Below are positions 1 through 64,000 of a stretch of DNA of 64,000 nt, piece after piece (the first letter of the stretch is position 1; each line of letters begins with the position of its first letter). Position numbers and translations under genes: made by a program. The notes under the pieces are model-generated. The model was not told the DNA's origin and made no database searches. It saw only the letters and a program-made list of their open reading frames with translations. The stretch covers positions 479,001-543,000 of the forward strand of contig JAFCMP010000008.1 of NCBI GenBank assembly GCA_017506865.1, in the 5' to 3' direction. The DNA comes from Tribonema minus. Lineage: Eukaryota; Sar; Xanthophyceae; Tribonematales; Tribonemataceae.

Positions 1-2867
1 TTGTGGGACGGTCAAACGTGGGCAAGAGCACTCTGCTCAATGCGCTGCTGGGGCTCAAGGGGCACCCCCTGGTACGGGCTGCCACATCAATGAGGTAAGG
101 CAGTGCGATTGTCTGTTGAAGTCGCTATGTAGGTGACTCAACAGTATTCTCGCATAGACGGGAGGCCATATCCATTTGGTCAGGCAGCTGCTTTGCGATA
201 ACAAAGTAGATCCCTTGTCTGCTTGGATCAGCCATGTGGCCACCAACTGCCTAGCGAAGACATTGAGGATTGTTGGTTCCGCAAGGGTCGACATAAAGCT
301 GTGCACGTCGATGTCCCTACAAGTAGTCATGCGGATCAATATAGTTTTGCGCATATATATAATGGCGCAGGGTGTATGCAGGCAGGTGTACACCTACATG
401 TGTCTTGGGCAACAGCATGGTCATAAACTGTCTGAATTAGAGGCACCGGCGTATGACTGCTGATGGCTTGATGTTTCTCGCACCACGCACAGCACTTCAA
501 TTATGCATATGCACCCGCATTCACAGGCCCAGTGAGACACCCAAGAACGAGTTTGTTCCACCAGAGCGCGGAGATGTTTGATCACATTTTTTCATGGGCC
601 TCAAATGCTACTCTACGTATGCGCGCGCGCTCGTTTATACAGGCCCGGTGAGACGCGCAGCATCGACTTCTTCCGCCTCGGCAAAGGCTCCAAGGCGCAG
701 CTGCTGCTCGTAGACACCCCCGGCTTCGGCTTCGCCTTTGCGAAGGAGGAGGAGTCGGAGCGCTTCATTGCGACGCTGCTGCAGTACCTGCGCGGCCGCG
801 GAGCGCTGCTCAAAAGGGTATGTATGCTTCTTGATGCGCGGCATGGGTTCAAGGCGAATGACGTGGCATTCCTGCAGCGGTTGTACGCGCGCAAGGGGCA
901 GGACGGCCTGGGGCGGAACCCGCTGGGACCGTACAAGCCGCCCAAGCTTCAGGTACGCGTTGCCCCTGAAAATCCCCCCTATGAACTTTAAAAGCGCATG
1001 TCCTGTTGTTGTAATTGCAAGGACATCCATTGCTGGGACCGTACCAGCTGCTCAAGCTTCAGGTACGTAGTGCCCTTGAATATCCCTCAAATGACCTTTG
1101 AGTGAATGTGCTGCTGTTACACTTAGTGCAAGTAAATGAACACCATGACTTTTGAGGGTTTGAACAAGGAAGACACAATGTCTATTGGGACAAGAAGAAA
1201 AGCTACAAGTGGTGAAGTTGCTCCAGGCGGACGTACCTTAGGATACAAAATGAGCATGCTCACCTGTGCAGGCGTTGCTGTTGGCGCTACTCAGTGTGCA
1301 AGTCCGTTGGGACGGAACAAGTTGCATCAGGTATCCATCCGCATACCTGCCGCCCAAGTTTCAGGTACGCAGTGCCCATTAAAATTCCCCAATGACCTCA
1401 AACAGTGAATGCCCTGCGATCGTATTTGCAAGTAGACGAACATCAAGACTTTTGAGTCTTGAAACCAAAGACACAAAATCTGCCGGGACAAGAAGACAAG
1501 CTAATGGTAAACTTGCTCCAGGCAGACATACCTCAAGATATGAAACGAACAATGTGGACCTTTGCAGCATTTTTATTGGTACAGTTCAGTGTGGCGAATC
1601 CGTTTTGAAACCCTACAAGTTGCCCGGGCTTCAGATAACGTATCTGAGAAGACAAATTGCGCATGCCTGCAGTATAACATAAAGAACCGCCCAGGGTCTT
1701 GGCTGGCAGAGGGCATTCGTGCCGTAGACTCGGCGATGTTTTACAGCAAGGGGGCGCTTGCCTCGTTTAGCGGGGCCCTTAAGATGGCATACATGCGCGC
1801 TCGGCAGGCGAAACACGCAGGCTGTTTGCCGGGCATGGATTTTTGCAGATTGCGCCTCTGGCAACCCCCCCCCCCCCGCCCGACCCTCCTTGCTGTGTCG
1901 TCTGATGCAGGTGATCCTCACCAAGTGCGACCTGGTGCAGCGGCGCGAGCTCGCGCGGCGCGTGTCGCAGGTGCGCGCTAGACTGAGCGACGTCACGCCG
2001 CGCGAAACCTACCTGCCCGTCCTCATGGTCAGCGCACTCAGGGACCAGGCCGTGGAGGACCTGCAGAAGGAACTGGCGGGGCTCGTTCCGCAGGCGCGCC
2101 GTTCCGAGGATCGTTCCGACACAGCACAGTCTTCAGAGAAAGAACAGTCTTCAGAGTCCCGGGAAGGGGAAGGGGGTGGGTACGGCGCAAGCGCAGGGGG
2201 GAGAGAGGGGGGCAGGAGCTTGGTGCAGAGCCGGCCGGAGCGGGTCAGAAGCGCGCATACGGGGGGTAAATGGGAGGGGGCAGCAAGTGCACGGGAGAGG
2301 GGCGCAGAGTGGGGCAGTAGCGCGGTTCGAAGAAAGCCGGAGCGGTTCAGGACCGCGTACACTGGGGGTGATGAAGGGGCAGCAGGGGGTGCACGGGAGA
2401 GGCGTGCAGAAAGTGCGGACAACAGGCACAGAGGACGGGGCAGGAGCCCGGCGCGAGGCAAGCCGGAGCGGTTCAAGAGCGCGTACATGGGGGGTGAAGA
2501 TGGGGCAGCTGCGTATCCACGGGGGAAGAGGTATAGTGGGGGGGGCAGGAGTGGGGGGCGAAGGCAGCCGCAGCGGTTCGGGTCTTCGCGCACGGAGGCG
2601 GACCGGGGGTCTAAACCATGGGAGAGGGACAGTGAGGGGGGCGAGGGCAGGAATCGAAGGAAGTCGGAGCGGCTGAGGGCCTCGCAGTATGAGGCTGAGC
2701 AGGGGCCGAAATCATGGGAGAGGCGCAGTGAGGGGGGCAGGGGCAGGGGCAGGGGACGAAGGGGGCCGGACCGGCCCAGGAGTGCATACAAGGGGGGAGA
2801 AGAGGGGGCGGGGAGCGTCACTGGCAGAAGCAAGTCTTATTCCCCGCGGTCGAAATCACGACGATGA
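1..2867 (+). CDS. engB: EngB/YihA-type GTP-binding protein (3' part) with Arg/Gly-rich repeat tail
   Basis: The 5' end lies outside the window. Exons are 3..94, 643..952 and 1911..2867, joined in phase (AG|G, then phase 0). Seen: P-loop GRSNVGKST in the first exon, a G2 Thr in the PGETRS stretch, G3 DTPGFGF, G4 TKCD and a G5-like SAL. This motif order and the short G1-G2 spacing are those of the TrmE-Era-EngA-YihA-Septin class, EngB branch, which in bacteria and organelles assists large-subunit ribosome assembly. The usual family domain ends near the stretch VEDLQKELAGL. Here about 250 further residues follow, rich in Arg, Gly, Ser and Glu, built from six degenerate repeats with a PERF(R/K)(S/T)AYTGG-like core. 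The tail reads through to a TGA at 2867 and is probably disordered. An organellar location is inferred because the leader is not visible. Family call is firm; the tail has no known function. Confidence 0.85.
95..642 (+). repeat. GTPase intron 1 with an upstream echo of the exon 2 start
   Basis: The intron runs from GTAAGG at 95 to an AG at 642. Near 522-541 there is a near-copy of the exon 2 5' edge (CAGGCCCAGTGAGACACCC against CAGGCCCGGTGAGACGCGC at 640), including the acceptor AG. No other gene is apparent. Confidence 0.6.
953..1910 (+). repeat. GTPase intron 2 with serial echoes of the exon 2 donor edge
   Basis: The donor GTACGC is at 953. Copies of the last 30 or so exon bases plus donor and early intron recur near 1035-1110 and 1320-1430. 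They share CAAG(C/T)TTCAGGTACG(C/T)(A/G) followed by a 'TGCCC.T.AAAAT.CCCC' block. The later copies also share a block containing 'GAACATCAAGACTTTTGAG' with 1136-1160. A run of C at 1866-1877 precedes the true acceptor at 1909-1910. Confidence 0.65.
2185..2830 (+). repeat. Coding tandem repeats in the GTPase tail, about 100-bp units
   Basis: Six diverged units begin near 2232, 2334, 2460, 2564, 2660 and 2764, with spacings of 96-126 bp. Each encodes a core such as KPERFRTAYTGG followed by Gly/Ala/Arg/Glu-rich sequence. All keep the reading frame, so unit gain or loss has been constrained to multiples of three. Confidence 0.75.
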
Positions 2868-4681
2868 TGAAGTTCTGCAACTGCCTATTCAATGGCAGGC
2901 TGTGTCAACGTGCCTTGTTTTTGCGATGCTTGGCGCTTTTAGTTTGTTGCCTGCCCGTGTGAAGGTGCTGGCTTGACAGGCACTGTCACGCACTGTCACG
3001 CTGAGATGAACGCTGCAGCGGTGTACGTGTGTGAGCTGGTTCTGTGGCACTGCACACTTGTCACTGCCAGTGGTGGCGAGCCATTGGTCGCAGTTGACGA
3101 GCAAACAGCAACTGAACGAGTTGAAGTTGAGGGTAAGGGTAAAGTTAGGGTTAGGTAGCCCGTGTGTTTTGTCCTGCAGCGGTGCGTCCGCAAAGTTGAG
3201 CGCTGCTGTGCCACAAATCAGGGCGGCAACAACGCTGTGGTTTGTGTCATTATCTGTGTAGTTCAAGTCGGAGCGTCACCAGCAGCAGTGACTGCACACA
3301 ATTCAAGTCCGTGGCCCGTTGTGTCACGCCCGGACTGCAGGTGGGTGTGCAGTGCACTTTGGTGATCACATGCATGGCTGCAGCTGGACAAGAAACGATG
3401 TTTCTCACGCAGCGGCTTGAGGGGCACGCTCTGACCGTTGCTGGGGTCTGAAGTCAGACGCGCGCACAGCGCAACGGAGTTGTCTTCAGGGTCACGCTCC
3501 AATTTAGCCGATTTGTCCTTCATGGACATGAAAGTTTTCACACAATGTCATCTGAAGACAGTCGCAAAAGACCCCAAGTCAAGCGTGATGCTTGCAAGGC
3601 CCTGCTTGAGAGGCGAAAACCCTGTGTAGCATGCTAAGTTGCAGTATGGACACCATATCATGAGCGAATGGCGCTCACCCATTGCACAGATGGTGTGCAT
3701 ATGTAAGGACAGCCCATTCCTACCCAACTACAGCCATCTCCTACTGCTACTACCACCACAACCGCCAGCACGCATCACCACATTGCGATTACTGCACATA
3801 CTACGAGAGCATAGCAGCGCACTGCATGTGGTGTGGTGTGCATGAGGGTGATGGAACCTAACGGTTCACCGTGACACCAGCAACGATGTCGTGTGCGCTG
3901 TTTTCTTTGCAGTGCTGCAGATCACACAGTTGGACGCTTCTCAAGTGCCCCACAGCCTCCGAGAATGTACCATCCTGGTATCATCATTGATACAGCTGTA
4001 GACCAACAACGCAATTGAGCATGCACAGTCCCGAGTCGCCTACACATTGTGCAGCAAGGCAAGCAACGGGCATTGAATCAGTAATCATGACAATGGCAAA
4101 CAGGAGCACGGGTTCAAGCACATGGCACCAAACACAAAACACTGAGGCAGGCACACTGACTTGGGTCCAAACTCTTTCTTCTGTAAACACAAGTCGTGTG
4201 GGAAACACGCAAACACGCAATAGCCGCAGGGTCTCGGGCTTTGCTTGCGGGGGTATGGAAGGTATGGCTCCTAGCCCTAATCTCTACCTACATGCCCCCG
4301 TCACACATACACTGTTGGGTCAGGTGCGCAGCGCAGCGCGCATCTGTGTACCACTGCTCAGTGGCACTGCCTATTTTCAAATGCGCCTTGCTAAGCACTG
4401 CTGCCGCTGCCACCGACCGCGCCGCTGCTGCTGCCGGCAGCACCGCTGCTGCTGCTGCAGCAGCTTCATTGAGCACAGCAGGCCGTGCTGCACTTGTGTC
4501 GCAAGCAGCCTCGCCACGCAACAGCGACGGCTGTGCACGCAGCGCACACTCCAAGTGCTGCCGCCCCCAATGCGTTGACCCTGCTGAAAGAGGATGGAAA
4601 ACTGCCGCCGCGCGTGCACACTACCGTCTGTAGCTTAATGGCGGCATGCACCTAGGCGTGGTCTTCATGAAGAATGCGTGC
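2868..4681. other. Spacer between convergent genes; no gene seen
   Basis: This separates the ends of the GTPase (+) and the aminotransferase (-). It holds a degenerate telomere-like stretch at 3129-3155 (GGGTAAGGGTAAAGTTAGGGTTAGG) and a CTG/CAG-rich low-complexity block at about 4395-4470. The open frames here lack recognisable motifs. At 4650-4680 there is a partial copy of the last 30 bp of the aminotransferase gene, including its stop codon. Confidence 0.6.
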
Positions 4682-4684
4682 CTA
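4646..4684 (-). repeat. Echo of the aminotransferase terminal exon end
   Basis: CCTAGGCGTGGTCTT(T)CATGAAG(G/A)ATGCGTG occurs at about 4651-4682 and again at 4681-4712. The second is the true end of the coding region; the first is a tandem copy past the stop. Confidence 0.7.
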
Positions 4685-7600
4685 GGCGTGGTCTTTCATG
4701 AAGGATGCGTGTCCCGCCTTGATGCGCTCCAGCATGATGGGGAACTTGTTCTCGGGTGGCAGGAACGTCGTCCGGAAGTGGTATGTGCCTGTCGACAGAC
4801 AGCAGGGAAGCGAGCACACACACACATGGCTGTCAGACTAGTGTACCTCAAGTTGAAGTGCATACTCAGCAACAGGCAGGCATGCGGTGCAACTAGCTAC
4901 ACTCATGTACATTGTAGAAATAGTCCTTGATGTTGGCGGAGTGATGCACGCATACCAATACGATACATTGATGCTACGTGACATCATACAGGAGCGGTGC
5001 CATACATATATGCATGGAGACGAATCAAAAGATCGTAGAGCTCTAGGTGACAAGGAGTGGTTAGCCGCAAGTGCCTTCCACCAATAACCGTGGTCGCCGC
5101 TGTTGCAGTCATTGGTCGCGAGTCAAACAGTGCAATCATATCCACAGTAGTCAAAAGACTTCTGTGTGCAAGCTTTTTAGCGTTCAAGGGCAGTATGGAA
5201 AGGTATGCATACTGTAGCCGTCGTGATGCTGGTCGTAATGCGAACATACACGCTGCCTCTTTATGGCTCTTGTGCTGCTTTGAAAACACCCAATCCCCAC
5301 TGACAAATTGTTTCCCGACCAACCGGAAAGCTCATCAGAGTGCCTGGCCACCGCTGCTTCCGAGGACACATACGGCACTGGCGAAAATACTATACCCTTG
5401 ACGCTACCCCGCACTTCAACAAAACTGCATGTGACGTCGTACGACCCTTACCCTAAATGTGATCCCATCGTTGAGTGTAACCCGAACTACAAGAAGGCTC
5501 ACCATGTGCCTGGCCAAAGCTGCTTCCCGGCACAAAAGATGATGCCCGCACGCGCACATACATGCATACCCTAGTCTCACGTTAAAACCGTACCCCATTA
5601 CTGCAAACATAACCCAAACTGCAACAGATACTCACCATGTGCCTGGCCAAAGCCGCTTCCCGGCACAAAGATGATGCCCGCACGCTCCAGCATCTCGAGG
5701 CAGTAGTACTCGTCTGCGGGAATGCCGCGCTCCTTGGCAATGTCGCGTGCCTTCTTGGACAGCGTGATGGTAGGGAAGGCGTACAGGGCACCGTCCACCT
5801 GCGGTGCTCAGCACGAATGAATGAGAGTTAGAGTCATGTAGAGTTGATGCTAAGATGGGCGGATTGCTAGGGTCGCCGCAAATGAAGGACATCGAAAAGG
5901 CACAGCGCTCAGCATGGAAATTGGAATTAGAGCTAGGGTTAGTTATGGGGTTAGGACGCGAATCGCACATCAATGACAGCGTGATGGTAGGGAGGGCGTA
6001 CAGGGCACCGTCCACCTGCAGTGCTCAGCACAAAAAATTGGAATTGAGATTAGGGTTGAAGTTAGGGTTAGGAATGGGTTATGTAGGGTTAGAATCGCAA
6101 ATCAACGACATCAGCAGCAAGGCACCGTCCACCGGCAGTGTTCACAACTAGAGGTGGGGTGGTAACAGTTTGGGGTCTGATTACAGAGCACACCGTGATG
6201 TCAGAGCTCAACCAAAAAGATTTATTGAAGGCTTAGTTGGAGTCAGGGGCAGGTAGAGTGAGGGTTGGGGTTCGAGCAAGGAAGCTTGGATGAAAAAGGG
6301 ATCCGGGGGGGCATGGTGCAAAGCGCCATCAACCTGCAGTGCTCAGCAAAGAGATTTGGGACAAAGTTTAGGACTGGAATTACAGAGTTGAGTTGCAGTG
6401 CTCTCAGCACGTGCGGGAGGTGCCATCGCTCAGAATTTCGTGCGCCGGAACATGAAGTCGGGCATTTTTGCTGATCTAGGCTGACCCATGGCCAACTGCT
6501 GATCTAGGCTGACCCATGGCCAACCCCAACCCTAAAGGCGACCTTCACTGATCTAGGCTAACCTGAAGGCAACAACAACAATACCCTATCAGCGCAGACC
6601 CAGGCTGAAACCAGATTCGACCAAAAGCCACGTTTCCAACTAACTTCTCGCAGTCGTTGTAACCAGCACTGCTTTTGCCCAAGCTCTTTAGAGCCAGTGT
6701 TTATGTCGGTTTCACATTTCATGTTATGTGACATTTGAAAAACGATCTGACTCAGCGAGTTGCAGGAGACGCCCTCGAGCGTGTTGAGCGCATCGCTCAG
6801 CAACTTAGCGCGCCGGCAATATTGCTTCGCTGATCTACGCTGACACAAGACAAACCCTATACCCTCACCCTGACCTGTCACTGATCAAGGCCGAGGCTGA
6901 TCATAATAATGATACCTTATCAGCTCAGCATGTCAGTTCCACGTTTGACAGGCAACTTGACTCAGCGAGTTGCAGGAGACACCCTCGAGCGTATTGAGCG
7001 CATCGCTCAGCAGTTTCGCGCGCCGGAATATGCTGTCCAGTATCGCGTCGCTAATTTGAGGCTAACCCTTCACTGATGTAGGACAAACCCGAGGGTGACA
7101 ACAACAAAACCGTATGTCAATTTCATACGTTCAAAATCTTCGAACTATAACTTCAGCTCACCGAGTTGCAGGAGACGCCCTCGAGGGTGTTGAGCGCATC
7201 GCTCAGCAGTTTCGCGCGCCGGAACATGCTGTCCAGAATCGCGTCGCGCTCCTTGGCAAACAGCGCATGGCTCTTGTCGCCCTCTTTTGGCGGGTTCACC
7301 ATGAGGCCCATCATCACCTGACCCGCCGTGTTGCTGCACAGGCTCAGGCTCGCCAGCTGTGTTGGGGGGGAAGGGGGGGGGGGGGGGGGGGGGGGGGGCA
7401 GGGACTCGGGGTCAGGAATGGGATTGGATTAAGCAGCATGGAGGGGAGAGGGGGGGGGGCGGGGGCAGGGACTCGGGGTCAGGAATGGGATTGGATAAAG
7501 CAGCATGGAGGGGAGAGGGGGGGGGGCGGGGCAAGTGCGGGGGGGTACAAGAGGGTCAAGACTAAGATTGGGGCTAAGCATGACCATTGATGCTGCTCCA

Positions 7601-10600
7601 GTGGCTCAAACAAGCCATTACATATCAGCATACAATACTGCTGACGTGTGAGTATACTGTTCATGTACATGGAGCAATCGCGAAAATGAGTGCTGGGATT
7701 GGCCATTGGCGACACCTGCGACACATTACCTGTCATTACCCTACCTACATGCCTACACGTGGCTGAGCGCTGTGTTGAAAAGAGAAATGGAAGGCGTGGC
7801 GTGCCACTAGGTGTGAAGGTATGTATGTATGGCTGTGTTGTGACAACAGACTCTTGGTAAGACCAGCTCAACAAAAAACACAGATGTGCAGCCTCCACCG
7901 TCGTGGCGCGCCTTCCGCATCGACTGGCAGCACAGCACTGCGAGTCTGACTTGGACTCCTGCTCATCAGGCAACCAGGTGCTTGAGTCTCGGTCTGTACA
8001 TGAGCACGTGCGAAAACAGTGTGCCCTGCACGAGAAGATGAAGGTGGGGGTAGAACTAGGGCTAGGGTTAGCGTTAGGGCTAGGGTTTGGTATGGTGGCG
8101 CACCTTGTACAGCTGTGCCTTGATGTCATCGGAGATGCCGTGCAGCTCCATGTAGCCACCTGCAGCGTGACAGAACACACACAGGTGCAAGTTGAGTCGA
8201 GTCACCAAGTCAAGTCGTTGAAAGCCTAGAGAGTTACTGGTAAGCTCCATGAAGCCACCTGCAATCAACATTATTGCCGGCAAGTGCATGTCATCTGTCA
8301 ACCAGCTCCAAGCAACACCAGATGCCGCAAATTGAGTCACCAAGTAGAGTAATGGAGCATCAAGAGCACTCGCTTGCAAGTACTTCCAGCAGCCACTGCG
8401 ATGTTGATGATTAATGCAAAGAAGACACCGTTATGTTCCCTGCGCACTCCAGGCTGCTTGCAATGGCAGGTGTGAACGCATGATCCGCCGCACCCTGATG
8501 CTTTCAGAACCTATGCACGTGATTGTGGTCCCTTCAAATTCCACGCAATGATTCTTGACTTGCCCCGACCCCCACCCGTGACCCCAAGTGATGCCATGTC
8601 GGTGGTGCGAAACCTGATGGGAGCTGCAGGCTACTTGAACTACCAAAGATTATGAGGTTTTGATTCACACTCACCTCGCACACCTTCCTGGTGGAATGGA
8701 AGAACAGGCTTATCAACTACAAGTGTAACTTCAAGTACTGACTCACCCCTCTGACCCATGCATTTCCCCCATGTGATCCTTGCTAGCGGACTAGGAGGTG
8801 ACAACAGCTACAGGCGACTTCGAAAAAAGCAACTACGCATGAGCTTCTCATAATACTTGCGCACATGAAATAGAAGTTGTGACTCACCCCGGACCCCGCA
8901 CTTCCCCCATCACCCCTTGCTGGTGGAATGGGAGCTGACAACGGCTGCAGGCTACTTCTACAACAACTACGCACGGATTTATCAAAAGCTTGAACTACAT
9001 GTAACTTCAAATAGTGACTCACCCCGCACCCCACTTCCCCCATGTACCCTTTGCTGGTGGAGTGGAAGCTGACGACAGTGCAGGCTACTCCGACAACAAC
9101 TACGCACAAGTATCTCAACATCCTTGAACTACATGCAACTTCAAATAGTGAACTTCAAAGAGCGACTCACCCCGGACCCCGCACTCCCCCATGTACCCCT
9201 TGCTGGTGGAGTGGAAGCTGACGAGCTGCAGGCGGTGGTCCCCCGGCTCTGCAGTGTACCCCAAGTCGCAGGCCACCTTCTTGAAGCTCACAAACGGCCG
9301 CTCCTGCTGCCACACGTTGGCCTGGTAGACCTCGTCTGCGATCACCACCAGGTTTTCCTCCACCGCCTGCAAGGGGCGCGAGCATTGACAAAACACAGGA
9401 GATAAGCAATGAGAGTTTAGAGATGATAATGATGATTGCACTTTGAGGGTACGGGGGTGATCACAGGGGTAGCAGTGACAGGGGGGCATGCAAACCGTAT
9501 GGTATGGCCTGGTACACCTCGTCTGCTATCACCATCAACTTCTCCTCCAATGCCTGCACGCGGCGCGAGCATTGACACATAACACAGAAACTGGGCCGCC
9601 AGTGGGCATCTACAAGGGTAGCAGCGACAGGGCGGCACGGCATGCATGCCGTATGCCACACACGTACAGTACGTGACATCTTGACCTGTACTCAGGCATG
9701 CGTTCGCAGAGACAGCCAAGTTGAAGTTTCAAAGTCAGGTTGAAGATTCAGCTGGAGCTCTTGGTCCGCAGCGTCAGACGTGCAGCGCTGAACGGAATGC
9801 AGCCGCCAAGCAGCACACCGGTGTTGGCGCTAAAACTTCAACTGCAGTCATAGAGATCATAACATGCGGCTCTAATTCTTGGCAATGGCATGAGGCGTGC
9901 AGTGCAACTTCAACTGAGGGTGGTGCACTCCAAAAGCGCAAGCGTGGACAAAGGATCACAAACAGTGTAATGGTGCTCATCTCATGTGATGATGCTCATC
10001 TGTGCTCACTGGCACACTCCTCATGAAATTGTATCGCCAGCGTTGAGCATCACTCACGAATCAATGAGTGGGTACAACCAAAACACCCTACATGATCATG
10101 AGGCACTACGGCACTGCTCAGGTGGGTATAATCATCGTCATGCAATCGCCCGCATCCACCGCGTCATACTCTTGAAAATAATAAAAAAAAGTGAGATATC
10201 GCTGCAAAAACATTGCACAGAGCGGACCAGCACACAAAGTTCAAGGACTTGAAGCGTCGCACACACTGCTCAGAGGTCTTTATGATCACTGCCACATCTG
10301 TTGTACGCATTTGCATACACACATGCAGATTTACATACGACGTCTGCTGACAGCTCCGTTGGCGTCTGCTCCCACATATGACAGATAATTGAAATTGAGC
10401 CACTTTTATATAAAGTCATCATGTCAGTGCTCACCAGCCAAATTGCAGCGATCTGGTCTTCTGTCAGCATGCTCCGCGTCGGGATTTTCAGGACACGTTG
10501 CAGCTGACGCAGATGCCTAGATGTCGACTATCCACAATACTCATGAATCGCATCGCTCGACGTACATGCATACATCCATGCATACAGGATATACATACAT

Positions 10601-13600
10601 GCATAACTACAGGATAACTCACCAGGCGTATGATGTCGGCGATCTGATCCTCCGTGAGGACGCTCCCCGTGGGGTTCCCGGGGTTGATGATGCAGATACC
10701 TACATATCGACTATCTATGTATCCTGACCATTCATGAACCACATCACTCTACATAGCCACATGCATTCTACATTGAGTTGTCATCTTGCCAGTGCTCACC
10801 AGGCGTATGATGTCAGCGATCTGCTCCTCCGTGAGCACGCTCCCCGTGGGGTTTCCGGGGTTGATGATGCAGATCCCCCGCACGCACACGCCATCGTCAT
10901 CGCGCGCCACCGCCAGGCTCTCCCTCAGCTCCTCGATGCTCACCCCCCAATTCCTCCCCTCAACCAGGTGATACGGCACGAGGCGCCCTCCCAGCAGCGT
11001 GAGCGTGGCCGAGTACAGTGGGTATTGGGGTATGGGGGTGAGCATGCCGTCTGCATGTCCGTCCGCCATCTCGCGCAGCATGCACTGCATGAGGAGCTTG
11101 ACGCCCTCGCTCGCGCCGTTGGTGAGGAAGACGCGGTCGGCGCGCGCGGGGTGGCCGTCGCGCTGCGCGATGAAGGCGGCCACCTCCTCGCGCACGGACT
11201 GCATGCCCTGGCTGTTGGTGTACACGCCTGTAGGAGGGAAGGGGGTGTATGTGTGTGAAACAAAAGAAGCGGTATGATGCAGTTCAACTTGAAGATTTGA
11301 GTGCCATTCAATGAGGAAGGCGCAGTCGGCGCGCGCGGGGTGTCTGTCGCGCCGCGCGATGAATTCCGCCACCTCTTCGCGCACAGACTGCATGCCCTGG
11401 CTGTTGGTGTACACGCCTGTGTGTGTGTGTTTGAGGGGGGGGGGTGGCAAATAGAAGTAGTTGGGCTGAATACACGCAATCATAGATGCAGCTGAAGGGT
11501 ATGAGCATACGTGCAGCGCATGGCTGTCACGCCGCGCAATGAAAGCAGCGATTTCATGATGCACAGACTGCATGCCCTGGCCGTTGGTGTACGCGCCTGT
11601 TGAACACGGTGACGACGACGCGGCCCAGGGAGGAAGTGATGAGGCGACAAAAGCAAAGCTGTGATCCAGTTTAGATTAAGGTTTGAGTGGGGCAGGCGTG
11701 GTCGTCGCGCACGGGGTGGCCGCCGCGCCGCGCGGTACAGGCAGCGACTTCCTCGTGAACAAACTGCATGCTTTGGCTGTTTTTTTTATGTAGACGCCCG
11801 AGGCATCAGCAAAACCCCTAGTGACAAACCGCCGTTTGTAAAAGTTGAAGTTGTTGTACGCAGTACATGTCTGCATGCCTGTGCTGTGGCGTACATCTCT
11901 GTGCAGTTATGGTTGAGAGTAAAAGTTTGGGAAAGTAGTTGAAAGTGAGAAACCTCAAAGAAGGTTTGAAGTTGAGAATCGACGAGCGCTGCGCTCCGCT
12001 CCAGGACTTGCCCTCTCCTCACGCAACGCACGCTGCCTAGAACTTCCTGACCAATTGATATCAAGGTACAGCAGCCACACCACGTCACGCTCTTGCGTAG
12101 CTGTCACTGATAGTGGTCAGCGTACACTAATAGTGGCCAAGCCAAATGAGAGCGCTGAGCAAGTGACGATGACTGATGGCGATGACTATGGCAACAGCAC
12201 CACTAGTTGAAGGAGACGCTGTGCTGCAGCTTCTGCATGCCCCAAGCGGCAGCGTATAGGTGTGGGTACGTGTGGGGAATTTACAATCCATCCGAGCGCC
12301 AGCCTAAGTGTAATCCAGTATTGAAACAGAATAATGGAGCGCAACAACGGTCACAACAGCTATGCAAAGGTATTGGCCGCAAGTGGCTGTTGCGCAGGTA
12401 CACTGCGTGCAGTGTGCCGCGTGCTGCTGGCGCAGACGGCATCATTGCACCTACTGTGCGCTGGTAGCTACACTGTGATGTATGAACTTCCTGTTGAACA
12501 GAACTCTCCTAACGCAAGACGCACCCTGGCGCACCCTATCAGTGTCTATCAGTGGTGAAAACATATGACAATGTAGTACTTGCACTTGCTGCGGAAGAAC
12601 AAACCGGTTGCGTGTTCACACATCGCAGCCGTGCTGATATATTGTTGGTCGCCATTGTTGTCGAAAGTGTAATTCTTGTCCCCCGTGCCTATATAGTGAC
12701 ACTTAGTGCTACTGTCTGGTTGCTAACCTCTACCACAGTTCGTGGAACTGCAAAGCGCAACAGCAGTGTAAGCTACACACACGCACTGGGCCTTGCTGGA
12801 ATGAATTCATTCATGATTGTGCACGTTGCACTGATCACAGTTGCAGCAGCAGCCGTTCCAGTTGTTGCCGCTTCCAGCTCTCTGCGTGAAGCTAGCACAT
12901 GGACCCGTATACTGCAAGTTGGAATTCGAGCAGTCAAAGAGTTGGCAAGGTTCTACGAGTCAACCTGCTTGTTCCGCTTTACACAGCTGCATCTGCAAAC
13001 CTCTCTGCGACTTTGCTGTGATAATCAGCGCACCAACTTTTGAAGCCTGCTGTGTGCCAATAGCACTAGCATTCAAAGAGGCACTATGTGTGCAACACAG
13101 TGAATCATAGAGCCTTTGCAAGTGACGAATATGCGCGCTCCGAGGTTCTTTGCGTGCAGCAGACACCGCGCGCAAGGACAGGGGCCTTGACATGTAGATA
13201 CAGGTATCAGTACTTTCAGCACCATACTATATTGTACTTGAAAATTCGCACTCACCCATGCCCCCAGACGTGCACTTGACATACTTGCGAGCCCGCTCCA
13301 CGGCCTCGGGATCAAACAGGCCCGGTGGCGCTGTATCCAGCAGCTGCGGATACATGCAGAGGCTCAGCACCTGCCTGTTGAACGTCAGCGGCGGCTGCTC
13401 CAGTGCCTGCGGGTTGCCTATGTTGAGGGCAATGATCTGGTCAAAGGGGTACTTGTGGCCGTCCGCCATCCGCGCCTGTATTCTCATGCTGGCATCCAAC
13501 ACCCGCCCTCTCACGGCGTAGCTGGTCTGCGTCACCCTCTTGTTCATGGTGTGTGCATTGAGCGTAGGGGACCGCAGAGGGTGATGTGGGTGCACATAGG

Positions 13601-13736
13601 CCTTGTGCTCCTCGCCTTCCTCCAGTGCAACGCCGGAGGCATGCCGGGCTGCGCCGCCGTTGCTCCTTCCTCCGTTGGCAAGCGCGGCCATGCCTCTCCT
13701 GCCGCTGCTCCTAAGTGGTCCAAGCACTGCTCTCAT
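4682..13736 (-). CDS. ALT: Alanine aminotransferase (PLP class I, eukaryotic ALT type)
   Basis: Seven exons on the minus strand: 13256..13736, 10800..11227, 9171..9366, 8104..8159, 7162..7356, 5636..5798 and 4682..4788. They total 1626 nt (541 aa plus TAG) with all phases consistent. The enzyme interconverts alanine plus 2-oxoglutarate with pyruvate plus glutamate. Seen: [11 protein letters not shown] and FRQVL-like N-terminal block (FNRQVLSLC), TNGASEGV near 196-203, IPQYPLY near 226, NPGNPTG at about 283-289, DEVYQ, the PLP-lysine block [14 protein letters not shown] (Lys about 359), PGSGFGQ and the carboxylate-binding YHFRTT near the C terminus. ATG at 13736 is chosen because the same frame meets a stop just upstream and other in-frame triplets there are GTG. 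The leader [15 protein letters not shown] is Arg-rich without acids, so mitochondrial targeting is possible. A glutamate:glyoxylate role, as in plant paralogues, cannot be excluded. Confidence 0.93.
5026..5195 (+). repeat. Dispersed repeat family A, copy 1
   Basis: About 170 bp, starting near ATCAAAAGATCGTAGAGCTC and ending near TGTGTGCAAGCTTTTTAGCG. Close copies lie at about 26696-26875 (+), 39968-40150 (+) and 35262-35420 (reverse). It has no coding potential. Internal GTGGTTAGCCG and GGTCGCGAGTCAAAC weakly resemble tRNA A and B boxes, so a SINE origin is possible but unproven. This copy sits in the last aminotransferase intron. Confidence 0.7.
5500..6350 (-). repeat. Echoes flanking aminotransferase exon 6
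   Basis: Donor-side copies of the exon 6 end lie near 5498-5550. Acceptor-side copies of the exon 6 start lie near 5978-6024, 6121-6150 and 6312-6350, all containing (G/A)GGGC(A/G)CCGTCCACC or a shorter form next to a CTGC(A/G)GTG acceptor. Degenerate TTAGGG motifs lie between copies (5935-5955, 6045-6090). Confidence 0.75.
6385..7050 (-). repeat. Serial echoes of the aminotransferase exon 5 donor edge
   Basis: The true exon edge (7155-7235) is copied near 6957-7045, 6745-6832 and, more degraded, 6385-6450. Each keeps CAGCGAGTTGCAGGAGAC or its remnant, then the GTTGAGCGCATCGCTCAGCA and GCGCGCCGG blocks. In the 6957 and 6745 copies the donor has changed from CTCAC|C to CTCAG|C (minus strand GTGAG to CTGAG), so these two have lost the GT. 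Confidence 0.8.
7357..7545. repeat. Poly-G tract and about 70-bp tandem repeat next to the exon 5 acceptor
   Basis: A long G run (about 7365-7398, interrupted once by AA) is the C-tract upstream of the exon 5 acceptor on the minus strand. It is followed by two to three tandem units of GGGACTCGGGGTCAGGAATGG near 7401, 7468 and a shorter remnant near 7520. Confidence 0.75.
8665..9080 (-). repeat. Serial echoes of the aminotransferase exon 3 donor edge
   Basis: The true edge is at 9166-9235. Copies, each beginning with the donor (ACTCACC on the plus strand), lie near 8669, 8741, 8881 and 9017. They share CTCACCCCG(G/C)ACCCC(GCA)CTTCCCCCAT and a TTGCTGGTGGA(G/A)TGGAAGCTGAC block. The copies nearest the exon match best. 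Confidence 0.85.
9500..9585 (-). repeat. Echo of the aminotransferase exon 3 acceptor edge
   Basis: GGCCTGGTACACCTCGTCTG at 9505 and the following bases to GGCGCGAGCATTGACA match the true exon 3 start and its intron flank at 9329-9385. Confidence 0.8.
10430..10700 (-). repeat. Echoes of the aminotransferase exon 2 donor edge
   Basis: A near-identical copy of 10797-10875 lies at 10617-10695, including the CTCACC donor and GATGATGCAGAT. A more degraded copy lies at 10430-10490. Confidence 0.85.
11296..11800 (-). repeat. Graded echoes of the aminotransferase exon 2 acceptor edge
   Basis: The true exon start (about 11118-11227) is copied at 11305-11418 (good match, acceptor kept), at 11519-11600 (weaker) and at 11690-11800 (weakest). 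All keep the region encoding [15 protein letters not shown] or its decayed form. The minus-strand frame stays open from the second copy through the first copy, the intron and the true exon. Confidence 0.85.
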
Positions 13737-14653
13737 GCCCCGCACTCCCTCCAGCACGCAGTGCACCTGCTTCCGCGACTGTGGCACCACTACCTAAGGT
13801 AGGTGTATGATTGCAACTGCAAGTCTTCGCACTGTGTGTGGCTCCGCTGTGTCGGCATTAGAGATCCAGACTTCGGAAATCCCGCTTTTTATGTGATGAT
13901 GCAGAAAACCAGGTCTATGGGAGACGCAATCACATGTATACACCTCTCAGCCTAACTCCTACTCTATCACCCGCGCAGGCCCCAGCACTGGCATATCTTC
14001 CGGGGACACCAACTTCAAGTTGCGCGAGTTGCCCGAGAACGAGGGCTGGCGGCTGCACAAACAGGGAGGAGGCTGAAGGTGTCCAAGGCAGCGCTCGGCA
14101 CCTGCCGCCACTGCCGTTCACAGCGGACCAGCGCTTGGCATCTGCCGGTAGCAGCGCTCGGCTCTACGGTAGATGTCTTGGACATCTTCAGCCTCCATGC
14201 CTGGACTCTGTGCAGCTTCAGAGAGGCTATGAGTGATGCAGACACCAGCCCTATGGAAATAAGTTGACACGTCTCAGCCTAACTCCTGGTTTGACCCTCA
14301 CCACAACGTTCCATCATCAACATTGCGTTGGGGTATGCTCCAAGGCGGGGACATGCAGGAGATTGAAAAAGAATCTTGCTTGAACATCATGCAATCTCAA
14401 CATATGAGACGTGCAAGAACGCTTGCCAAATCTGGCCAAGAAGATACACCCTCAAGCATAAGTACTGTAATGTACCCCGTCAAGTGCCATTGGGGTTCAC
14501 ATGTGAACTCTCTGCAAGCTCACGACAAGCCTGCGTCACGACGTGTGAACTCTTCGTTGAGCAGCATGCAGAGACAAACTTCGCGTGCATGACACGCGCA
14601 GCACACCCATGCTTGTACAACAACCAGGTTTTCTATTCACAGAGAAAGAAGCC
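13737..14653. other. Spacer upstream of the aminotransferase; one weak exon-like stretch
   Basis: At 13978-14068 (+) an acceptor-like GCGCAG precedes an open stretch reading NFKLRELPENEGWRLHKQ, but no donor or partner exon is visible. The rest shows no gene. Confidence 0.3.
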
Positions 14654-15842
14654 TCAGTCATCAGGCCCCTGCAAGATGTTCGACTTCCCCCGCAGGTCCC
14701 CTTCATGGGGATGTGCGGGGCCCTCGTATATCTTCAACTGCAATATCATCCGTGACCGCAGCTTGTTCTTTGGCAGCATGCCCATGACAGCGCGCCGCAG
14801 TATCTCCTCGGGCCTTCGCTCCAGCTGCTGCTTTGGCGTGCGCTCCTTCAGACCTCCGGGGTAGCCGGAGTGCCACCGGTACACCTGTGCACAAGCACAA
14901 ACACACACACACACACACACGACAGTGCTCAAGTTGATGCGTGTATGTAGGCAGGTAGGCTCTTTGGAAACCGACAATCATCATCTGAGAGTACCAGCGA
15001 CCTTGTGTAGTAGTTGATAATATAAGCCTTAGGCCTTGTTATCTGCACGTCAATGCAATGGCGATTGCGCCCCAGCAGCCGAAACTTCACATCCCAGCAG
15101 TGCTCCAGCATCTGCAGCGACGAGCTGAGCACTCACTCACTTACTTACTCAGACTTGCTTCCTTACTTAACAAGCGCATGTTGCGTGCCGCATCATTTCT
15201 TCCGCAATCTTGATTGAAAGCATGCCAACGGGGCCTTCGACTGTGGGACGCATGCAATGCTCTTACCGTTTAGTGAACTGTGAGTGACCTGCGTCCTGAC
15301 CTTATCATAACCATTGCTTGAATGACAGTCGCGCATCCAAAGCAATCGCCACATTTTTTGAATGCCAATGTGAGACGCAGCAACAGAGGCCAGAGGCACT
15401 ATCAATGCAGAAAGTCTTGTGAAGTGAAGCCTTGTTTGTGATTTCTATGCTTGTTGCCTACTGCATGCACCTGCTCAGAAAAGCAATGACCACCACTGCT
15501 GGCTTTGTGGGCCACGCTTCGACCAGCACGAACGGTACTGTGGAGTTTCAATCACGTCTGGACAGCCAGCCGAGAAGCATCCTGCTGAAGTAGCGATTGG
15601 TCACGCTTGTGAGGTGCTCTTACCTTATCTGTCCACTTCTTGCCAGTGAACTGGACATCGGCAGCGTTGATCACCACCACGATGTCCCCACACGCCACGT
15701 TGGGCGAGTATGTGGGCTTGTGCTTTCCAACCAGCAGCGGCGCTATCTGTGTCGCCAGCCTCCCCACTATTTGATCCTTCGCATCCACCAGGTGCCACAT
15801 TGGCCTGTGCGACCGCCGCAGCAGCACATTGGCGACCGACAT
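14654..15842 (-). CDS. uL13: Ribosomal protein uL13, bacterial/organellar type
   Basis: Two exons, 15624..15842 and 14654..14884, join in phase 0 (Lys|Val) to give 149 aa, close to the roughly 142 aa of bacterial L13. Seen: [16 protein letters not shown] at the N terminus, GDIVVVINA, then [13 protein letters not shown] and GMLPKNKLR. These are the hallmark blocks of uL13, which binds 23S-type rRNA early in large-subunit assembly. Cytosolic eukaryotic L13A lacks this YRH(S/T)G(Y/H)PGG arrangement. The N-terminal extension is only about a dozen residues ([14 protein letters not shown]), with no signal peptide, so a mitochondrial rather than secondary-plastid location is inferred. The intron is 739 bp with GTAAGA and a CACAG acceptor. 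Confidence 0.93.
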
Positions 15843-16913
15843 GAGCCAACACCTGTCAGCGCCACTGCGCTGAAAGCTGTCCCAGCCAACTTCACAACCT
15901 GCTACTTCAAAGGTGGTTTGGCGAGCTCATACATACCGTATCAACCTTGCAGGTGTGCTGTTTTCATACGAACAGTTGCGTATTACATGTAGCACTGTAC
16001 GCTATCTGAAACATTGCCGAAAACAATGTTGACATGGCCAAGCTTCCTGCAGCACAGAGCTTGTGTAGGTACACATCGGACTTGCGCCATGTGAGATAAC
16101 CCTGACCCCGGTTTCGCTGTCTGGCACAACCAATCTATTTGTTCAGCGTGCCTCATATGTAGAGTGTGGTGTTTGCAGCATTGCTTGATGTCAAGAAGAC
16201 AGGCTCTGGGCTTTGGGCAACGCAATAATTGAGTGTGTGTTCTCCCTGTCAGAGCTGCTGCTGTAAAGCGGTGGTCCGCGCTTGCAATCATGATCATCAA
16301 TGGGCATCAACGGCATGGTGTGCTGATCAATCCAATGAAGGGCCTTCACTTCAGAAATGATAGGCTGCAATTTCATCATCAACCCTCTGCTTCAGTACCC
16401 ATCAAGAACGGAATGCATCCACACATCTAGGTGCGGCAGATTGGAAGGGTAACGAAACACATTGCGTGGACCGACCACAATGCAGCCACAGAAGCGAGTC
16501 TGTCTGGTGCATGAACGAAGGTCCAACAACAGAGTGAGCGCCTGACATGACATCCCATCATCAAGTCTCGCAGCCAGGTACCCGGCCACTACTTCTGCCC
16601 ATGATCTTGCGCTGAACACACAGGGAGGCGACGTGGCACATACAACAGCAACACACGCGTGTAAAGCTCCGAAAAGGGCTGCCAGCCAGAGTTACATACA
16701 TGGTGGGCATTACTTGTAATACACAGACACAGCACGACTGTAACGAACGGACCAGCAGCGGCGTGCGCACGCGGGGGGGGAAGGGGGGGGGGGGGGGGGG
16801 GTATTGCTAAACTAAATGGCTCTCATACATCATGACAGCAATCATCACTTTGAAAAACTCTGGTTCTGCGGCAAGGGGCCGGCGGCTGCGCAGCCGGTCA
16901 GTAAATACCCGCC
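15843..16913. other. Intergenic; poly-G tract
   Basis: No gene recognised. A run of G (about 16772-16801, broken by AA) lies near the middle. The promoter of the uL13 gene should lie at its left end, but no clear element stands out. Confidence 0.5.
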
Positions 16914-18474
16914 TCAAGCCTTGGCGCGTTTAATTGGTCGCGCAGCTGCGCTATCATCGTCGCCTCCGTCGTCATCGTCATCATCGCCATTGTCATTGCC
17001 GCCGCCATCCGCGCCATCATCATCGTCGTCATCGTCATCGTCGTCGCCTGGGCCGAGTGGCCCATCTGAGCGGCAATGTACATTGGCACAGCGCAACTCA
17101 TCTTAGAGACGGGATGTGGCTGCCCATGTAGTCAGCAAAGGATGCTGCACCTTACGCACCGGCGCAGAGAAACTGCTGGCATCAGTGTGCTGCGTAGTAA
17201 TTTAAGAAGGTCAACCCCCAGGGTCTGGTGAGGTTTGTGCCTGCAAAGTCCGGGCGGCTCTTTGTCAGAGCCACTGCCTGGCGCAAGCCATAGCCTGCCT
17301 CTGCAAGCATCTTGCGTCAGCGCTCTCAAGTAAGCAGCGGGTAGGCACCACCACATTACACTTTTGTTGGTGTCATCAGCAGTCACAAACATGCGGTGGA
17401 TACCCCAACAAAGGATGATCAGAAGGGCTGGAATCAGCGACGTCATCGTTAGCAACATCACCACCAGCGCCGCCTGACGCATCTCATCGAGACAGGCACA
17501 GATTCTGGGGCCAGCCTCTCGCATTGGGTGCCTTGCTTGCCTTCTGTTGCTGTCACTGTTTCGACTAGGGTAAGCTGGGCTTGTAGCACTGTGCATGTTG
17601 CAGACGCTAGGCCAAAGATGACATTGCCGCCTGTGCTCTGTATGCAGCAGCTTTCCCCACGAATCGGGCAGCCATGTGTTGTTTTGAATCTGGCCGAGAA
17701 TCAGCGCATGTGCGTGTATACTGGTTCTCCTTCCACAGATCTCTTGCTTCCTGGTCATTGATTGGCTTGTGCTTGCCATAAAACTACAGACACAATGCAC
17801 TACTGGCTTGACTAAAATAATCGGGACGCACTGACACTCTCCTCAACATAAATCGGGCCTCTACCTTCTCTTGTCTACAACCGGCAACACTCCAATTTCA
17901 TACATGCTTCTTCTGCTAAAAAAGGCATGTTTCAGGAATCCACCGTAACGACTATCATCGCCGTTACGCTGCTTCAAGTGCGCTGCCTGTACCTGCATGC
18001 ATCTGCGTACTCGGTGTACTACTCGTGCACTCATATGTGCATACCCTATATATGCGACTACCTACGCATCCGATCATCAAAGCCCAGTCAGCCCACCATC
18101 CATAGCTACGATATGCACAACCACAAGCACCCACCGTCATCGTCACCGGATGCTCCGCTGATGCCATCATCGTCATCGTCATCATCATCTCCCCCCGGCG
18201 CGCCGCCGCCACCGCCGCCACCACCAACCTCGTCATCATCGCCGCTGTCCCCCTCGGAACCCCCCGAATCCAGCTCTATCGGCTGCCCCGGCCCGCTCCC
18301 AGGGGGTCCCTGCTCCTCGTACTCGCCCCCTGACTCATCGCTGTACCCCTCCGCATCCTCCCCCCCGCCCCCAGCATCCTGAGCGCTGCCACCGCCGTCG
18401 TCGTCCCCTTCTACAAAGTCCCCTGTGCCCGCGGCCTCGCCGGAGTCGTCGTCGTGGTCGGACTCCGCATCCGA
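16914..18474 (-). CDS. Asp/Gly-rich acidic protein, 3' exons
   Basis: Two exons are supported: 18135..18474, preceded by a pyrimidine-rich tract and CTGCAG, and 16914..17047. A GTGGGT donor after GAC-G and a CCCAG acceptor before GC-GAC join them in phase 1. The product segment is 157 aa, dominated by Asp, Glu, Gly and Ser, with several poly-Asp runs, and ends in PIKRAKA, a possible short nuclear-localisation signal. Exons further upstream are not resolved. Acidic tails of this kind occur in histone chaperones and other nuclear proteins, but nothing here identifies the family. The GAY repeats could also be simple-sequence DNA; the phase-compatible junction between two such tracts is the main argument for a gene. 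Confidence 0.45.
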
Positions 18475-20342
18475 CTGCAGGGGTGAGGTCGCGGAGGCAT
18501 TGAGGTGTTGGATCGTGCAAGTGGTGCAGTTTGCAGTAGGTTTGTAGCAGGGTCCAGCCGGAAAATCTTGAACCAGGGGGTGGCATTCAGGGTTGCAACA
18601 AACAGCCAATTGCTGTACGAGCGTTCAGCAGCGCTGATCAAAGCAGTCGACCTCTCTCAACGTCAATGGCAGAGATGTCAGGGTCCGACTGCTGCATCCG
18701 CCTCTTTGGGCAGAAACATTATCTTATGCAGTAAACGCGCTTGGTGGTCACGATGTTAATGTTGGCAACACTTTCAGCATGTCGTGCCCACCTCAAGCCT
18801 TGGAATGCGTTCAGTCAGGGACGGCAGGCAAGTGCCGCACAAACACCAACTTCCTGGACATAATACGCAGCCTATGCTACTGTACCGACTGCAACAGTAC
18901 GGGAGGTGGGCATCAAGTATTGATGTCAAAAGGCCTATGAAGGCATCAGCAGCAAGTGAACTCCGCCAGCCAGCCCCCTGCCCCCCCGCACTGCTACTGT
19001 ACAGACTGCAGCAGTAAGGGGAGGTGATATCGAGCCTTTGATGTTGAAATGACTCTCATAAGGCCTAAGCAGCAAGCGAACTTCGCCAGCCAGCCCCTGC
19101 CCCTCTCCACCCCACACACATAGGTTAACGCTGACAAATGCCTTGTCACAGACCATTGAGGCTAGCATGATCTGCAGCCCGGCAACTGACGCTTATCTAA
19201 CAAGATTGCACTCATGGCGCCCTTTCGCAACGCGAGCGCACAGACACTGCCTTCTGTTAGCTAGGTGTGTGCTTTCTGATAGCCTTTATCAGACGCGCGG
19301 GCATCATAAACCACGCCGCTGCTTGCAGTGCCGATGTACAAACCCGGACAGACAGAACTCAAATCTAATTCTGAAGGATACCGACTACGACGGACTCTAG
19401 CGACAACGGATACTGTGCTGATGTGCCCGTAAGACCTTAGAAGCGTGTTTTACTGACAATTTCAAGGCATAAAGCAATGCATTGCACTCGCGCGGATATC
19501 CACTATGACAAGAACGGTTCAACATTGTTTGTTTTTGTGCAAAAGCACGCCGCCGCAAGCGTGCTACGGCAACTAGCGGCGCATCTGCGCGCCAACTGTA
19601 TCGCAAAAGGTGACGCGCGCTGGGTTCACCACGCGCTGATGTCGCGCTCGAGCATGCCCCCAGCGCGTACTAATTACGTTTCGTATCTAGCTTATAAAAA
19701 GTGGGCAAAGGCTGCCTCTCACCATGATCGCCGAGCAAGAAGCGGGCGGGGCCTGGAGAAGCTGAAGGCAAGAGCTGTGTGTCCCAGTGGGCCAGTCGTT
19801 CCTTGAACGTTTGCGCTTGTGTGAGAGTGCCTTGACGCACCGTTACTCGGATTGGTTGAAGAGTGTGCCAAGCGAGTCGTTGAAGTTCTCGATGTTGAAC
19901 CTGTATACCTCGGACGCTGGGCGAAAGCAAGGACGCAAGCGACTGTATCAGCCTCTTTTCTGCGTTCGACGGAACCACTAACACCGTACCGACCGAGCAG
20001 ACCTTCCCGTGCGCATTAGACGATGAGAGAGCACAGTGGGTGTTGCGTCGAATGCGCTTCCAGAGCCGTTGGTGCTGCCTGCTGCGGCCGCAGCGAGAGC
20101 TGCCGGAACTCGCGTAGGTATGGCACTGCTGCCATCCAGCCAGCCACGTCCGTTTGGCATATCTGCCTTGTGCCACGCGCCACACTGCTGCACCCCAAGA
20201 AAGGGTCGGCCACTGTGTACACAAGTGTTTTTTTCGGGTTGGGCCAGGGCCTATGACCAAGGCAGATCAGGTCACTGATTTTGGAGCATAGTGCGCTCAC
20301 CAGCTGGGCAGTTCCTGTGTTATATGCCTGGATCAGGAGCCG
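18475..20342. other. Unresolved stretch with a tandem duplication
   Basis: Two units of about 108 bp at 18893-19000 and 19001-19110 share GGGAGGTG, GCAGCAAG(T/C)GAACT(C/T)CGCCAGCCAGCCCC. A possible minus-strand exon ends at a GTGAGA donor near 19717 and reads GPARFLLGDH, which faintly recalls a GST C-terminal turn; this is too short to call. No other gene is recognised. Confidence 0.35.
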
Positions 20343-23300
20343 GTGACACCTCCGCTTTCCTCGCTAACGGCATCCATATCTGCTGCTTGTTTTGACAGCG
20401 CTACTGCGCGCGTGGGGCCGAGGTTGCGGACAGCTGCACTACGAGCTGCTCCATCAATTGTATCCCAACAACCTACAGCATCAGAGGTCCCTGCAACATC
20501 GGCAGCAACTTCAAGTTTGTCAGCAGCGGGTGTGGTCAACCGCACGCTTGAGTCAGCGGCTGCAGCAGCAGCGCAACCAAGGTCGTCAGCAGCACCTGTC
20601 GTCGCAGTGAAGCCCACAACTCCTGTGCGATCTGCAATGTCAGCACCAGCAGAGAGAGGTGAGGAGCGAGCAGCCCCCGTTGGGCCTCACATTGGCGCAG
20701 TTTCTGTGAATGTCGTGTTTTATTCCGAGCGCATTGAGTGTCACCTGTGCTCCTTGCACATGGGCATGTTGACGTGCCCTCTACAGGCTGCCAGCCGCCA
20801 TCTGCATCAGCGCCGCAAGACTTGCTGAGTGTACGATGCGCGTGTGGCTACAGGTGGTAATGAGCACCTACTTCTTTGAAGTACATGAGCTTACTAGTAC
20901 TGCACACCGCATCCCTCTTTGCAGCGCCGCTGTGGGAGGAGACATCGGGCCCTGTGACACAGGCAGACATTTGTGCTGCACGGGCGGGGACCCTGGCTGC
21001 AAAGCAGCAGCACTGGGAGCGAGTGCGGGAGCAGCTGCGGGGCACAGAGCACGGGGACGCGGTTGTCGCTGTGGCTGATTCACTGATGAAAGGAGCTGAG
21101 TGAGCAGCTTGGAGATGCGCGGGACGCGCTACGGCATGCTCACCGTGCTGGACAGTGGCCTCGAACAGTGACAACAGATGGGATTGGGCTGGTTGAACGA
21201 CACCAGCAACAGCCCCTGCCTGACCTCAGCAGCGCGGTCTTGAGCGACGGGGCCCTGCCCAGCCAGTTCTGCGCTGCAGAATGCCGAATGCAGTGAGCAC
21301 TACAAGATGCAATGTCAGAACACGATCTCCATGTTCAGACAGCGCATCAGCACTGCTGTTGCATGCGAGCCTTCATAAGCGCCGCCGTACGTCCTCTGCT
21401 GCCGCTGCTCCCTGCGCCGCCGCTGCATGAACATGAGTGCTCGCAGCCGACACAACAGCAGCGCCGCCGCTGCTGCAGCGCAACTCAAATGCTCGACGCT
21501 GCATATGCTGTCAAGTGTGGCCAACTTCTGTGCATCACGCTGTGCTGGCGTGCGATCCTCGTAGCCTGGCTGTGGCAACACTGTGAATTGGAGATGAGGA
21601 TGAGGCAGATTTGCACAGTGTGGCACGAGAGTGGAACTCCGCACCACTTGCGTCGATGCATTTTACCATTGCAGGTGACGGCCCACAGTGTGGCATGAGA
21701 AGTGCAACTCCGCATCACATGCGTCAATGCACTGTACCATTGCAGGTGACCGCCGACGCATCAGCGCTGTCACTCCAGTTTGGCGATCGAACAGGGTTCG
21801 GCGACGTCCCCGCAGACGATGGGAAACTGAAGCGTCAGTTGCCACTGGTGAACAATTTCAGCCGTGCTCTGCAGATGAGTCCTGGGGGTGCCATCGGGGC
21901 AACAGGCGCGGAGTGCGTCAACAGCGACGGTGACTGGCGGCCACGTCATAGTTCTGCAGCGCGCGCGCCGCCTGAGGGCGCCATCGACCTGTGCTCAGAC
22001 GACGAGCGGCGCGCCAGCAGCGGCGGCGGCGTACCGGCGGCAGGCGACAACGATGCGGCGCGCTCGCAGCAGCGCCCTGCCAAGCGCTGTCTGCTGCGCT
22101 TTGACGCCTCATCCGCTGCGCCGCCGGCAGCAGCAGACAGCTGCGGTGGGGGCGGCAGGAGTGCCGGTGGCAGCGGCAGAAGCAGGGCGGCGGCGGCAGC
22201 AGCAGTGGCGAAGGTGGCGCCGGCGACCGCTGCGGCGGTGGCAGCGACGGCGACAGCTGCAGCGGCGGAGGTGGCAGCAGCGGCGGTGGTAGTAGCGGCA
22301 GCAGCAGCAGCAGCGGCGGTGGTGCTGCCTGTGCCAGAATGTCGGCAGTTGGAGCATTTGTGATGCCGATGCAGCGAGTGCCACCTCACAGCAGTCACAC
22401 CGTACATCAAAGCGGCATCGACCCTGCAGCTGCACTGTCCCAGGCAGGCAAACGGAAGCTGCCAGCGATCGGCGGCACGGCGCCGGCGAAAGCAGCGCGC
22501 ATCGGCACAGGTACCCTCATTGCCAGAGCCACAAGCACCACCACTAGCAGCAGCACCAGCGGCAGCGGAACAGCGTCGACCTTGCATCGCGCGAACGCGT
22601 GTTCGGGGGCCACTGGCGGTGGCGGCGCGGCGCCGCCGCAGGAGCCGCTCGCTCGCGCCAACCACGCAGAGGCACATCCTGCCGCAGCCGCAACCTCGTG
22701 GTTCAGCACTTATCACCAGCGACCGGCAGCAGCATCCCCGGCGCAGGAGTCGGGGGGGAGAGGCTGGCCCCCACCAGCGCTGCGCCGTCCTCACCTGCCA
22801 GACGCCGCACCATCACAACCGTTGCCGCCGCTGGCTCCTTGATTGCCGCCAGCCCCAACTTCTCGACACCGAAGGGCGCGTTTGCCGCCCCTGCTGCCGC
22901 CGCAGCACCCGCCCTCAAGACACGCGTCGGTAGACCACTACCACCATCGCCGCCGCCGCCGTCTGCCGCGCTGCCGCGGCCCTCCGCGCCGCTGCCGCTG
23001 CACTCCTGCCACGCGCCGTCGGCGCCATCATCAGCGCTGCCGCCGCCGCCACGCGCGCGCCCGCCGCACTCCACGCTTCTCATCCCGCGGGAGGTGCGCA
23101 GGCAGCTGAGCAGCAGCAGCATCGGCGACCACGACGACCCGGGCTGCAGGGTCGCGGCGGCGCTCGCGGCGGCGGCGTCGCGCGGCCGCACGCGCGTGCC
23201 CGACGCTGCCGCGCGCAGCGCCCCCTTCGAGCAGCTCGAGGACGCGCACTCGGTACGCGCGGCAGCAATAGCGCGCATGCTGCGCGGCTGGCGCGCCTCT

Positions 23301-24287
23301 GCGCCAGGCCGCTGGCAGCCCGACGCCACATTCGTCGCGCGCTGGATCCGCGTGGCGGCGGCAGCGCTGGCGCCCGGCGGCGGCGGCGACGGAGGCGGCA
23401 TCAGCGCGACGGTGCCAGAGGCGGCGGCGGCGGGCGCTGCGGCGCTGCGCGCAGCGGTGGCGCTGGAGGCAGCGGCGGCGGCGCTGCAGGATGTGCTGGC
23501 GGGAGAAGGGGACGACAAGGGGTATACGCCACTTGCGCTGAGTGGCGGCGCTGGTGCGGCGGCGGCCGCGCTGCACGGTGCCATTCGCAACTGCGCCGAA
23601 GCCTGGGTGGCGGCTGATGATGATAGGCGGTGGGGCATTGGTCAAGGGGCGCAACAGCATCAGCGCGACTCAGATCGCTGCAGCAGCGCAGACGATTCAT
23701 CATCATCAGCAGCGGCAACGGCTGCGGCGGCAGCGGCGGCAGCAGCCGCGCGAACCTGCGGCAGCAGCGCAGCGGAAGCGGCGGTGGCGGCGAAAGTGGC
23801 GCCCGTTGTGCGGCGCATGCTGCGCGCCGCGGCGCACGTCGCGCGCGCGCTGGCGACGGCAGCAGTCACCGTGCGCGTGCGCACGCGCGACGACGCCTGC
23901 GCCATGCTGCGCCGCATGCTGGCGCTGCTAATCACGGACCGCCGCGAGGCGACGCTGCTCGCGCTGCTGCGCTGCCTGTGCGCGCCCGGCCACGAGCCTG
24001 CGACGCTCCGCGCAGCACTGCTCAGCTCTTTGGTGTCGCTTGGCTGCAGCAATGGCGGCAGCGCTGGCAGGGGCGGCGACGGCGGCGGCTGCGATGCCGC
24101 CGAGGATGCTAGTGGCGCCGGCGGCGCTGGAGCCTCTGCATGTGACGTTGCAAGCAGCAGCAGCAGCTGCAGCAGCAGCGTCAGTTTGCGGCGCTGGCTG
24201 GAGCGCGGTAGCGCCACTGCCGCGGCACGTACCGGCATGGACATGTCTGCTGCAGACTCTCTGAGAGCAGGGCTACTGCTGTCGTGA
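20343..24287 (+). CDS. Ala-rich protein of unknown function, exon model incomplete
   Basis: Coding-looking blocks are about 20400..20658, 20935..21101, a shifted continuation 21104..21292, 21746 to about 22330, and about 22700..24287. The first two join in phase 1 (GAGAGAG|GTGAGG to TTTGCAG|C). The second block is helical (AAKQQHWERVREQLRG). The block at 21746 contains IDLCSDDE, which fits a SUMO-interacting motif, a hydrophobic core followed by acids. The last block is extremely Ala/Ser/Pro-rich with a few ordered stretches such as LIPREVRRQL and a long helical-looking Ala tract, ending at TGA 24285-24287. No family is recognised. GC content and GCG/GCC codon runs are well above the neighbours. 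Copies of the acceptor region of the 21746 block lie just upstream. The Ala frames could in part be simple repeats. Confidence 0.4.
21600..21745 (+). repeat. Echo of an acceptor edge at 21746
   Basis: CACAGTGTGGCA(C/T)GAGA(A)GTG(G/C)AACTCCGCA and ACCATTGCAGGTGAC occur at about 21617-21680 and again at 21690-21750, a 71-bp tandem copy that includes an acceptor AG. Confidence 0.75.
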
Positions 24288-25106
24288 AGATGCGTTTTGT
24301 GCATCCCCTGCGTCATGTTAAGAGAGTGGCAGGGGGCGGGTAGCAGGACGCACGTGCCATGCAGTGTTGCTCAGCACACCATGACATGGGCATCTTGGGA
24401 GGCATCTATGTGTGTAGCTCAAGGCGCTTGCATCTGTTTATACGAGCTGCTGCGACACACGCGCACGCTTGAGCACATCAATGGTTTCTACAAGGTATAT
24501 GCCACCACATCATTCGGTCATGCCATCTGTTCTGCCACATTTTTCATGCTCATCTCCTGCTGCATGGGGTTCTGGAGTATGCAGTCATGTTATCCAAAAA
24601 ATTGTAATACGAGGCACTGCGGCAGGCTTGTGTGTGTGTGTCCGCTGCGCAACCTCAACTGCAATGTTACTTCACTTGTTCATGCCCACATTCATGGTGC
24701 GTTGAGGATTGTCACCTGTGATGTGTGAAATATGTGTGCGCTCCACTGCTGTACTCATCCAAGCAGCGTATACATGGAATCTTTCAAGGTTACATGTAGT
24801 TGTCTGCGGCATCAAGCTGACTTTCAGCAGCGCCTGCGATGCATTATGTATGTATGCCAGAGCAAGGTGACTTTCAGCAGCGCATGCAAATACATGCCAG
24901 AGTGTTCCAGCCGCTCCCTCGATTGCCCCTGCTTTGTGGAAGCTTTTGCAGACAACATTGCTCAGCTGCCAGAGTTGAAGCGGCGAGTCGTTTTGAAATG
25001 AGTCGTTGAAAATCCGCATTGCGGACTTGAAGCTGCGTGAAAAGCAAATCACACACACACACAAACACCACCAGCACAGAAAGCAAGACTTCCCCTCGTT
25101 GAATAA
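24288..25106. other. Intergenic; no gene seen
   Basis: Spacer between the Ala-rich gene and the plastid-type gene. It contains a short duplication of AAGGT(T/G)ACTTTCAGCAGCGC (about 24818 and 24865) and a CA run at 25049-25063 shortly before the next start codon. Confidence 0.5.
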
Positions 25107-26307
25107 ATGAAGACGCAGTGCGTAGCAGCCCTGGCCCTTGCGGCCACCGCCACCGGCTTCCTGATTGCCCCCATGCCAGCACGAACAGTGGCCATGACAC
25201 GGGTATCAGCGGTAAGATCCACGCAACAGCGCGCTGATGCCTCCGCGTTTCAGTACGACAAGAGCTTGAGTACTGTATCATCATCGCTTCCCCGTCACCA
25301 CACGGTAGAGTCATGTACACTCAAACGCCTGCAAATCTTAATGCCCTGCCCCTCGAAGCTTTGCAGATCTCTGATTTGCTGGGCAGACTGGTTGCCTCTT
25401 TATTGAAGACTCTTACTATCGCTCGCTCCAAGCGTGCCTTGCGACTTGATCACCGCATCGATGTTGCTCGTTGGCAACTGCAACCTGCATGACCGGTTCA
25501 GACACTCACATCTCCTGTTCAGTCCAGATGCTCAAATCTCTGCTGCTCCCGCACTTGAACCTTCGCAGGCACCGGCGAATGACATCCAGGCCTTGACACA
25601 AAAATGCCTCGACGAGGGCTGCTCTGTTGATATGGTGGACGAGTTGGTGAGGCTCGCGGACAACCTGCGTGCGAACACCCTTGAACGTTCGTTTCCGTCG
25701 CTGTGAGCAGAGCTGCCACAAAGGCTGGTACCAGCAGCAGCTACTCACTTGACGCAACACGTTTGCTGGAAGGCAATGCTGTCACTGGATGCAAGTCACC
25801 TGGGATCCCCACTTTATTTTCACATGCACGCTGCTTGACCTGTCATCCCATCATGTTCACCAGCTCAAACACAACGCTGCAGTAGCTGCAGTAGATCCTA
25901 TGCCTCTCCATTGACACCAACCGTGGTACGGCTGCGCGCAAGTCCAGTGCCACTCAGTCCCGCAACGGCAAAACAGCCTGCTGCACAGTGTTGAACTCGA
26001 CGCCTCCCACTCTGGACTGTCGCGTTTTTATTGTATATAAGGTCAGCAATTCAATCCTCCTCCCGCCCCCCTGTGCAGATCACAGGCCTGAAGGCGCGCA
26101 GGTCAGGCCTGATCCTGCAGCTGGCAACCGTGGACAAGCTGCTGCACGACCTGGAGGGGTCACACGCAGAGAAGCAGTCTGGCGCCGTGAACGACGTTAT
26201 CAAGAGCGTCGCGCGCCTGTTCTCCAAGGGCGACGACGACTACCCCATGCTGTCCGCGCCCACGGGGTACTCGGGGGACTCGCACAGGGGGACCAAGGAC
26301 GCCTGGG
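25107..26307 (+). CDS. Probable plastid-targeted protein of unknown function (5' exons)
   Basis: Exons are 25107..25211, 25569..25646 and 26079..26307. Junctions are in phase (0, 0) and the third ends in phase 1 at TGGG|GTGAGT. The leader MKTQCVAALALAATATGFLIAP has a hydrophobic core followed by a small-residue site and Phe. It is then rich in Arg, Ala and Met without acids, like bipartite leaders of secondary red plastids. The mature part is mostly helical (MVDELITGLKARRS after splicing, then LATVDKLLHDLEG) and ends the visible part with a YSGDSHRGTKDAW block. Later exons are not resolved; one possible acceptor is at 27354. Proteins with similar helical pairs occur in algae, but I cannot name the family. 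Targeting is inference. Confidence 0.6.
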
Positions 26308-26533
26308 GTGAGTAGCTCTGGTGTTTATTTATTTGTGAGTGTATATGGAAACGAATTGACAGATCGTAGAGAGATAGATGTACTAGCATAGGTATTGGTA
26401 CTTAGTGTACATGCAACATGTATGTGCAGCTGGGTACTCAGGGGACTCACACAGGGGGAGGAAGGACGCCTGGGGTGAGTAACTCTTGTATTCATTAATA
26501 TGTACTATCGTGGTAGGCCGTAGGGGTATTGGT

Positions 26534-26660
26534 ACTTTCTATTAATTCTCGCTCAGGGCGCGAAAAAGCCCAGATGATTGGCATCTAGCTGTAAGGAATC
26601 TACATGTCGTAAGGAATCTACATGTCGTATGACAGTCTGAAAGTGTCGCAACGACAACCA
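26534..26660 (+). repeat. Dispersed repeat family B, copy 1
   Basis: TATTAATTCTCGCTCAGGGCGCGAAAAAGCCCAGATGATTGGC and following bases match 51056-51160 almost base for base. This copy contains an extra tandem unit of GTAAGGAATCTACATGTC. Its right end abuts family A, so both may be parts of one larger element. Confidence 0.8.
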
Positions 26661-26695
26661 CTATCGGTACCTCTAGCGTACTCATATAAAAAACA

Positions 26696-26880
26696 AATCA
26701 AAAGATCGTAGAGCTCCAGGTGACAGGGTGTGGTTAGCCGCACATGCTTTCCACCAATAACCGTGGTCGCCGCTGCTGCGGCCATTGGCCACGAGTCAAG
26801 CAGCCATTGGACACCATATCCACACGAGCAGAACGACTTCCGTGTGCAAACTTGTAGCATTCCAGGCATGGGTGTTCAGT
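26696..26880 (+). repeat. Dispersed repeat family A, copy 2
   Basis: Matches 5026-5195 with scattered substitutions and extends to GGCATGGGTGTTCA, which is shared with copy 4 at 40141. It is followed by a tandem of GTATGGAAAGCTCTCTATTATATTA (26878-26935). Confidence 0.75.
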
Positions 26881-29800
26881 ATGGAAAGCTCTCTATTATA
26901 TTACAATGTATGGAAAGCTCTCTATTATATTATTATATACGTGCACCTGGGTACTTGGGGCACTTGCACAGGGGTTCCATGGTGCCTGGGGCAGCAGCTT
27001 AGCAGATGCTTCGCTAATATCTCAAAACATCCCCAAGGCGGCAGCAATGTACTTTATGCATGCGTCTGCTTACACAGTGTGTCGCTGCAAGCAACATTGT
27101 CTTACGCATTTGCGCTGGGGTAACTCAAGAAATCTCATATGGGCATCAGCATTGCTTGGGGCAAAGATTTCAACTGAGCATGAGTTAATTCATGTAGAAG
27201 TATAAAATATGCTGTGTGGGATATTCCTGGCACGTTAGGTTTAGGGTTACGGCCCGCAGCAGCATCTACGTCACCGCCCCTAGCTTTGGGTCTGGCAGCC
27301 CGCCACCAATCGGAGGCCCTAGTCACAACTGAATATATCTGGTGTTTATTTCAGGCATTGCTTGCCTAGCTTTACTGATGATAGCAGCTGTGGCCGCAAC
27401 TCCTGTGTCGAAACTGGCATTCAGCAGCAGCATGATGAATGCTATGCTTGCCGCACTCTACATCCGGAGTACGCATCTGACCAGCCAACTTGTTTTGACG
27501 GCAAAGCATCCATTCTTGCACTCTTGGCCCACACTATTCGCTCACAGCATCTGACTAGAAGTCATTTCACAATGTCAAGACTGGCAATGAAGGCTCAATG
27601 TCAAACCCCCCCACTGTTGCCCTGGACACTTGCGGGGTACTTAACTTGACTGAAATGAGAATCCACTATCGTAGAATTGAAGTTTGAGCCGCCCATAAAT
27701 CTTGTTACTGAGTATGTCTCGCAACTGCAACTGGGGGTGCATGCCAGTCAGCCATACACAGCCATCGTGAGTGCGCCAATTGCGCATGTGGTCTGGTACA
27801 AAAAGAAAGAATAGTAACATTCAGAGCGCTTGCCAGTTGTGCCCAGCGAGTGTGTATGTATACATTATGTGAGCGCATACGTTGAACACACGTGCTCACA
27901 AATAGCAACGACTGAAAGTTGCTGACGAAGTGGTATCGTGGTGTTTTCACCTGTATTAGATGAGGTCTTTCACACCACGGATGCCACCAACTGTTCTGGC
28001 AACAATGGCAACCAGAGGTGCACCGCACATCAGTCTATAGTGTGCCTCAACAGCCTCCTCCTTGTGACATTTCCCAACCTATCAACTCACTAACCCTAAC
28101 CCGCCTGTGTGGTGTGCTGCTGCAGACTACAAGGTCTCCAAGTAACTGATCACTGCTGTGGGGGGGGCGGAACGCTGCTTGTGCGCGCCACTGGCGTGGA
28201 TGAGCGCTGCTGCTGCTGTGGGGGTGGAACGCTGCTGCTGCTGCTGTTCGCGGAGCACTGCTGCTGTGTGGGCGAGCGCTGCTGCTGCTGTGGGGGTTGA
28301 GCGCTGCCACAGGCTGCTGGCTGCTTACTAACAGAGACAGAGCGCTGCCGCGGAACGGAGACCCACGTGCGTAGCGCTCCGTTTGGCACGTCAACGGTCA
28401 GCAACAGGGGGCACGGGGCGGGGGGGGGCGGGGGCCAGCACCGGTCTAGTAGCAATGGCGCTGTTTTGACACGCAGGCAGGAGCATCATCAGTGTGTTGA
28501 AGTTGGCACCACTCCACGCATGCATACATACATACCTGCCTTGAGTGGCAACACTCAGCAGGCACTGGCAGGCGGCGAGAGACAATGCGCGATTTGTCGG
28601 TGATTGTTGGCACGATGATCTTTTGGCGGTATGTGCATACTACTGTAGCTCGTCTAAGTGGTCAGCGGCGGCGGCGGTTTAGGAGTGTCTCGGGGCGTCG
28701 GCACAGCACAGCTGCGGGGTAAATCATAAATGGAAATTTTGCACCCAATGACATACTTGCTGCTTTGCCAGAGCCCAGAGTGTGATGGCCGGATGGCAGT
28801 TGCCATTGCCTGTTTTCGTAGTGATCTCAAGCTCTGCCGGGTCTGTGTCGTTTGAAACGCAGTCCTATCCTGTGTATGGTTGAGTGGGGGGGGGGCAGAG
28901 GGCGGGGGAGAAATGAGGTGATGCTCAGTTGAGATGTGCTGTGCCCCTCTATGTATCCTTCTATGTCCTTCTATGTATCCTTCTATGTATGTATACGGTG
29001 CACATCAATGCTGAGCATCACCTCAGTTGAAGGCCATGCTCATTCTCCCAACACAGTAATAGCCCACAGTTGATTAGGGTCGGCGGCGCATGCACATGCC
29101 TTAGATGGTGAAATGCTAGTGGTCGAAGTCATGCAATGGATGGTGTTGCGAATCTAGCAGTTGCGCTGCAAATGTAGGACGCATGAATTGAAAGCGCTGA
29201 AATCAAGCAGTCCACTGACCCCAGGCCAGCACCATTTGCACATGCCTGTGAGCAGGTTGTGGTACTTTTATTATATTCCACTTGTGGCTGTGGAAATGCC
29301 ATGTTGTAGGTGTGTCGCCTTGTTCTCACTCTTGGATGTAGCATGCAAAGCTTGCACGCCACACCCCGCCCCCCACATAACCCCCAACAAAGCACCCGCA
29401 AGCAACTGTCCCCCACATACTAGCAGGGATACCAAACAAAGCTACAAGACTCTCCCCCCACAGACAGACCCGTCGTAGGGCCACCCAGCTCCACGCAGAC
29501 TCCATTTCATGCAGGCCAAGGTCACCATACTGGGCCCTGAACTGGAGATTGTGGCCATCTACGTGAACCCCGATATCATAAAGATAAGCAGAGGGAGTCA
29601 CTGGGCGCCAGGCGCTGACGCTAGAAAGAAAGGCTATATAACTAAGCAAAGCATCGCCTCCTTGATGAGCGGGACGGTGGTTCACCGGGCCCCCCATATC
29701 ACCCCCAACAAAGCATCCGCAAGCGACAATACTTGGGAAGAGAAATGCAAAGAGCGTACGTCAGTAACTTCAAGCAATCGGCCAGAAGATGCATGAGAAG

Positions 29801-30242
29801 GCAGCAATGGTGCAACACAAAGCGTTGGATGCGTGGTCAATCATTGGTTGAGAACAAGGGAACTATATGCTGCTGGAAAGCCCCTGCAGACTGCATATAA
29901 GTAAGGCTATGCCATGTGTCAGCATGCATGTGAATGCCCCTAATTCACTCAGTGGCCAGCTAAAGGTGTGAGTGACCTACTACTACAAAGTGTGCTGTTT
30001 AGCCAGTCCCTGAGTGTGACGTGCTGAAAGCCAGGCAGTATCAGAATGACAGAAGCAGGCGCAACACGTGAACAGAGTTCAGTCAGATGACACACCAATT
30101 GACGCGCACTGCAAGTACGGCATCTTTGTGATTATGTAAGCCTTTCGTTTTCAAGTGCGCAATTCGAGCCATGGTGGGCTTTCTCGCGTGTCAAGTAGAA
30201 ACAACAAAGAGAACGCGCACCGCATGCAGTACACTACAGCGG

Positions 30243-31805
30243 TCACGGGACAGCCGAACCGCTGCTGCCATCGCCGCCAGCGCCCATGAGAAAGTCGGCG
30301 TGAGCGGTCATGACAGCATTCGCATCAGACCGCAAAGAGGCATCTTCCGACAGCAGCGTGCCCAGCAGCCGCAGCAGCGGCAGATGAGCACTGCCACCCG
30401 GCGCACACGCCGCCGCCTCCGCATCAGCCGTAGCCCTAGGGCCAGCCGCCGCGGCCGCCGCCGCCCGCGGTTCACACGCTTCAGAGCGCGCGTGGCACGT
30501 CTCCGCAGCAGACGCGCGCGGCAGCAACAGCTGCTCAGCGCCGCACAGCTTGAGGAGCACGCAGCCAACAGCCCACAAGTCCACGCCGTGACCCCACGGA
30601 AGCCCCTGTTGCAACTCGGGGGCGCGGTATTGAGGCGTGCCGACGGCCCCCCTGCCGTTTTCCGCCGCGACAAATACATCCACGGGCTCCGCGTCGCCGT
30701 CAAAGGTCGCGTGCCCGAAGTCGATGAGTCTGACGGCTTGGCCGGCGGGGGTTATGGTGCCCGCTTTTGAGAACCAGTTGCTGCGCGCGTCTGCGGCTTG
30801 CGAGGGGGAGGCGCTGAGGTGCTGTACGATGATGTTGCTGGGCTTGATGTCGGTGTGGATGAGGCCGCCTGAGCCGTGCTGCAGGAAGGCCACTGCGCTC
30901 AGCAGGCTGTGCGCGATGTGGCGGACTTCGGGGAGCGTCCACGCTTGAAGTTGCGGGCCCGCGCTGCGCGCCGCCATGACGTCGGCCAGGGACACCCCCC
31001 CGCCTGCACATCACAAGCAGCATTGCCATTAGATCAGAGTGGTATAAATCATGAACAGCGCATACGCTGGCGACATGCTTATCATGTGTATTCGAGGATA
31101 TGTTTTCTACCAAGTTGAACCTGCGCTTGAAGACAAACAGCATGTTGCAAAACAAGGGTGCCGCTTTGTGGATGCACTGCAACACAGGCTCCTTCCTGCC
31201 TTCAACTCACAAATCAATCAATGCTTCAAGTGTGAAAGCTATGATCAGCCAGACAGCACGCGTGCACAGTCACGGGCGGATTAGTGTACATGCAAGTGTT
31301 CTGCATGCGGCAGTTCAGCAAATGTGAGGCTGCTACACGGTAACTACGGCAGACGCACGGTAACCAGCCATGACAGTTGTCAGCAACAAAACACAGCGGC
31401 AGCGACAAAACACACCGTACCTGCAAACGCCATGCAGACGGCGCCGGCATCATTGAACCAGCCCAGCAACTCTGCAAAGGGACAAGCCTCGGGTGGCCGT
31501 CTCGTCTGTCGCCACTTCTGCTTGAGATATGCAAGCGTCTCCACCTCCTCAGCGCATCCAGCGGTGCGGCCTGGCTGCGGCAGTGCCACCTTCAAGGTAA
31601 TGGGAGCAAAACGCAAGCAGCCGCCCTGTGCTGCTGCCGCGGCTGCTGCACCGGCGTCATCTGATGAAGCGCCCGTGGCACCGGCAGGTATGGCGGTGCA
31701 GCTGTAGACGCGACTGGTGGCGCCTGTCCCGAGCAGGCTGTCGATCTTATAGCGCACGCCAGAGGCGGGCAGCACGAACTCAGATCCCTCGTGCAAGGAT
31801 CCCAT
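30243..31805 (-). CDS. CLK/LAMMER-like protein kinase
   Basis: Two exons, 31421..31805 and 30243..31003, joined in phase 1, give 381 aa. Seen: glycine loop LGTGATSRV near 26-34, ATP-binding Lys in LKVA at 72, catalytic HTDIKPSN with Asp180, DFG at 223-225, YRAPE near 254-258 and VDLWAVGCVL. HTD in place of HRD, together with DFGHATF and the RAPE arrangement, is the signature of the CLK/LAMMER and SRPK group, which phosphorylates Ser/Arg-rich splicing factors. The C lobe is short. An Ala-rich low-complexity insert (about 295-335) stands where the usual MAPK-like insert would be. The Asn of KPEN is kept but Glu is Ser (KPSN). Probably active; nuclear substrate use is family inference. It diverges from the GatB gene. 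Confidence 0.85.
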
Positions 31806-32038
31806 GCAGCATCAGGTTTCTGAAGTGTGTGTGTGACAAGCGCAGGTCAAGGCTTGTTGGTCAATTCGAGGTAGTCATCCTGGTGCAGCAGGCTGTGCTT
31901 CTGTGCTTCAGGGATCAGGGTGAAAAAAAATCAGGTAACTTCAAGCTTGTGTTGAAGTGGGGACGCGACGCTTGAAGTTTGAGGAGGAGAGAAAAGTGCA
32001 CCGTGGCAGTGCGTGGTCGACTGTGTGTACTGCTGCAA
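31806..32038. promoter_or_regulatory. Shared 233-bp divergent promoter region
   Basis: The only DNA between the kinase start codon (31805, -) and the GatB start codon (32039, +), so promoters of both genes and both 5' leaders should lie here. An A-run (31923-31931) and repeated GTTGAAG/CTTGAAG motifs are visible. No TATA box is evident at a convincing distance. Confidence 0.5.
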
Positions 32039-35000
32039 ATGGGCACCAGGAGAGTGGAGCTGGCCACAGCAGCTGCTGCCGCCATGTGTCTGGTGCTAGC
32101 TTCGCACCTGAGGCTTGTTTCAGGCTTATGCGCCAGGAGCGTGCTCGGCGCCAGCAGCGTTGGCAGCAGTAGGCATGCCGTGGCTTCACGGCAGCGTCAC
32201 ACGCTGAGGATGGGTGCGGCTGCCTCTACTGGTGGCAAAAGGAAGAGAGGGTAAGTGCTAATGTTAGCATGTACTGGCAGGAACTGGGTTTGATACATCG
32301 TACTGGACGTGTGCATGTTTTGCTTGGCTGGCAGAATTGCGTGTTGCAATCGCACCTTTACACCCGAGCAACGTGAGCAGCGCAGTGCATTTGAATGAGT
32401 ATGATGACACAAGAGCAAGGGTCCTCGTTGTGAGTACCTGGTGGCACAATAGTGCTTACCTCGCACCAAGCTCTGGCAGGTAGCTGTCGTGACTGACAGA
32501 GCTGACAGAGCAGGCTGTCACATGTCGGCACACAGGCAATGCAATGGTGATAAGCGGCTGCATGCGTTTGACGTCAGGGCTTAACCTGGTGTATGTGTCA
32601 CCGGCACATCCATATGAAGTAAACCAGCGGCTCACGGTGGCAGCTGCGCGGGAGTTCCTCAGCTATGCGGAAGTTCCTCTGCTTGTTGAGGCAGCCGAAA
32701 CGAACGACAAATATGCCAGCTGTGTTGGGACAAATGATCTGCTAAGAGTTATTGATGTCTGGTGCCTGGGAAAAATTGTGTGCATGTCATGTGCATACAG
32801 CTGGCACTGCCATTGGCGCCATTGCTTGCACACACATATTACCACAACGCCGCAAGTGCGAAGAGTGACATCACTGCTGGGTGATACGGTCTGCCTCCAC
32901 TTTCCTGTTTGATTCACTACGCCAGTGATGGTAGCATTCACACAATGGCCTTCATCAAAGACCGTGGGTTGTGCTTGGAGGTGTTGGCGTTTTCGTTGAT
33001 GCAGTGAGCTTCTCAAGCTAGAACAGGATATCGCGCATGTGAGGTTCATTGATGATTCTTGTGGTTGTATTGTTCGGTGCCTCACCGCAAGCTCTGGACA
33101 ACGCTCTGCAGTGCCTAACACTTGGTCCACACAATGTGCGTGCCATTGCGCTTCAAGGCTGCAACCACTTGTCTGAGCCATATGAACTGAGGCATGCTTT
33201 GTAGCCAAAAGTATGGCGAAGGATGTGATAATGCTTGCTCACGCTCACCAAGACTTTGCATAGAGTTCTTGCGCCAGTCTTCTAGGTCTGTATGCTGTCA
33301 AAGCTTGCCCTGACATGCTGCTGTTGCGCTGCGTCATCGCTGGCAGCAAAGCAAACCCGGAGATGGATGCGGTGCTGGAGAAGTACGAGCCCGTGATCGG
33401 CATCGAGATACACGTGCAGCTGGCCACGGAGAGCAAGGCGTATTGCAGGTATGTAGGTATGGCAAGGCATATTGCAGGTATTAGGTAATGGCAAGGCATG
33501 CTGCAGGTATGTAGGTATGGCAAGGCGTACTGCAGGTACGCAGGTATGGCAACGCGATTACAGGCACGTAAGCATGGCAGAGCATACTGCAGGCATGTAG
33601 GTATGGCAACGCATGCTGCAGGTATGTAGGTACGGCAAGGTGTAGTGCATGGCTTGTCTTAGTGCAATTACGCAAGTATGGCAAGCCATGCTGCAGGTAT
33701 GTAGGTATGGCAAGGAGTATTGCAGTATGGCAAGCCACGCTGCAGGTATGTAGGTATGGCAAGGCGTATTCCCGGTACGCAGGTATGGCTGTGGGCATGC
33801 CGGCCTGCCTCTTCAGGGTCACGCGCGCTCACTTGAATGTCAGAGTCCTACGTATGAGGGTCTGCCTTCACCCTTGCATGTGGCGTCACGCATGCCTGAT
33901 GGCCCGTCCGTCACCTCACGAGTGCAACTTGGATTAACTGTAGCCACAGAGCCCTCAACAGTCCTTCAATGCCAGCGTGTGCACTGTGCAGGCATGGCCC
34001 ATGGGCGCCGTGGATGGTTTGCGGGGCGCCATCGCGATGTGTGCTCTTACTCAATCCATTCCTTTGCTGCAGTTTTTTCATTCTTTCATCGCGCCTGTTC
34101 CTGCGTAGACCATCGATGGGGCACGGTGCATCCCCCCCCCCACGAATGCCACCTCACGTTTGCAGTCTACTTACAGCCACCAATACCCCCCTCTTGCCCC
34201 CAATACCATCATCTGGCGCAGTTCCTCCGCCGCCGATGCTGACAGCAACATCCGCCAACACCATTTTGCCCCATTTGGTGCCCCCCCCCCCCCCCCCCCC
34301 CCGGCACTGCCGCCTTGCAGGTGCAGCACCACCTACAGCCCCCTGACCCCCAACACCAATATCTGCCCGGTGTGCATGGGGGAGCCAGGGTCCCTCCCAG
34401 TGCCCAACGACAAGGTGGTGGAGATAGCCGCAAAGGCAGGCATGGCGCTTGGCTGCAGCATCGCTCAGGAGACCAAGTGGGACCGCAAGAACTACTTTTA
34501 TCCGGACACACCCAAGAACTATCAGATCACGCAGTACGACAGGTGAGGAGCATTGTGTCATAGAAGCAGTAGGATATGTGGTGCTTGAGGGCATCTGGAT
34601 AGCATGTTTCAGGTTAGACCTAGAGTTAGGGAATGGCGCTCGGCTGCAGCATCGCTCAGGAGACCAAGTGGGACCGCAAGAACTAGTTCTACCCTGACAC
34701 ACCCAAGAAGCACCAGATCACGCACTACGACAAGTGAGGAACGTTGCACTACACTGGAAGTATGTACACAGTGCTGGAGCGTGTCAGGTCAGGTCTCGGA
34801 TTAGGGCGTGGTCGGGATGCAGCACTGCTCAGCAAGAAGCCCAGACACCCCCATGAACTATGTACCAGATTACACAGTACGACAGGTGAGGAACGTACCA
34901 TAACGTGGTACGTAATGCTCGGGCGTGTCTGGACAACAACTCTCAGGTTAGGGTTAGGGTTAGGGTTAGGGCATGACGCTGGGAATGTAGCATTGCTCAG

Positions 35001-38000
35001 GAGACAAAGTGGGTCAACGCCATAGCTACTTGTTTGCATTTGCATACGCGCAAAAACCACCAGATCACGCAGTGCAATCGGCGACGTACAAATAGGGATG
35101 AGCGCTGCCGGCCGGCTTTAATACTACAATCATCAAGTCCCTGAGGCACACTGACCAACTTGAGGGGAGTACACTTTAACTTTGACTTTTGCTTGCCACA
35201 AGGACGGCCAGGTGATGCAATTAGTGACACACACAAGTGCTGAAATACAAATGCCTCGAACGCTAAAAAGCTTGCACACAGAAGTCTTTTCTACTGTGGA
35301 TATGATGGCACTGTTTGACCGTGGCCAATAACTACATCATCGGCGACCACGTTTATTGGTGGAAGGCACTTGCGGCTAACCGCTCCTTATCATCTAGTGC
35401 TCTACAATACTTTGATCCGTTTTCATAAATGCTGACTTGACTTACTTCAGAAGTACTTGTTAGAACAGGCATCTGCACTTCACCGGATTTTGCTCTGTAG
35501 GTTGTGTGAGCAACGTGCCGATGGTATATATGGAGTGGCATACCTACTAACTGCGAGTGCCCGATTATGTACTCTCGTGCGACTTAACCCTAACTCTAAC
35601 CCTTGTTCGCAGCACTTGATGCCTCTGCGCCAGTGTATGCAGCACTTCACCTTGAACTACATAAGAAGACACACGTGCAGCGCCCCCGGGATCATTGGCA
35701 AGCACAAGCGCATACTGCAATTCATGGACATGTATGTTCTGCCCCCTTTCAATATAATGTACTGTAGTACGCATACATTGCAAGCGCATAGGCGAGGACG
35801 GGCGTATTCTGCTGCCCAACGGTGTGATGCGCAAACACATGCATGCTACATGTGCGTGGCGCGTATACATGTACATGCTATAAAGTAGCTCTGTCATAAA
35901 GTGCACATGTCGTGCTGCAGTTATCCTCTTATATATGTGTGCGCTGTGCCCCAGGCCCGTAGGCGAGCACGGGCGCATCCTGCTGCGCAACGATCGGGAA
36001 GTGGGCGTGACGCGCATACATATATGCTTTGGCGTACTTGTTCTAGCATATACTTCGTATTGAACAAGAATCATCGATTGTATGCGTGCGCTGTGCTCCA
36101 GGCCCATAGGTGAGCATGGACGCATCCTGCTACCCAACGGGCGTGAGGTTGGCGTCACGCGCATACATATGGAGGAGGACAGCGCCAAAATGAACCACCA
36201 GGGGGCGGGCACGAGCCTCGCGGGCAGCACGCACTCACTCATAGACTTCAACAGGTTAGCGGCACCGCGCAGTGACATTGTTGAGATGAACCACCAGGGG
36301 GCGGGCACGAGCCTCGCGGGCAGCACGCACTCACTCATAGACTTCAACAGGTGACTGGCCACTGCTGAGTGACATTGTTGAGATGAATCACCAGGGGGCG
36401 GGCACGAGCCTCGCTGGCAGCACACACTCACTCATAGACTTCAACAGGTGACTGGTCACTGCTGAGTGACACTGTTGACATGAACCACCACGAGCTTGCG
36501 GGCAGCACACACTCCCCTTGTAGACTTCAACAGGTGACTGGCACTTTGCTGAGTGCCATTGTTGAACCACCACGAGCCTAGCGGGCAGCATGCACTCGCT
36601 CAGAGACTTCAACAGGTGACTGGCACTACTGAGTGACGCTGTTGAAATGCAGTGGTGATGGATTGATATGCTTGGAACTGCAGCAGACTTCAACAGCCCA
36701 ACTGCCAAATGGCAGGTTGGTACATACTGCCCCCCCTTTGCCAGCCGATCGCGGAACTATTGCAAGAGCTTGCCCAAAGATTAACTGGTTAGTTCAACTG
36801 TAAGACTGCCAGCTGCACATGTTGAGCAGGGCCACCCGCAACCTCAATACATGATCTGTCATCGAGGACTTCAAGTGAAGGCTGACCAGCTGTACTTCAA
36901 CCCGCTTTGTATCAGATTTGCACGTCAGTCCAGGTAGCGCTTGCTCTCAAGCCTGCACATGTCAAGCCGGTGGATGCAGTCGACACGGCATGTCATCATC
37001 TGAATGTTGATGCCAGTATCACTTACTCAGTCTGCCGCATTGACGCATGCACGCATGGGTTTCCTGGAATCCAACCCAACGTGGTGACTGGCATGATCAG
37101 GGCGTTCGTGCCAAGATGATGATGATGTTTCAAAAGTGTGCAGATATTAGTGGCAGTCCATATGAATGTATCATGAATATTGTTCACCATATCTGCTCAT
37201 GGGGCTCTACTCGTTCATGCTCGATACACGACGCGGACGCTTCAATAGAATATGTAGCACAATTTACAGCAATTAGCGCTTGCTCTCAGACTTAAACAGG
37301 TCAAGCCGCTGGGCTGCAGTAGGAGGCAGCAGATGTATACTTCTACTTCGAATATAGTATATGACTACGTCATGACTCATGATCATGCTGCTCATGACCA
37401 CCAGAGACACGACGCCTCTCAGCACAGGTGTCCAACGCCGCCAAGCGCGAAGGCGTCTTGCAGTTGCACCCAGAAATCATTCACCTGCCCCTGTTGTAAA
37501 TGTAAGCGTGACCTGCCAGTGCGACTCTGGCGGCGGTTGGTCAAGAGCCGCTGATGCTTTCTACGCCTCTAACCCTGACCCCAACCCTCAGTATGCACGT
37601 CCTTGCGCTCCAGTGCACGGCGAGCATGCAACTGGCACAATGTGTGCCTATGTACACCCTAAGACCCGTTCTGCACCGCCAGTTTGCGTGCATCAAGGCG
37701 TGAAGTCTAAACCGCGTTCTGTACAGCGCCTTAGTTTTCACATACGTGGCCAACGCAACGTCACTCGCAGCGCTAGCGACCAGCGCAGGTGTGGCCCTTC
37801 AGCACACGGCTCGTGGCGCAGGCAGCAGCGGCTCAGTACCTAGTAGTCATGGCGCTGCACAGCCACTCTCGCCATACCTGGGCGTGCTGAGTGACGCACG
37901 GCCAGCGACCCTCGTCACCAGCTGGGCGCGATCTGATTGGCTGGTTTCGTATTCATTCACTTAATTGTTCTTCACGGCCCTCCAAAGGGCGCTGTGAATC

Positions 38001-41000
38001 CATCTGCAATATGCCACAACATTCACGTGTTTTTCATCCATATTCACGCCAAAAGCCTCAGAGCGCAGAACGGCCCTAACCCTAGTTATGACCTGTGTAA
38101 CACCGCGCAGGCACATGATTGATAACCATTGTGTCCAAACCCTGAGTCTGACCCACACTTACCCTAGCTCCAACCCTGACATGCTCAAACGCAGGCAGGC
38201 ATACCGCTAACAGACATTGTGTCTGAGTTTTACACGCGCAGCAGCCATATGGACACCAAGCCTTACCCTGACCCTAGTTGTGACCCGCTCAAACACAGGC
38301 AGGCATGACCTCTCATTGGCGGGCATCGCGCCTCAACCGTACCCCAAACCACTATCAACCCACTGACATAATACCTGTTGGACAACTCTAACCCTAACCC
38401 AATCCCCCAAGTGATGGGCATTGTGTTGTATCTCCACCCCAACCCTAGGCCCTGATCTAGCTTACCCTACCTCTGATTCGCTGCAACACAGGGCAGGAAT
38501 ACCGCTGGCGGAGATTGTGTCTGAGCCCGACATGCCAAAGCAGCCACACTGACACCAGTCCTAACATTCAACTTACCCTAGTTATAATGCACTCAACCAC
38601 AGGCAGGCATGCCACCTATTGGCGGGCATCGCGTCTCGACCGTGACTCAGACCCATACTGACCCCAGCGCTGGCATGTTCTATACAAAACAACTCTTTTG
38701 AACACAGGGCAGGTATACCTCTGGCGGAGATAGTGTCCGAGCCCGACATGCGCAGCGGCTTGGACGCAGCAGAGTACGGCAAGGAGCTGCAGCGCATACT
38801 GCGCTACATCGGGGCCAGTGACGGTGAGCACTGCCGCCTGTGGCGCATACATACATACCTACTTGCACATGAAGGGGGGTTGAGCACTGGGGCCAGCGGC
38901 AGTGAACAGTGTGGCTCGTGATGCGGTCATTCGTATCTATGTCTGTAATGGCAGCATCCACATGCACGCACACGTGCACATCGGGGCCAGCGACGGTGAG
39001 CACTGCCGCCTGTGACACGGCCGCGCATACATACATGCCTACTTGCCCATGGCGGAAGGGGGGGTTGAGCACAGGGGCTAGCGACAATTAGCATTGTTGC
39101 TCCGGATGCGGTCATTCATATAAATATATATGTGTCTGTACCTGCAGCATATACACGTATGTACACATCGGGGCCAGCAGTGCTGAGCACTGGGGCCTGT
39201 ACATACAGGTACATGCATGCGTACATGCCTGTGGGGGCAGCAGTGATGAGGTGCGTCCCCCATTGCGCGGCTGCACATGCGTAGATAGTCTAGACACATA
39301 ACCATGAGCGTAACCCTGACATTGACCCCAACGGACGGCGGTTGGGGATGAGCATTTTGTTGCAATGATGCGGCTTGCTTGTGCACACACACCCTGGGGG
39401 GGGGGGGGGATGAGCTCTGTCGCCCGTGGCGTGGCCACACACATAACCATTAGGGGCAGTGGCACGAGCATTGCTGCCCATCAAATGCGCCCACGCTTGG
39501 ACACACGTGTGCTGCATACTTTGCCACAAGTAGTTGCAGAGTGTTGAATTGGCCTAATGATGTTCTTGCAGCCAAGCCCAGCCCCATGCGCATTTGCCAT
39601 AGTGGTGTCCACAAGTTCCTCGTAGTGCCACTGGCCTTGTGAACTCTTCAAGTCTGCAAGCGTTGCTTTACAGTACACATTTGCTGCAACATGGACTTGA
39701 AGCAGTACCCCAGTGCACATGCAACGAGGTCGCAGTGATGCAGCACTCAATTCTATATGCAGGCAACGTGGCAGGGGGCAGCTGTTATAGCAGCAGTGCT
39801 CAATTATGTCATACACATCCCCCTTATTTGCAGGCAAGTGGCAGAGGGCAGCCTTTAGGAACAGCAGTGCTCAATTCTGTCATGCAATTACCACTTGATT
39901 TGCAGGCAACGTGGTGGAGGACAGCCTGCAGTTGAACATCAACCCTACGGCAGTGCTCAATTATATAAAAAAAGAATCAAATGATCGTTGAGCTCTAGGT
40001 GACAAGGGATGGTTAGCCGCAAGTGCCTTCCACCAGTAACCGTTGTCGCCGCTGCTGCAGTCATTGGCCACGAGTCAAACAGTGCCACCGTATCCACAGT
40101 AGGCAAAAAAGACTTCTGTGTGCAAGCTTTTTAGCGTTCGAGGCATGGGTGTTCACTATCTTGCACATGATGCTTCTTTGCGACATAGATGGCGGAGGGC
40201 AGCCTTCTCACAAACGTCAGGTTGCAGCAGCGCCCAATTCTCCCTTACACATCTCCCTTGTTTGCAGGCAACATGGCGGAGGTCAGCCTGCGCCTGTGTT
40301 ATTAAGATGACAGCAGTGCTCAATTCTCCCTTCCACATGCCACTTCTTTGCAATATACATGGCGGAGCGCGGCCTGCGCCTGGACATCAACATACCACGT
40401 CAAATTACAGCAGTGCTCAATTCTCCCTGACACACTTATCTTATTTGCAGGCAACATGGCGGAGGGCAGCCTGCGCCTTGACTGTTGACATTACAGCAGT
40501 GCTCAATTTTCCCTTACACGTGTCCCTTCTTTACGTCATGTATGGCAGAGGGCGGCCTGCATCTGGACGTCAACGCGTCTACGTCACATTGCAGCAGCGC
40601 TCAATTCTCCCTTACACATGCCCCTTGTTTGCAGGCAACATGGCGGAGGGCAGCCTGCGCCTGGACGTCAACTGTCAACGTGTCCCCGTCAGATTGCAGC
40701 AGCGCTCAATTCTCCCTTACACATGTATCTTGTTTGCAGGCAACATGGCAGAGGGAAGCCTGCGTCTGGACGTCAACGTGTCCCTGCGACCAAAGGGGTC
40801 ATCGGAGCTCCGCACCAAGGTGGAGCTCAAGAACCTCAACAGCTTCAGGGCGGTGCAGGAGTCGACTGACTACGAGATCATCCGACAGGGGAAGTGAGTG
40901 ATACTTGCATACATACCGTTTTTGAACTTACACAAACTTCAACCCTAAGGCGCCACGCTTCAACAAGGTGCAGGAGTCGACTGGCTACGAGATCATCCGC

Positions 41001-44000
41001 CAGGGAAAGTGAGTGGTACCTACGTACATGCCCCTTGTTGAACTTGCACAAACGTCAGCTCAAAAGCGCTACGCTTCAAGAAATTGCCATTGTCTGGGCC
41101 CACTAGCATCAAGCTCTGGCTGATTGGTTTGAATGGCTTTGTGTCAACAGTTGGCCATCGGTGAACATAGCATTGGGTTCCTGTCAAGTCACAACAAGCA
41201 TGAAGTGCTGTTGGTGTAATGTTTGATGATGAGATGCTTGCGTCAACCTGCAGTACAGCAGCTGATGGCTGCCACTATAAAATAGCCATCTGTAGCTACA
41301 CGATCCTGCCCACCTATTCTTTCATTGAAGGTCTCAGCACCAAAGACCATGGATGCCACAAACATGATACGTTGCGCATTTACTATGTTTGTGCATGTGG
41401 CAGCCTCCCCTTTCTTGTCCTTGTCCCCCCTCTGACCGCGGACACCGCATATTGTTTTATACGATATTCAAGTATGGTCTTGCAGTATGTATGCGTGTGA
41501 CAGCCACACCTCGTGTGATTAAGTGCCGAGTGGAATTCCCGTTTTGTTGTCTTATTTTCCACCCCTCGGTCCGCGGACACCGCACGTTGTTGTCTATAAG
41601 AGTATACAATATTCATGTGCGTATGGTCTTGCGGTTTGTATGCATGTGACAGCGTGCCCTCACGTGGTTGAGTTCCGGTGTTCTGAGCCTTCCTGAACTA
41701 CATCTGAACTGTTTGTGTGCCTTCCTGAACTACATCTGAACTGTTTGTGTGTGCTTGCTGTACATGCGCTGTGCTGCGGTGGCAGGTGCTACGAGACTGG
41801 CGAGACCATACGGCAGGAGACCCGCCTGTGGGATGAGAAAGAAAAAGTCACCAAGATCATGAGGGTCAAAGAGGTGAGACAGTATAACAAAATATCTGGC
41901 CTCATGAATGCGCATGTGACAAGGAGAGGGTAACTAAGATTATGAGGGTCAAAGAGGTGAGACAATATACATTGGAGCGTATGACAGTTGCATGCTGGAC
42001 CATTGCTGTTTGCACGCTTGACGGTTACGGCAGTTACACCTGCCGGTAGACAGACCACAATACATTCACTTGTAGCAGCACACGACTGGCGTCGGTCTTC
42101 TGTTGCATTGGCCACCTTGATGTCTACCTCTGCCGGTGTGGAGCAACAGGGTACATAGTGAGCAACAGCTCTCTACGTTGCAACAATTACAGTATATGTG
42201 GCTCATGTATGCGCATGTGACAAAGGAAAAAGTCACCAAGATCATGAGGGTCAAAGAGGTGAGATTGTATATATACTTCGAAGTATATATATATATATGT
42301 GGCTCATGTATGCGCATTGACAAGGATAGGGTAACCAACATCATGAGGGTGAAAGAGGTAAGATAATGTATATCAATATATGTGGCTGAGGTATGCGCAT
42401 GTGGTGCTGTGCAACACAGAGGCCATGTTCACAAGTACTTAGATGCAACCTCATGCATGCACAAAATGGGGGTATTGCGGTCACGGCCGGTGTCCAATTA
42501 GAATTTGACTAGGGTTTAAGCTGTCAAGGGCTACATACATATTGCGATGGGTGAAAGTGGAGCGTCTGTGTTAGTTGACGAATTATGTTATCATCCAAAT
42601 CACTGTACAATCAACTCTCGAAACGCTGCACTTTTGACTTTCAAATTTGAACAGTTCACACAACTGGACAGTTGACTGTCAACTTCACAACAATTACTTC
42701 AAGTCTGCGCAGGGGGCCGGGACATAAGTGCTCTGCCTTCCCAGAGCTGGTTATCCCACCGCTCGTTGTTGCTAATCCTCTCCTGTTCGCTGATCTCAAA
42801 CTCTCACCACCCGCATTTTTGACTCTTGCCCACTTGCTTCAACCCCTGCACAGGGTGAAACGGGCCACCATTACTTCCTGCAGCCAGGCATGTCACATCA
42901 CTTCCTGACCCTGGCTTCAAGTCTTAACTGCCTCTCTTCCCGCTCGTTGAAGTACCATGACCTCCTGGACCCAGAGGCATTTCACATCACTCATCCTAAC
43001 CCTGTCTCGAAGCCCTAACCTGACTCGGTCCCTGCTCGTTGGACAACCATTACCTCCTGAAGCCTGGCATCTGACATCACTGACGCCCGACTAATCCTAT
43101 TCCTACTTGTTCCCACAAACTTCAACTTCACAGGGCGAGTCGGACTACCGCTACTTCCCAGAGCCGGACATCCCCCCCCTCAGGCTGCCCCGCGCGGTGA
43201 TAGACGGCTGGAGGGCGGAGCTGTGCGAACTGCCCGCTGAGAAGAGGGCGCGCTACCGCTCAGAGTACAAATTGAGCGAGGCTGACGCGGAGACCATCAC
43301 TGACGACCAGGTGAGCACTGAGTGCAGTAAGTAGGTATGTATTGACTGCGAAAGAGGGCGAACTGCCCGCTGAGAAGAGGGCGCGCTACCGCACCGAATA
43401 CAAGCTCAGCGAGGCTGACGCAGAGACCATTACTGACGACCAGGTGAGCTCCGAGCACTGAGTGCAGTAGGTAGGTATGTATTTACAGCGAAAGTGGGCG
43501 CGCTTGCGCACAGAATACAAGCTGAGCGGACTGATGCAGAGACCATTACTGACGACCAGGTGAGCTCCGAGTGCAGTAGGTATGCCTTACTCGCGTGCAA
43601 GTGAACTGCTTGTGGACTGTGGTGCGCAGCTGCTGAGGAGAGCGAGATGATTACCGACCTCCGAGTATGGTAGGTCTGTGTCGTTTGGGCGGTGAACTGC
43701 TTGTGAACTCTCTGTGGACTGCCGCGATGAGGGCGCGCAGCAGCGTGAGGCTAGAGCCCACACCATCGCCCCAAACAGGCGAGCTCCCAACTATAGTAGG
43801 TATGAGTTGCGCGCCGGAACTAGAAGTGTACTGCTTGTGGAGTTTTGTATGAACCCCCAATCCCAATCCTAACCCTAACCTCAACCCTAACGATGCTCGT
43901 CCGCACCTGATGCTGATGATGCTCATCCGCAAGTATCCGATATTGACAACACGCTTTTGCCCATTTCCCGCGCCCGCTGCCGCGCAAACGGTCGCCGCGT

Positions 44001-45277
44001 ACTATGACGCCGCCATCGCGGCGGGCGCAGATGACGATGCTCGATGCTCATCCGCAGCATCTGATGATGATGATGATGCTCATCTACAAGTACTGATGGC
44101 GTTTACACATATCCCGCGCCTGCTCCCGCGTAGACGGTGGCTGCGTACTTTGAAGCCGCCATCGCAGCGGGTGCGGACCCCTCTGAAGCCGCCAAATGGA
44201 TTCTGGGGGACATTGCCGCCTACGTCAACAAGGCTGCCGTGGCGATCACCGACATTGGTCTCACGCCGCCGCTGCTGGCAGAAATGGTGACGCTCATTCA
44301 GGGTGGCAGAATCACCGGCAAAATTGCCAAGGAGCTTCTGCCGGAGCTGCTGGAGGGGGGGTGCGAGGGGGGGGTCGCGGCGGTGGTGAAGGAGCGCGGG
44401 ATGGAGGTTATAACTGACGTTACTGTCATCGAGGGGGTTGTTCGCGAGGTCATGGAGAAGAATGCTGACAAGGTGCGGTGCGGCAAGCCCACAACTTCAC
44501 CTTTGAAGTGGCGCGTGCATACAGTAGCTCGTGGAAGCACGCGCTTCATAGTTGAGGCGCATCGCCTTCCGCAACGGCTCACTGGCAAGGCAGCAATGAA
44601 TTGGTGATCACTAGCCGTGTAGTGAAAGGGAGCAGCAGGGCCAATGCATCATGGACATAACTGCACCCATGTGGCATGGCTGCACCACCTCCACCTGCCT
44701 AGATGAATGCAAAGTGTACCCCTCAAGCGTACGTGTAACTTCAAGAGTACTTGTAACTTCACGACCAAGACGTGCACACAGTTGCCTCCATGTCACGTGG
44801 CCGCACCACCCCATACATAAGACATGTCCAGGCTATTCAAGTGTGTGTGTACTGCGCAGTAGATGTGCACACATTAGTGCGCGCCATCGCATGCCAACCA
44901 CCGGTTTACTGCCCTGTGCTCATCTAAGAAACACCATACCATACCTATCGCGCGCATTGTGGCGTTGCAGGTTGAGCAATACCGCGGCGGCAAGGCGCAG
45001 CTCGTTGAGTAACGCACATTCGTGAGAACACCCCTGAAACCCCCTGTACCAGACGAAACATGAGCTGCCCATATTCCAACCTTCGAACGCCCTGTGCTCA
45101 TCTGACACCATACCATACGTACCTACGTGCTTGGCATTGCAGGTTGAGCAATATCGCGGCGGCAAGGCGCAGCTCGCGGGCTTCTTTGTGGGCCAGAGCA
45201 TGGCACTCAGCGGCAGCCGCGCAGATCCCGGGACGTTGCAGCGAGTCGTAAAAGCCATGCTCGACGGGACGCAATGA
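32039..45277 (+). CDS. gatB: Aspartyl/glutamyl-tRNA amidotransferase subunit B, organelle-targeted
   Basis: Ten exons: 32039..32250, 33347..33448, 34321..34542, 36102..36254, 38708..38823, 40740..40893, 41786..41873, 43134..43310, 44134..44472 and 45143..45277. They sum to 1698 nt, 565 aa plus TGA, with every phase consistent. GatB is the kinase/transamidase-partner subunit of GatCAB, which converts Glu-tRNA(Gln) (and Asp-tRNA(Asn)) to the amide form in organelles and bacteria. Seen: [13 protein letters not shown], zinc-site-like cysteines in CSTT...CPVC, SLIDFNRAG(I)[20 protein letters not shown](L)[30 protein letters not shown] and the C-terminal YqeY-like helix domain ending VEQYRGGK...FFVGQ. 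The leader [24 protein letters not shown] looks like a signal peptide, so plastid delivery via the ER is possible; a mitochondrial or dual location cannot be excluded. Introns are up to 2.5 kb and full of exon echoes. Confidence 0.95.
33435..33795 (+). repeat. Minisatellite made of the GatB exon 2 donor edge
   Basis: At least ten units of 24-36 bp with core GGTATGGCAAGGCGTATTGCAGGTATGTA or variants run from the last bases of exon 2 through 33790. Most units keep CAGGTA(T/C)G, so the intron starts with an array of potential donors. A C22 tract at 34281-34302 precedes the real acceptor of exon 3. Confidence 0.85.
34615..35080 (+). repeat. Echoes of GatB exon 3 donor edge
   Basis: The copy at 34633-34740 repeats about 100 bp of exon 3 (ATGGCGCTCGGCTGCAGCAT onward) but has an in-frame TAG in place of TAC, and keeps a GTGAGG donor. 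Shorter decayed copies lie at 34845-34895 and 34985-35080. A perfect telomeric run GGTTAGGGTTAGGGTTAGGGTTAGGG lies between them at 34946-34971. Confidence 0.85.
35262..35420 (-). repeat. Dispersed repeat family A, copy 3 (reverse)
   Basis: GAACGCTAAAAAGCTTGCACACAGAAGTC onward is the reverse complement of 5026-5195, inside GatB intron 3. Confidence 0.75.
35780..36045 (+). repeat. Upstream echoes of GatB exon 4
   Basis: The start of exon 4 (CAGGCCCATAGGTGAGCATG) is copied at 35951-36025 (CAGGCCCGTAGGCGAGCACGG, acceptor kept) and more weakly at 35786-35850 (GCGCATAGGCGAGGACGGGCG). Intron sequence upstream of each acceptor (GTGTGCGCTGTGC) is copied as well. Confidence 0.85.
36275..36660 (+). repeat. 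Downstream 90-bp tandem echoes of GatB exon 4
   Basis: The exon end from ATGAACCACCAGGGGGCGGG to AACAGGT is repeated about every 90-95 bp with starts near 36287, 36382, 36478 and 36555, each followed by CAACAGGTGACTGGC. The copies shorten and diverge to the right. All keep AACAGGTGA, a usable donor. Confidence 0.9.
38180..38545 (+). repeat. Upstream echoes of GatB exon 5
   Basis: The true exon start CAGGGCAGGTATACCTCTGGCGGAGATAGTGTC (38704) is copied at 38491-38540 (CAGGGCAGGAATACCGCTGGCGGAGATTGTGTC) and at about 38190-38232. Several CAGGCAGGCAT remnants lie between, mixed with CCCTAACCCTA-like motifs. Confidence 0.8.
38860..39200 (+). repeat. Downstream echoes of GatB exon 5
   Basis: The exon end ACATCGGGGCCAGTGACGGTGAGCACTGCCGCCTG (38808) recurs at 38978-39013 nearly intact, with partial copies at 38885-38910, 39065-39090 and 39163-39190. 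Confidence 0.85.
39755..40735 (+). repeat. At least seven upstream echoes of GatB exon 6
   Basis: CAGGCAA(CG/CA)TGGC(G/A)GAGG(G)CAGCCT(G) and the preceding TTGCTCAATT(C/T)TCCCTTACAC(A)... block recur near 39758, 39832, 39902, 40185, 40265, 40355, 40448, 40538 and 40633 before the true acceptor at 40738-40739. The last copies (40448, 40633) keep acceptor and exon start almost exactly. Spacing is about 70-100 bp. A family A repeat interrupts the series at 39968-40150. Confidence 0.9.
39968..40155 (+). repeat. Dispersed repeat family A, copy 4
   Basis: GAATCAAATGATCGTTGAGCTC through TTTAGCGTTCGAGGCATGGG matches copies 1 and 2. It splits the exon 6 echo series, so it inserted after part of that series had formed. 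Confidence 0.8.
40950..41030 (+). repeat. Downstream echo of GatB exon 6
   Basis: GGTGCAGGAGTCGACTG(A/G)CTACGAGATCATCCG at 40852 recurs at 40968-41012 with its donor AAGTGAGTG intact. Confidence 0.9.
41915..42365 (+). repeat. Downstream echoes of GatB exon 7
   Basis: The exon end AAAAAGTCACCAAGATCATGAGGGTCAAAGAGGTGAGA (41841) recurs at 41924-41965, 42224-42262 and 42322-42362, each with donor. An ATATAT tract at 42282-42298 lies within the array. Confidence 0.9.
42700..43130 (+). repeat. Upstream echoes of GatB exon 8
   Basis: The exon start GGGCGAGTCGGACTACCGCTACTTCCCAGAGCCGGACATC is echoed, with decay, near 42710 (CAGGGGGCCGGGACATAAG...CTTCCCAGAGCTGG), 42853 (CAGGGTGAAACGGGCCACCATTACTTCCTGCAGCCAGG), about 42955 and about 43045. 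Spacing is about 90-140 bp. Confidence 0.7.
43340..43650 (+). repeat. Downstream echoes of GatB exon 8
   Basis: GAACTGCCCGCTGAGAAGAGGGCGCGCTACCGC to GACGACCAGGTGAGC is copied at 43358-43450 almost exactly, at 43488-43568 with losses, and weakly at 43600-43650. Donors are kept in the first two copies. Confidence 0.9.
43945..44060 (+). repeat. Upstream echo of GatB exon 9
   Basis: The block TTTCCCGCGCCCGCTGCCGCGCAAACGGTCGCCGCGTACT at 43964 repeats the true acceptor region and exon 9 start (44110-44175). Here the acceptor TAG has become CAA, so this copy cannot splice at that point. Confidence 0.85.
44955..45012 (+). repeat. Echo of the GatB terminal exon with an early stop
   Basis: GCAGGTTGAGCAATACCGCGGCGGCAAGGCGCAGCTC is an almost exact copy of 45139-45175 with its acceptor. 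It then reads GTTGAGTAA, an in-frame stop. Splicing here would give a GatB ending [13 protein letters not shown], lacking the last 32 residues. Confidence 0.9.
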
Positions 45278-47244
45278 CCAGACCACACTGGTTCAACGTG
45301 ATTCATCTTCGTGGATTAATAAAATCAGCGGTGTGCATTCAAGGGTACGACAGCAGACTGCGCTGCATAGCGCCTGCGTTGCCTGTGGGAGGTTTGTGAA
45401 GGCCATGCTGCCGTGCCGTGGGACGCGGTTGCAACTCACCGTGTGTTTCACATTCATGAGTTGATCGCATTCATGAGTGAATGCACTCTGAAGCAGCTTA
45501 TGCGGACCCCAAAGTGGTGCAGTGACTTGCCGCAACGTGAAGATTACAGAAAAGTTGTGATGAATCACATTGTGCTCATATCATGCATTATTAATATCTT
45601 GTAAGAAATGCCTCTCAAGCTTGCTGGTCGCATGCATCACGTGCTGCTCTTGCTGGCCATGACTGGGATGTGAAACATTATCTGCATCCCTTTGTAGCAT
45701 GCACTGCAAGGCGGCAATTCGCACCATGTTGAGATAAATGGAGCGTTGTGACCCACACAACACTTGTGCTAGATCCTGAATCAAACCCACAAATGGGTAG
45801 CCGTGAATAAAAGGTCTATGTTCACAGTGACGAAAGTGGATGGTCACATGTGACTAAATGTGGGGCATCAAAGCAATGGCACCAAACAGGTAGGGATGAT
45901 GCTCAGCTCATATACAGACTCAGTGCGGCGCACGATTCACAATACACAAGGTGCAATGTATGGCAGGGACGCGAGCATGCAGCACCTGAGTCATCTAACC
46001 TTAGCCCTAACCGCAAACTGAAGGCAAATGCACACAGCAAGCACAGAGTTCACAGGGCACAGATACACACAAGCACCCCTCAAAATCAAGGCAAATAAAT
46101 GAACAGAGCAAGCACACCATCCACAGGGCACAGATACACACACACCTCAAAAACCAATGCCAGTGCACAGAGCAAGCACACAATACACTGCACAGATACA
46201 CACACAACTCAACACAAGGCAGATGCATACAGCAAGTGCGCAATTGACATGGCACAGATACACACACACACTCACACACAAATCCGTTGACACAAAAGCA
46301 CACCATGTCATTGCAAAATTGTCGTCGGGTGACCCAGCTTCCTCCGTGAGTAAAGCGAAAGCGAACGCGCTACCAACCATGAACGGAGTGCCTCCCCGCC
46401 TACGCTGTTCCGGTGTCCCATCAAGAAGAGAGTGTAAACTAACTTGTAGAACGCCCGGCTGGGGCGAAGCGAGACAAGACTCCTGCAAATCGGCAAAAAC
46501 TTTGCTCAGAAATGCAAAATGGTGGCGGCGGCAGCGCGCGGCCTATGCAAAAAGGGCAGCCACACGCGCGCGCCGTTGCCCGCCGCCTGTCCTCTCGTTT
46601 GTCGTGAATTCCACCACTCACCACTACGTACTGTTCCGCTGCGCTACATAGTGCTAGCGCTAGTGCCGCCACGCGGGGAGGGGGGGGGAGAGAGAGAGAG
46701 ACACTAAGCCTAACTGCCCATGATGGTTACAACAAACACACACGGAGGTGCTGTGCGTGCGAAAGCTACCACACTGCTACGCTGGGGTATTGTCGCACAG
46801 CCTTTGGGGGGGGGGGGGGGGGGGGGAGGGGGGAGCATGCCCCCGGCGCCGCAACCCTGCTGCAGCGCCCAAGCGACTCAAGTAAGTCGCCAAATGGTCT
46901 GGAAAGGGGGGGCATAGGGAGACAGAGGGGGAGAGAACCTCCCTAGCGGCGCCCAAAATAATAATCTACGGCGACAGCAGCTGCCGCCGCAATGCCGCCG
47001 CCGTGCTGCTAGTACACAATGCCGCCGCCGATGGCTGGTGGGCGCGGCCGCTGCCGCCGTCTGCTGCGCGAGGTGCTGCTGCTGAGGGCGCGCGCTGCCG
47101 CTGCCGCTGAAAGTGCCGCCGCCGCTGCCGCTGCTGCTGCCGCCGCTGCTCGTCCGCAGCGGCTGATGCCGCATGTCCGCTGCCGCTGCCGCCGCCGCGC
47201 CGCCGCCGAATGCGCGACGCGGCGCTGCTGCCGCCGCTGCCGCG
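45278..47244. other. Spacer between convergent genes
   Basis: No gene recognised between GatB (+) and the AGC kinase (-). It holds a tandem repeat (46016-46290), a G run at 46805-46827 and GCC/GCT-rich low-complexity sequence at about 46975-47230 close to the kinase stop codon. Confidence 0.55.
46016..46290. repeat. About 62-bp tandem repeat, four units
   Basis: Units share GCACAGATACACACAC(A) and A(G)AGCAAG(C/T)(A/G)C(A/G)CA, with repeats of the first block near 46067, 46130, 46192 and 46253. It is CA-rich and non-coding. Confidence 0.8.
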
Positions 47245-48972
47245 CTATTCGAAGGGCGCGATCTCCGCCTGCTTGGGCTCCGCCTGCGGCGGCGGCTGCG
47301 CGCGCACGAATGCAAAGCCGCGCAGCTCCTCCGTGAACAGCTGCTCCCAGCGGTGCTGGCGCGCCGCGGCCTCGTCCTCCGCGCCCCACCACGCGGGGCG
47401 CGCCGTGATCTGCGCGTTGAAGTTGGCAACGAGCGACTTGCGCGTCGACAGCGGCTTGTACGGAGGGCGCACGCTCTTGCGCAGCACCGCGTCCCAGTCC
47501 ACGCCCTCGAAGAAGGCGTGCGCGCGCACGTCGCCCCAGCCGCCGCCGCTGCTGCCGCCGCCGCTGCTGCCGCTGCTGCCGCCGCCGCTGCTGCTGCCGA
47601 GGCTGAGCGCCGCCGTCCCCGTGGATGAAGTTGACACGGTGGTCACATCGGAGCTGGGGCGTCGCGGCCCGGAGGCGATGGTGCCGAGGCGCTCCGCCGG
47701 AGACTGCGACAGGAGCGCCTGCGCCAGGCTCCAGGCGGCGGGCTCCATGCCGCGGGGGCGCTTGAAGTCGCCGCCGAGGATGCGCGCGGCGGTGGCGCCG
47801 CTGCCGGGGCGCGCCGTGTCGTCGCGGCAGTCGCCGTGGGAGGCGGACCAGAAGGGGCTGTGACCTGCGTAGAGCTCGTACACCATGCAGCCGAGCTGCC
47901 AGAAGTCGATGGAGAGGCCGTAGCCGATGCGGACGTTGGAGCGGCCCTCCTCGATCATCTCGGGCGCGAGGTAGTCGCGGGTGCCGCAGACGGTGTAGGT
48001 GAGGCCGTCGCGCGGCAGGCGCTTGGCGAGTCCCATGTCCGCGAGACAGAGGTTGCCCACCTTGTCGACCAGAACGTTCTCTGGCTTGAGATCGCGGTAG
48101 ACGATGTTGTGGGCGTGCAGATGGGACAGCGCTGAGGCCACCTGGCTGATGTAGAATCGTGCGATGGGTAGATTCATCCTCATATCCTTGCGCCTGATGA
48201 GCTCGAACATGTCGGCGCCGGGCATGAAGTCGAAGCCGTAGTAGAGGTAGTTGTCGTAGCGGAAGGCCAGCTGCAGGGTGATGACGAAGGGGTGCAGGGG
48301 CAGGCTGGCCAGCAACACCCTCTCCGTGAGGGCAGTGTGAAGTTGCATGCCTGGAGTGAGCTGTATTTCCTTGAGAGCCAAAAGCCCGTCGCGCCCCGTG
48401 CAGCCCTTCCTCTGCGCCAGCACCACCTTGCCGAAGTGGCCCTCGCCTATGGTGGACAGGATGGTCAGATCGTTGTGGGTGAACACTACTCTCGCCCTGT
48501 TAAGCTCCTTGAGCCAATTCGCCCGTGCGTCCGAGTTGGAAGCTGCAAGGTGGAGGGTCAAGGTGCCGCCGGGGACGTCGATGCTGAAGGGATAGAAGCC
48601 CTTGCGAGTGGCTGCATCGTTGGCGCGTATGGCGCCGGTGCCGGCGATGTCGTGCAGAGCCACGCGCCTGCTGCTCTTGCTGCTAGAAAGGCTCCGAAGG
48701 CCTCCGCCCTTGCTCTTGTAGATGACAAGCACAGTACCCCTGAGCTCCACGTGCTCTGCTGTCGTCCTCCAGGTGGAAGGGAACCCTCTGCGTCGCCGCC
48801 GTAGCTGGCCTTCCGCTGAGGGCAGCGTGCGCGCCAGCATCGGGCCCAGCTGCGCTGCAGCGGCAAAGAAGCCCATGTTCGATGTACATTGGGATGAGCA
48901 CTCTGCCGTGTCGGATCCCGAGGCATCGCAGCAGCCCTCGCGCTGCTGCATGGCCGCTCTTGCCGCTAGCAT
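47245..48972 (-). CDS. PH-domain AGC-family protein kinase (PKB/Akt-like layout)
   Basis: Single exon of 575 aa starting at ATG 48972. A PH-like domain spans about 60-160 (start RGFPSTW, end WLKELNRARV). The kinase domain starts near 165: GEGHFGKV glycine loop, Lys201 in ALKEI, YRDLKPEN with Asp294, the Mg motif as DMG (312-314) rather than DFG, CGTRDYLAPE with activation-loop Thr327, and an AGC C-terminal tail. The order PH then kinase then tail is that of PKB/Akt, which acts at phosphoinositide membranes. Odd points: Met in DMG, a Ser/Gly insert (about 440-478) encoded by GCC/GCT repeats, and a hydrophobic motif LRGFAFV where Ala stands in place of the phosphorylated Ser/Thr. Catalytic residues are otherwise complete. 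The 5' third is duplicated at 52.2-52.6 kb. Confidence 0.9.
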   Translation of the reverse strand: MLAARAAMQQREGCCDASGSDTAECSSQCTSNMGFFAAAAQLGPMLARTLPSAEGQLRRRRRGFPSTWRTTAEHVELRGTVLVIYKSKGGGLRSLSSSKSSRRVALHDIAGTGAIRANDAATRKGFYPFSIDVPGGTLTLHLAASNSDARANWLKELNRARVVFTHNDLTILSTIGEGHFGKVVLAQRKGCTGRDGLLALKEIQLTPGMQLHTALTERVLLASLPLHPFVITLQLAFRYDNYLYYGFDFMPGADMFELIRRKDMRMNLPIARFYISQVASALSHLHAHNIVYRDLKPENVLVDKVGNLCLADMGLAKRLPRDGLTYTVCGTRDYLAPEMIEEGRSNVRIGYGLSIDFWQLGCMVYELYAGHSPFWSASHGDCRDDTARPGSGATAARILGGDFKRPRGMEPAAWSLAQALLSQSPAERLGTIASGPRRPSSDVTTVSTSSTGTAALSLGSSSGGGSSGSSGGGSSGGGWGDVRAHAFFEGVDWDAVLRKSVRPPYKPLSTRKSLVANFNAQITARPAWWGAEDEAAARQHRWEQLFTEELRGFAFVRAQPPPQAEPKQAEIAPFE

Positions 48973-49925
48973 GGCGAGGTGCGGCGATGCGTCTGGGCTG
49001 CACAGCAGGCGGGTGTGTGTGTCGACTGCTGATCTTTCTTTCTCGATCCGGTCTTGAGGGGTTGCGCAGAGACCTGAAATCTGGAAAAATGTGCCGGACC
49101 GCAGCTTTCAGGTCAATTCAATTAGAGCGAACCAAAGGCCCAGCATCATCCAGGCGGGTAATCACACCAAACCAGTATGAAATAGCCGTCATGCATGCGC
49201 ACGCAGCTCAACAAAAGGCTCCCTTGGGCTACAGTCAGCCCGAGAGTAGCGGTTTCATCTTGAAGATCTTCGAAGAAAGCCCAGTTCACACGCTGGGGAT
49301 TTGCAGGATCTGCCTCCCTGCGGCGACTGGGGCTGTGCCGCCCTGGCTCAGCGCTGCGCTCTCGACCACTGTTGTCTGATACTACACAGAGCATCGCGCT
49401 AGCTCGCTTGTGTCAGTCACGCCCGAGTGCGTGTGCCGCGCACGATTTGCCTCTTGATTTCGGCGGGGCAGGAGGCACAGCGGAGCAGAGCTGTGTTTGA
49501 TGTACCACTTGCTGTGCGATTGCAAAGTGATGATCATTGATACTGGAACAAATCGAGACAGAGAGTAGTCTTTCAATTCAGATCAAGGCGTAGGCAACAA
49601 CACCTGCGAGCGTGCCTCCCGTTGATGCATCGTCTGCGTAGAATGGAAATCAAGATGCTTCGAAATGAATGCCGCCTGCCGCCACAAGCGTGATGCTCTT
49701 TCATTTTACCGCCTGGCTCCCGCTCCACGTGCGCGCTGCATCGACATGCCAGTGACGGGCGGGGGGCGGTTTCCCTGGCTTCTGCTGGCGGGATGCGCGG
49801 TGTACAGCAATGTACCTGTCAGGGGAATCCGATCTCTTGTATGTAATGTGATGTCCCGATGGCAATGTTGTCATCCATGTGTTGCATGTACAGACTGGAC
49901 CACAAGAATGCCTACCATGCAAGTT
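48558..49925. repeat. Segmental duplication, copy A (intact locus)
   Basis: Runs from the 5' third of the AGC kinase through its upstream region. It matches 52199-53337 and then 54834-55062 almost base for base (for example 48655-49400 against 52296-53038). This copy has no insertion at 49695-49700. Confidence 0.9.
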
Positions 49926-52198
49926 TGTGCACAACTATTGTAATAATCATCAAACAATCTTGACTGAACAGGAGGCTCTCTCAGCACAAAGATTTGGAGC
50001 CCCCAGCTTGCATGCAGGATTTTTGTGCAGCAAACTTCACCGTAGATATATCAGATGTGATACTGCACTTCTCCCTTGCTGGGACTCAGGCACTCTTGAG
50101 CTGCTAAAAACTGCCAGTTCCTCACTGGAACGTGTGTGTATACTACAGTGTCCACCGCCGCAGGCAGGTGCGACTGCGCCTGCCACGTGGTATACATGCG
50201 GCAGCGGCAGCTGCAACAGCGGCAGCACCTGTTTACAGGACCAGCGGCGGTGGCCGCTGTTGTCGAAGCTGCAGGGGCGGCCGTAAATGGCGCAGCCGTA
50301 CCACCCTAGCGGAAGCCTGAGAAGGCGCATCTGCACCTCAGCTCCAGCGGCCGCGGCGGCAGCAGCACCAGCAGCAGCAGTAGCACGCACCGCAGCGACT
50401 CTCAGAGGCTAGCGGCTCCAGCAGCAGCTCCATCGACAGCGGCGGCAGCAGGCCCAGCACATGGCGCAGCTGCACGGGCAGCACCAGCAGCATGGTCACC
50501 GGTACCAGTGGCAGCTGTTGCGTGCGCAGGCAACACTGTTGCAGCATGCCTCCGAAGTCAGCGGCAGCTGCAGCAACTGCAACAGGGGCAGCGGCAGCAG
50601 GCGACGCCGCGGCCGCAGCAGTTCTGATGGCACTGCAGTAGCGGCAGCGGCGGTGACAGTGGCCAACTCCAAAGGGGCAGGCGACACAGCTGCCCCGGCG
50701 GCAGCACCAGCATCAGCAGCAGTGGCGGCAGGCGGCGCAGCCGCTGCTCCAAACCCAGCGCGAGTGCCTGCAGCATGCTGCAGCCTGATCGGCTGCGGCA
50801 GCCTTCATTGCAGGTGCACCTGCACATTTCACCCTGTCAACTTGAATGCTACAAGATGCAGCGGCATCAGAGGTGGTGCGCCTGCCCTGCATGCAGACAA
50901 TTGCCACAGCTGCAGTGCCGCATCTCTGCGTGCGGCAACCCTCAATAAGTGTAAGCGCTTATAAGCATATGTTGATCCAAGGTTGACAGGAGAGCAGGAG
51001 CACAACTTGAATGAGATAGTTTCAAGGATTTGAAATGCTCTATGGCAAGGTGTACTTTTTATTAATTCTCGCTCAGGGCGCGAAAAAGCCCAGATGATTG
51101 GCATCTAGCTGTAAGGAATCTACATGTCGTATGACAGTCTAAAAGTGTCGCAACGACAATGTGTACATGAGGTCCCCGACGTTGGCAATGTGCGCACAGG
51201 TGTTGTCGATGCAACGCATCTCGGTACCTGTACGACATTCACCTGGGCGCACAGCAACACAAATCCACGCACCGTGTGACACAGAAGTGCTGTTTGTATT
51301 ATGTCATAGCAGACACAATGGCATATGCGACGGTACATGACTCTGTACCGTAGTAAAAACTTCAAAAGCATAACAGCAAAGCAGATTTCAGAGCCCTTCG
51401 CTTGCTTGTACCTTATCTTAGGACAGGTATCTCACTCAGGTCCCGAGATATTGTTGAGTCGGATCTAGATCCTCGGCCTTGTGTTGTCATTACAATGGCC
51501 ATTGCCAGTGCGGCTTGCCTTTATTGCTTGAAATGTGCTCCTGACGTTTCAGAGGATGAAGTGTTAACTTTATGGTTTAATGCTTACAGGCAATTTGCTG
51601 CTGCATAATGCATGATGTAGCATTGCAGCTCACAAGGTGCGCAAGGCGAAATGATGTGCATCAGCCAGGCATGCTGACCTGGTAAACTGGCGTCGAGAGA
51701 AACCAGAAGTATCTTCCTGCACAAACATGACCCTCCTTACGACTCGACAAACGCATTAAACTCATACATGATGCGACAGGCTGCAAGTCCCGGCACTCTC
51801 GCTGGCAGTCCGCCGCCCGACACCCTAGTTAACTAATGTCGATCCATGATGCGCCGAGTACAACCCACTGTGGCTGCGCTGAACCGGTCAGTGTCCTTAC
51901 TGAGAACAGCACTGACTGTCGCTGCTGTCTGCGATGTCGCAAAGGGTGAATGGCGCTCGCTCGCGCAACATTTATCTCATCAACACAAATCCGACGAAGT
52001 TGAAGCTGAGCCACGGTTTGTCCACCCTGTGAGCCCGTCCGCCCCGTGGGACAGTCGATGCGTCGGCAGCGGCTCAAGGCCATGATGGTGGTGTCCTGTG
52101 TTTTCCCGATGGATGGATGATGTGTCCGAGAAAACTTGGGCTTGGAGAGGAGAGTCACAGTTGCGGTTTGCAGTTGTCGACAAATATTGGTAGCTGAG
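48973..52198. other. Upstream region of the AGC kinase and spacer, no gene seen
   Basis: To about 49925 this belongs to duplication copy A. Then 50130-50960 is CAG/CGG-rich low-complexity DNA whose Ala/Gln/Ser frames look like simple repeats. Repeat family B copy 2 is at 51056-51160. A short frame 51402-51608 (MLVPYLRTG...) has no recognisable motif. Confidence 0.45.
51056..51160 (+). repeat. Dispersed repeat family B, copy 2
   Basis: Matches 26534-26660 with very few differences and lacks the internal GTAAGGAATCTACATGTC duplication. Confidence 0.85.
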
Positions 52199-52610
52199 GT
52201 CAAAGGTGCCGCCGAGGACGTCGATGCTGAAGGGATAGAAGCCTTGCGAGGGGCTGCATGGTTGGCGCGGATGGCGGTCGTGCCGGCGATGTCGTGCAGA
52301 GCCACTCGCCTGCTGCTCTTGCTGCTAGAAAGGCTCCGAAGGCCTCCGCCTTTGCTCTTGTAGATAAGCACAGTACCCCTGAGCTCCACGTGCTCTGCTG
52401 TCGTCCTCCAGGTGGAAGGAACCCTCTGCATCGCCGCCGTAGCTGGCCTTCCGCTGAGGGCAGCGTGCGCGCCAGCATCGGGCCCAGCTGCGCTGCAGCG
52501 GCAAAGAAGCCCATGTTCGATGTACATTGGGATGAGCACTCTGCCGTGTCGGATCCCGAGGCATCGCAGCAGCCCTCGCGCTGCTGCATGGCCGCTCTTG
52601 CCGCTAGCAT
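52199..52610 (-). pseudogene. Truncated duplicate of the AGC kinase 5' end
   Basis: Starts with the same ATG and MLAARAAMQQREGCC... as the intact kinase. A one-base loss near 52420 (GGAAGGAACC against GGAAGGGAACC) shifts the frame inside the PH domain, and further small deletions follow. Homology stops near 52199, within the PH domain, so no kinase domain is present. Confidence 0.88.
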
Positions 52611-53337
52611 GGCGAGGTGCGGCGATGCGTCTGGGCTGCACAGCAGGCGGGTGTGTGTGTCGACTGCTGATCTTTCTTTCTCGATCCGGTCTTGAGGGGT
52701 TGCGCAGAGACCTGAAATCTGGAAGAATGTGCCGGACCGCAGCTTTCAGGTCAATTCAATTAGAGCGAACCAAAGGCCCAGCATCATCCGGGCGTGTAAT
52801 CACACCAAACCAGTATGAAATAGCCGTCATGCATGCGCACGCAGCTCAACAAAAGGCTCCCTTGGGCTACAGTCAGCCCGAGAGTAGCGGTTTCATCTTG
52901 AAGATCTTCGAAGAAAGCCCAGTTCACACGCTGGGGATCTGCAGGATCTGCCTCCCTGCGGCGACTGGGGCTGTGCCGCCCTGGCTCAGCGCTGCGCTCT
53001 CGACCACTGTTATCTGATACTACACAGAGCATCGCGCTAGCTCGCTTGTGTCAGTCACGCCCGAGTGCGTGTGCCGCGCACGATTTGCCTCTTGATTTCG
53101 GCGGGGCAGGAGGCACAGCGGAGCAGAGCTGTGTTTGATGTACCACTTGCTGTGCGATTGCAAAGTGATGATCATTGATGTTGGAACAAACCGAGACAGA
53201 GAGTAGTCATTCAATTCAGATCAAGGCGTAGGCAACAAGACCTGCGAGCGTGCCTCCCGTTGATGCAGTGTCTGCGTAGCATGGAAATCAAGATGCTTCG
53301 AAAATGAATGCCGCCTGCCGCCACAGCGTGATGCTCT

Positions 53338-53597
53338 TATTGGAAAACCGGGGGTGCGCAGAGAGAGAGGAGAGCAGCCATGCCCTGGCCGCAGGCCGCT
53401 CGCAGGCGCCTCGAGCTGGGAGAAGAAGAAGTGATATTATTGCTGACACAAAACAAGGGCCAGCGGGAACCTTCCGTTCCGTAGGGGCACCAGAACCTTC
53501 AAGAACTTGCTAGAACTTACTGGAGAAACCCTTAGAACTGGACCGTGCCCTACCCCTAGGGTATGCACTAAGTATTGGACCATCTCATATTCCAACA
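53338..53597. repeat. Left LTR of the TRIM-like element
   Basis: About 260 bp, ACCGGGGGTGCGCAGAGAGA to CTCATATTCCAACA. It differs from the right LTR by few substitutions (for example GCTCGCAGG/GCCCGCAGG, GGGGCACC/GGGGCCCC, ACTGGAG/ACTAGAG). Confidence 0.88.
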
Positions 53598-54573
53598 CCC
53601 TCCCCCAGTCAACGCTCCATGCCCTCATGAGCTTGACTGTATCTGCACGGTATCAGCACCCAAAAGAGCCTGGTGCCTTACCTCTGCACAATACACTGCT
53701 ACATCTGCAGCTACTTGCAAACTATCAGGCAACACCTGCGCCGTGAAGAACTTGTCACTCAACGCTTTATGCCCATTACTACCTGCGCTGCTAACAAGCG
53801 CATGCCGTGCCCCCCATAAATGTTGAGAGGTACCCTCCCCGGCTATGCCCGCCAGACTAACATCCTGTACCACCTACGCTCCAGCTATACTCCAGCAGAC
53901 CAAGCCCTGAGCGCATTTTATCTGCCGCTCCTTAGCCAGCTGCTCCTCGTACCAGTCCTGATCGTCATAAGCTCCTGAGCTTGAGCACGCTCCATGCCCC
54001 TTGGGCATTGGTCGCCTCTGTCACAGCTCGACCTCCGGGCATGCCTGTGTAGCGCACCAGCCATACGCTGTGCCCACGTCGCATTGGGTGTGCCTTGCAA
54101 CACCCTTAACCCCTTGCCGATGCCACGGTCCTACCACGCTGGGATTTACGGACCCTTCCCCGTGCCTGGGGTGGCAATCTGTGCTGACATAATGGCCGTA
54201 GCTCAACTGCTCCGCTTGTGCACGACGCTAGCACTCCGAAGTCAAGCTGCTCCTGCTGCTGCTGTTGTTGCCGAACGACGTACATCCCTGATGTAGCTGC
54301 TGCTGCCGTCGTCGTGAGGTAGAGTTGGCCACAGCTGAACTCGCATGCTGAATCTAGTCGGATGCCTTCCTGCACCTGACCTCACAGCGTGATGCCGCTC
54401 GTGCTGTACGCTGTCTCCTACTTAGGTATGTCCTCCACGCCAGCAAACGATAGGTGATCAGCCGTCCTCGTCGCTGCTGCGCGTGCGCCCATTGATAACC
54501 CAGTGGCTTCGGAAGCTGGGGACTGTCTTCTTCAGCTGTGCAGGCTTCTCCTCATGAGCGCAGGCTCATAACC

Positions 54574-54833
54574 ATTGAGAAGACCGGGGGTGCGCAGAGA
54601 GAGAGGAGAGCAGCCATGCCCTGGCCGCAGGCCGCCCGCAGGCGCCTCGAGCTGGGAGAAGAAGAAGTGATATTATTGCTGACACAAAACAAGGGCCAGC
54701 GGGAACCTTCCGTTCCGTAGGGGCCCCAGAACCTTCAAGAACTTGCTAGAACTTACTAGAGAAACCCTTAGAACTGGACCGTGCCCTACCCCTAGGGTAT
54801 GCACTAAGTATTGGACCATCTCATATTCCAACA
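54574..54833. repeat. Right LTR of the TRIM-like element
   Basis: Near-identical to 53338-53597 and directly followed by the resumed duplication copy B sequence (TCTTTCATTTTACCGCC). Confidence 0.88.
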
Positions 54834-55076
54834 TCTTTCATTTTACCGCCTGGCTCCCGCTCCACGTGCGCGCTGCATCGACATGCCAGTGACGGGCGGG
54901 GGGCGGTTTCCCTGGCTTCTGCTGGCGGGATGCGCGGTTGATACAGCAATGTACCTGTCAGGGGAATCCGATCTCTTGTATGTAATGTGATGTCCCGATG
55001 GCAATGTTGTCATCCATGTGTTGCATGTACAGACTGGCCACCACAAGAATGCCTACCATGCAATTATGTACACATT

Positions 55077-55438
55077 TGATGCGTGAAAAGGAGTTGGGGT
55101 TATATTTGTTATGTTAAGCCTGTCTTACTTGTAGATGGGGCAGCGTTGGCTTGGGCTGATTTAGAAGGGTCCATGATGGTTGATGGTTGTTGGCTTCAGT
55201 TGTCTCTATCCTGGAGCCGTGGTATCCTAGCTGACTGACAAGAACCGAGGCCTTGCAAGCACAACCCTTCATCTGGGGAGACTCAAGGGTCTCACCGGTT
55301 AAGGGGTTTTCCTGCAATGTTCCCCTAGTTCGAACCAATTGCCCTGGGCCCTAATAACGGCCGAATATAATAGAGTTGAAACATCATAAGCCAGAAGGCT
55401 ACATAAATAGTTTACGTTACATACAGCTGCCCGTGTCA
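55077..55438 (-). repeat. Probable 3' LTR of the Ty3/gypsy element
   Basis: On the minus strand it starts TGACACGGGC directly after the purine tract and runs about 360 bp to a CA near 55077-55085. The far end is approximate because the other LTR is outside the window; it was placed where similarity to duplication copy A ends. Confidence 0.6.
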
Positions 55439-55439
55439 A

Positions 55440-55451
55440 CTCCCCCTTCTC
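55440..55451 (-). promoter_or_regulatory. Polypurine tract for plus-strand priming
   Basis: Minus strand GAGAAGGGGGAG, one base before the TG of the putative 3' LTR, the expected place for a retroelement polypurine tract. Confidence 0.7.
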
Positions 55452-55691
55452 ATGATTTCTCTGTCCCCAGAGAAACGCATAGCACCACAGGGATCAACGT
55501 TGCTACAGTTCTACGTTAGCGTATGTGTAATTCAATTTGCTTCACCTCCACACCCAACCTTTACAGACCCTCGTATAGAGTATCCACATAGGTACTGTGC
55601 AGCGCAATATTCGTTTAAGGCGCCGCTGCACAGCTCGAGGATAGCTTCATGTCACAGCGCCGGCCAGCCACTGAGCACATGCGTGGTGTAG

Positions 55692-58600
55692 CTACCTCAC
55701 ATCACCATCGCTCAAATCCATGTCATCGCCACTGTATGAATCTGAACCTCCCTGACCAGACTCCTGGCCCAAGGGGACCTCTTCTGCGACCGTGGTCAGC
55801 AGTAGGTTCCAACTGGACATAGGGTCTGCCTCAGCCTGCTCGCTTGTAACTGCGGTGCTGTAGTAGTCAGGCCTCAGCCGCACGGTGATTAAACGCGTGA
55901 CTGGGTGCCCGTTGTAATGCACGCGAAATGTGTACTTGCCGGCCCGGGGCAAGTATTCCTTGAGCACTGCACGGCTCCAACCAGTTGCACTTTTGACTCT
56001 CACGGTCTGACCCTGGTAAGTCGCACCAAAGTCTGGTGGGATCCCAGGGCACATTTCCTGCACCACCTTGGGGCTAGAAACCGTGACGCCCAGATCCTTT
56101 GCGCGCTGCTGAGTGGCTTCAGCCAACGCAATTGCGCATTGCAACTGCCGCTTTGTGAAGTCCTCCCAGTCACCATCTTCATAGCGCACGCGCCAGTACG
56201 GGGCGAGGTAACCAGTGATGGTTCCCCATAGGTACTTGACTTGTTGCTTAAGCGCGCCGCGCTCCTCACGCACCACCTTAGTACCTCTCGGGAATAGGGC
56301 CAGCGCAGCCTCTTTCGTGGATACGCGCCGGTCCTCCCGTGGTATCCTCGTGGCGTAGTCAGGCATGTCATTCACATGCTTCAACTCGTAGAGCGCGTGA
56401 AAAGTATCGAGCGTCCAAGGCATGGCAACCTCGAGTGCATCGTCCTCTGTCTTCCATGTGCTCAACGTACCATCTCTGAGCAGCCAACGGTAGTCCCACG
56501 AACCATTGGGGTTGTACCGGCGGTCTACCAGCCTCTCTAGCCAGCCATCCTTGGGCAGTTGCTTAATGTCTTCCTCATTAAGCACCGCGTAGGGGTTGTC
56601 AAGTTCCATGACACTTGGCCTTAAATGAAAAGGCTTCATGTTGGTCACATGTGCCCGCGTGCGACGCACCCGGCGCCCCATCATGCGGCATGAAAATGAC
56701 AGCCCAGATCCGCCAGTTTCCTCTGCTACCACCCATGGTCCAATGAATTTAGGGTCCAGCTTCCTGGAGCGTCCCTTAGCAGGCTTCTGCTTGATCATGA
56801 CCAGGTCCCCAACTTTAACCTTCATTGCGCGCTTGACCGCTTCATTAGCCTTGTCAACTCTGCGCGCCTTGATGCCATATGCCTCATCAATAACCTTCTG
56901 TGCCATTTTGAGGTTGACGCGCTTGCGTTCAATCTCAGAATGTAAGTCGCCACCATGCACTTCATCAGGGAAGGTTTCGAACGGCAGGGACGGCTCGCGG
57001 CCATACACACAGTAGAAAGGGCTCAGGCCTGTTTCTTCTCTGGGGGTGGACCGGAGAGCGAACTGCACAGCCTCAACGCCCTCATGCCAATTCTGTTGGG
57101 TCTTGTCAACCCAGGCAGTCAGAATGGCCATGATGCGCTCATTTTGCCGTTCAGCGACCCCATTTGCCTGTGGGTGGTATGCACTTGTGTCAATTTTCAT
57201 GATCCTGAAAATTGAGCACAAATCGCGCACCACAATGTTCAGAAACTCCTTGCCTTGGTCCGACACCAGCTCCTCTAACATGGATCCCATTTCTAGGATT
57301 ACCTTGTACAAGAGCCTTGCAACCGTATGCATGTCCTTGTTTTTAATTGGCATGAGCCAGCAAAATCCAGAGCGTGCCTCAATTACTGTCAGCAGCCCTA
57401 TGTGCCCCTCTGAAGACACCACCGAGGTCATGGTGATGTCAGTGTGCGCTCGCTGAAACATGCGAGTTGGCAGTGTTAACATCATCTTGGCCTTGCCAGT
57501 CGTAGCCTTCTTGCGCTGTAGGCAAGACATGCAACTAGTGACATACGTGTGTACATCACTGCTGATGCGAGGCCAGTAGAAGCGCTCAAACAGGCGGACA
57601 TACGTGGCGCTTGCGCCGGCGTGACCGGCCGTGGCGTCGTCATGCCCCAGCCTCAAAACCAGAGGGCGCAGCGCGGCGGGTACAAACCATTGGCGCAGCA
57701 CCATCCCGCGTTTGGGGTGGCTGGTGGCCAGATGTACCAGCAGGCCGTCCTCCTCGTGACAGTACCAGTCACGGTTCACCATTAAGTGTGCAGCCAGCTC
57801 ACTATCCTGCGGGTATATATTGTCCCTCAGAGTGCGTGACACTGCCTGACACAAGGGGTCCCGCTGCTGGAGCTCAATAAACGCTTCCCGGCTTAGCATT
57901 GCCGGCACAGGCGTGGTCCCGTCAACTGGTTCAGGGACCAGTTCATGGCTGGGCCTGCTGAGTGTGCGCTTACGGCGTGGCTCCGACACCCCCTCTGTTC
58001 GCTGCGGGGGGATGGCGCCCCCTGGTAGCGGTACAGCGGTGTTGGCAGCGACCCGGCGGCGCTTGGCAGATATGCTCGCAGTCTTGCTAGATGCCGAGGA
58101 GTCCCAGTCAGACTCTGCCGCCTCATCCATGCATGCATTAGCATACATATGCAAAGTAGCTGGACTGAAAGACATCGACGCAGTCTCTCCATCCGTCCAC
58201 GAAGAGTCTTCCTCGTCCAGCTCACATAGCAAAACATTGACCTCTTGGACCGTAAGCGTAGCCAGCCTGGCTGCTATGCTTGAGTCCTCACTTGCATTCT
58301 TCATGGCTAGCTCATTGAGCGAGAAGGGAGTGCCCCACTCATTGCTCACCAGTTTACCCCTGAAGTTGGCAATTTTAATTGCCGCTGCAGAAACATGTGA
58401 CCCATGGTTGGTCGCCTTTGCTTGGTCAGCAAACTCCCCTAAGGGCGCCGCAAACTCTTCCACAAAATGTGCAAACTTCACCCCTGAAGGTGGTGCTGCA
58501 AAGCATGGAATTGAGTCTGACCATTGCTCGTCTGCTTGCTCATACTCTCTAGGAGCGTCCAACTCTTTTTGCATAGGGAGCCTGGACAGGCCGTCTGCAT

Positions 58601-61600
58601 TTGAGCTCACCAGGCCTGGTCGGTGTTGTACGGTAATGTCGTACTCCAGCAACCTCATAGCCCACCGCATAAGCTTACCATTGTGGTCCTGCAAAGTCAG
58701 CAGCCATCGTAGGGCCGCCGCATCTGTAACCACTGTGACTGGGTTGCCCCACACGTAAGGTCGGTAATGGTTGAGTGACAGCACGACGGCCAGGCACTCT
58801 AGCGCGGTAGCGCCAAGTTTGGCGTCTTGTGTGGAATTAATTTTTGAGAAGTAACCCACTACTACTTCCATTTCCTCCTTCCCATTTACTGTGCGCCTGC
58901 GGCCTGCCGCGGGGGCAGCTTCTTTGCCACTAAGTGCCTGCACTGGTTTAAATTGCGTCAAAATGCCACTAGTGGCAGTTTGAGATGCATCAGTGTACAG
59001 CACAAATGGTAGTGAGAAGTCTGGGTGTGACACCAGTTTTGCCTCGCACATTGCCTTTTTTAATGCCTCAAAGGCATCGCGCCTGCGCCTATCCCATACC
59101 ATTTCTGCATCACTTTTGGTCAGCTCCACAAGTGGGGCTGCCAATGTCGCAAAATCTTGAACATACCGCCGGTAATAGTTGAAGCAGCCCAGTACTGTAC
59201 GTACTAGCCCCTTGTCAGCTCTCCCTTTGGCATTCAATGGCGCGCTCATGTCAGACATTGCCTGAACCTTTTCTGGGTCCGGACGAATGCCCCCTGATCC
59301 CACAATGTGACCAAGGAACTTGATCTCAGTTTGGAACCATTGGCATTTGTGCCGCGCCACACTTAGACCAGCGTCTTTGATGCGTGATAGGACGTCACGG
59401 ATATGCGCAAGGTGCGTTTCCATGGAGTCATCATATATCAAGACGTCGTCGACGTAAACCATGGCATATGCACCTAGGGCAGCGCCCAAAGTGTTGTGCA
59501 TCAAGCGTGTGAATTGCGCAGGCAAATTCACAAGCCCAAAAGGTGCCACTGTGTACTGCCATAGCCCTCCATCAGGTGTGCGGAATGCCGTTTTAGGCTT
59601 GTCACTTTCGCGCAATGGTATCTGATGGTAGCCCGCGGCCATGTCGACTGAGGACACGTACCGGGCGCCCTTCATTTGATGCACCATATCATCGATGTTG
59701 CCTAGACCTCTGCTGTCGCGCTTCGTGACAGCATTGAGACGGCGGAAGTCCACGCAAAATCGTATCTTATCACCTTGCCTTGCTAGTACTGGGTTGCATG
59801 CCCATGGACCATTGCTAGGCTCCACTTGCTTGCGCACATGCATGGCCTTGACATGTTCCATGATGTACTCTGCCTCCTTTTGCGCCCACCTCCTAGCCTT
59901 TTCAGCGATGGGCATTGCATCACCAGTGTCAATCTCAAACTCCATGAGGTTTGTCACTGTCGGATTTTTGGGGTCCTTTGCAAACACGCTCGCGAATTCG
60001 TTGAACACATCCATCAGATGCTCAGCATATGGCCTACCATCGGGGGCTTTCATATCATGAAGGTCACCTTTGGTGGGTAGCATCTCGCGTAGCTCTGCTT
60101 CAGTGCAGGGTTCCTGTGTGGTACGAGTGCGTTCTGTGCCTGGTGTAGCAGCAGACACATTAGCAGCACCATAGGTACCAGCAGCCTTCCCCAATGCAAT
60201 TGCTCGCAGCGCCGCGGTTGCAGCGTAGCTGAACTCGCTGTTCGGGTGGTGAGCTGCAGCCACCTGCAAGAGCTGTTGCTCAAGCTTGGTCGCAGATGCG
60301 TCCTCCAACTCAATGATATCCTCAGGCGAAGCCGGCCGTGCCTCACCAATGAAGGTGTTTCTGGCCATAAGCACCGGCTGGTCTGAGAAGTTCACCATGC
60401 GTGCGCGCACAGGGTTGTGCGCGCCAACAATATCCACCGACATGGCGGCCTTTACGCCCCTTTCTTGCAACTTCAACATCGTCTGAGACATTGCGGGTTG
60501 TATTACTGCCGAGTAGGGGCTCAGCCCTTTCACTGGTGGGTGTAATACAACTTCAACGTTCACCTCGGTGTGCGCTGGAATGAGTATGTCATTCACCAGG
60601 CACACGGCACGATGCGCAGGGGGGGCTGGTACTTTGGGGCTAATTTTCACAGCCCCTGCGGTCTTAGCGCCTTGCCACACCGTCCCATGCGCTGCCTCGC
60701 TGCCTAGCATCTTCAACTTTGGGCCGTCCGAACCTAACGGCTGGTATGTCAAATCCTCATAGTCAAAGAGGGTTTTGTACATGCCAAAGAAGTCGCTGCC
60801 TAGAATGGTGGTGATGGCCAAGTCCACAATGTAGAACTTGTGCCGCACCAGCTTGTTACCAAACCGTAAGGTGAGGTGCAAAGCGCCCACGATCTTGACC
60901 TGTGTGCGACTGTCTGCCAGTTCTATGACTGAATGGTCCCCCTTCTCAAGAGGGCATGTCGTCCCTGGAGATAGCTCATCCGCCGTTGCTTTTGCCATGA
61001 TGCCTGCCTCAGCGCCGGGGTCCAGCAATGAGACAAAGTCTCGTTCTTTGAACCCACGTTGGTGCTGCACGCGTGCCTTCAGCCTGGCAAACCGCTGCTT
61101 GCTGGGCTGGCCACTTGGCAACACAACTGTCTCTCCCGGCCTCACCGAGGCGGGATCCACTTCAGCGGCTTGTGAGCGGCTCGCTTCATCGTGTAGCTTG
61201 GCAGCCACAGCGCTCACGCGAGGGTTGCCTAGCCCACGCCTGCGAGTTGCCTCATGCACCGTGTCGTCAAAGTGATGCTCGTCTTCACTGGCGTATGCAC
61301 CTTGTGAGGAGCCGCTAGGGTGTGACTGCACAAGTTCCTCTTCCTCAACTTCATCAACATCAGAGTCTGAGTCATTGCACGAGTCATTGAGCGCTGTGCA
61401 AGACCAAGGACCTGTGTTCAAACCTTCTGCACATATCATATCAGGGGTGACTGCATACTGCCAAGCACTGTATCGTGCGGTGATGGCCGCAACCCTAGCC
61501 TGCACCTTGCCTTGCTCAGTAGGAGTCTCTGCCACATGCATGTAATCTTCAGACCCTGGCAGCATCCATTCAGGGGGGGGTGCACTAGGGTCATGGTCCA

Positions 61601-64000
61601 GGCGGACACCCCGGGGACAAGGGGCGCCTACTTGAAGATCAAGCATGCCAGATCCCACAAGCCCAACGGCAATGTGAAAAGCCATGCGTGGCATGACTAA
61701 GTTTACAAGCCATAACTTCATGTCCTCAATGGTGGCCTTGCATGGCAAGTCACGTGTAAAGGTGAGCAGGACAGCCATTTCACGCAATGACAGTACTCTT
61801 GCATTTTGCACAGGGCCAGCATCATGTTCATCATCAGCCACATAGTCAGCCAGATCCACTGGTGGTTTTCCAGGGTTCCGCCTGACCGGGCTGGGCATGC
61901 AGTCATCGGCATCATACACACTCTTGGTACCCTTCACGCGAGATTTCCAAAAGAAACAGCGCTCAGGGCAGCGAAGAACGCGCCGTACGGACATGGGTAA
62001 TGATGAACGCTGAATTGCATTAATTAACGCCCCGAACCGTGCCATAGCGGTCGTGACACCAACCCCTGCCCGCGCAATCACCACATACAGCCGCCGCCGG
62101 TGGCACGGTATGCTAAAATCCGACCCCTTCAGCTTGCTGACATAGAGACAGTAGCCGTGGGCCAGCAGCAAAGCCTGCGCGCGCGCCCACGCCTTGGAGC
62201 TGAGCATGGATACCACATTCTCGATGACACAGCAGCGCAGCTTCGCCCTCACAATCAGCCGCGCCGCCATGATCGTCACCTCCGCCGCTGCCCCCTCAAC
62301 GCCACTCCCGTTTGCATAATCTGTGCACGGGGGGGACATTGTGGTGAGGTCAGGATCCAGTTCAGCCAGTGCTATGGCTACTGCATCATCGCTCAGGCAC
62401 GCGTTTAAAACCTTGTGGGTGCCAGGGTGCAGTTCGTGGTACGCCTCACACACGCGGGGGCACTTGTCAACAGCAAGTTGAGTGTCCACCACAAGGCCTG
62501 CCACACTTGCCTGCTTTAAACCCTCGTCCCAGCCACCAATGCCGCAGCATATGGAGGCGTGTGTCACATGCCGCGCTGCACCCGCCACTGGCATGCCAGC
62601 ATCAGGGTCCTGTGTCACAGCGGTAGCACAGACAGGCGATTCGCTTGCATTAGGTATGGTAACCGTATGCGGCGAACCAGTGTTTGATGGGGGAGTATCG
62701 TTTGCACTATCACCTTCAAGTTGCATGTTAGCATCAGCCGTAGACTGCGACACTTCCGCGAGGGAAGGTACGCTGGGTAACGAAGGATGCAACATAGCCA
62801 GCAATACGGCGTCATTGTGCCCAGGCGCGCGCTCACGTGGTGAGGTTGCGATGGACGCGGAGACGCACATATCACGTTGACCAAAAGCATGTTCAAGTTC
62901 AACTGCGGCGCGCGCACCGCTGGTGCCACCCCCTGAGAGGGCCGCACGCGCGCGCGCGAGCGAAGTAGACTCACCCTGAGCCCTCTGCCAGGCCACAAAG
63001 GCCATCATCTTGTGATACTCGTCCGCCTCCGCTGGCGTTGGCGCAGCGGCAGCAGCCGCCGCTGCCACGACCGGCGCCTGCGGCATAGCAGCCGGGGGCG
63101 GAAAAGGGGGGCGGGGACCGTACCGCGTGTACTGATTCGCCTGATGCGCCGGTGGCGCGCCGCGCGGCTCACCGCGCGGCCCGCCGTACGGTGCGGCGCG
63201 GGGGCGGCGGGAAGGATCAAACGCCGGGCAGTTGGGCGTGTTGCGATGCATGTCAACGGCGATACCGCGCGGCAGCGTTGTCTGGCAGTCAAAGCATACC
63301 CAGTGAGAACGCGGGTTGAACTGCACCATGCCTGAATTGTCATGCTCAGGCGCGGGGGGCCCACGCCTGGCGGGCGCGGCTGCCGGAGCCGACTTGGCGG
63401 CTACAGCAGCAGCTCGCACCTCCAAGGCTTTCTCCTTTTTGGCGAGGCGCCTCTCCTTGTCCGCCAGCGCCCTCTCCTTGCGCGCAATCTGCGAGGCAGA
63501 GGGCGTCTGGCGCGGCGCGTCACTTGCTTGCGACGCGTCGTCGCGCAAACTCTCGCGGTCAGAACCATCCTGCGACGTGGGTCCGCCCTTGCTCGCGGCA
63601 TGGGCTTTCCCGTTCCAGGTGCGCTCAATGTGCTCCTGAATGCTCGCAAGACCAGCGTCCTGCCAGCCCCTCCCCAGTGCAACCCTAGCGGCCGTCCGCT
63701 CCTTGGATGAGATGAGGCGTAAGTAGTGAAGCTTTTCAGAAAACTCACGAGAACTTTCGCTACCACCTGCCTGTACAACCATGTTCCGCACGCGGAGAGC
63801 CAACTCCCCAGGGCTCTCGCTCGGGAGACGCCTGGCTTGAAGTAGAGAATTGTACACCTTCTCTTGGGCAGCTTCAGAGTTGAAGTGCTCAATTATGGCT
63901 GCACAACGTTCTGCGTACGTTAGCTGCTCCCACCCCTTCCGCTTGCCGCCGACCTCTAGGGACAGTAGGCGCACAGTTGAAAGTAAGGGTTTGTCCTTCG
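55692..64000 (-). CDS. Gag-DNA methyltransferase-Pol polyprotein (partial at N terminus)
   Basis: The frame stays open to the last base of the window. Numbering from the GTG at 63974 there are 2760 residues to TAG at 55692. Order: Gag remnant with a charged coiled coil (about 160-195), C2HC-type finger (Cys227, Cys230, His243, Cys249), cytosine-5 methyltransferase (about 470-790), aspartic protease (DPGA at 986-989, ILGSDF near 1057), reverse transcriptase (about 1355-1560, YVDD 1507-1510), RNase H (YTDAS with Asp1661, Glu1726, Asp1751), integrase (HHCC finger His2110, His2118, Cys2148, Cys2151; catalytic Asp2179, Asp2239, Glu2275, DD35E spacing), GPF/Y-like module, chromodomain-like WLERLVDRRYN...TWKTEDDA (about 2478-2516) and a Tudor-like WRVRYEDGDWE segment (about 2594). 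Protease, RT, RNase H and integrase keep catalytic residues. The protease has Pro where Ser/Thr is usual in D(S/T)GA. Gag and Pol share one frame, with no visible recoding site. Confidence 0.95.
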   Translation of the reverse strand, partial: KDKPLLSTVRLLSLEVGGKRKGWEQLTYAERCAAIIEHFNSEAAQEKVYNSLLQARRLPSESPGELALRVRNMVVQAGGSESSREFSEKLHYLRLISSKERTAARVALGRGWQDAGLASIQEHIERTWNGKAHAASKGGPTSQDGSDRESLRDDASQASDAPRQTPSASQIARKERALADKERRLAKKEKALEVRAAAVAAKSAPAAAPARRGPPAPEHDNSGMVQFNPRSHWVCFDCQTTLPRGIAVDMHRNTPNCPAFDPSRRPRAAPYGGPRGEPRGAPPAHQANQYTRYGPRPPFPPPAAMPQAPVVAAAAAAAAPTPAEADEYHKMMAFVAWQRAQGESTSLARARAALSGGGTSGARAAVELEHAFGQRDMCVSASIATSPRERAPGHNDAVLLAMLHPSLPSVPSLAEVSQSTADANMQLEGDSANDTPPSNTGSPHTVTIPNASESPVCATAVTQDPDAGMPVAGAARHVTHASICCGIGGWDEGLKQASVAGLVVDTQLAVDKCPRVCEAYHELHPGTHKVLNACLSDDAVAIALAELDPDLTTMSPPCTDYANGSGVEGAAAEVTIMAARLIVRAKLRCCVIENVVSMLSSKAWARAQALLLAHGYCLYVSKLKGSDFSIPCHRRRLYVVIARAGVGVTTAMARFGALINAIQRSSLPMSVRRVLRCPERCFFWKSRVKGTKSVYDADDCMPSPVRRNPGKPPVDLADYVADDEHDAGPVQNARVLSLREMAVLLTFTRDLPCKATIEDMKLWLVNLVMPRMAFHIAVGLVGSGMLDLQVGAPCPRGVRLDHDPSAPPPEWMLPGSEDYMHVAETPTEQGKVQARVAAITARYSAWQYAVTPDMICAEGLNTGPWSCTALNDSCNDSDSDVDEVEEEELVQSHPSGSSQGAYASEDEHHFDDTVHEATRRRGLGNPRVSAVAAKLHDEASRSQAAEVDPASVRPGETVVLPSGQPSKQRFARLKARVQHQRGFKERDFVSLLDPGAEAGIMAKATADELSPGTTCPLEKGDHSVIELADSRTQVKIVGALHLTLRFGNKLVRHKFYIVDLAITTILGSDFFGMYKTLFDYEDLTYQPLGSDGPKLKMLGSEAAHGTVWQGAKTAGAVKISPKVPAPPAHRAVCLVNDILIPAHTEVNVEVVLHPPVKGLSPYSAVIQPAMSQTMLKLQERGVKAAMSVDIVGAHNPVRARMVNFSDQPVLMARNTFIGEARPASPEDIIELEDASATKLEQQLLQVAAAHHPNSEFSYAATAALRAIALGKAAGTYGAANVSAATPGTERTRTTQEPCTEAELREMLPTKGDLHDMKAPDGRPYAEHLMDVFNEFASVFAKDPKNPTVTNLMEFEIDTGDAMPIAEKARRWAQKEAEYIMEHVKAMHVRKQVEPSNGPWACNPVLARQGDKIRFCVDFRRLNAVTKRDSRGLGNIDDMVHQMKGARYVSSVDMAAGYHQIPLRESDKPKTAFRTPDGGLWQYTVAPFGLVNLPAQFTRLMHNTLGAALGAYAMVYVDDVLIYDDSMETHLAHIRDVLSRIKDAGLSVARHKCQWFQTEIKFLGHIVGSGGIRPDPEKVQAMSDMSAPLNAKGRADKGLVRTVLGCFNYYRRYVQDFATLAAPLVELTKSDAEMVWDRRRRDAFEALKKAMCEAKLVSHPDFSLPFVLYTDASQTATSGILTQFKPVQALSGKEAAPAAGRRRTVNGKEEMEVVVGYFSKINSTQDAKLGATALECLAVVLSLNHYRPYVWGNPVTVVTDAAALRWLLTLQDHNGKLMRWAMRLLEYDITVQHRPGLVSSNADGLSRLPMQKELDAPREYEQADEQWSDSIPCFAAPPSGVKFAHFVEEFAAPLGEFADQAKATNHGSHVSAAAIKIANFRGKLVSNEWGTPFSLNELAMKNASEDSSIAARLATLTVQEVNVLLCELDEEDSSWTDGETASMSFSPATLHMYANACMDEAAESDWDSSASSKTASISAKRRRVAANTAVPLPGGAIPPQRTEGVSEPRRKRTLSRPSHELVPEPVDGTTPVPAMLSREAFIELQQRDPLCQAVSRTLRDNIYPQDSELAAHLMVNRDWYCHEEDGLLVHLATSHPKRGMVLRQWFVPAALRPLVLRLGHDDATAGHAGASATYVRLFERFYWPRISSDVHTYVTSCMSCLQRKKATTGKAKMMLTLPTRMFQRAHTDITMTSVVSSEGHIGLLTVIEARSGFCWLMPIKNKDMHTVARLLYKVILEMGSMLEELVSDQGKEFLNIVVRDLCSIFRIMKIDTSAYHPQANGVAERQNERIMAILTAWVDKTQQNWHEGVEAVQFALRSTPREETGLSPFYCVYGREPSLPFETFPDEVHGGDLHSEIERKRVNLKMAQKVIDEAYGIKARRVDKANEAVKRAMKVKVGDLVMIKQKPAKGRSRKLDPKFIGPWVVAEETGGSGLSFSCRMMGRRVRRTRAHVTNMKPFHLRPSVMELDNPYAVLNEEDIKQLPKDGWLERLVDRRYNPNGSWDYRWLLRDGTLSTWKTEDDALEVAMPWTLDTFHALYELKHVNDMPDYATRIPREDRRVSTKEAALALFPRGTKVVREERGALKQQVKYLWGTITGYLAPYWRVRYEDGDWEDFTKRQLQCAIALAEATQQRAKDLGVTVSSPKVVQEMCPGIPPDFGATYQGQTVRVKSATGWSRAVLKEYLPRAGKYTFRVHYNGHPVTRLITVRLRPDYYSTAVTSEQAEADPMSSWNLLLTTVAEEVPLGQESGQGGSDSYSGDDMDLSDGDVR
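61605..62567 (-). other. Cytosine-5 DNA methyltransferase domain within the retrotransposon
   Basis: Residues about 470-790 of the polyprotein. Motif I ICCGIGGWDEGL (SAM binding), an acidic residue after it (AVDKCP), motif IV SPPCTDYANGSG with nucleophile Cys550, motif VI VIENV with Glu585, motif VIII HRRRLYVVIAR, motif IX-like SLREMAVLLTFTRDLP and motif X-like NLVMPRMAFHIAVGLV. All motifs needed for catalysis are present in the right order and spacing, with a recognition region of about 100 residues between VIII and IX. This family transfers methyl from S-adenosylmethionine to C5 of cytosine in DNA. Enzymatic activity and target context are inferred. Confidence 0.92.

Follow-up and report, generated by a model that had tools for sequence, protein, structure and literature searches.

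Exon-edge echoes in the introns of the yellow-green alga Tribonema minus and their possible origin in repair from diverged alleles

In Tribonema minus, a yellow-green alga of the Xanthophyceae, many introns contain tandem copies of the edges of the exons that flank them. These copies, which we call echoes, are confirmed here as real: they are direct in orientation, they include the splice border itself and they belong to one border each. The echoes may best be explained by the repair of breaks close to exon borders from a diverged allele, completed by end joining, an explanation to which we give a probability of about 0.38 and whose full mechanism we infer from the sequence.

The window, i.e. 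the whole stretch of DNA analysed, comprises 64,000 nucleotides (bases 479001-543000 of contig C8) of a T. minus assembly of 158 Mb in 554 contigs. The span 4682-45277 on which the earlier note focused is bounded exactly by two stop codons, that of an alanine aminotransferase (ALT) gene on the minus strand and that of a GatB gene on the plus strand. The exons of both genes were fixed by protein records: P0121, a T. minus alanine transaminase, matches the aminotransferase of the window with 100% identity over 91% of the query, and P0001, a GatB from a transcript assembly, matches the GatB of the window with 99% identity over 100%. GT and AG bound all 15 introns of the two genes, whose layout is as follows:

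4682..13547, minus strand: alanine aminotransferase gene, 7 exons; open spliced frame, P0121 match
13256-13547, 10800-11227, 9171-9366, 8104-8159, 7162-7356, 5636-5798, 4682-4788, minus strand: aminotransferase exons
32084..45277, plus strand: GatB gene, 10 exons; open spliced frame, P0001 match
32084-32250, 33347-33448, 34321-34542, 36102-36254, 38708-38823, plus strand: GatB exons 1-5
40740-40893, 41786-41873, 43134-43310, 44134-44472, 45143-45277, plus strand: GatB exons 6-10

Comparison of the window with itself yielded 74 direct repeat pairs less than 6 kb apart and one inverted pair; three of the direct pairs fall in a segmental duplication at 48556-55074 and a few come from coding or minisatellite repeats. 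When up to 80 nt of exon were searched against the exon's own adjacent intron (E < 0.001), the exon edge was found to be repeated at 19 of the 30 splice borders of GatB and the aminotransferase, compared with 0/30 on the reverse strand and 1/420 in other introns. These counts uphold both the first description of echoes at the exon borders of these genes and the statement that no element sequence is common to them. Extending the search to up to 150 nt of exon plus intron added two borders, one of them through a match of only 21 nt; echoes are indeed common, but the claim that they occur at almost every border was too strong, since the extended search reaches 21/30. The claim of up to nine copies fits the about ten repeat places at 39754-40739, upstream of GatB exon 5 (counted from 0), although only five of them pass with the exon alone. 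The arrays of the two genes are:

33434..33789, plus strand: donor array of GatB exon 33347-33448, 29-bp unit
34630..35073, plus strand: three donor echoes of GatB exon 34321-34542
35782..36023, plus strand: two acceptor echoes of GatB exon 36102-36254
36286..36649, plus strand: four donor echoes of GatB exon 36102-36254, 97-bp unit
38194..38535, plus strand: two acceptor echoes of GatB exon 38708-38823
38978..39230, plus strand: two donor echoes of GatB exon 38708-38823
39754..40739, plus strand: acceptor array of GatB exon 40740-40893, about nine copies, with a dispersed 190-bp repeat inside
40967..41082, plus strand: donor echo of GatB exon 40740-40893
41917..42403, plus strand: three donor echoes of GatB exon 41786-41873
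42735..43081, plus strand: weak but probable array at the acceptor of GatB exon 43134-43310 (a single exon match of 28 nt, and copies of one another)
43358..43582, plus strand: two donor echoes of GatB exon 43134-43310
43891..44031, plus strand: acceptor echo of GatB exon 44134-44472
44911..45004, plus strand: acceptor echo of the last GatB exon
11312..11781, minus strand: three acceptor echoes of aminotransferase exon 10800-11227
10415..10700, minus strand: two donor echoes of aminotransferase exon 10800-11227
9505..9587, minus strand: acceptor echo of aminotransferase exon 9171-9366
8714..9085, minus strand: four donor echoes of aminotransferase exon 9171-9366
6425..7051, minus strand: three donor echoes of aminotransferase exon 7162-7356
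5975..6034, minus strand: acceptor echo of aminotransferase exon 5636-5798
5478..5553, minus strand: donor echo of aminotransferase exon 5636-5798, with a second, of 22 nt, at about 5340-5361
4651..4681, minus strand: 3' flank of the aminotransferase gene, with a copy of its stop-codon end, the sole echo among four ends of coding sequence tested

Both echoes at 43358-43582 encode Thr where exon 43134-43310 has Ser, and the related protein P0001 also has Thr. Three further genes of the window had been named as showing the same feature; repeats do exist in them, as the self-comparison of the window showed:

922-1118 and 1344-1432: repeats in the GTPase gene
21614-21757: repeats in the Ala-rich gene
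26265-26336 and 26432-26503: repeats in the plastid-type gene

The echoes extend well beyond these genes. In 20 introns of other genes, bounded by conserved domain exons (MCM, GTP_EFTU, DEAD) and with borders that are approximate, echoes were found at 20 of 40 borders (8 donors and 12 acceptors), a count that keeps two EF_C32 borders although their domain segments contain stops. The two sets combined give echoes at 41 of 70 borders in 35 introns (38 kb). The ends of coding sequences have an echo in 1/4 cases, a difference from the splice borders that is not significant. Across 72 loci fetched from the genome, some of which overlap one another and one of which falls inside the window, 343 direct repeat pairs were counted against 3 inverted pairs, with 51 loci positive for direct and 2 for inverted pairs; direct repeats are absent from 21 of the 72, so that echoes are not a property of all genes. 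Twelve arbitrary stretches at round coordinates (48 kb), in which repeats were counted irrespective of gene structure, held 42 direct pairs in 19 families against one inverted pair, with 8/12 stretches positive.

The repeated units span the border and, as had been noticed, differ from border to border, ranging from 29 to 217 bp; the 36 unit lengths, compiled by hand, have a mean of 147 bp (SD 42), and 18 of them are divisible by three, a marginal excess, while the other 18 are not. Among 19 arrays measured in the two genes, the unit includes 15-104 nt of exon, about 55 nt on average and always from a longer exon. The rest is intron, amounting to 14-155 nt at the 11 donors and to 63-177 nt at the 8 acceptors. 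That the minimum is higher at acceptors would agree with a need for the branch point and pyrimidine tract to stay with the live copy. The known proteins of the two genes establish that splicing uses the copy attached to the exon body, and echo sequence is absent from both proteins. Tolerance of the duplicates through the choice of splice site, as suggested in the earlier note, is thereby borne out, the exon-body copy being used although GT is kept in 17/19 echo donors and AG in 10/15 echo acceptors.

Preference for borders was gauged from the repeat families that lie wholly inside introns and away from echoes, of which the 35 introns (38 kb) contain six, or nine with three doubtful families that adjoin acceptor arrays (GatB intron 6 and aminotransferase introns 1 and 4, numbered from 0) and were assigned to those arrays. 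One of the six is telomere-like and one is C-rich. Separate counts of telomere-like sequence took in loci close to the ends of contigs and were left aside. We simulated intron-only duplications with the observed unit lengths and applied the same search, which detected 78% of them at approximately the divergence of the nearest echoes and 57% and 12.5% at two heavier settings. Uniform placement then predicts about 93 intron-only families at 78% detection, about 68 at 57%, 36 at an assumed 30% and about 15 (scaled) at 12.5%. The comparison of 36-93 predicted with 6-9 observed families therefore gives a border excess of about 6- to 15-fold, unless introns decay much faster than the nearest echoes show; under the harshest simulated decay, with only some 15 families predicted, the excess is small. 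Together with the 41/70 borders, the few intron-only families agree with the view that the duplications are specific to borders and lengthen the introns.

The order of the copies can be read from their divergence. At first and second codon positions, the divergence from the exon is 2.6, 5.5 and 9.9% for ranks 1-3 in the nine arrays with at least three echoes, and 3.3, 6.7, 9.9 and 7.4% for ranks 1-4 in all 35 arrays of the strict codon set, where rank 4 amounts to 81 sites; the sign test of order is weak (13 against 5 with one tie, 19 arrays, p = 0.10). Echoes 1 and 2 have a change from the exon in common at only 5/658 first and second codon positions, therefore most echoes were each copied from the exon and not from another echo, and copying from echo to echo is rejected as the main way in which arrays grow. 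It has occurred in at least one array: in that of ALT exon 7162-7356, two echoes have the same lost GT (2 of the 34 sites checked), which points to copying between echoes. Given that most copies were taken separately from the exon, and that echoes further from it tend to be more decayed, serial addition at the live border, with the older copies displaced inward, seems the simplest account.

The echoes had been described as decayed copies. An echo that is dead from birth is expected to differ from its exon at third codon positions at most about twice as often as at the other two, and simple decay of such copies finds no support in the strict set of 35 arrays, from which two EF_C32 arrays with stops in their domain segments were left out. 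There most differences between the exon and its nearest echo lie at third positions, at 132/661 compared with 44/1329 first and second positions. The ratio is 6.0, with a bootstrap range of 4.3-9.0, and the likelihood ratio for the test against a ratio of 2 is 51.5. The bias is found both in the two genes (22/722 at first and second positions against 74/360 at third) and in independent genes (22/607 against 58/301). Changes private to echo 1 are biased in the same direction (16/658 against 36/327), for which reason a single series of duplications in one lineage was rejected for the strict set. Private third-position changes are alike in the exon, echo 1 and echo 2 (29, 36 and 40 of 327), whereas those at first and second positions rise from 5 in the exon to 16 in echo 1 and 38 in echo 2 (of 658). 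From the third-position bias in nearest and private changes we infer that the exon and its nearest echo appear to have diverged while both were coding, with each echo falling silent afterwards. Such a pattern would be expected of copies from diverged alleles, or of exons for which recombination later substituted the sequence of such alleles. Conversion of the echoes by the present exon would equalise third and other positions and was rejected by reasoning for the strict set; a higher mutability of third positions was also rejected as the cause, base composition giving 0.99.

In a looser set, 60 domain exons were reduced to 50, of which 16 have an edge echo, by removing L029, L031, L034, L030 and L035 and the stop-containing L020, L022, L023, L042 and L057; the echoes of this set differ at 41/432, 25/431 and 64/431 of first, second and third positions (9.5, 5.8 and 14.8%), which is compatible with plain decay. 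Some segments of this set may themselves be dead copies. When the looser loci are included, all neighbouring echo pairs, counted with L041 and L032 also left out, give a weaker bias of the private changes (62/1302 at first and second positions against 71/646 at third). Third-position divergence is uneven between arrays (chi2 60.4, 34 df; range 0/21 to 7/14), and in one array of GatB exon 36102-36254 the exon and the nearest echo are identical at 65/65 positions while the intron flanks differ. Overall, the copies differ by graded amounts, from 0 to 27%. For the intron parts, global alignment was too near the random baseline (0.74), and an anchored alignment with nulls was therefore used; it gave 23.5% difference plus gaps for the nearest echoes, and 5/17 of their intron parts fail to beat all nulls.

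We propose a series of steps by which such arrays could arise. A break would arise in the exon, within about 100 nt of the border, and repair would begin on the homologous allele, which is well matched in the exon. Synthesis would then pass the border into an intron too diverged between alleles for the new strand to anneal to the second broken end, and the two ends would be united by end joining. The exon body would now be followed by a new edge, copied from the other allele together with a little intron, and behind this would lie the former edge with its intron. Splicing would use the new edge, and the former one would turn into the nearest echo. A break further inside the exon would lead to ordinary gene conversion and one in the intron would be without a usable template, so that only borders would collect copies. 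The model would require exchange between alleles and high allelic divergence, putatively about 0.13 at silent sites. Its steps that the data establish or strongly support are the border-spanning tandem units, the separate copying of the exon and, in the strict set, the coding-type divergence; border specificity, rank order and the 23.5% intron difference also speak for it. Against it stand the resemblance of the looser set to plain decay, the weak order test, the uneven third-position divergence, the 65/65 array, the echo-to-echo copying in the aminotransferase and the smallness of the border excess under the harshest simulated decay. A second GatB allele was not seen, the assembly holding one GatB copy. 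A second gene was rejected as the source of the echoes, for the GatB protein matches its own locus only (15 matches), as does a 175-base query from exon 41786-41873. More tentatively still, a border-confined and nearly clock-like duplication may supply much of the intron content, exon edges being repeatedly replaced by the edges of diverged alleles and their predecessors being layered by age as a record of former alleles. The Thr-keeping echoes at 43358-43582 would be an example of this layered reading.

Repair from a diverged allele has to be weighed against several other explanations. Borders could be hot spots for breaks or for stalled replication (at a nucleosome edge, or through transcription or R-loops), where duplication occurs from the sister chromatid and later allelic recombination replaces the exon and not the echo. 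This is doubtful but has to be reckoned with: it covers both the border preference and the codon pattern with no diverged donor at the time of duplication, and the mean unit of 147 bp is close to the length of a nucleosome core, with a wide spread (SD 42), yet high allelic diversity would be required here too. We consider it unlikely that tandem duplications fall everywhere, those in exons being purged, those in introns fading and those at borders staying visible through the conservation of the exon. Duplications across a border would be tolerated if the exon-body copy is spliced, and several further observations fit: the intron parts are near random similarity in several arrays (among the nearest echoes, the 5/17 that fail some null), plain decay can account for the looser exon set, background families are present inside introns and 1/4 ends of coding sequence have an echo. 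However, at 78% simulated detection 93 families would be expected where 6-9 were seen, and the codon pattern of the strict set lies above the neutral bound of 2.

The coding-type divergence of the nearest echoes, the intact splice sites of echoes (17/19 GT, 10/15 AG) and the marginal excess of units divisible by three could also reflect echoes that are useful or translated, held by selection for a role in splicing or as alternative coding edges. We regard this as improbable, since an echo holds only part of the exon and its use as an edge would therefore insert the whole unit; moreover, half of the units (18/36) are not divisible by three, the same donor is lost at 2/34 sites checked and the known proteins are without echo sequence. 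That the arrays are errors of assembly is scarcely credible, given the graded differences between copies (0 to 27%), the occurrence of arrays on many contigs and in nearly only the direct orientation, and the agreement of the spliced exons with independent protein records.

The arrays can be compared with several known systems. Growth by copying between units, typical of minisatellites, is mostly not seen (5/658), with at least one array as an exception, and the units are not whole exons with their own acceptor and donor, as in duplicated alternative exons, for the exon part is 15-104 nt in the 19 arrays. Introners derive from one element that has been copied into many genes; like them, the echoes are a genome-wide source of intron sequence, but the T. 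minus unit is private to each border, and no element common to many introns was found (1/420 cross-intron matches). Templated insertions and synthesis-dependent end joining at double-strand breaks place short local copies at the repaired break, as is proposed here for T. minus; we know of no case in which they are confined to exon borders or serially repeated there. A search by title in the open-access literature returned no report of serial exon-edge copies in introns. According to PMC4974935, the potato RNA-dependent RNA polymerase gene underwent one tandem duplication across an intron-exon boundary, which made a new intron. The likeness lies in the tandem duplication across such a boundary; in that account, however, the potato case is a single event, while T. 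minus has echoes at 41/70 borders, often in several copies and at donors as well as acceptors, and its introns are lengthened, none being new in the two genes with known proteins. In the Rogers model and the ATP2A1 case, as described in the same paper, an intron is gained when an exonic AGGT segment is duplicated (PMC4974935). T. minus has in common with this model a tandem genomic duplication whose outcome is tolerated through splicing, and the direct orientation and regular spacing of its units are those of a tandem duplicated unit as in Rogers/Hellsten intron gain. In that description the Rogers unit is exonic and creates splice sites, whereas the T. minus unit includes an existing border with its existing splice sites; no new intron inside a former exon was found, both proteins being unchanged. 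The statement that no named system is known to match has to be qualified, since a single boundary duplication is documented in potato (PMC4974935). The single event is thus already known; the genome-wide, serial and border-confined process is not known to us from any report.

The lengthening of introns and the origin of their sequence are an old question, often answered with transposons. T. minus offers a source of intron sequence without a shared element, in which the order of events is visible, the copy closest to the exon tending to be the youngest and most copies having been taken from the exon itself. It also raises the question of how splicing chooses the exon-body copy despite copies with intact sites starting 29-217 bp away. 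If the allele model is true, the introns of one genome would hold ordered, linked samples of past alleles, and in species of great diversity the loss of homology at exon borders could be tested as a source of structural mutation.

In the 43134-43582 region, the GatB exon encodes Ser where P0001, the transcript-derived GatB protein, has Thr, whereas both donor echoes of this exon (43134-43310) retain Thr codons; to judge from this sequence comparison, both echoes seem to predate a change in the exon. At another GatB border (36246-36480), the live donor reads CAG|GTTAGC and all four echoes carry CAG|GTGACT; despite these differing donor sequences, the exon and its nearest echo are identical at 65 of 65 exon bases. 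Across the 36 repeated units, lengths divisible by three account for 18, with 13 and 5 in the remaining two classes, a marginal excess that may have arisen by chance.

We also identified the following features in the window:

34946-34971: telomere-like repeat, 26 bp, within GatB intron 34543-36101
39965-40165; 5020-5190; 26684-26893; 35244-35430 (minus): copies of a dispersed repeat of ~190 bp
48556-49933, 52198-53338, 54834-55074: segmental duplication, 1.4 kb, adjoining a kinase-like gene
53339-53597, 54574-54833: 260-bp direct repeats, 98% alike, bounding a 1.5-kb insert
55700-64000 (minus): long coding stretch, read from sequence

The two copies of the segmental duplication are 97% alike, and the second is interrupted by the 1.5-kb insert, which, with its bounding direct repeats, resembles a small LTR element. 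The coding stretch at the window end gives the impression of a putative retrotransposon polyprotein. Copies of the dispersed repeat are 80-96% similar, and it occupies at least 40 genome sites; since these 40 were scored from 2445 first-look candidates, the true genome number is higher.

Perfect intronic telomere-like repeats of GGTTAG units occur at two places, the GatB intron and an MCM intron (locus L072), within which a 35-nt stretch is present twice. A GTP-binding-factor-like segment is common to three contigs (loci L029, L030, L031) at identities of at least 99.8%; it lies close to a contig end in two of the three and on an 18-kb contig in one. These segments are perhaps chromosome-end duplicates.
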